Below are positions 1 to 35,314 of a DNA stretch of 35,314 bases, piece after piece. The notes under the pieces were generated by a model. The model was not told where the DNA came from. It did not search any database and saw nothing but the letters and a program-made list of their open reading frames with translations. The DNA comes from Chloroflexota bacterium (lineage in GTDB: Bacteria; Chloroflexota; Dehalococcoidia; GIF9; AB-539-J10): positions 1 to 35,314 of the forward strand of contig JAUWQP010000006.1 in the NCBI GenBank assembly GCA_030611015.1, read 5' to 3'. The translations under genes and the position numbers were made by a program. Position 1 is the stretch's first letter, and each line of letters starts with the position of its first letter.

Positions 1-24
1 TTGGCTGGCGTGGGGGCGTGTCTT

Positions 25-98
25 CCCCCCCCCCACCGTGCTGCGGGTTTGCCCCCCCCCCGACTCGGGGGGGGGGGCCACGACGAAGCAATCTAGAA
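25..98. repeat. Homopolymer C10/C10/G11 tracts forming a GC hairpin, followed by CGAAGCAATCT (expanded or degenerate GTCATTGCGAG...GCAATCT-type repeat)
   Basis: C-runs at 25-34 and 52-61, G-run at 67-77; CCCCCCCCCCGACTCGGGGGGGGGGG is near-perfectly self-complementary; CGACGAAGCAATCT follows. Confidence 0.6.
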
Positions 99-167
99 AA
101 GGGATGTCTGGGCTGCGAAGCGGCTAGGGATGGACGTTGCCCCCATTTCCTGATATATTTAGATTTC

Positions 168-1367
168 ATGTTTGAGTTAATCCTTTCAGGCGGTGTCAGT
201 TCAGCTTCGGGATTCCTGGCTGGGGCGGTGCACGCTGGAATAAAAAGTACAGATGAGCTTGATTTAGCTATTCTTTGCTCCGAAGTGCTCTGCACGGCTG
301 CCGGCGTTTTCACTACCAACCAAATTAAATCAGCTCCAATTATTTTATCCCGAAGACATATAGCAAAAGGGCAGGCACAGGCAGTAGTGGTAAATTCCGG
401 CTGCGCCAATGCCTGCACGGGCGGACAAGGGCTGGCAGACGCCTTGGAAATGGCGAACCTGGCGGCAGTCAGACTAGGCTTAAGCCCGGAACACATTCTG
501 GTAGCCAGTACCGGCGTGATTGGTGTGCCACTGCCCATGGACAAAATCAAGACTGGAATTCTTGAGATAAAGCCAACCAGGGGAGGAGGTCAAGATTTTT
601 GCCGGGCAATGATGACCACTGATACCAGACCAAAAGAAATAGCCGTCCAGGTAGATGCAGGAGGAGCTAAGTTCACTATTGGTGGAGCGGCTAAAGGAGC
701 AGGCATGATTCATCCCAACATGGCTACCATGCTTTGTTTTATCACCAGCGACGCTGCGGTGAGTGCTGAGTTCCTGCCAGTAGCATTACAAAAGGCGATA
801 GACTGTTCTTTCAACATGATAAGTATTGATGGAGACACCAGCCCCAGCGATTGTGCATTCCTATTAGCCAATGGCTTGGCTGGTAACGAACCTATTGGCT
901 TTGACAATGGCGACGCTTTCCAGGAAGCCTTAAATGCAGTTTGCACGCATCTGGCTAAGTCCATAGCCCGGGATGGCGAGGGGGCTACAAAACTTATCGA
1001 AATCACAGTACAAGGAGCGGCAGACCAGGCTGGAGCTCGCCAGGCAGCCCGAACTATCACCAGTTCACCGTTGGTGAAAGCAGCCATTAACGGCAACGAC
1101 CCCAACTGGGGACGTATCGTTGCTGCCCTGGGGCGAAGCGGTGCAGCGGTGAGCGAAGACAGATTGGATGTCTATTTGAATGACGTTTGTGTCATGAAGC
1201 AAGGTTGCCCCGCCCCCTTCAGCAAAACGGAAATGACATTGGCTTTGAGCAACAGCGATAATGTACTCATAAGGCTAAGCTTGAATTTAGGAGACGGCCA
1301 GGCCACCGCCTGGGGCTGTGACCTCTCCGAGGAATATGTTAGGATAAATAGCGAATATATGACTTGA
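168..1367 (+). CDS. argJ: Bifunctional glutamate N-acetyltransferase / amino-acid acetyltransferase ArgJ
   Basis: ORF 18..1367 with start moved to the internal ATG at 168 (MFELILSGGVSSASGFLAGAVHAGIKS); conserved KGAGMIHPNMATML autocleavage motif and NDPNWGR. Confidence 0.95.
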   Translation: MFELILSGGVSSASGFLAGAVHAGIKSTDELDLAILCSEVLCTAAGVFTTNQIKSAPIILSRRHIAKGQAQAVVVNSGCANACTGGQGLADALEMANLAAVRLGLSPEHILVASTGVIGVPLPMDKIKTGILEIKPTRGGGQDFCRAMMTTDTRPKEIAVQVDAGGAKFTIGGAAKGAGMIHPNMATMLCFITSDAAVSAEFLPVALQKAIDCSFNMISIDGDTSPSDCAFLLANGLAGNEPIGFDNGDAFQEALNAVCTHLAKSIARDGEGATKLIEITVQGAADQAGARQAARTITSSPLVKAAINGNDPNWGRIVAALGRSGAAVSEDRLDVYLNDVCVMKQGCPAPFSKTEMTLALSNSDNVLIRLSLNLGDGQATAWGCDLSEEYVRINSEYMT

Positions 1368-2176
1368 GGGCAGAAATGAAACCTGGGGAGAGAATTTATA
1401 ACAAAGCTGCAGATAAGCAATGGAGCAGTCAAGTTTATCACAAAGCTAAAGAGGTAATAGGCGCAAGGTTATCCAAGGCGAGCGGAGCGGTGCAATATGA
1501 CTCTATTTGCGAAGCTGTGAAACAGCAATACCCTTCCCTATGCGATGACACCATAAGGGATGCCAAAAATCCTCAATTGCCGTATTGGAAACACCTGGTT
1601 GCCTCAGCTATCTAGGCGCTTAAAAAAGAAGGCAAGGTAAATAAGGCTGATAATGGCTGGATATGGGGAGGAGTAAAACTGCCACTACTCCCTCCTCCGC
1701 CAGCCCCCGACGGACCTGATAAACTCGCAGAGGAATTAAGAGGCTTAGTTGAAAAGCTTGTGGAATTGGCAAAGAAGGGTAAAGGGGAAATGCCCCGACT
1801 AACACATGATGAACTGGTTCAGAAAATAAAAGAAATTGGTGAGATGCTTGGCAAGAGGGCTGAGGGTCCTTGGGGACCAGTTTGTAAACACGATTGTGTT
1901 TGGAGAGACAACCCCTATGCCAATCCAAGATTGGTGTGGGAAGTGTGCGACAAGGGCAACTTGGATAAGGACATCGCCTCCTTAATTTGGGCAGTCAAAA
2001 ACTGGAACGCTAAGGGAATCCTTGTACTATTTGAGGAGTCAGATTTCCACACGGCGCAGAAGAAGCTGGCTCAGGAAAGCCAAATCTACCCTTTAAAAGC
2101 CGATGATATGCTCAAACTCCATTCTTTATTACAGGCAGGAAATATTCAAGCAGTTAGGTCTATTTTTGCCGTTTAG
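1364..2176 (+). pseudogene. Hypothetical gene interrupted by one in-frame amber codon (TAG 1613-1615); winged-helix-like N-terminal half and conserved C-terminal half
   Basis: ORFs 1364..1615 and 1760..2176 share a frame; reading through TAG gives VASAI*ALKKEGKVNKADNGWIWGG...HDCVWRDNPYANPRLVWEVCDKGNLDKDI with no other stop. Confidence 0.7.
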
Positions 2177-2188
2177 TGAGAGTAGAAG

Positions 2189-2977
2189 ATGAATCCAATT
2201 GTAGTCAAGATTGGCGGCAGCACCCTGGGCAATCACGACACCACCTTGGAAGACCTGGTGGAGCTTCAGAAACAGGATAGGTCCCTGGTAGTGGTTCATG
2301 GTGGCGGCAAAGTGACTTCCGAGTGGCTTGCCCGACTGGGCATCCCCACTAGATTTGCAAGCGGGCTGAGAGTCACTGATGCCACAAGCCTGAAGGTGGT
2401 GGCTGCGACGCTGGGAGGTCTGGTTAACAAGGAATTAGTAGTGGCTATCCAGGCTCTGGGAGGAAAGGCGGTGGGCCTGAGCGGCTGCGATGGCAACTTG
2501 CTCCGGGCCAGCGTCAAGAGGCCTGAGCTGGGCTATGTGGGAGAAATTGTCGCCGTTGACCCGACTCCTTTGAAGCTATTGCTGAATGCCGGCTATATGC
2601 CAGTAATCGCGCCCATAAGTTTCGGCTCAGTTGAAGGTCAGGAAAGGCTGCTCAATGTTAACGGTGATACTGCTGCCGGGGAAATTGCCGCGGCATTAAC
2701 CGCAGAGAAACTCATATTCCTGACCGATGTTGACGGTATCCACGATGGATCGGGGAAGGTAATCCCCAGGCTCAACCTGGCTGAGGCAAAGAACATGGCT
2801 ACCTCCGGCATAGCTTCCGGGGGTATGATTCCCAAAATAGAAGCCAGCCTTAGAGCCCTGACTACCACGCAGGTCGTGCACATCATAGACGGCAGAATTT
2901 CCCACGCCTTGCTTGATGACATCGGCGGACAGGCTCAGCAAACTAAATCAAGGGGTACAACAATTGTCGCAGAGTAA
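2189..2977 (+). CDS. argB: Acetylglutamate kinase
   Basis: VVKIGGSTL, VVVHGGGK, NVNGDTAAGEIAAAL, FLTDVDGI, GGMIPKIEA motifs. Confidence 0.95.
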   Translation: MNPIVVKIGGSTLGNHDTTLEDLVELQKQDRSLVVVHGGGKVTSEWLARLGIPTRFASGLRVTDATSLKVVAATLGGLVNKELVVAIQALGGKAVGLSGCDGNLLRASVKRPELGYVGEIVAVDPTPLKLLLNAGYMPVIAPISFGSVEGQERLLNVNGDTAAGEIAAALTAEKLIFLTDVDGIHDGSGKVIPRLNLAEAKNMATSGIASGGMIPKIEASLRALTTTQVVHIIDGRISHALLDDIGGQAQQTKSRGTTIVAE

Positions 2978-4163
2978 TTGGCAAGCATTAGAGCAGAAGC
3001 TATTCCTCAGAACGGTGAACAGGACCCCCGTGACACTGGTTCGTGGTCAAGGAGCTTGGGTCTGGGATGACCAGGGCAGACAATTTCTCGACTTCGTTGG
3101 TGGCTGGGCGGTAAATAGCCTGGGACATTGCCCGCCGGTAGTAGTCGAGGCCCTGGCCAAGCAAGCTAAAACCCTGATCCAGACCTCTAACCAGTTCTAT
3201 ACCATCCCGCAGGTAGAGCTGGCGCAGCTTCTAATTGAGCATAGCTGCCTTGATAGAGTTTTCTTTTGCAACAGCGGTGCCGAAGCTAATGAAGGGGCGG
3301 TGAAACTAGCCCGCAGATATGGAAAACTTCAACTCAATGGCGCCTACGAGGTAATCACGACTTATAATTCTTTTCATGGACGCACTCTAGCTATGACCGC
3401 CGCAACGGGGCAGCGTAAATTTCAGGAGGCCTACGTACCTCTGCCTACCGGCTTTGTCAACGTTGAATATGATAACGTCGAGGCAATCAAGCGGGCGACT
3501 AATGAGCAAACCTGTGCTGTAATACTGGAGCCCATCCAGGGAGAAGGGGGGGTTAATGTCCCCGATGCTGATTATCTCAAAAAGGTGCAAAGCTGGTGTC
3601 GGGAAAGGAGAATCCTTTTCATGCTGGATGAAATCCAGACGGGAATAGGTCGGATTGGAACCCTCTTCGCCTATGAGCAGTATGGGGTTGAGCCGGATGT
3701 AATGACCCTGGCTAAGGGGCTAGGCAGTGGTGTGCCCATTGGCACTATCTTAGCCAGAGAAAATGTCTCCGTTTTTTCCCCGGGTGATCATGGCTCCACC
3801 TTCGGTGGCAACCCGCTGGTTTGTGCCGCCGCCTATGCCACCCTGAGATACATCATTGATAACGACATACCGGGAAAGGTTAACCGGGTAGGGAATTATT
3901 TCATGACCAGGCTGGAAAACCTGAAACAGAAGTTTGATTCTATCGCTGAGGTGAGGGGGAGGGGACTCCTCATAGCTCTGGAATTCAACCAGGAAATCGC
4001 TGAGACGTTGGTACAGGCCTGCCTCGGTAGGGGCTTACTGGTTAACAAATTGAAGCCCAATGCCCTTCGATTTATGCCTCCTCTTATCACCACCGAAAAA
4101 GAGGTGGACAAGGCGATAGGCATTTTAGGGGACGCGTTGGAAGAAATGAGAAACGCCAAATAG
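2913..4163 (+). CDS. argD: Acetylornithine / N-succinyldiaminopimelate aminotransferase (PLP class III)
   Basis: FCNSGAEANEGAVKLAR, SFHGRTLA, MLDEIQTGIGRIGT, TLAKGLGSGVPIG; true start may lie downstream of 2913, near the argB stop. Confidence 0.92.
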   Translation: MMTSADRLSKLNQGVQQLSQSNWQALEQKLFLRTVNRTPVTLVRGQGAWVWDDQGRQFLDFVGGWAVNSLGHCPPVVVEALAKQAKTLIQTSNQFYTIPQVELAQLLIEHSCLDRVFFCNSGAEANEGAVKLARRYGKLQLNGAYEVITTYNSFHGRTLAMTAATGQRKFQEAYVPLPTGFVNVEYDNVEAIKRATNEQTCAVILEPIQGEGGVNVPDADYLKKVQSWCRERRILFMLDEIQTGIGRIGTLFAYEQYGVEPDVMTLAKGLGSGVPIGTILARENVSVFSPGDHGSTFGGNPLVCAAAYATLRYIIDNDIPGKVNRVGNYFMTRLENLKQKFDSIAEVRGRGLLIALEFNQEIAETLVQACLGRGLLVNKLKPNALRFMPPLITTEKEVDKAIGILGDALEEMRNAK

Positions 4164-4210
4164 TTTGTTCGAGCTTCGCAGGGCGGGGATTTGCTCGCCA
4201 CCGAAAAGAA

Positions 4211-4229
4211 GCAGCATACAAAATGCTGC
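4211..4229 (+). other. Perfect 7-bp hairpin after argD (GCAGCAT-ACAAA-ATGCTGC), no U-tract
   Basis: gcagcatacaaaatgctgc. Confidence 0.4.
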
Positions 4230-4295
4230 GCTACAGAGGGTCAGGACTTTTGAGGCTGTTTCTAAAACGTAGTTTCCCCAATATTATTCGGAGGT

Positions 4296-5006
4296 ATGCA
4301 GATGACTGTTGAATTACATAATGTTAATGGCGTTGAGGGATGTCGCACTACCAGAATCTATTGTCGACCCGATTGTCCTGCCGGTAAACATGCGAAGCCG
4401 GAGAATCTGGTCTACTTCCAGTCACGAGAAGAGGCCAGAGCTCATGGCTACCGCGCGTGTAAAGTCTGTAAGCCGGATGGGCATCCTGTCGAGCCCGAAA
4501 TCTTCTTTTTGACCCGCTACAAAAGCCCCCTGGGCACCTATGTCATCCTTAGTTCAAAACAGGGCATCGTCAGCATTGAGACAGAAGAAGATGCGCAGAC
4601 CGATATCGCACGACTACAACGCTATGATATTCAAATAAGACAGGGAGAGGACGAATACAACAGCTGGGCAGCTTCTGAACTGGATGATTACTTCGTCGGA
4701 AGACTCTCCCGCTTTACTGTGCCCCTTGACCTGCGCGGTACACTTTTTCAGCGCCAGGTATGGCAGCTATTACAAAATATCCCCTATGGAGAGACTGTAT
4801 CCTACAGCGAACTGGCACGTCCCCTGGGACGAGCTAATGCCGCTCGGGCAGTGGGCGGCGCCGTTGGCAGCAATCCCATCTCCATCATTGTGCCTTGCCA
4901 TCGGGTCATCGGCGCAAATGGCAATTTGACAGGTTATGGTGGAGGACTCCCCAGAAAAAGAGCACTTCTTGACCTAGAGGCCGACGCCAGGGGTAAAACA
5001 GGTTGA
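4296..5006 (+). CDS. Ada N-terminal zinc-binding domain fused to methylated-DNA-[protein]-cysteine S-methyltransferase
   Basis: Four Cys ligands in [20 protein letters not shown]...[13 protein letters not shown]-terminal Ogt/MGMT active site [11 protein letters not shown]; no AraC HTH between them. Confidence 0.88.
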
Positions 5007-5143
5007 GTCAAACCCCGGTACCTACAAACACCACAATTTTACCCGTAGAGATAAGGGCACAAGCTCGGTTACGCTCACCCCGCTATTACCTTACCACTTC
5101 GCTCCAACGGCATCATCCACCGAGCACCTTTATAATCGCCATA

Positions 5144-5191
5144 GGCCTGCCGGCAAGAACCCGGGCAAAGATGCAGTCCGAATCGCATGAA
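5144..5191 (+). repeat. Second dispersed repeat, copy A (~48 bp, ~39/48 identical to 31038-31085)
   Basis: GCCTGCCGGCAAGAACCCGGGCAAAGATGCAGTCCGAATCGCATGAAT versus GGCTGCCGGCGAGAACCCAGGCAAAGGTGCAGCCAGAACCACCTGAAT. Confidence 0.6.
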
Positions 5192-5324
5192 TGACGGTAG
5201 CTCACTCCCTGTCATACTGAGGGAGCCTTCTTCTTCGTGTCGCTGCGAGGAGGCCTGATGAATCCAGATGAATCGGGGCGGCGAAGCAATCTGGAGAAAG
5301 AACTACTCGTTCTACTCAGATTTA

Positions 5325-5389
5325 GGTATACCGGGCACATGATAATTGATTTGTGGCAGGCCTAATTGGTATGGTGCCCCGGCAATTTT
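5325..5389 (+). repeat. 64-bp hairpin repeat, copy 1 (divergent)
   Basis: GGTATACCGGGCACATGATAATTGATTTGTGGCAGGCCTAATTGGTATGGTGCCCCGGCAATTT. Confidence 0.85.
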
Positions 5390-5410
5390 GGCTAATATGG
5401 CCAGGTACAT

Positions 5411-6010
5411 CTAGGTTAGACTGAAGAGAGGATAGCGGTCCGTTGTCAACAAAAAAGCGTAGGCAGTTACTCTCAGCGACCATCGGGATACGCCAACTAC
5501 GAAGTCAAATAGACCTCTGGGATAGCGACCCGTAAACAGGATGGCAAACCAGGCTATCACCACGCAAAAGAATGCTGCAATCCCCAGGAAAAACAGGACG
5601 ATATAGTGCGGGATAGCTAGAAACCACTTCACTAGTGGTAACCAGCGGTTGAGGTCTTTAGGGACGTCGGGATATGGAATCTCAATGTGGACCGACTGCT
5701 CTTCGGCAGTTGACGGGTACACATCTGTAAGCAGACCAATATAGGCGCCAACACGTGTGCTGAACTTAACCAATGCTATATTCCAGTCAAACCACTACCT
5801 GGGGTACTTCTGCCGGAAAAGAATCATGAGTAAGGATGCCAGAAACAAGATGCCTCCTGCAGAGTATTCCCAGGACCAACCACTCGCTCCAACCCATTCA
5901 AAGTTTCCAGTATTTACCAGGGCTAGGATAATAGCAATTGGAATTACTGTGAAGATTCTGAAGGACGTGATTAATCGATTAAGAGCTCTGTCCGGGTAGT
6001 CGATTGTCAA
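5411..6010 (-). pseudogene. DUF4389-type membrane protein split by one in-frame amber codon (TAG, complement 5795-5797)
   Basis: Same-frame ORFs 5795..6010 and 5411..5773; readthrough gives ...LFRQKYPR*WFDWNIALVKFSTRVGAYIGLLTDVYPS... Confidence 0.75.
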
Positions 6011-6172
6011 AGTAGCGGGGTACGCGGGTGGGGTCGGCGGCGCTTTTGATGCTTATAACACTTTTTCTGCCATTGTTATTGATACCTCCCTTTACCTTTT
6101 GTCCTGTAATCCGTTCACCTTCCAGTTTAAGCATACTCTACAATCCGTTGCAAGTAAAAGTCATATGGTAGT

Positions 6173-6237
6173 GGTATTCTGAGCACATAATATCTGACTT
6201 ATAGTCGGTCAATACCGGTATGGTGCCCCGGGAATTC
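6173..6237 (+). repeat. 64-bp hairpin repeat, copy 2
   Basis: GGTATTCTGAGCACATAATATCTGACTTATAGTCGGTCAATACCGGTATGGTGCCCCGGGAATTC; ends 4 nt from the stop of the flanking minus-strand CDS. Confidence 0.85.
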
Positions 6238-6241
6238 GTGG

Positions 6242-6994
6242 TTAAAGGTCTTCCCCGCACCATTCGATAATATCGGTGGACCAGAGAGTGCCGACGGCCT
6301 TTTCCAGTACTGCCTTGCGTGGCTCAGGTATATCCAGCAGCATTCGCAGTATGCGGTCCTCAAATTGGCCCAGGAACGGGCACCGTTTACGCAGCGAGAG
6401 TATTGTAGTTCTGGCTCCGCCATAGACCAGAAAGTCGAGTGACCGGGCATAGGGCTCGACATGTTCTCGGACATGGCCACAAACCCTGTCCAGAAAGGAC
6501 TCTATCTGCTTTTCCCGGTGTCGCGCAAACCGCGCCTGCGAGGAGCCACCCTTTTTGTGGCGGGCGTGCACCAGCCCCGTCCCCGTCTTGCTATCTATGA
6601 GCTCTGTGCCCCGGCAGATACCAAGGCTGTATGCTCCTAAGCGGACCAGGACCAGAGCGATAAGGAAGTCTTGACTGAGAAGGGTACGCAACAACTCAAC
6701 ATCATAGCCGTCGGTGATATATTCTTCTGCGATTGGGAATGGGGGCAACACCAAGTACGTTCGCTGCAGACCCGAGAAAAGCACCACCCCCATCTCCGAG
6801 CCAGCAATAACCTCAGCTATGCCCGGCGGCATGGCAGTTTTGGCAAACACCTTTCCCAGCAGGTTTTCCACCCTGGCTGGTGGCATCCCCTGCGGGAAGT
6901 ATAACGATGTCGCTTTGCCCTCAGTCAAAGCCAGCCCGTCCAGGAAGCCGAGCATCTTCGACCTACCCAGACGGAATCTCTGTGATATGAACAT
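6242..6994 (-). CDS. Vms1/Ankzf1-type (bacterial VLRF1-like) peptidyl-tRNA hydrolase / release-factor-domain protein
   Basis: GTGLVHARHKKGGSSQARFARHREKQIESFLDRVCGHV (GGSSQxRFxRxRE-like VLRF1 signature); start taken at MFISQRFRLG, 34 bp after mutS2. Confidence 0.7.
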   Translation of the reverse strand: MFISQRFRLGRSKMLGFLDGLALTEGKATSLYFPQGMPPARVENLLGKVFAKTAMPPGIAEVIAGSEMGVVLFSGLQRTYLVLPPFPIAEEYITDGYDVELLRTLLSQDFLIALVLVRLGAYSLGICRGTELIDSKTGTGLVHARHKKGGSSQARFARHREKQIESFLDRVCGHVREHVEPYARSLDFLVYGGARTTILSLRKRCPFLGQFEDRILRMLLDIPEPRKAVLEKAVGTLWSTDIIEWCGEDL

Positions 6995-7028
6995 AGTAGC
7001 AATCACACGAGCAAGCGAAATTCTCCGA

Positions 7029-9425
7029 TTACACGCTGACCATGGTAACACCATCGCCGCCCTCACCCTTTTCGCCGGCTCGGAAAGACGTGACCAGCGG
7101 ATGAGAGGCGAGAACTTCTCTAACAATCTGGCGCACGGTGCCCGTGCCAATACCGTGAATGATGCGGACCTGACTCAAGCCGTAAAGAGATGCTTCATTA
7201 AGGTAGCCATCCAGCGCCAGCTCGACCTCTTCTGCCCTCTTCCCCCGCAGGTCAAGCTCCAGGGGAATACTGGGCTTGCTCAACCTTTTCGTTATCACAG
7301 CACCTCCGGTCTTCACCGCACCGGTTGATGGTATCCTCTTCTCCACGCTGTCCAGATTGAGAGTCATCTTCACTTTCCGGGCACGGACTTCGACGAGTCC
7401 TCGTTCCTCAGAGATTGCAAGTACCGTCGCTGGCATACCAACCTCTTTTAGCCAGACAGTATCACCAACGGTGATAGCGCCTGTCTCCCCTTCCTGTTCA
7501 TCCATCTCTACCGCCGCTCTTGCCTGCCACGCCTCAGTATTCAACTGCTCCTGTACCTCTGTTAGCGCCTTTTTCGCCTGCTCGACTTTTCCCCGAGATT
7601 TTTCCTTGCGCAATTCTGCTGCCGCTTCCCGGAGTTCCCTCTGTAGTCCAGCGGCCTCTCGAACGACCTGGTCGCGGACATCCTTGACGATTTTTTGCCT
7701 CTCTGCTTCTAACTGGCGGAGCCTGTTTCCCAGTTCAGCGTTCTTCTGTTGTGCTTCATTCAATTCCTTCTCCAGGCTATGGCGAAGCGACTCAATACTT
7801 TTCTGCTCGGTTGCCAGATGGACAAGCAAATCCCCGAGCTCCTGACTGCCCTCGGAAAGCATGTATCGGGCACGGGTGACAATCTCGGTGGTCAGTCCCA
7901 GGCGAGATGCTGTAGCCAGGGCATTGCTGCCACCCGGGATGCCCACCGTCAGGTGATAGGTGGGCGCCATCGTAACGGGGTCAACGTTAAGAGCAGCGTT
8001 TTGCATGCCGTCGGTAGTGTGAGCCAGCGCCTTCAATTCAGTGTAGTGAGTAGTGGCCACAACCATCGTTCCCTGTGATAAGAAATGGAGCAGGATAGCC
8101 CGGGCGAGAGCCGAGCCTTCGCCCGGGTCGGTGTTGGTGCCCAATTCATCCAAAAGCACCAGGCTCTTTTCTGTGGCACTGTTGTTGATACGCACAATGT
8201 TACCTATGTGCCAACTAAAAGTAGAAAGGGTTTGCTCGATGCTCTGCTCATCACCGATGTCGGCATATACGCCGTCAAAAAGGGGAATGCGGCTTTCTGC
8301 CAGAGCTGGAATAGGCAGGCCGGCCTGCGCCATCAGGCTGAGAAGTCCTATGGTCTTGAGAGCGACCGTCTTACCACCTGTATTGGGTCCAGTAATGACT
8401 AGAATGGAGAAATCCCGGCCAATCTCTACCGATAGCGGCACCGCTTTACTTCCCAGCAGCGGATGCCTGGCTTCGACCAGCCTGAGCACCCCAACCGGTT
8501 TATTCGCCTTTGCTTCAGGGTTTCTGCCAGCGGCAACCATAAGGGGCTCAGTCGCTTTTGCCTCCCTGGCATATCTTGCCTTAGCCAGCGCCAGGTCAAT
8601 TTCGGCAATCAGCTCAATGTTACGCGAAATTTCGCGTTCGTATGCTCCGACTTCGGAACTGAGCGTTCTCAGGATTCTTTCTACTTCATGCCTCTCATCC
8701 ATAGTCAACTCGCGCAGTTCATTCTGCACGTCTATAGTCGCCAACGGCTCAATAAACACAGTAGCCTCCGTATTGGAGACGTCGTGGACAATGCCCTTTA
8801 TCTGTCGGCGACATTCCTCCCTGACTGGAATTACATACCGACCTCCTCGCTCGGTAATAATGGGGTCCTGGATTATTTTCTGTCTTCTGGGTGACCTGAT
8901 TATGGATTGCAGGTGAGTGAGCAATTCCTGGCGTACCTCTCGCATTCTACGTCTCACCAACGCCAGACTGGAGGAGGCGGTATCCAGCAGGTCGCCCGTC
9001 GGAGTCAAGCAGCCACCGATATCCTTTTGAAGCTGCTCCAATGCCACGATATCCCTGGCCAGACCACTGAGCAACGGGAGTTCGCCCGACAGGTTCATCA
9101 GGTGGCTTTTTAACCGCCGACCAGCACCCAGCGTCCTTTCAATTTCCAACAGAGACGTAGGCTCCAGGACTTTGCCCCGTGCTGCCATCTTCACCACTTC
9201 CTGTATATCAACAACGTCGCCGATATGAAAGTCTGGGCTGAGTGAAAGCAGGTGGCGCGCCTCAGCCGACTCCTTGAGCCGCAGGCAGACCTCTTCCTCA
9301 CCCAAGAGAGGTCTGAGGTCGAGGGCAAGCAGCCGGCTGGCGGAAAACGAAGTAAAGCCGGCCAGTATCCCCCTTATTTTGTGAAATTCCAGCAGTTCTA
9401 AATCTCTGTCGCCCAAGGTAACCAT
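7029..9425 (-). CDS. mutS2: Endonuclease MutS2 with C-terminal Smr domain
   Basis: ITGPNTGGKTVALKTIGLL Walker A, LLDELGTNTDPGEG, C-terminal ELDLRGKRAEEVELALDGYL...VRIIHGIGTGTVR Smr motif. Confidence 0.95.
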   Translation of the reverse strand: MVTLGDRDLELLEFHKIRGILAGFTSFSASRLLALDLRPLLGEEEVCLRLKESAEARHLLSLSPDFHIGDVVDIQEVVKMAARGKVLEPTSLLEIERTLGAGRRLKSHLMNLSGELPLLSGLARDIVALEQLQKDIGGCLTPTGDLLDTASSSLALVRRRMREVRQELLTHLQSIIRSPRRQKIIQDPIITERGGRYVIPVREECRRQIKGIVHDVSNTEATVFIEPLATIDVQNELRELTMDERHEVERILRTLSSEVGAYEREISRNIELIAEIDLALAKARYAREAKATEPLMVAAGRNPEAKANKPVGVLRLVEARHPLLGSKAVPLSVEIGRDFSILVITGPNTGGKTVALKTIGLLSLMAQAGLPIPALAESRIPLFDGVYADIGDEQSIEQTLSTFSWHIGNIVRINNSATEKSLVLLDELGTNTDPGEGSALARAILLHFLSQGTMVVATTHYTELKALAHTTDGMQNAALNVDPVTMAPTYHLTVGIPGGSNALATASRLGLTTEIVTRARYMLSEGSQELGDLLVHLATEQKSIESLRHSLEKELNEAQQKNAELGNRLRQLEAERQKIVKDVRDQVVREAAGLQRELREAAAELRKEKSRGKVEQAKKALTEVQEQLNTEAWQARAAVEMDEQEGETGAITVGDTVWLKEVGMPATVLAISEERGLVEVRARKVKMTLNLDSVEKRIPSTGAVKTGGAVITKRLSKPSIPLELDLRGKRAEEVELALDGYLNEASLYGLSQVRIIHGIGTGTVRQIVREVLASHPLVTSFRAGEKGEGGDGVTMVSV

Positions 9426-9663
9426 CCTGCACCGCTTATACAATCATCGCGATATTAACCTCAAATAGTATAAAGCAATCGCCCCAGTTTTCAAAAACTC
9501 GGCTTCTCCCTGTAACGGCGGATGAATTGGCTTACGTTATTTTCAATAGGGTCCCATCCAGTCGGATTGTAAAAATCCTAGAAAAGCGCCCCGGTCTTGA
9601 GGATCGGATTCCTTCCGACCATAAAACAAACGTAGGCGAAGGATCTTGTACCCTCCCAATTAG

Positions 9664-9727
9664 GGTATCCTGAGAACATAATATCTGATTTGTAGTAGGC
9701 CTGATTGGTATGGTATCCCTGGTATTT
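9664..9727 (+). repeat. 64-bp hairpin repeat, copy 3
   Basis: GGTATCCTGAGAACATAATATCTGATTTGTAGTAGGCCTGATTGGTATGGTATCCCTGGTATTT. Confidence 0.9.
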
Positions 9728-9784
9728 GGAATAATGCAACTTTTTACCACTTTTTGCATTACAGTAACACGGGAGGCAATAAAA

Positions 9785-10531
9785 ATGAGAAGGAAATTAC
9801 TTATTGCGGTGGCGCTGGTGCTAGCAGTTGGCTTGGTTATCTACGCGGTCCTTGCAGCAACATCCTCTCCGATTCACCTTGAATTCGATTTTTGTCATGG
9901 CGCACAGGGCTGGGAAGCCGGCTTCGCTAAATATGCTCCAGAGATGGAGGATATGATGCAGCTTGAGGCAGGGATAAGACCACTGCCATCTGAACTTGAA
10001 AGCGAATGCACCGGCTACTACTTGCAGGGAATGAACCTCCCGGATGACCTCTTCATGTTCCTCAAGCGTCGATTAGGAACCGATGATGGCATAGTGCCTG
10101 GTCAGAAGCACCGCATAACATACACCATGGTCTTTGCTTCAAACGCACCCAGCGGGGCCGCAGGCATCGGTGGCGCTCCCGGCGAGTCTGTGTTCCTTAA
10201 AGCAGGTGCCGCCCCGGTGGAACCTGAGGTATACCTTGATTCTGCTACCGATTATTACCTCATGAATGTGGACAAGGGACCAGGTAACAGTGGTGGCGGG
10301 AAAGCGGCATCGCTAACCGGGCACATCGCCAATGGCCTTTCTGCCGGTGAATTTGGTACGGAAAATTCGCCCTATGTTTCCCTGGTGCGACAGCACAGAC
10401 ATAAGCATACAGTCACCGCCAGCCCCGATGGCGAACTCTGGTTGCTGGTAGGTACAGACTCCGGGTTTGAGGGGCTTACCTGCATTTACTATCAGAGCAT
10501 AGAGGTTACCCTGAAACCGGTGATATTGTAG
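9785..10531 (+). CDS. Exported / membrane-anchored conserved hypothetical protein
   Basis: N-terminal signal anchor MRRKLLIAVALVLAVGLVIYAVLAA; start moved from 9710 to 9785, after a GGGAGG Shine-Dalgarno-like stretch. Confidence 0.75.
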   Translation: MRRKLLIAVALVLAVGLVIYAVLAATSSPIHLEFDFCHGAQGWEAGFAKYAPEMEDMMQLEAGIRPLPSELESECTGYYLQGMNLPDDLFMFLKRRLGTDDGIVPGQKHRITYTMVFASNAPSGAAGIGGAPGESVFLKAGAAPVEPEVYLDSATDYYLMNVDKGPGNSGGGKAASLTGHIANGLSAGEFGTENSPYVSLVRQHRHKHTVTASPDGELWLLVGTDSGFEGLTCIYYQSIEVTLKPVIL

Positions 10532-10553
10532 TCTTCACCATTAATCGTATCAG

Positions 10554-10617
10554 GTGCTATTCCGGGGCATAACACCTGATTTGTAGAAGGCTGACTGGTA
10601 CGATGTCTCTGGAATTC
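10554..10617 (+). repeat. 64-bp hairpin repeat, copy 4
   Basis: ...GCTATTCCGGGGCATAACACCTGATTTGTAGAAGGCTGACTGGTACGATGTCTCTGGAATTC. Confidence 0.85.
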
Positions 10618-10646
10618 CGAGCGGGCAATCTGCTACAGTACCTCCG

Positions 10647-11996
10647 ATGGTTATCAAGAATCGTGACGAGCTCGGTTATACGCCACTTCGACGCTGCGCC
10701 CTCGATATTTGTGAGGCTGGCATCAGGGCGACTTTGCCAGCAGCCGTTTTACCCACCGTGGTCAATTACGACACGAACAGCCAGACTCTTTCAATCACAG
10801 GGCAGGCCCATCACATAAGGGGTCGTGTCTTTGTGGTCGGTGGAGGGAAAGCAAGTGTTGCAATGGCGGAAACCCTGGAAAACCTGCTGCCGGAATCCAG
10901 GATTATGGATGGTGTGGTGATATGCAAGGGCGGTACTTACAGAACCCGGAAAATCAGGATAGTTACCGCCGGTCACCCCATCCCGGATGCCCGTGGTGTG
11001 CACGCGACGGCGGACATACTGGCACTCAAGGACAGGTATCAGGTGGGAACCGGCGATACAGTAGTTTGCCTGCTTTCCGGCGGTGGCTCTGCCCTCCTAC
11101 CTGCTCCGGCCGAAGGAATCAGCCTTGCCGACAAACAACTGTTAACGGAGTTACTACTGGCATCCGGTGCTGAAATAAAGGAAATCAATTTGATACGTAA
11201 ACACCTTTCACAGGTGAAGGGTGGGAAGCTGGGACAGCACTTTGCTCCTGCGCAGGTCATCACTTTGATTATCTCCGATGTTATCGGTAATGACCTTTCA
11301 GCGATTGCCTCCGGGCCGACATACCCCGATCAGACAACATTCGCTGATGCCCTGGTGGTGCTTGAGAAATACCATCTCACAGATAAAATCCCTTCGAATG
11401 TTATTGCACATCTCCGCAGTGGCGCTGCCGGCAAAATGCCCGAGACCCCGAAACGACTCGACAACTGCCATAACTACATTATTGCCGATGGTCGTTTAGC
11501 GCTGGAAGCGATGCGGCAAAAAGCGGGCGAGCTTGGTTTTGCGCCGTGTATTATAACAGCAACGCAAAAGGGAGAAACCGCCACGGTTGCCAGGCAAAGA
11601 GCCAGCGAGATTATTGAAGGTAAATACGGCAGGGATGACGTACTCCTCCTCGGCGGTGAAACGACACCAGTCCTGCCAGAGGAACACGGCACAGGTGGCC
11701 GTAATCAGCACTTCGTTGGAGTGTCAATGTGTGAGTTAAAGGACTTCAAGGGGCAGTGGGTAGTAGCAAGTCTGGGCAGCGATGGCTCCGACTATCTACC
11801 TGATGTAGCAGGCGCAATAGCAGATAGCACATCATGGCAGACCGCTAACGAGTCGAAACTCGATACCGAGTCATATCTGAAGCGGTACGACAGTCACACA
11901 TTACTGAAATCAATTGGCAGATGCCTGGTTATTACCGGAGAGACTGGCACCAACGTCGGTGATGTCGCACTCTATATTCTCAAACGGCAGGCTTAG
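10647..11996 (+). CDS. Glycerate 2-kinase (DUF4147/MOFRL family)
   Basis: VFVVGGGKASVAMAE, LLSGGGSALLPAP, KHLSQVKGGKLG, LLGGETTPVL...GGRNQHF, SDGSDYLPDVAGAI. Confidence 0.9.
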   Translation: MVIKNRDELGYTPLRRCALDICEAGIRATLPAAVLPTVVNYDTNSQTLSITGQAHHIRGRVFVVGGGKASVAMAETLENLLPESRIMDGVVICKGGTYRTRKIRIVTAGHPIPDARGVHATADILALKDRYQVGTGDTVVCLLSGGGSALLPAPAEGISLADKQLLTELLLASGAEIKEINLIRKHLSQVKGGKLGQHFAPAQVITLIISDVIGNDLSAIASGPTYPDQTTFADALVVLEKYHLTDKIPSNVIAHLRSGAAGKMPETPKRLDNCHNYIIADGRLALEAMRQKAGELGFAPCIITATQKGETATVARQRASEIIEGKYGRDDVLLLGGETTPVLPEEHGTGGRNQHFVGVSMCELKDFKGQWVVASLGSDGSDYLPDVAGAIADSTSWQTANESKLDTESYLKRYDSHTLLKSIGRCLVITGETGTNVGDVALYILKRQA

Positions 11997-12014
11997 GATA
12001 TCCTTTATGTGCTC

Positions 12015-12077
12015 AGTATTCGGAGACATAATACCTGATTTGTGGCAGGTCTAATCAGCAGGGCGTCCCCGGAATTC
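12015..12077 (+). repeat. 64-bp hairpin repeat, copy 5
   Basis: AGTATTCGGAGACATAATACCTGATTTGTGGCAGGTCTAATCAGCAGGGCGTCCCCGGAATTC. Confidence 0.85.
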
Positions 12078-12175
12078 TGAAGTCGTTTAGCAATTTGCTG
12101 GCTGGATCACCGGCGTGTTAATCACCACGTTATGGTTTTAACCCCATAGTACCGGTCGGAAATTATGATAGGAAG

Positions 12176-13732
12176 TTAAATCAGCTCTCCATTCAGTAGC
12201 TTCTGTTGTCTGGCTAGCAGCGCATCATCAACCTGGATTTCTCTCACTTTCTCACAGACCTTGCGAAGGTGAAATCCCTGAACAGCCAGGGCTATAGCCA
12301 ACCCAACAAACCGAGGATATTTCAGGAGGGACGAGAAGATCAGCTTCCAATAGTACCATCCGGCTTTATCTCTAATACCTAACATAAATGTGGCTTTAAT
12401 CAATGCTTTTAGTTGTGCAGTCCCCAACTCGCCACTGTAGGCTACCCTTTTATTGGGCCTGAATTCCTTGAGGAACGTATGAATCCGTTCATAGTATTGT
12501 TTAGGCGAGTAGATTGCTTGCAGGATTCGCTTGTAACCGTTAACGAGAGCAGTAAAGTCCATTTCGGGGATGAAATTGGTAGTCCCGTCCGTATTATCAC
12601 CAGTGCCGGCGGCGAAAAGGCGGTTTTCTTTTTTCAGGCGATGCCATAGCTTCGTTCCGGGAGGGGCCACCAACATACCTACCATAGCTGTGACAATGCC
12701 GCTCTGTTGAATAAAGTCAATTTGGCTCTGGAAGATGGAGATTGGGTCACTGTCAAAACCGACAATAAAGCCTCCCATTACCTGAAAACCATGGTTTTGG
12801 AGTTTCCTAACCGAAGCCACCAGGTCGCGATTCTTATTAGCGAACTTTTTGCATTCGTTTAGACTTTCTTCATTCGGGCTTTCAATACCAACAAACACAT
12901 TGTTGAATCCGGCATCAGACATGAGTTGCATTAGTTCTTCGTCATCAGCTAGGTCTATCGAGGCTTCGGTGACAAAGTTAAACGGATACTGCCGCTCTTT
13001 CATCCACTGGATTACGGCCGGCAGGACATCTTCTTTGAGCTTCCTCCTGTTACCGATGAAATTGTCATCAACAATAAACACCCGACTTCTATAGCCCAAA
13101 TCGTAGATTGCCTCTAGCTCGGCGAGGATTTGGTCACTGGTTTTGGTCCGGGGTTTATGTCCATCCAGTACAGTGATGCCGCAAAACTCACAGTCAAAAG
13201 GGCAGCCCCGTGAATATTGGACCGTGACCATCGAGTATTTTCCCAGATCAAGAAGCGGAAATAAGGGGGCAGGGGTTTCAGTTACATCTGCCTTCCGGTC
13301 AGTCTGGTAAATATGCTTGGCGCATCCCTTCTTCAAGTCCTCCAAGAAAAGAGGCAGGGTAATTTCCGCTTCGTTTAGAATAATATGATCTACATCCTCG
13401 AACCCCAACTCTTTATATGCCATCGTGAACAGCGGACCGCCGCCAACCACTCTCCTGTCAAGTTTCTTACATCGGTCGACAACTTCACGCGTTGACCTCT
13501 GCTGGACAATCATGGCACTAACAAAAACGTAGTCAGCCCATCCAATGTCTTTGTCGTTCAATCTAGTTGTATTCATGTCCACAGCTTTCTTTTCCCAATC
13601 GGTTGGTAGCATGGCGGCAACAGTCAGTATTCCTAAAGGGGTATTCAATGCCTTCTTTTGGATGAATTTCAAAGCATGTTTAAAGCTCCAGAAAGTATCT
13701 GGATACTGTGGATAAACTAAAAGTATTTTCAA
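12176..13732 (-). CDS. B12-binding-domain radical SAM protein with DUF4070-like C-terminus
   Basis: YSRGCPFDCEFC (CxxxCxxC), N-terminal cobalamin-binding-like LLVYPQYPDTFWSF; likely TTG start at 13732 preceded by AAAGGAGG. Confidence 0.85.
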   Translation of the reverse strand: MKILLVYPQYPDTFWSFKHALKFIQKKALNTPLGILTVAAMLPTDWEKKAVDMNTTRLNDKDIGWADYVFVSAMIVQQRSTREVVDRCKKLDRRVVGGGPLFTMAYKELGFEDVDHIILNEAEITLPLFLEDLKKGCAKHIYQTDRKADVTETPAPLFPLLDLGKYSMVTVQYSRGCPFDCEFCGITVLDGHKPRTKTSDQILAELEAIYDLGYRSRVFIVDDNFIGNRRKLKEDVLPAVIQWMKERQYPFNFVTEASIDLADDEELMQLMSDAGFNNVFVGIESPNEESLNECKKFANKNRDLVASVRKLQNHGFQVMGGFIVGFDSDPISIFQSQIDFIQQSGIVTAMVGMLVAPPGTKLWHRLKKENRLFAAGTGDNTDGTTNFIPEMDFTALVNGYKRILQAIYSPKQYYERIHTFLKEFRPNKRVAYSGELGTAQLKALIKATFMLGIRDKAGWYYWKLIFSSLLKYPRFVGLAIALAVQGFHLRKVCEKVREIQVDDALLARQQKLLNGELI

Positions 13733-13894
13733 TTTAATTCCTCCTTTCAAAAACACTTAAAGTCGGCCTAACTCCACATCACTGTGTGACCAGGTTAAGC
13801 TCAAAACTATGCGTATAAGGGTGCTCATTGGTCCAGTCTGGGAGATATATAGGCTGGAATTTCCCGCTTCTATATCTCCTCAACTTCGAACTAG

Positions 13895-14194
13895 CTATCT
13901 ACCAGTTCTGACATTGCTGTAGCATTCGCTACAATACACTGGCCTACCTTGTCGGGGCTCAAATGGCACTTCGCTATCTTTGCCACATTGGGCGCATGTT
14001 GCCGGAAACATTTGGCGGCCGGTACTGCGGCTGTAGCTACGATTTCCGTATCGCTCTGACTTCCTGGCTTCACGGCACGAGGGACAGCGTTTGGGATCGT
14101 TTGTATAGTCCTTAGATTGGAAAAACTCCTGCTCCTCAGCACTGAAAGCGAAGATAGCCCCACAATCGGAACATTGGATCGACTTGTCCTGAAA
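13895..14194 (-). CDS. Zinc-ribbon protein (two CxxC-x-CxxC ribbons), start codon unclear; not in the supplied ORF track
   Basis: Manual translation: FQDKSIQCSDCGAIFAFSAEEQEFFQSKDYTNDPKRCPSCREARKSERYGNRSYSRSTGRQMFPATCAQCGKDSEVPFEPRQGRPVYCSECYSNVRTGR*. Confidence 0.75.
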   Translation of the reverse strand, partial: FQDKSIQCSDCGAIFAFSAEEQEFFQSKDYTNDPKRCPSCREARKSERYGNRSYSRSTGRQMFPATCAQCGKDSEVPFEPRQGRPVYCSECYSNVRTGR

Positions 14195-14468
14195 ACTACT
14201 TGGATGACCTCCTTTCTTCTATTAGTTGGTAGGAGTTCCGGCCATCCAATACCCGAAGAAATCTAGAGGACCTACATTGCAGTAAGTTTGCGGTAATTCC
14301 CGGTAGTACGTAATAACCTAAACTAGAACCGATAATATGCTAATATTATAGAGTACCTTTTGTCAAGTTTGTATGCTGGCTGGCTTTCTCATTCCGGTAA
14401 CTCCTCACGGTAGGTGATTACCACTAAACACACCACGAGTGTTACCCATGTATCTCAGCCTCCGCACC

Positions 14469-14546
14469 GGATAATCTGGGGAAATAATACCTGATTTGTA
14501 GTAAGCCTGGTCCTTCACAAGGTGAAGGATGGTGTCCCTGGAATTT
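14469..14546 (+). repeat. 64-bp hairpin repeat, copy 6, with nested hairpin insertion CCTTCAC-AAG-GTGAAGG
   Basis: GGATAATCTGGGGAAATAATACCTGATTTGTAGTAAGCCTGGTCCTTCACAAGGTGAAGGATGGTGTCCCTGGAATTT. Confidence 0.85.
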
Positions 14547-14620
14547 CCGGATGTCATTTCAAAGGGGTACAATGATATTGGCGATTGCCCTTGAAGTCTA
14601 TTCGAGGAGGAGCAGGAAAG

Positions 14621-15349
14621 ATGAAAAACGCGAACAAGCACATAGTCGTATGCCTTGGTGCTAGTAGGGTGCGTGGACAGGTCAGCTACAATTTCGTGAA
14701 CCTTCTAGATCAACGCATGGCCGAGGACGGCTTCCAATTCATTAATGCAGGCGTCGCAGGCGACCAGGCCTACAATGTATTGATGCGTTTGGATTCCGTT
14801 ATTGATTACCAGCCTGATTTCGTCATCATCCTGGTTGGCACGAATGATGTTACCGCTATACTCGGTTCAACGCTGGTGCGCATTTCTCGCTTAACCAGGA
14901 GGTTTCCTCAACCACCATCGGCAGAATTCTATAAATATAATATGCTCAGGATTATCAATACGCTTAAAGAGAGAACTTCAGCGAAGATTGCCCTGGTCTC
15001 GCTCCCAGTTCTTGGAGAAGACCTGGAATCAATGCCCAATCATCTCATCAAGGACTACAATGCTATGCTCAAGGATATTGCAGACGAAGAGCAAGTCAGC
15101 TATCTAGCTGTTTATGAACTCCAGGAGGAGTATTTGAGGGAGGTCCAGCACGACAGCGGCCGGCCGTATGAGAGCGGAGGTATGCTTTCAATTAAGGCAC
15201 TTGCCCGTCATTATTTGCTCAGACAGAGCTTTGACGAAATTTCCAGGAAGCACCACTTCGTACTGTTAACTGACGGGATACATATGAATAGTCGCGGCGC
15301 AACCTTCATTGCCGATGAGATTGAGGCTTTTCTGCGCTCCCATATATGA
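14621..15349 (+). CDS. SGNH/GDSL-type hydrolase
   Basis: VVCLGASRVRG (block I), NAGVAGDQAYN, VIILVGTNDVTAIL (block III), DGIHMNSRGATFIADEI (block V); start at 14621 after AGGAGGAGCAGGAAAG. Confidence 0.85.
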   Translation: MKNANKHIVVCLGASRVRGQVSYNFVNLLDQRMAEDGFQFINAGVAGDQAYNVLMRLDSVIDYQPDFVIILVGTNDVTAILGSTLVRISRLTRRFPQPPSAEFYKYNMLRIINTLKERTSAKIALVSLPVLGEDLESMPNHLIKDYNAMLKDIADEEQVSYLAVYELQEEYLREVQHDSGRPYESGGMLSIKALARHYLLRQSFDEISRKHHFVLLTDGIHMNSRGATFIADEIEAFLRSHI

Positions 15350-15368
15350 TGGTTATATGCATGTGCAC

Positions 15369-15432
15369 GGTATTATGGGGAAATAATGCCTGATTTGTGG
15401 CAGGCTTGATTGGTGTGGTGTCTCTGGAATTC
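15369..15432 (+). repeat. 64-bp hairpin repeat, copy 7
   Basis: GGTATTATGGGGAAATAATGCCTGATTTGTGGCAGGCTTGATTGGTGTGGTGTCTCTGGAATTC; 9 nt upstream of the next start codon. Confidence 0.9.
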
Positions 15433-15441
15433 TAAAGACGG

Positions 15442-16671
15442 ATGTTGGCTCTTAAGAACTTAAGACTAATTGACGGTACTGGTCATAGCCCGAGTGATAA
15501 CAGGACTATCATTATTGATGGTAAGCGCATCAAAAACGTGGGGCTGGTGACCAGTTATCCTGATAATACCAACGTGGTCGACCTGCGGGGACTTACAGTT
15601 TTACCGGGGCTTATCGATTGTCACCTTCATCTCGGTGGGCTTACCATCGACCAACCGGGGAAAGCAATTGGCAAGGTCTCGCTTAAGGATATGGCTTCAT
15701 TCTTCTTTGATTATTCACGCAACTACGCTTACCGAAGACGTTTAGCTATTGAAAACGGAGTAACTACGATAAGAAGTGCCGGCGACCATTATCCTCACAT
15801 CATCAGGCTTCGTGATAAGATTGCCGCTGGCAAGCTTTCCGGACCACGAATATTTGCCCCAGGCCCGACTATTACTGCGCCAGGAGGACATCCCACCGGC
15901 ACCATTTATAAGGGTAACCGATATATTATTGAGAACGCTGTAAGACAGATTGCAGATGTAAATACTGCTAGAGAAGAAGTCAGGAAACTTGTCGAAGGCG
16001 GAGTCGATTGTATCAAGGTTATTTACTCAGATATTAACCCTGTGGATACTACTCAAAAAGTCCCCAAGCTATCCCTTGATGTGCTGGAAGCATTAGCGGA
16101 TGAAACACATCGGCACAATCTCAGATTGATGGTCCATACGGGAACCCCGCAGGAAAGTATGGATGCCGTGAAGGCTGGGGCTGATAGCATCGAGCATGGA
16201 ATACTACCAGGGGCGAACTCCTTCGACTTCAACGATGATTTGATCAAAATGATGCTGGATAAAGGTACCTATTTTGTTCCGACATTAGCTATAGCCTGGG
16301 CTAACAAAGATACATATCCTGACGTCTTCACAGGCTTGAAGAGGACTTTAAAAAGATTGCATGCTGCAGGGGTTAATATTGCTGCTGGTACTGATTCTGG
16401 AACACCGGGAGTGGTTATTGGTAAAGGTCTCCATAAAGAATTGGAACTCATGGTAGAGGCAGGTATAAGTCCTATGGAAGCGCTAATAGCCGGAACAACA
16501 AATGCTGCTGACAACATAGCAAAAGCAAGTGAACTAGGGACCATTGAGTCTGATAAGTTAGCAGACGTTATTGCCGTTTTTGGCGATCCCCTGAAAGATA
16601 TCAGAAATACGAGAGAAATTAAGCTGGTCATTGGAGTTGGAGAGATTCTGGTCAATAAAATAAATACCTGA
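15442..16671 (+). CDS. Amidohydrolase family protein (imidazolonepropionase/prolidase-like)
   Basis: VLPGLIDCHLHLGG, MVHTGTPQESMDAVKAGADSIEHG, AAGTDSGTPG. Confidence 0.9.
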   Translation: MLALKNLRLIDGTGHSPSDNRTIIIDGKRIKNVGLVTSYPDNTNVVDLRGLTVLPGLIDCHLHLGGLTIDQPGKAIGKVSLKDMASFFFDYSRNYAYRRRLAIENGVTTIRSAGDHYPHIIRLRDKIAAGKLSGPRIFAPGPTITAPGGHPTGTIYKGNRYIIENAVRQIADVNTAREEVRKLVEGGVDCIKVIYSDINPVDTTQKVPKLSLDVLEALADETHRHNLRLMVHTGTPQESMDAVKAGADSIEHGILPGANSFDFNDDLIKMMLDKGTYFVPTLAIAWANKDTYPDVFTGLKRTLKRLHAAGVNIAAGTDSGTPGVVIGKGLHKELELMVEAGISPMEALIAGTTNAADNIAKASELGTIESDKLADVIAVFGDPLKDIRNTREIKLVIGVGEILVNKINT

Positions 16672-16708
16672 TGCTGTATTGTTGTTTCACTGAAAGAGAC
16701 GAGTCGAG

Positions 16709-17149
16709 ATGTTAGAAGTGTATTTTTTTATCCTCGGATTAGTGAACAGCGTCTCTCTGATTTTGCTCTTTCTTGTCCGAAAGAACAGGCTGGATCTTAT
16801 TTATCGATTCGGTTGGATTTATTTGCTGTTGGCTATTCCTGCAGCCTATGGGATTTTCCTGGTGCAACAGGAAAATGAAACAGTACGATACAGCATCTTT
16901 CTCGGGATCTTCCTGGCCTTTTTACTCGTAGAAGGGCTACTTGATTATGCATTAAAAATCAATTTCCGAGAGAATTGGAGGAAAAACTGGAAGTTGCTGG
17001 TACCATACTTAGGTCTCTATTACGCGATGAACTACGGATTTGTGGTGATGCCGTGGCAGACTTCTTTGGTGTGGGGGCTCATCATGCTCGGATTATTTAT
17101 TGTTCAAATAATCGCAAACCTAAAGAGTCACCCCAAAATGAGTGAATGA
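16709..17149 (+). CDS. Multipass membrane protein, unknown function
   Basis: Several predicted hydrophobic helices; 37 nt downstream of the amidohydrolase. Confidence 0.65.
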   Translation: MLEVYFFILGLVNSVSLILLFLVRKNRLDLIYRFGWIYLLLAIPAAYGIFLVQQENETVRYSIFLGIFLAFLLVEGLLDYALKINFRENWRKNWKLLVPYLGLYYAMNYGFVVMPWQTSLVWGLIMLGLFIVQIIANLKSHPKMSE

Positions 17150-17172
17150 AGCATTACTTCGGGTATGGTTCT

Positions 17173-17236
17173 GGTATTCGGGGGACATAATACCTGATTT
17201 ATAGTAGGCCTGATTGGCATGGTGCCCCTGGACTTC
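17173..17236 (+). repeat. 64-bp hairpin repeat, copy 8
   Basis: GGTATTCGGGGGACATAATACCTGATTTATAGTAGGCCTGATTGGCATGGTGCCCCTGGACTTC. Confidence 0.9.
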
Positions 17237-17293
17237 GGACAAGTCTTCAATCTGAGTTAATGTGTAGTTGAAATGGGGAGGGGCCTTACAAAA

Positions 17294-17743
17294 TTACTGC
17301 TTGCTCTCTAAAATCCCTTTAGCCCAGGCTGCAGCCCGCTCCAATTCACCTTCTTTCAGCGGCCCTTGGCCGCCTGTAACGAAGAAACCCTCCGGAGACG
17401 CTATGAGAGTACTGCCCTTTTTTTTCAGGTTGTTGGCGATGCGTCCAGCGGCATATCCAAACACCCTGACGAGTTTCGTCGGGATTCTGGTATCGAACGC
17501 AGCTACTTTGATACCTTGAAGCTCAGGGACTTTGTTAAGGAGGTTTTGAACTGCCGGCGTCGGCCTGCCCCCATGGGTCGGAGAACCTACAATGAGAAGG
17601 TCAATAGATTCCAGTTCCGAGGGATTCGCCTCGCCCGCCCGCAGTACCTTGACCTCACCGGACGGGGTAATAGCCTCAGCAATAGCCCTGGCGATTTTCT
17701 CCGTATTTCCATAAACTGAGTCATATACTATCAAAGCCTTCAT
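17294..17743 (-). CDS. Flavodoxin
   Basis: MKALIVYDSVYGNTEKIARAIAEAI (FMN P-loop), LLIVGSPTHGGRPT. Confidence 0.92.
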   Translation of the reverse strand: MKALIVYDSVYGNTEKIARAIAEAITPSGEVKVLRAGEANPSELESIDLLIVGSPTHGGRPTPAVQNLLNKVPELQGIKVAAFDTRIPTKLVRVFGYAAGRIANNLKKKGSTLIASPEGFFVTGGQGPLKEGELERAAAWAKGILESKQ

Positions 17744-17805
17744 GAGAGACACCTCCGCTCTATACTCGATTATCCAGTGTACACCCGTACTAACTAATCT
17801 TCAAG

Positions 17806-17846
17806 CATTTATAGCAGGCCTGATTGGTATTTTGTCCCTGGAATTA
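17806..17846 (+). repeat. 64-bp hairpin repeat, copy 9 (3' half only)
   Basis: CATTTATAGCAGGCCTGATTGGTATTTTGTCCCTGGAATTA; the 5' arm is not recognisable. Confidence 0.75.
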
Positions 17847-17851
17847 TGTGG

Positions 17852-18973
17852 TCAGTAATCACGGTCGAGGGGCTGCACTTCTTCTTCAAAATAACGGTGA
17901 AAGCAACGAGGCAGGTCATGGTAATCAAGATCAGATATAGCATCTGAGAAATCCTTTGAGTTTAGAGTGTTCCATAATAGAACCGCTTTACCTCGCAAGC
18001 TCCCGCTTTTTGCGTCATGTTTAAGCGCTGCTAAGGCCTTGCCTGTATAGGTGCCATCTAGTTTGATTCCTTCACACTCTCTCATCAGGGATACTGCCTC
18101 CATCCCCTCATCTGTAAAGAGCGCGTACCGTTTGTCAAAATAATCGTGTCTAATATCAATATCTGTTTCAGAGAACTCAAATTTGGGGAAAGAAGCATCC
18201 AGAGAATGAAGTAAGCAGTTAGTCTTGCTGATGAGTTTAATCATTGCGCTGGTATTGACAATTTTTTTACTGCATACCCCTACCGAGACTACTCGGCCAC
18301 CGAGATTTGCTGCCCTGAGTCCGAGAGTCAATCCGGCGGCTGTGCCCATCGTACCGCAAGCGACATAAATATACTCTGGCTCCGGTATTTCTCCACTCGT
18401 GACTTGTCTTCTTAATTCAAACGCTGCGTTAACAAAACCAATAACGCCGAGGGGCGAAGAACCGCCAGGAGAGATAAAGTGGGGAAGGTGGCCTTTTTTC
18501 AGCCTGTGCCGCAAAAGCTGATAGGTGGTTGCAGCGTAAACCAACGGCATATTTCTTACAGATTCCAACCCGGCCCCACACAAGTGTAGTTCCGCACCAC
18601 AGTAGTGGCTCATGAGTAAATTGCGGCGAACATACCGGGCATTCGGCTGGGGCATTAACATTGAGATGCTCTTCAGACCGACCTGTCGTGCATATATGGC
18701 AGTGGCCAAAGCATGGTTCGACCCAGCACCACCAAAGGTCATGACCTCCTTCGCCTTAGAGCGCAGAGCGTTGCCCAGAATGAACTCTAACTTTCGAGGC
18801 TTGTTACCACCGTAGACTTTGCCACTCAAGTCATCGCGTTTTATATAGAGTTGGCTGACGCCTAACTCAGCTCCTAATTGTTCGAGCTTTTGCACAGGGG
18901 TAGGAAATTCGCCTAGCGGTACATAGGCAAGCTTCTCCCGCAATAGCGGGTATTGCTCAAATAGCGGGATCAC
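17852..18973 (-). CDS. PLP-dependent 1-aminocyclopropane-1-carboxylate deaminase / D-cysteine desulfhydrase family
   Basis: LYIKRDDLSGKVYGGNKPRKLEF, TFGGAGSNHALATA, ACGTMGTAAGLTLGL. Confidence 0.88.
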   Translation of the reverse strand: MIPLFEQYPLLREKLAYVPLGEFPTPVQKLEQLGAELGVSQLYIKRDDLSGKVYGGNKPRKLEFILGNALRSKAKEVMTFGGAGSNHALATAIYARQVGLKSISMLMPQPNARYVRRNLLMSHYCGAELHLCGAGLESVRNMPLVYAATTYQLLRHRLKKGHLPHFISPGGSSPLGVIGFVNAAFELRRQVTSGEIPEPEYIYVACGTMGTAAGLTLGLRAANLGGRVVSVGVCSKKIVNTSAMIKLISKTNCLLHSLDASFPKFEFSETDIDIRHDYFDKRYALFTDEGMEAVSLMRECEGIKLDGTYTGKALAALKHDAKSGSLRGKAVLLWNTLNSKDFSDAISDLDYHDLPRCFHRYFEEEVQPLDRDY

Positions 18974-19117
18974 TTCTATTCTTTCCTTACGTTAATAATT
19001 GCGCAGCTCAACTCTCAGGCGTCCTGCTTTTCTAACGGCCATGACGTCATGTTATCATCGGTGGCTCTTTTTATCAATTTGGTGGTAATGAGGATATTAA
19101 GTCCTTGACAGCAGGCC

Positions 19118-19181
19118 GGTATTCTGGGGGCATAATCCCCGATTTGTAGTAGGCCTGATTGATATGGTGTCCCTGGAATTC
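19118..19181 (+). repeat. 64-bp hairpin repeat, copy 10
   Basis: GGTATTCTGGGGGCATAATCCCCGATTTGTAGTAGGCCTGATTGATATGGTGTCCCTGGAATTC. Confidence 0.9.
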
Positions 19182-19233
19182 ACACTAGAGACAAGAAAAT
19201 GCTACACTATAATAGAATAGGGCTGTAAGCGGG

Positions 19234-19268
19234 TGGTACTCGGAACTATGAGGTGTCCCGTAATTCCG
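19234..19268 (+). repeat. Possible degenerate remnant of the 64-bp repeat with apical loop deleted
   Basis: GGTACTCGGAACTATGAGGTGTCCCGTAATTCC, resembling both ends of the repeat. Confidence 0.35.
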
Positions 19269-19375
19269 CGAAAAATACACTAGTTTTGTGGACTGTACAT
19301 AAACCAATGGCTGCTGTTGGAATCCGTGTTAGGCTATTACCATTAATCGAATATGGACAATAAGGAGGCACTAAT

Positions 19376-19861
19376 ATGCCAGAGTTAGGTTTAGGCGTCC
19401 CTTTCTGGGTAATTGTTTTGATATGGTTAGCTAAAGTTGTGTTGCTGGTTTTCGTCTCTGCTCTTCTGGCGTGGCTTGGAGTCAGAGCACTAGATGCTCT
19501 TATCCCTCATGTCCCTTATCGCGAACGAATAGGCGAGAGCCCGGTGGCTACGAGCTTGTTCATGGCCGGCTTCTTCATCCTGATTGGTCTTGTTATCCAC
19601 GGCGCTCTTACCGCACTCACTGCGGTCACAGCTCCAATAGTGTGGTACATCTTCGATTTCAGGACGTGGGGGTTGCTAGCTATGAGCTTTGCGATAAGCT
19701 TACTTCTTGGGGTAGCCCTATTCTATATTGTGGACAAGCTAACGCCTAAAATACCGTTTGGCAGTATTAAGGAAAACCCGGTGGCTGCAGGGATACATAT
19801 CTTTGGATATCTCGTCTTCTTTGGCTTAATACTCCATGCGGCACTGACCGGACCGTTATGA
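19376..19861 (+). CDS. DUF350-like integral membrane protein with internal duplication
   Basis: Two halves: IGESPVATSLFMAGFFILIGLVIHGALT and IKENPVAAGIHIFGYLVFFGLILHAALT; AAGGAGG upstream of the ATG. Confidence 0.7.
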   Translation: MPELGLGVPFWVIVLIWLAKVVLLVFVSALLAWLGVRALDALIPHVPYRERIGESPVATSLFMAGFFILIGLVIHGALTALTAVTAPIVWYIFDFRTWGLLAMSFAISLLLGVALFYIVDKLTPKIPFGSIKENPVAAGIHIFGYLVFFGLILHAALTGPL

Positions 19862-20685
19862 AGAGAGTCGGGGTTTTACTGGGTTTAATAGTTGTCTTAT
19901 TAGCTGCGGTGGCGACTGCTGGTTATGCCTTGGCATTTCCGTCTGAAGGTTTCTACGAGAGAAGCGGCGATATCTTTGACGACTGGGAGATATGCAGAAC
20001 CACGGCCTCTGGTGAAGATGGTTTTTACCAAATAACTGAGACAGGGTTTCGTCCGGTTATAGCCTTCGAAAGTCTGGGGGAAGAGGCTGACCTAGCCTAT
20101 AGCCTGGGTGAGCAAATTGCCGCCAAATATCCAGACCCAGTACGGAGGGCAGAGGCGGTATTCGATTTTGTTCGTGATAGGGTGGAATATACCTCTGATA
20201 TAGAGCAAACTGGAAGTGAAGAGTTTGCCCAGAATGCCGACGAGCTGGCTATAGCTATTGTGGAGGATGGCATTGGGGAGGGTGATTGTGAAGATATGGC
20301 GGTATTATTGGCGGTTATGTATAGAGCTGCCGGATTTCGCTCAGCCATAGTGCTTGTCTCAGGGCACACTGCGGTATTGGTTTATCTACCTGACTATAAC
20401 AAGGCAACGGCCATTTTTGAACTGGAAGGTGAGCCAGGATGGGTCTGGGCAGAGGCTACCGGCAGGAACAACCCGCTGGGTTGGGTGCCTAAGCAGTACC
20501 TCAATGTCAAGATAGCTGCCTACGAAATTTCTGCCGAAACAGTAGCTCCATTAACACCACCCCCCACCCCAGCCATAGCAGTCGCCGGAATTGGCGAGGG
20601 AGTCAGCTACCGACCGTTTCCTTTTCTCGGTGTAATGGGTTTATTGTTCTTTATGTCGTTGTTCAGACGGAGGCGAAGACGCTGA
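19858..20685 (+). CDS. Transglutaminase-like (cysteine protease fold) exported protein with C-terminal hydrophobic/Arg-rich tail
   Basis: GEGDCEDMAVLLAVMYRAAGF, SGHTAVLV, WAEATG (Cys-His-Asp); C-term FPFLGVMGLLFFMSLFRRRRRR; ATGA overlap with upstream CDS. Confidence 0.8.
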   Translation: MKRVGVLLGLIVVLLAAVATAGYALAFPSEGFYERSGDIFDDWEICRTTASGEDGFYQITETGFRPVIAFESLGEEADLAYSLGEQIAAKYPDPVRRAEAVFDFVRDRVEYTSDIEQTGSEEFAQNADELAIAIVEDGIGEGDCEDMAVLLAVMYRAAGFRSAIVLVSGHTAVLVYLPDYNKATAIFELEGEPGWVWAEATGRNNPLGWVPKQYLNVKIAAYEISAETVAPLTPPPTPAIAVAGIGEGVSYRPFPFLGVMGLLFFMSLFRRRRRR

Positions 20686-20697
20686 GCCAAACCCCCT

Positions 20698-20757
20698 AAT
20701 CTGGAACGTAATACCTGATTTGTAGTAGGCCTGGCCGGTATCGTGTCACTGGAATTC
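20698..20757 (+). repeat. 64-bp hairpin repeat, copy 11
   Basis: AATCTGGAACGTAATACCTGATTTGTAGTAGGCCTGGCCGGTATCGTGTCACTGGAATTC. Confidence 0.85.
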
Positions 20758-20772
20758 GCGCCCTACAGGCGT

Positions 20773-20811
20773 GTCATTGCGAGCCCCGACTTGTCGGGGC
20801 GTGGCAATCTC
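20773..20811 (+). repeat. GTCATTGCGAG...GGCAATCT-type hairpin repeat
   Basis: GTCATTGCGAGCCCCGACTTGTCGGGGCGTGGCAATCT; perfect CCCCGAC-TT-GTCGGGG core. Confidence 0.75.
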
Positions 20812-20915
20812 TGGAGAACTGTAAAGGCTTGCTAATTATATACAACCGGTGCTATTATTAAACAAAACAGGCATTTTGTTTAATAAGGAGAAAACTTACT
20901 AAACTGGCGTTTAAT

Positions 20916-22100
20916 ATGGATACTGCTCTGTTTAGAAATAGCCTTTCCGGCAGGTTGGTACGTGCTATAGACGGGTACTGGGCTTTTGTGCCCAACCCGC
21001 TGCCTCCGAAGCTTGACTGGAGTGATGCTCTGGTATCACTGACATCCAAGGCTGACCTGGCTCTGGGGACACTCTCCGGTCTTGGTGAGAATTTGCCTAA
21101 CCCCCATCTGCTTATCTACCCCTTTGTCAGAAAGGAAGCTGTTCTTTCTTCTCGCATTGAGGGCACACAGTCATCACTTTCTGACCTGCTGTTGTTTGAA
21201 GCCACCAAGGCTGAGAAACAGAGAGATGTAAGGGAAGTGCAAAACTATGTCCATGCCATAGAGTACGGGCTGAAACGCTTGAAGGAACTGCCTTTAAGCC
21301 TGAGGCTCATCCGTGAATTACATGCTATTCTTATGGAAGGAGTGCGTGGTGAACGGGCTACCCCCGGTGAGTTCAGGCAATCCCAGAACTGGATTGGTCC
21401 CCCAGGGTGTACCTTAAATGACGCTACTTTTGTGCCTCCATCCGTGGCAAAAATGAAGGAAGCCCTTGACCAATTGGAAAAATTCCTGCATGCCGATACA
21501 CAGTTACCACCACTGGTCGAACTGGCTCTAATCCATTACCAGTTTGAGACTATTCATCCTTTCCTCGATGGTAACGGGCGTATCGGGCGGCTTCTCATTA
21601 CTCTTTTCCTCTGCCAGCGCAGCATTCTCAATAAGCCTTTGCTCTATCTCAGCGCCTTTTTTGAGCGCCATCGCCAGGAATACTATGACCGTCTTCTGGA
21701 AGTCAGTCAGCGAGGTGCGTGGCGGCAGTGGCTGGAGTTCTTCTTGCAGGCAGTAGTTAAGCAATCGGACGATGCCGTCCGGCGAGCTCGCCGTCTCTTA
21801 GACCTTCACCGCACTTATTATCAAACCAGCCTGGGAAAACGTCTACCGCCCACGGCAGTGGAGCTTGTGGAACTCATCTTCGTGAAGCCAGTATTAAATA
21901 CTAGGGTTGTGCAGGAGTATCTTAAAGTGACATTTCCCGCTGCCCAGAAAGCCATTAAGGCTCTCATGGAAGAAGGTATTCTAGCCGAGATTACCGGTGG
22001 CAAACGGAACAAAGCCTACGCGGCGAAAAAAATCCTCGAGATCCTAGAAGAAGAGACCCCATCCCCGACGGAGGGAGGCCGTGGCAGTAAAAAGCAATGA
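20916..22100 (+). CDS. Fic family protein (probable AMPylase) with N-terminal Fic_N inhibitory helix
   Basis: IHPFLDGNGRIGRLLI (HPFx[D/E]GNGRxxR); SSRIEG matches the inhibitory (S/T)xxxE(G/N) motif; C-terminal winged-helix-like region. Confidence 0.93.
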   Translation: MDTALFRNSLSGRLVRAIDGYWAFVPNPLPPKLDWSDALVSLTSKADLALGTLSGLGENLPNPHLLIYPFVRKEAVLSSRIEGTQSSLSDLLLFEATKAEKQRDVREVQNYVHAIEYGLKRLKELPLSLRLIRELHAILMEGVRGERATPGEFRQSQNWIGPPGCTLNDATFVPPSVAKMKEALDQLEKFLHADTQLPPLVELALIHYQFETIHPFLDGNGRIGRLLITLFLCQRSILNKPLLYLSAFFERHRQEYYDRLLEVSQRGAWRQWLEFFLQAVVKQSDDAVRRARRLLDLHRTYYQTSLGKRLPPTAVELVELIFVKPVLNTRVVQEYLKVTFPAAQKAIKALMEEGILAEITGGKRNKAYAAKKILEILEEETPSPTEGGRGSKKQ

Positions 22101-22227
22101 CAATCGGCGGATTACCTCGCTGCAGAGCCTGAATATCTACGTCAAAGGAATCTGTTGCTGCGTATTCGCCATCCCTCCGCCTTCTCTCCGCTTCAAGCCC
22201 CTAAAGTGCTTTCAATTCCACTATGGT

Positions 22228-22290
22228 GTATTCTGGGGGCATAATACCTGATTTGTAGTAGGCCTGATTGGTATGGTGTCCCTGGAGTTC
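22228..22290 (+). repeat. 64-bp hairpin repeat, copy 12
   Basis: GTATTCTGGGGGCATAATACCTGATTTGTAGTAGGCCTGATTGGTATGGTGTCCCTGGAGTTC; abuts the hicB stop codon exactly. Confidence 0.92.
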
Positions 22291-22722
22291 TTACACCTTT
22301 GCCAGAGTGTTTTTTCTCGCCTTTCTCAAGTGAGTGGGCTCTTTGGTTATACCAACTGACGTTGCCAGTGCCGTAGCCATATATTGATTCAGGCTCATTC
22401 CTTCCGTTTCAGCTCTATATGTAAGTAGTTTATGAAGTGAAGGCGAAATTCTGAGTCTGATTTGACCACTATATTTGCGCGATCTCGGCTCAGGAATACG
22501 AAGTCCTCTTTCCAGATTGGACTTTATCCAATCCATTTTGACTTCCTGAATCTCTTTTATGACTTCCTCAGGTGTATCTGCGTGTATTAGACAATGTGGA
22601 AGCTCTGCAATCCTGGCAACCCAATAAGGGCCCTCACCGTCATCCCATTGCTCAACTATAACGGTGTAAGGCAACTTCGCATAGTGTTCTAACTCTTTCT
22701 CTATATTGCCTTTAATTACCAT
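22291..22722 (-). CDS. HicB-family antitoxin
   Basis: YTVIVEQWDDGEGPYWVARIAELPHCLIHADTPEEVIKEI plus RHH-like RLRISPSLHKLLTYRAETEGMSLNQYMATAL. Confidence 0.85.
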   Translation of the reverse strand: MVIKGNIEKELEHYAKLPYTVIVEQWDDGEGPYWVARIAELPHCLIHADTPEEVIKEIQEVKMDWIKSNLERGLRIPEPRSRKYSGQIRLRISPSLHKLLTYRAETEGMSLNQYMATALATSVGITKEPTHLRKARKNTLAKV

Positions 22723-22757
22723 CTTTAATCTCCATCTTAATCGTAATCTCTAGCCAG

Positions 22758-22982
22758 TTATGCTTCTTGCTCTTCAATAATCTCTAATAACTCTTTTACG
22801 TAGCAGGATTTAACTGTACTTTCTCTTTTGTAAGGCATCGTGCGCGTTCCTATGATAGCCTTTGGATGCTTTGCGCCTTCCTCGATATATCCGTACCGTT
22901 TTATTAGTGCTTCAAAGTCGCGCAAAGCCACATTTCTAGGATTCCGTTGAATTGCCTCCAGAGATTTTTTGTCGCGAGTCAT
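22758..22982 (-). CDS. HicA-like toxin (mRNA interferase)
   Basis: Small protein immediately upstream of hicB with a conserved-His region YIEEGAKHPKAIIGTRTMPYKRESTVKSCYVKELLEIIEEQ. Confidence 0.7.
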   Translation of the reverse strand: MTRDKKSLEAIQRNPRNVALRDFEALIKRYGYIEEGAKHPKAIIGTRTMPYKRESTVKSCYVKELLEIIEEQEA

Positions 22983-23065
22983 AGGACATAAACCTCCTTA
23001 ACATACTCTGCCTCCTTTCTTGATCTTCTCCCTGTTATCAATTTACTTTAAACAGGGCAATATTA

Positions 23066-23085
23066 TGGTGTCATATATGACACCA
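23066..23085. promoter_or_regulatory. Perfect 20-bp palindrome, candidate HicB operator
   Basis: TGGTGTCATATATGACACCA, about 84 bp upstream of the hicA start, next to a minus-strand TTGACA (-35-like) at 23088-23093. Confidence 0.7.
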
Positions 23086-23109
23086 CTTGTCAATACCTTT
23101 TACCCCTCT

Positions 23110-23173
23110 GGTATTCTGGGGACATAATACCTGATTTGTAGTAGGCCTGATTGGTATGGTGTCCCTGGAATTC
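23110..23173 (+). repeat. 64-bp hairpin repeat, copy 13 (consensus-like)
   Basis: GGTATTCTGGGGACATAATACCTGATTTGTAGTAGGCCTGATTGGTATGGTGTCCCTGGAATTC. Confidence 0.95.
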
Positions 23174-23319
23174 ACGCTCAGTTACTGAGAAAAGGACATT
23201 GGCATGATTGATTCATTGTATTTGTGATTATCACTCTCATAAAGGAGGTATTAGTTTTATACTTAGGACACAATTGCGTTGCTTAATTTATTTCTTAATA
23301 CTATATAGTTGAAAATGAT

Positions 23320-23469
23320 TTACTTGGTTTTCGATTTACCTCCAAAACCAACAGAGTACTTCGTTACTCGAAGAGTACGTTTCCACTCAGGCCACTTCTC
23401 TACTTTTGTGCGAGCTTCACTTGTAATCTTCCAAAAATCCCTATTAGCGGCGCCATTATTCTTAGTCAT
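23320..23469 (-). CDS. 49-aa basic small protein translationally coupled to the deaminase (below the ORF-track cutoff)
   Basis: MTKNNGAANRDFWKITSEARTKVEKWPEWKRTLRVTKYSVGFGGKSKTK*; ATG overlaps the last 8 nt of the upstream CDS. Confidence 0.7.
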   Translation of the reverse strand: MTKNNGAANRDFWKITSEARTKVEKWPEWKRTLRVTKYSVGFGGKSKTK

Positions 23470-24919
23470 TTTCATCCTTCCCTCCTAATAATTTATCTAT
23501 TTCCGCTGCAAGGTAAGTTTCCCTTTCCATGTAACTTAATGGAGTCATTGGTACTCTTACACTTGCGTTCTCACGCTCCCATTCGGCTTTATTACCGTTC
23601 TCTTTTCTCTTAATAGTTCTTCCACCACTAAGCATCATAGAAAAAAGATCTAAAAAATGTCTTGGGCCTACACCTACAAATGGTTCAAATTTTACTTTAT
23701 CGTTAGCCTCATTAACATCGTCTTCATTAGCAAGGAAAATTGAATCAGAATGCAGTTCTGATGCTAGGCTTCTGGGATAAGGTTCTACAAACACTACTCT
23801 TGAGATACCTGAAGCGACAATGTGTTTTGCACAATTATGACAAGGAAATGTAGTGGAATAGAGAGTTCCCCCTCTTGGGGATACACCTGACCTAGCGCAC
23901 GATATTATTGCCTCCATTTCAGCGTGCACAGCTCGCCCATATTCAGTAATATCAAATACCCCTGTATTTCTGAGTAAAGTTTTTCCTTCTTTTAATAGCT
24001 CTTCTTCACCTTTGTCATCAAATTTTTTCATAATTTTAACTATAATTTCATCTTTCCGTTTCTCGTTTGCATCGCATCCTAGCTTGTAATCACGCTTGTC
24101 TTTATCTTGGTGGTCTGCCCAATATAAACCACCACCTGAACAAGGTACGTCATTTGCTCCGGTTGATATAATTTCGTTATATGATGAAGTCACTACCGCC
24201 CCAACTTGTCGCGAAAGGTCACCGGAACGTAAAGAAGCCGCATATGCAATAAACATCGCGTATTCGTCTTTAGTTGGAGTTAACCAGGGTTTTCCAAAGA
24301 TTAAGTCTAAAATTCGGGCTAGCTGACCCTCATAATCCTCTGCATCAATATTAACAAAAGCATCGGATAAATGAAACGCCTCGCGCATATGTTGCCCAAA
24401 TTCAAACTCTTCAGATTCATCACGGGCTATTAAATTCTCCGCCTCCTCTGGTCGTATACCCTTTTGGTCAGTGAGATATTTCAATCTACGGGACCTTGAT
24501 GAAGCAATCCCTATAAGATAGAATCCATCGCCATAAACATTACGCAATGTCTGTACTTCATCTGGATGTTTTATAGAGTCAAAAATATGTGCTACCTTCT
24601 TGGGAGGTTTATCATTGATATGCTTTTCGTAAACACTGCAAATACCAAGTGCTGCAACGAAGTCACCTCTTCCTGCTTTTTGTCTAGCCTCATTGCCAGC
24701 AGTCATTAATGAATCTATTCTTTTGTATTCTGTACTCTCGTCGATCGGAGTTTGCAGGCCTTCTATCTTCTTAATTAAAGAACTCAAACGAATATGATTA
24801 GATTTGTAATGAAACTGTCTAAGATAGTCTTTTAATACAGTTTGGACACTAGAAAGGTCTACTCCAACAGGAGCAACCAAACCAATCACAAACTCAGGAT
24901 GTTCACTAAGATTGCTCAC
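23462..24919 (-). CDS. Anti-phage dCTP/dCMP deaminase (AvcD/DCD-like): N-terminal P-loop-like domain plus C-terminal cytidine-deaminase domain
   Basis: N-term VIGLVAPVGVDLSSVQ; C-term AVHAEMEAIISCARSG (HAE) and TTFPCHNCAKHI (PCxxC). Confidence 0.85.
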   Translation of the reverse strand: MSNLSEHPEFVIGLVAPVGVDLSSVQTVLKDYLRQFHYKSNHIRLSSLIKKIEGLQTPIDESTEYKRIDSLMTAGNEARQKAGRGDFVAALGICSVYEKHINDKPPKKVAHIFDSIKHPDEVQTLRNVYGDGFYLIGIASSRSRRLKYLTDQKGIRPEEAENLIARDESEEFEFGQHMREAFHLSDAFVNIDAEDYEGQLARILDLIFGKPWLTPTKDEYAMFIAYAASLRSGDLSRQVGAVVTSSYNEIISTGANDVPCSGGGLYWADHQDKDKRDYKLGCDANEKRKDEIIVKIMKKFDDKGEEELLKEGKTLLRNTGVFDITEYGRAVHAEMEAIISCARSGVSPRGGTLYSTTFPCHNCAKHIVASGISRVVFVEPYPRSLASELHSDSIFLANEDDVNEANDKVKFEPFVGVGPRHFLDLFSMMLSGGRTIKRKENGNKAEWERENASVRVPMTPLSYMERETYLAAEIDKLLGGKDEND

Positions 24920-25110
24920 GGTTACTATTTCCTAAGCTAATCTTTGTGGTAATAGCTAAATAAGCAAGCTATTAGTACGCTATCTACACTGTTAATATAC
25001 CATATGATTAATACTGGTGTAAATAACCATTTATTGTTTTCCTAGCGTCCTGTTAGTATGGTACGACGCTGGGGCGGCTGAACATTCTGAGTTAATGTGA
25101 CATTGAACGA

Positions 25111-25173
25111 AGTATTCTGAGAACATGATACTAATTTGTAGCAGGCCTGATTGGTATGGTGTCCCTGGAATTT
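25111..25173 (+). repeat. 64-bp hairpin repeat, copy 14
   Basis: AGTATTCTGAGAACATGATACTAATTTGTAGCAGGCCTGATTGGTATGGTGTCCCTGGAATTT. Confidence 0.9.
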
Positions 25174-25212
25174 AGAGAACTATATATACTTCTGGAAGGA
25201 GTAATAATACAC

Positions 25213-26250
25213 ATGAATACTGAAGAATTTCGTAAAGCAATAGCTAAACAACAAGAGAAATGGAACAGCAAAGAGTTTGATTCATTCTTTAAATATTTCA
25301 GCGATAATCCAGACGTTATAGAAGGAATATTTAAGAACCAAAAGATAAGGTTTACGCAACCACGTGCTTTAAATGATCCTTTGGAATTCAGCCCGACGTT
25401 TTTATTTAATGACCCTGATACGGCTTACCAGTCATACGACTTGGATGGAATACGGTTACCAACTATAGAACTTTTTTATCGAGTGCAAATAATTGAATCA
25501 CAGATAAATCATTACGGGATATTATCACTCACCAAAATTCCGGACTCTTTTGACATGTGGAGTCAATATTCAAATGGTCACAGAGGATTCATAATCGAAT
25601 TTAAAAAGGATTTTTGGAAGTATCCAAGTATGAAGTCAACAGAAGGTGAAAAATACCGAGTTCGCAAAGTGGAGTATGTCGAAAACTATTCTATTAATCT
25701 TGATGAATTAGCTGACGGTAGTAGTCACATTTCCAAAGCCAGTATTCATGATGAGCTATTTTATAAAAAGACCTCTCGTTGGGAGCACGAGAATGAATAT
25801 CGTATGGTAAGACCTTTAATTGATTCTCCCGACTACGTTGTACCGACTACCAGATATGTATTCACGGACGTGGGTGTCTACTTATTCCCATTTGATATTG
25901 AATGCATTTCCAGCATTGTTTTGGGGGCTAATATGTCTGTGGAGAATAAGAAAACCATATCACAATTTTGTGAGAATCATAGTATTCCGTATAGCCAAGT
26001 CTTTCTCTTAAGGGATTACAAAGATAGATTGAATAAACCAACCGCATTACTTATTCTGCCTGCTGCTAATTTTAGGGATAAGCACAGTATCTTAAATGCT
26101 AAACCTCAGTCGTTTTGCAGTGACACAATTAAACTTGGTCATCAAACTACTCTACAAATAAAAGATATAAAAGAAGTACCTTACCATGAGGCATATCTTG
26201 ACATTGCCGACGAGCTATATGAAAGCCTTTTAAGAGACAGTAGACCGTAA
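25213..26250 (+). CDS. DUF2971-like protein in defence context
   Basis: NQKIRFTQPRALNDPLEF, GILSLTKIPDSFDMWSQYSNGHRGFIIEF, WEHENEYRMVRP; ATG at 25213 preceded by GGAAGGAG. Confidence 0.75.
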   Translation: MNTEEFRKAIAKQQEKWNSKEFDSFFKYFSDNPDVIEGIFKNQKIRFTQPRALNDPLEFSPTFLFNDPDTAYQSYDLDGIRLPTIELFYRVQIIESQINHYGILSLTKIPDSFDMWSQYSNGHRGFIIEFKKDFWKYPSMKSTEGEKYRVRKVEYVENYSINLDELADGSSHISKASIHDELFYKKTSRWEHENEYRMVRPLIDSPDYVVPTTRYVFTDVGVYLFPFDIECISSIVLGANMSVENKKTISQFCENHSIPYSQVFLLRDYKDRLNKPTALLILPAANFRDKHSILNAKPQSFCSDTIKLGHQTTLQIKDIKEVPYHEAYLDIADELYESLLRDSRP

Positions 26251-26323
26251 TCCCCCCGCCTATCTGTCACAAAAATGACGCCACTTTCGACAAATGAGCG
26301 CCATGTGATGGCAAAAGGGGAAG

Positions 26324-26388
26324 GGTATTCTGGGGACATAATACCTGATTTGTAGTAGGCCTAATTGGTATGGTGTTCCCTGGAATTC
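26324..26388 (+). repeat. 64-bp hairpin repeat, copy 15
   Basis: GGTATTCTGGGGACATAATACCTGATTTGTAGTAGGCCTAATTGGTATGGTGTTCCCTGGAATTC. Confidence 0.95.
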
Positions 26389-26488
26389 GCTCTGCTATCC
26401 GGCAATGCCTAGAAGATTTCAAACCTCTAAAGCTTATTGACTTTCAATGTAAATAGTGTATAATAGAGTAAAACGGTGTAAAGAGTAA

Positions 26489-26680
26489 TTGCTAATGGAA
26501 GATAAATACTACACGACTCAAGAGATTGCCGATATTCTAAAAGTGGATTACATGACGGTCTATCGTTGGATAAGAGCCGGTAAGCTAGATGCTTACCAGG
26601 TACAAAAACAGTACCGGATAAAAGAATCCGATTTCGAGAAGTTCATGGCGGCTAACAAAGCAAACAATAAGAGGAGCTAA
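26489..26680 (+). CDS. Excisionase-type (MerR-like HTH_17) DNA-binding protein
   Basis: YYTTQEIADILKVDYMTVYRWIRAGKLDAYQVQKQYRIKESDFEKF. Confidence 0.88.
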   Translation: MLMEDKYYTTQEIADILKVDYMTVYRWIRAGKLDAYQVQKQYRIKESDFEKFMAANKANNKRS

Positions 26681-26702
26681 TAAGTCAAAATGGAGAATTA
26701 TT

Positions 26703-28310
26703 ATGGCTATTTTAAGTTTTAAGGGGAAGTCCTTTATCCAAAATTACCACCTAGCCGTTAAATACCACGAGCTTATTCCCAAGAAGACGAGGAGCCTGAC
26801 AAAAAAGGTTAGCCTGAAGGACAACCTGATTATTCATGGCGATAATCTGAAGGCTCTTAAAGCCTTACTACCTACCTATGCTGGAAAGATAAAGTGTATC
26901 TACATAGACCCGCCTTACAATACCGGCAACGAAGACTGGGTATACAACGATAACGTAAACTCTCCTATGATGCAGGAATGGCTGGGCAATGTGGTTGATA
27001 AAGAAGACTTGACCAGACACGACAAATGGCTTTGCATGATGATGCCTCGTTTGAAGTTGTTGAGAGAGCTATTAAGTCCTGAGGGAAGTATTTTCTGCTC
27101 CATAGATGACTATGAGGTTCATAGCCTGAGGAGTTTGTTAGATGAGATATTTGGAGAAGACAATTTCATAGGACAATTGGTTTGGAGGAAAAGACCCAAC
27201 CCCCCAAACGATTCAAAGTTCATTGGGCGTATACATGAATATGTGCTCTGTTATCGGAGGTCTGATACGTTGAACAACTTTTTCAAGCTGGATAGGCTTG
27301 ATTTCTCGGCGTACTCAAATCCGGATGATGACATAAAAGGCGATTGGAAACCAACTCCTCTTATTCTAACAGACACGCAGGCGCGACCAAATTTAGTATA
27401 CGAAGTAATTAGCCCAAGCGGGAAAACTTTTAAATGTGAATCGGGTTGGAGAATCGAGGAAGCACTTTTCAATGAACTAAACAAGAACGAGCAAATATAT
27501 TGGGGGATTAACGGAAGTTCAACGCCAGTTCGAAAAAGGTACCTGTCGGAAGATCAAGGCATCCTACTGAATTCAATCGTGTTGGAATACGGCAGCACAA
27601 TAACGGCTCGCAAAGAAATTAAGGAAATCTTCGGCAAATTGGTTTTTGACACACCTAAACCCACTAAACTGATTAAAGCCTTAATTAGATTGTCCACGGA
27701 CAACAATTCTTTGGTCTTAGATTCATTTGCCGGATCTGGGACCACCGCACATGCTGTGTTAGACCTGAACAAAGAAGAGAATGGTAATCGTAGATTTGTT
27801 CTTGTAGAGTGCCTTGACTATGCGGATAACATAACCGCCGAGCGTGTCTGCAGAGTAATCAAGGGTGTGCCTGACGCTAAAGATGAGAAATTAAAGAGTG
27901 GTTTAGGTGGTTCGTTTAGCTTCTTTGAACTTGGCGAGCCTATAGAACTTGAGAGCATCTTGAAAGGTAGTAAATTACCCAACTATATGGATTTAGCCCG
28001 CTACGTTTTTTATACCGCTACTGGAGAAGAGTTTTTACCAGAGCAAGTGGATGAAAACAAGCACTTCATTGGTGAATCCAAAGAATATGAAGTATATCTA
28101 TTCTATAAACCAGACCTTGACTACTTAAAATCTACCGCTTTGACGCTGGACATTGCTAAGGGACTAGGCGAGTACACTGGAAAGAAGAAACTGGTTTTCG
28201 CTCCTACCAAGTATCTTGACCTTAATGATAGTGAGCTTCTTACCAAGCACGGCTTAAAAGGCATCGAATACTGCCAGTTACCTTTCGAGATTTATAAACT
28301 CAGAGAGTAA
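26703..28310 (+). CDS. Type III restriction-modification DNA adenine methyltransferase (Mod)
   Basis: CIYIDPPYNTGNEDW (motif IV) before DSFAGSGTTAHAVL (motif I), beta-class order; variable central TRD. Confidence 0.92.
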   Translation: MAILSFKGKSFIQNYHLAVKYHELIPKKTRSLTKKVSLKDNLIIHGDNLKALKALLPTYAGKIKCIYIDPPYNTGNEDWVYNDNVNSPMMQEWLGNVVDKEDLTRHDKWLCMMMPRLKLLRELLSPEGSIFCSIDDYEVHSLRSLLDEIFGEDNFIGQLVWRKRPNPPNDSKFIGRIHEYVLCYRRSDTLNNFFKLDRLDFSAYSNPDDDIKGDWKPTPLILTDTQARPNLVYEVISPSGKTFKCESGWRIEEALFNELNKNEQIYWGINGSSTPVRKRYLSEDQGILLNSIVLEYGSTITARKEIKEIFGKLVFDTPKPTKLIKALIRLSTDNNSLVLDSFAGSGTTAHAVLDLNKEENGNRRFVLVECLDYADNITAERVCRVIKGVPDAKDEKLKSGLGGSFSFFELGEPIELESILKGSKLPNYMDLARYVFYTATGEEFLPEQVDENKHFIGESKEYEVYLFYKPDLDYLKSTALTLDIAKGLGEYTGKKKLVFAPTKYLDLNDSELLTKHGLKGIEYCQLPFEIYKLRE

Positions 28311-28312
28311 TT

Positions 28313-30850
28313 ATGGAACTCAAAGGATACCAGCAGAAGACGCTGACTCAAGTTAAGGTCTACCTGGAATGGCTTACCAAAGCTAAAGAGGAAGCTACTA
28401 GAAGGCAACCACTGCCTTCTGAGTTTGCCGATATTGAATCTTTCGACTTCCCTAAAGCTGCTTGGGGTAAGTATTGGGGTAGTACTCCAAAACCTTATCA
28501 CTCAAAACAGAATGGCTTGGGGGAAGGACTGCCCGATTTTTATATCAAGATTCCAACCGGTGGGGGTAAGACATTACTGGCTTGCCACATTATTGACCTA
28601 ATTAACCGCATCTACCTCAAGAAGCAGACCGGCATAGTCCTATGGATTGTGCCCACAACTCAAATCTACAGGCAGACGCTAGAAGCTCTCAGGAATAGAG
28701 ACCATCCATACCGGCAAGTACTGGACATGGCAAGTGCTGGACGAACTATCATATCTGAGAAGATGCGGAGGTTTTCAAAGCTTGATGTTGAAGAAAACCT
28801 GGTTGTCATGCTTTTGATGCTGCCATCAGCCAATCGAAGAATCAAAGAGGTTTTGCGGATATTCCACGACAACGGCGGTTTTACCGATTTCTTTCCCCCC
28901 GAAGATGATTTGAAAGGAAACGAAGAACTACTAGGGAAGTTCCCTAATCTGGATTGCTTTGGCGAAGACGGAGGATTCTTCGGCAAGGTTGCTATGACTT
29001 CACTTGGGAATACGCTCAAGACACTCAAACCCATCATCATTATAGACGAGGGACATAAAGCATACAGTCCAGGGGCACGAAAGACCATCAGGGACTTCAA
29101 TCCACCAATCGTAGTTGAGTTATCGGCTACACCGCCTGAACAAAGCAATATCTTGGTCGAAATAAGCGGACAGGAACTCAACCGCGAAGAGATGATTAAA
29201 CTCGATTTGCACGTATTCAACAAGTCCAGCCTGAAATGGCAAGACGTTTTGAGAGAGGCTGTAAAAAGACGAGACGACCTTGAAAGCAAGGCGCTTGAAT
29301 ATGAAGCTAATACCGGAATCTATATTAGACCGATATGCCTGATACAAGCCGAGCGGACTGGCAAAGAACAGAGAGGTACTAGATATATCCACGCCGAAGA
29401 TGTGAAAGATTACCTGATAAAACAAAGTGGCATGGCTCCGGAGCAGGTAGCGATAAAGAGTAGCGAAACGGATGATATTGAGGGCATAGATTTGCTTAGC
29501 CGTAGCTGTCCGATTCGCTTCGTTATCACTAAGCAAGCTTTACAGGAAGGCTGGGATTGTCCTTTCGCCTATATCCTGACCGTGCTTACTAACCCGAACT
29601 CGCAATTGAGCATGACTCAGTTGGTGGGTCGTATTTTACGACAACCTTATGCGAAGAAAACAAAAACAATCGAACTGGATGAAAGCTACGTATTCTGCTT
29701 CAAACCACGGGCGTCTGACCTTCTTGAAAGCATTAGGAGAGGGTTTGAGAATGAGGGACTTGGTGATATAGCCGGTAGAGTAACGATAGATAAAGATGAC
29801 ACGGGATTACCAGAGACCAGCTTGAAAACGGTGGGTTATAGAGACCGGTTTAAGCATTTTGAAGGCAAACTATATTTACCGAAGTTCGTTATCCAGGAGA
29901 ACGATAGCTGGCGTGACATTAATTATGAGACTGATTTGTTACGAAGAATAGACTGGAATCTTGTTGACCTGGACTATGTATTCAATCTGGCTCTGGATAA
30001 GAAACCGCCTGTGGATAGGGAAGTTGTGTTAGAGCTTTCTGATGATAAAAAAGAGGTTATAAGGGAAAAGAAGCGAGCATTTGAAACACTGACAGCTTGG
30101 CAAATAGATACTGTGTTTATGACCAGACAATTGCTCGACATAGTTCCAAATCCTTGGACAGCTTATGAAATCTGTGGCAAGACCGTAAAAGCTTTGACAA
30201 AGAGATACGGCGCAACGATTGTCAGTTATAACCTTGCGTTCTTGATTGAGGAACTGAGGAAGCACTTAGAGAACGAACGGGATAGATTAGCCGAAATCGT
30301 TTTCCGTGACCTGATTGCCAAGAAAATACTTTGGTTCTTTTTGATTGCAGACAAAGGTGGTTATAGGCTACCAAGCCGGCTACGCATTAAAAGAGATACC
30401 AAGCGACTCGTTAGAACAGATAACTCTCAGTTAGAAAGAAGCATATTTGAAGAAGTACCTGATGAGGGGATAAACGAAGTAGAAAAGTCAGTAGCTATCT
30501 GCCTTGATGAGCAACAAAAGCTTCTATGGTGGTATCGCAATCTAGCTCGGCAAGATTACTTTATTCAAGGCTGGAAGAAAAACAAGGTTTATCCTGATTT
30601 CATATTCGCCGATATGTCGCCTAGTAATGTTAATGATTATGATTCCATATATGTTATCGAGACTAAGGGGTTACACTTGAAGGGTAGCGAAGATACCGCA
30701 TACAAAACAAGCATCTTCGACTTCTGTAATAGCTTAGGTAAGCAAAGAGATTGGCGTGAACTTAACTTAGAATTCAAGGATAAAAGGATTGCATTCCATG
30801 TTATCTATGAAGACGAATGGAGAAATAGAATTAACCAGATGCTAGGCTAG
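28313..30850 (+). CDS. Type III restriction enzyme Res subunit (SF2 helicase plus PD-(D/E)xK nuclease)
   Basis: IPTGGGKTLLACHII, IIIDEGHK, VELSATPP, QLVGRILRQPY, C-term VYPDFIFADMS...YVIETKGLHL. Confidence 0.92.
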   Translation: MELKGYQQKTLTQVKVYLEWLTKAKEEATRRQPLPSEFADIESFDFPKAAWGKYWGSTPKPYHSKQNGLGEGLPDFYIKIPTGGGKTLLACHIIDLINRIYLKKQTGIVLWIVPTTQIYRQTLEALRNRDHPYRQVLDMASAGRTIISEKMRRFSKLDVEENLVVMLLMLPSANRRIKEVLRIFHDNGGFTDFFPPEDDLKGNEELLGKFPNLDCFGEDGGFFGKVAMTSLGNTLKTLKPIIIIDEGHKAYSPGARKTIRDFNPPIVVELSATPPEQSNILVEISGQELNREEMIKLDLHVFNKSSLKWQDVLREAVKRRDDLESKALEYEANTGIYIRPICLIQAERTGKEQRGTRYIHAEDVKDYLIKQSGMAPEQVAIKSSETDDIEGIDLLSRSCPIRFVITKQALQEGWDCPFAYILTVLTNPNSQLSMTQLVGRILRQPYAKKTKTIELDESYVFCFKPRASDLLESIRRGFENEGLGDIAGRVTIDKDDTGLPETSLKTVGYRDRFKHFEGKLYLPKFVIQENDSWRDINYETDLLRRIDWNLVDLDYVFNLALDKKPPVDREVVLELSDDKKEVIREKKRAFETLTAWQIDTVFMTRQLLDIVPNPWTAYEICGKTVKALTKRYGATIVSYNLAFLIEELRKHLENERDRLAEIVFRDLIAKKILWFFLIADKGGYRLPSRLRIKRDTKRLVRTDNSQLERSIFEEVPDEGINEVEKSVAICLDEQQKLLWWYRNLARQDYFIQGWKKNKVYPDFIFADMSPSNVNDYDSIYVIETKGLHLKGSEDTAYKTSIFDFCNSLGKQRDWRELNLEFKDKRIAFHVIYEDEWRNRINQMLG

Positions 30851-30863
30851 TAGTGAGTTAGAT

Positions 30864-30968
30864 ATGACCAAAGCAGTAATTCTAGCTCGTGTCTCAACGG
30901 TCAAGCAGGAAAAGGAAGGGTTATCCCTGAAAGAAATCCAGTTCACTCTTGGTATTCTAGGGAAATAA
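30864..30968 (+). pseudogene. Truncated serine site-specific recombinase (N-terminal catalytic stub), cut at hairpin repeat copy 16
   Basis: MTKAVILARVSTVKQEKEGLSLKEIQ then FTLGILGK*; ARVST catalytic-Ser motif; homology-like sequence stops about 10 nt before the repeat. Confidence 0.75.
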
Positions 30969-31014
30969 TACCTAATTTGTAGCAGGCCTAATTGATATGG
31001 TGTCCCTGGAATTC
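30951..31014 (+). repeat. 64-bp hairpin repeat, copy 16
   Basis: GGTATTCTAGGGAAATAATACCTAATTTGTAGCAGGCCTAATTGATATGGTGTCCCTGGAATTC. Confidence 0.92.
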
Positions 31015-31037
31015 CTAGCGGCTTCATCCACATCTGG

Positions 31038-31085
31038 GGGCTGCCGGCGAGAACCCAGGCAAAGGTGCAGCCAGAACCACCTGAA
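31038..31085 (+). repeat. Second dispersed repeat, copy B (pairs with 5144-5191)
   Basis: GGCTGCCGGCGAGAACCCAGGCAAAGGTGCAGCCAGAACCACCTGAAT. Confidence 0.6.
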
Positions 31086-31196
31086 TATCATAAGGTTGAG
31101 GACAGAAGTATGGCAATGGGGATTGAATACATACTCTCGGTGTAATCAGTAAGAGAAACTGTTCGTTAATATGAATTTTCTGAGGCTGTTAAGGGG

Positions 31197-32177
31197 ATGG
31201 AAGTCAACTTAGCTGAACTACTGGAAGAGTTACTTAGCGGAAACAAACACAAGGGATTTGCCGCAAGACTGAAGTGTCTTGATTGTGAGCCGGTTATTGA
31301 TGGAGTCGACCTCTTTGGCAAATTCTTCTATCTGCCGTTTAGATCTGGAAAGACAACAGAAAAGGAATTCGTCGATTACCTATATGGCAAATTGGTGTAT
31401 TTTTGCATTCCTCGTAGTGTTTTTAATGAAGCCTTGGAGAAACTAAAAGAAACTGGGCAGATTGAATATATCCAGAATCTTTTGGATGAGGCAAAGAATC
31501 TATTTGTTACAGCCGGTGTCAAAGGATATAGGAGTGGAGAACCCGGCGAGTTAATACTATTCATCTTGCTTGAGGCAGCACTCGGGGCTCCTCAAATAGT
31601 AAGCAAAATGTACTTAAAGACGAGTGAAGAGATGCCTGTTCATGGGAGTGATGCTATTCATGTGTCATTTAACCCAATTACTGAAACGCTCTGTGTTTAT
31701 TGGGGGGAAGCTAAGATACATCAGCAATTATCGTCAGCTCTAGATGATACATGCGAATCAATAGTGTCTTTCCGTGAAGAGATGGAAGGAGATAGAAGGT
31801 CAGCTCGGAGTAGAGATATAGATATCATCAGGGACCATGCAGACATAGCAGATGGACCATTTAAAGAGGCTCTCATGAAATATTTCGACTCATATGAAGA
31901 AGAATATAACAAATTAGAAGAGTGTCACGCATGTTTTGTAGGGTTTGAATACTCAGTCCTTTCTAGTATCAATATGCTAGATAAGGATAGCATTGATGAA
32001 GCATTTCAGGAGAAATATTCAGCAAGGGCAGAGTCCGCCATGTCACTATTCGCAGACAAAATACGGGAAAGCAAACTCCATGACAACAAATTTGCGCTTT
32101 TCCTTTTGCCTTTTGTCAACGTAGAGAATTTTAGGAAAATGTTCTTCTCAAAGATAGGGCAAGGAGTACCTGGATGA
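31197..32177 (+). CDS. hamA: Hachiman anti-phage system protein HamA (DUF1837)
   Basis: RSGEPGELILFILLEAALGAPQIVSKMYLKTSEEMPVHGSDAIHV...LCVYWGEAKIHQQ, PD-(D/E)xK-like core; ATGA overlap with hamB. Confidence 0.88.
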   Translation: MEVNLAELLEELLSGNKHKGFAARLKCLDCEPVIDGVDLFGKFFYLPFRSGKTTEKEFVDYLYGKLVYFCIPRSVFNEALEKLKETGQIEYIQNLLDEAKNLFVTAGVKGYRSGEPGELILFILLEAALGAPQIVSKMYLKTSEEMPVHGSDAIHVSFNPITETLCVYWGEAKIHQQLSSALDDTCESIVSFREEMEGDRRSARSRDIDIIRDHADIADGPFKEALMKYFDSYEEEYNKLEECHACFVGFEYSVLSSINMLDKDSIDEAFQEKYSARAESAMSLFADKIRESKLHDNKFALFLLPFVNVENFRKMFFSKIGQGVPG

Positions 32178-34759
32178 TTAATGAACTAGCAGAGCGAATC
32201 TGGAGGCACGAAGAATTTCACAGGGACTACGAATTGTTGAGAGATGATATTTTACGTAGCAACCTGAGGCTTGCGAGGAACGGAAACAACCTAAAAAGTC
32301 ACGAATGTATGGGTCGCCTATTACAAAGTGCGACTTGCTTCTCTGCATGTACGAATCGGTCCTATAGAGAGGCAGCATATAGGATTGCAACGGCATGTTG
32401 GATGCTGTTTGGGGAAGAATATGACAATGTGAGAAATATAGCGGACCTGATTTTAAGGAGGTTGGGAAATTTCCCAACAAGTGATCTGTTATCAGCGTCA
32501 GCAGAGCGCAGGGGTGAACTGGGAGAGCCAAAGTATCCAGCAGCGCTGTGGTTCGAGGTCAACGCACGGCAGGGCTTTAACACTGTAATAGTGGCAGGAG
32601 AAGAAAAACTAGTCTTGACGAACTTTCAGCGAGGGCTTTGGGAATATTTGAAAGGGGGAAAATCCGTCACTGTTAGCGCGCCGACATCAGCAGGAAAATC
32701 TTATGTACTCCAATACTTTCTGGCATCTGAATGTGCTAGCAGACAGAAATATAATGCCTTGTACGTCGTACCTACTAGAGCGCTAATCAACCAAGTATCG
32801 TCAAACCTAGATGCAATCTTGAAAAAACTAGGTGAGACTAAAGCGATCACTTTAACAATACCGGTACCAACGTCTGAGGTGAATGCAGATAAAGTAATAT
32901 ATGTCTTGACACAAGAACGTCTGCAACTACTGATGGAGACAGATACAAACAATCGATTCGATCTGTTAATAGTGGATGAATCTCAGATAATAGCAGATGA
33001 TAGCAGGGGTATTGTATTACAAACCGTTGTGGAGAAGGTGCTAGGCTGTTGGCCTGACACACAAGTGATGTTCGCGTCACCATCAACAGAAAATCCAGAA
33101 ATATTACCAGAGGTCTTTGGGATTGAGCAAGTTAGTACAATAAATGAAAGAGAGTGTCCTGTTGCACAAAACCGTATACTACTGGACATTACAGATGAAA
33201 GACCAAAGGAAGTAGATATTTCAGTTGCCCCTAATGAGAGTGAACGTAGGTCTATTGGGACACTAAAATTACCGGATAGTCTATACGAGCAAGCCGATAT
33301 GTTAGCATACTTGACTTGGGTATTCGGAAAAGATGAAAAAAATCTAACCTACGCAAGTACCCCTTCTAGGTGTGAAGTCGTGGCAAGCAAGATCAGTCAA
33401 TTGGTAGAGGCTAAGGGTGGTAGAGAAGTTCACAGTGACTTGCGTGACTTTGCACATTTTGTTAAAGAGCATATTCACCCAGACTATATTCTAGCTGAAG
33501 TATTAGATAAAGGAGTAGCTTTCCACTACGGCAATATGCCAACACTTATAAGGAGGACAATAGAGCGGTTATTTGAGGTAGGCCAAATAGACTATTTAGT
33601 GTGTACAAGTACTTTGCTTTATGGGGTTAATCTTCCTGCGAAAAATATGTTCATGTTAAAGCCGAGCAGAGGTCGAGAGTGGGGATCAAACATAGATGTA
33701 CCGATAACATCGTTTGAGTTTTGGAATCTCAGTGGAAGAGCTGGTCGTTTAGGTAAGGATTTTGAGGGTAACATTTTTCTAGTGAACTACAATACCTGGG
33801 GTGTAGATCCTCTAGAAGACGAGAGACAAGAAAGAATACGACCTTCACTGGCGAAGCATCTGGAAGAACATTCAGATAAAGTATTAGAGTTTATCAAAGA
33901 CAGAAAACATATTGATAGGAGAGGGGAAGGTCAACAAGGACTGGGAAATACCTTCGTAATGTTACTAAATGATTATCGTGACGGGGTGTTAGAAAAGCGA
34001 CTTAGTCAGTTTGGTCCGGGGCTTAACAAAGAGACGAAAGACCAAATATCCGAGGCAATAAAAGAAGCATCGGAAAGTGTAAAAGTCCCCGCAGAGATAT
34101 TAAAGAGAAATATCACAATATCGCCGCTCCGACAGCAAAGAATGTTAGAGTATTTAACTCGTGAAATTGCTAATGGCGGACCGTCTGGGATAGTTCCGTT
34201 ACATCCATTAGCAGGTGAAGCCTATGGGAGCATAGGAAAAATGTTTCGAAGAATAGATTTACACTTTGAGGGAACAAGTAATAGGAGTTACGAATACTTC
34301 ACAATGCTTGCATTCCAATGGATGCGGGGGGAGCCGCTCAGGCGTCTGATAGATGAAGCATGGCGGCGAAAAAAGCAAAAAGCCACAAGGAGAGTGACGA
34401 TAGGACCAGTAATACGTGCGCTAATGGACAATATCGAACAAGGACTAAGATTTAGATATTTAAGATATAGCAGTTGCTATATTGATCTATTAAAGTTCGC
34501 ACTTAGTGAGGCGGGGCAAGAGGAATGGGTTGAGAGAATACCGCCGATACCTCTTTATCTGGAACTGGGCGCTTGTTCGAACACTATGGTCAATTTGATA
34601 GGTATTGGGTTATCCAGAATCACTGCGGGTATAATAGCGGAGAAAGCAGTTAATAAAGAGATGGGACGTTCAGAAGTATTGGAGTGGTTAAAGCGTCAAA
34701 ATCTTCGCGCTTTGAATGTCCCATCTGTTTGCATTCGGGAGGTGGAAGAATTATTATGA
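32174..34759 (+). CDS. hamB: Hachiman anti-phage system helicase HamB
   Basis: VSAPTSAGKSYVLQ (Walker A), LYVVPTRALINQV, LLIVDESQIIAD (DExH), LSGRAGRLGKDFEGNI (motif VI). Confidence 0.88.
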   Translation: MINELAERIWRHEEFHRDYELLRDDILRSNLRLARNGNNLKSHECMGRLLQSATCFSACTNRSYREAAYRIATACWMLFGEEYDNVRNIADLILRRLGNFPTSDLLSASAERRGELGEPKYPAALWFEVNARQGFNTVIVAGEEKLVLTNFQRGLWEYLKGGKSVTVSAPTSAGKSYVLQYFLASECASRQKYNALYVVPTRALINQVSSNLDAILKKLGETKAITLTIPVPTSEVNADKVIYVLTQERLQLLMETDTNNRFDLLIVDESQIIADDSRGIVLQTVVEKVLGCWPDTQVMFASPSTENPEILPEVFGIEQVSTINERECPVAQNRILLDITDERPKEVDISVAPNESERRSIGTLKLPDSLYEQADMLAYLTWVFGKDEKNLTYASTPSRCEVVASKISQLVEAKGGREVHSDLRDFAHFVKEHIHPDYILAEVLDKGVAFHYGNMPTLIRRTIERLFEVGQIDYLVCTSTLLYGVNLPAKNMFMLKPSRGREWGSNIDVPITSFEFWNLSGRAGRLGKDFEGNIFLVNYNTWGVDPLEDERQERIRPSLAKHLEEHSDKVLEFIKDRKHIDRRGEGQQGLGNTFVMLLNDYRDGVLEKRLSQFGPGLNKETKDQISEAIKEASESVKVPAEILKRNITISPLRQQRMLEYLTREIANGGPSGIVPLHPLAGEAYGSIGKMFRRIDLHFEGTSNRSYEYFTMLAFQWMRGEPLRRLIDEAWRRKKQKATRRVTIGPVIRALMDNIEQGLRFRYLRYSSCYIDLLKFALSEAGQEEWVERIPPIPLYLELGACSNTMVNLIGIGLSRITAGIIAEKAVNKEMGRSEVLEWLKRQNLRALNVPSVCIREVEELL

Positions 34760-35148
34760 TTTTAAACACATTTTTACGTAGTAATGTATGCAATACTACC
34801 CCCTGCAATTAAAATAATACCAACCTCAACCGAGCAGAGTCTATAAGCATGTCTAGTTGACTCAGGCGAAGGATTTGGGGTACGCTACAAGCAACTGTTG
34901 CACTGACGGAATCAAACACTTCTTCTCAAATAAAAGTTCGAGAACTGTCCCCCAAGGCCTAGCTGTGGGAATTCGAACTGCCGACTGACTTCCTCTCATC
35001 TAACATTCCGTCAAAAAGTTTAGACAGGCGCGATGTCCTCAGGCTTCAAGCAGATGCTGCTGTTAAAAATACGGGCAAAACAATACACTCAAAACGACGG
35101 TCAGGAAAGCTACAAGACAGGGGCTATGCTTCCACATTTAACCCTCGG

Positions 35149-35313
35149 CTAGTGGTCACGGAATACCTTTGCAGATATAGACTCCTCTCGTCCTTGAAGA
35201 GCCGGGGAGAAAGGGTGACCTTCTCGTTCAAAATCGGGGAGATACTCTTCTGCCGCCCCCATTTCCTGCACCCAACCGTTTTCTATTCCCAGGTCGGTTA
35301 GCAGCCGGAGGAC
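35149..35313 (-). CDS. C-terminus of a CDS truncated by the window edge, possibly a radical SAM (pyruvate formate-lyase-activating-like) protein
   Basis: Minus-strand VLRLLTDLGIENGWVQEMGAAEEYLPDFEREGHPFSPALQGREESISAKVFRDH*. Confidence 0.45.
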   Translation of the reverse strand, partial: VLRLLTDLGIENGWVQEMGAAEEYLPDFEREGHPFSPALQGREESISAKVFRDH

Positions 35314-35314
35314 C

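Follow-up and report, generated by a model that had tools for sequence, protein, structure and literature searches.

The window, by which we mean the whole stretch of 35,314 nt that was analysed, opens with a conserved flank of argJ, an argB-type AA_kinase gene and an argD-type aminotransferase gene (Pfam assignments, positions 3–4163, + strand), a cluster that the array adjoins in several species. From ogt, which ends at 5006, to hamA, which starts at 31197, each gap between transcription units holds one copy of a 64-bp imperfect palindrome. The copies were located by pattern search, repeat search and a local-alignment scan; all 16, spread over 5325–31014, lie on the + strand and none was detected by these searches on the − strand of the window, in line with the uniform orientation that the earlier note had claimed. 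Copy 1 (5325–5388) marks the boundary after ogt and is followed by copies 2 to 5 at 6173–6237, 9664–9727, 10556–10617 and 12015–12077. Copy 6 (14470–14546) is a long-loop variant with a 17-nt tip hairpin, CCTTCAC-AAG-GTGAAGG, at 14512–14528. Copies 7 and 8 are found at 15369–15432 and 17173–17236, copies 10, 11 and 12 at 19118–19181, 20695–20757 and 22227–22290, copy 13, which equals the consensus, at 23110–23173, copies 14 and 15 at 25111–25173 and 26324–26388, and copy 16, the boundary before hamA, at 30951–31014. The earlier note had counted 16 copies, one per gap; the places and the number were borne out but not the completeness of all of them, as copy 9 (17807–17845) is a half copy that comprises only consensus positions 25–63. 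A search with the first 22 nt of the repeat, allowing at most three mismatches, gave nine matches in the window against none in 100 shuffles. No Rfam family and no tRNA was found in the window.

The genes between the repeats include a mutS2 cassette (7029–9443, − strand), a two-gene cassette encoding a DUF350 protein and a transglutaminase-core protein (19376–20685, + strand), which is common to at least six genomes and occurs there in new contexts, and a Fic cassette (20916–22100, + strand), which is 93–95% identical at the nucleotide level in two other species where its flanks are unrelated. A HicB-type toxin–antitoxin cassette (22291–22982, − strand) is 96.6% identical to its counterpart in genome G009, the core genes being 82.1% identical. 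These are followed by a deaminase cassette (23462–24919, − strand; Pfam dCMP_cyt_deam_1 and the PADLOC dCTPase model) and a type III restriction-modification cassette (26703–30850, + strand), and Hachiman (hamA and hamB, 31197–34759, + strand) lies after the last repeat. The payload of the window includes Hachiman, type III restriction-modification, the PADLOC dCTPase-type deaminase, a DUF2971 (PDC-S31) protein, SoFic and the HicB-type pair. Other cassette genes are mutS2 and genes for a DUF4389 protein, a radical SAM protein, a GDSL lipase, an amidohydrolase, a flavodoxin and a PLP enzyme, and cassettes outside the window add Shedu, PD-Lambda-2, HEC-05 and PDC-S06. The earlier note had counted mutS2, as a core-type gene, as evidence against a classical integron; it is no evidence against cassettes, since seven genomes have mutS2 flanked by repeats, with different neighbours.

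The repeat is sharply bounded. In an alignment of 109 copies the information content drops to background beyond positions 1–64, and the flanks are random. As single-stranded DNA the consensus copy (copy 13 in the window) folds into a stem of 18 bp that has a single A-G mismatch and no bulge and is closed by a 21-nt loop, and the top strand folds somewhat better (−9.5 kcal/mol, z −3.7) than the bottom strand (−7.8 kcal/mol). The degenerate copies tested gave no comparable fold. Compensatory covariation was not detected in the stem, where two pairs were changed on both sides against 5.6 expected from shuffling. The tips of the repeat vary by insertion, duplication or deletion of a hairpin while the arms stay; a tip of the form CCTTCAC-(AAG, CTT or similar)-GTGAAGG occurs in about ten copies from several species, and other variants have a duplicated 16-nt block or a shortened 11-nt interior. 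Where copies are truncated, the breakpoints show no clustering at any single position. The copies resemble descendants that are drifting away from a conserved master. The possibility that the repeat is an RNA element was considered and rejected, there being no Rfam match and the flanking genes pointing both ways.

Within the host genome, a 1.79-Mb MAG, only 23 BLAST matches to the repeat were found at E ≤ 0.01, 16 of them in the 35-kb contig of the window. Scanning this genome with a covariance model, as the earlier note had proposed, gave 26 matches; several copies outside the window lie near contig ends or on small contigs. All 20 genomes of the host genus carry the repeat, in 1–43 clustered copies each. 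Elsewhere in the host family the distribution is patchy, with copies in five other genera, g21 (12 copies), g2 (5), g5 (1–2), g24 (1) and g25 (9, diverged), and none in the remaining nine genera searched. The copies of g21 and g2 score almost as high as the window consensus, while the argD-type aminotransferases there are only 74–83% identical to those of the host genus. When 84,980 species genomes were scanned for the core pattern, 36 stretches were obtained, all in records of Dehalococcoidia or Chloroflexi, including named MAGs such as RBG_13_51_36, except for two small contigs. These two are labelled Stahlbacteria and Fermentibacteria. In viral contigs the core pattern had no exact match. 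Orientation is uniform also outside the window: at the 51 loci with at least two copies, 255 copies follow the majority of their locus and one is against it.

The surroundings of the array give an indication of its history. Several outgroup genera have the order argJ, AA_kinase, argD, argG, argH, rpe; after argG, outgroup genera have either argH (Pfam Lyase_1/ASL_C2) as the very next gene or unrelated genes that are free of repeats. In the host genus, the repeat and its cassettes follow argG, and argH-rpe is found on the far side of an array. The distance from the argG stop codon to the repeat is 1 bp in three genomes (G012, G003 and G019) and within about 90 bp in most others, the exception being G010, which has only a weak repeat copy further from argG. 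Because contigs break inside the array, we infer rather than observe that a single array joins the argG-side end to the argH-side end. Two genomes, that of the window and G005, have ogt in the position that argG occupies elsewhere. Further fixed array sites exist, for example beside the D-Tyr-tRNA deacylase gene in five genomes.

Exchange of the units between species was examined with a set of 165 inter-repeat units from 12 genomes. Their median length is about 1.3 kb and most hold one or two genes, but units without a gene, with two repeats only 32–53 bp apart, also occur. Relative to the repeat, 148 open reading frames run in the − and 96 in the + direction. Since the genes can point either way, most of them presumably must carry their own promoters. 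Cassettes shared between genomes kept their direction relative to the repeat in 203 of 212 pairs and were reversed in nine, and for nearly all of them the sequence is unrelated beyond both flanking repeats. Only 50 of 653 testable neighbour relations (7.7%) are conserved. When the Fic and HicAB cassettes were compared base by base between species, homology set in where the left repeat ends and broke off at the right repeat. Cassette identity exceeded that of core genes in the genome pairs G000–G009 (96.6% versus 82.1%), G008–G017 (95.5% versus 81.3%) and G008–G009 (95.6% versus 79.1%). Since some cassettes are 95–97% identical against 79–82% for core genes, single cassettes appear to move between species, and transfer is the simplest reading.

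The identity of the repeats that flank shared cassettes was also set against that of further repeats in those genomes. In this linkage test, in which the pairs are non-independent and n ranges from 17 to 69, linkage to the cassette is clear at positions 1–5 in the right copy and at position 64 in the left copy, weaker at positions 17–20 in the right copy and 49–52 in the left copy, and near background at the remaining positions. Because only the ends of the repeat are clearly linked to the cassette while its interior reassorts, exchange takes place inside the repeat. The repeat is the boundary of a cassette and not just a motif. The comparison between genomes shows units that are gained, lost, reordered and passed between species singly, without inversion and with junctions at the repeat. 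The reading of the locus as a cassette array, already offered in the earlier note, is backed by the new contexts of shared units, their kept orientation, the homology that ends at the repeats, the array-free outgroup locus and the higher identity of cassettes than of core genes. Copies in both orientations, or repeats gained in otherwise unchanged synteny, had been named there as arguments against it; both were looked for and neither pattern was found. That the locus is a cassette array with exchange at the repeat is thus well supported by the genome comparisons.

The enzyme that might carry out this exchange was sought in the genomes of the genus. The integron integrase IntI (TIGR02249, cut-off 265 bits) was found in none of the 20, which as MAGs are incomplete, in a six-frame search with a best score of 93; the best single protein scanned against the IntI model reached 121 bits. 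Every genus genome searched has tyrosine recombinases, those tested being Xer-like. None was detected within an array; since the arrays are split over MAG contigs, an enzyme encoded in the gaps could be missed. Recombinase A, a XerA/XerD-like protein, looked promising because it had the best score in the genus against the integron-integrase model. It was rejected as a candidate: it is present in eight of the 20 genus genomes and in 41 of the 84 genomes of the order, including repeat-free genera. Its neighbours near hflX are Q16, a protein of 193 aa, and another recombinase, B, and the same A-Q16-B trio is found in the repeat-free genome G046. The only tyrosine recombinase detected beside a repeat, a 388-aa integrase in G012, was also rejected. 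It follows a tRNA-Leu-like sequence and opens a stretch of about 50 kb, and therefore looks like part of an ordinary tRNA-targeting element. Serine recombinases with a resolvase domain are present in 10 of the 20 genomes but absent from the copy-rich genomes G012 and G006, and none of those detected lies near a repeat. Y1/HUH proteins (Y1_Tnp) were likewise discarded, as they occur in only five of the 20 genomes, not in the one that is 99% complete, and none of those detected lies near a repeat.

In view of the above, we favour a chromosomal gene-cassette array in which the hairpin is the exchange site and a recombinase acting in trans moves the units, with a probability of about 0.6. The cassette unit is one or a few genes between two copies of the repeat in the same direction, with the 64-bp hairpin as exchange site. 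The cut at the repeat would be made by a site-specific recombinase supplied in trans and possibly acting on a folded single strand; a tyrosine recombinase from the Xer/Int superfamily is the most likely kind. The unit would leave as a circle and then enter at another copy of the repeat. A dedicated recombinase seems likely. Against it stand the lack of a recombinase tied to the arrays, the occurrence of A also in repeat-free genera and the stem without compensatory covariation. The linkage test, moreover, gave no single crossover point, and a recombinase acting at a fixed position should leave a sharper signature.

The main rival holds that the repeats are passive, and that homologous recombination between these direct 64-bp copies accounts for the excision, insertion and conversion of units, no dedicated enzyme being involved. 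Such exchange would keep the direct orientation and would suit an interior of the repeat that is linked to neither flanking cassette, as if crossovers or conversions fell anywhere inside, and it would suit the failure to find an associated recombinase in the genomes searched. However, the copies average only about 80% identity, which makes them poor substrates, and long homologous cassettes should dominate the exchange, yet few adjacencies are conserved. It also leaves unexplained how new genes gain a bounded 64-bp site, and we consider this mechanism unlikely, although it deserves more weight than the other alternatives. Host Xer proteins could instead act on a dif-like core in the repeat, in a manner comparable to the dif modules of Acinetobacter. 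The sites of dif modules are 28 bp long, and one-way 64-bp hairpins are unlike inverted pairs of them. Only one half-site (CATAA) resembles dif, as judged by eye, and the Xer protein tested also occurs without repeats. Xer-dependent exchange therefore seems improbable, even if tyrosine recombinases, Xer-like where tested, are at hand in every genus genome searched and dif modules are single- or few-gene units common to several replicons (PMC6449649).

Two further explanations, both raised in the earlier note, do not regard the repeat as part of a gene unit. A non-autonomous element of the REP or MITE type, moved by a Y1/HUH (TnpA-REP) enzyme, could have been inserted between pre-existing genes. 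The repeat is a small imperfect palindrome that ends sharply amid random flanks, which would agree with this, and its size fits a REP-like or MITE-like element. The sporadic presence of Y1_Tnp described above argues against it, as do the clustering and the range of copy number from 1 to 43, the uniform orientation per array, and the genes between the repeats, which vary from species to species and are missing from the arg locus of the outgroup. This explanation is disfavoured and would be surprising. Still further from what was found is a chromosome motif oriented by the replication strand. It would account for the single orientation per array, but orientation bears no relation to local GC skew, which was positive at 23 of 50 loci with a mean of −0.002 and is a weak proxy because local skew mostly follows the gene strand. 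The copies are also few, clustered and patchy outside the genus. We disfavour this motif and give it hardly any credence.

The cassette array with its hairpin exchange site can be compared with known systems. In integrons nearly the whole attC site stays with the upstream gene except for the last few bases, and CALINs are clusters of attC sites without an integrase. In its behaviour the array resembles a sedentary chromosomal integron or CALIN but fails five tested attC or integron features. It shares with these systems sites that are oriented imperfect palindromes about as long as attC and separate small gene units, the clade-specific similarity of the sites, a variable tip that resembles the terminal structures of attC, the shuffling and transfer of cassettes between species, and a mixed accessory payload with many defence genes. 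As in integrons, cassettes are gained or lost and change their order at the site without being inverted. The attC site carries AAC and GTT core triplets in its R'' and R' boxes (PMC2727003), whereas none of 134 copies of the present repeat has RYYYAAC in its first or GTTRRRY in its last 14 nt. Even the loose core triplets are rare in these copies, AAC occurring in one and GTT in three. With IntI also not detected in the 20 genomes, the assertion in the earlier note that this is no classical integron is upheld. In addition, the consensus stem is symmetrical: beside its 18 pairs it has a single A-G mismatch and no extrahelical base. Only the ends of the site are linked to the cassette and not the whole site to the upstream gene, as far as small and non-independent samples allow, genes run in both directions and not mostly in one, and there are several array sites per genome. 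Sedentary chromosomal integrons and CALINs (PMC9024848) as well as archaeal integrons (PMC9668308) were included in this comparison.

The dif modules of Acinetobacter are similar in being single- or few-gene mobile units that occur across replicons and have no enzyme of their own. They differ in that their XerC/XerD sites are short, are arranged in inverted pairs (PMC6449649) and are found mostly on plasmids, in contrast to the direct 64-bp hairpins in long chromosomal arrays described here. REP, REPIN and MITE sequences are also short intergenic palindromes with many copies, but here the copies bound mobile gene units, are clustered with array-uniform orientation and have no consistent Y1 transposase. 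An earlier description of the array was not found in a literature search of partial coverage, in which the one paper that mentions both Dehalococcoidia and integrons is a defensome survey. The array could represent a second, IntI-independent cassette system, with a non-IntI recombinase, its own hairpin site that arose separately from attC, and a defence-gene pool shared among Dehalococcoidia; we put this forward tentatively, at slightly less than even odds.

Integrons are the textbook route for collecting and swapping single genes as cassettes. A cassette array without attC boxes or IntI would suggest more than one origin of the cassette principle, or else the existence of unrecognised relatives of integrons that would escape current attC and IntI searches. 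Since the payload includes Hachiman, type III restriction-modification, the dCTPase-type deaminase, the HicB-type pair, SoFic, Shedu and HEC-05, the arrays are a natural repository for defence genes carried on single cassettes, in a family of uncultured Dehalococcoidia that has been little studied.

In the window no argG is present 3′ of argD (4163-4296); its position is occupied by ogt, which lies immediately 5′ of the first repeat. Judged from gene order, argG is likewise absent after argD in genome G005 of the same genus, where ogt is found instead. Another dispersed sequence between genes, with the pattern GTCATTGCGAG...GGCAATCTC or a similar one, occurs in the window at 5190-5310 and 20767-20812, where it adjoins repeat copies 1 and 11, and was found again 3′ of argG in other genomes.

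On contig C11 of genome G012 (L196:8208-10670) the Xer-like recombinase A, the 193-aa protein Q16, for which a Pfam search gave no match, and the diverged recombinase B are encoded by adjacent genes. Recombinase A is frequent across the order and the presence of Q16 and B is variable; in some genomes A is replaced at the same locus by a different Xer-like gene. On contig C8 of the same genome a stretch of ~50 kb, flanked by two array repeats, opens with a tRNA-Leu-like sequence followed by the gene for a 388-aa integrase (L158:11180-12555).

The 47,406-bp contig C20 of G015 (L182) has + repeats at 11836-16272 that are mirrored by − repeats at 31135-35571. The arrangement looks like an inverted duplication, which is probably an assembly artefact. 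Near-consensus repeats were also found on two small contigs classified as Stahlbacteria and Fermentibacteria (L067 and L072). Because a cassette protein of L072 is also present in G005 (86%), this contig is probably mis-binned. L067 encodes Shedu and a PD-Lambda-2 protein, and this contig had no match to any other sequence fetched for comparison. In another genus of the window's family, g25, genome G063 contains nine diverged repeat copies (best E 1.8e-5), which suggests that a variant repeat family exists there.
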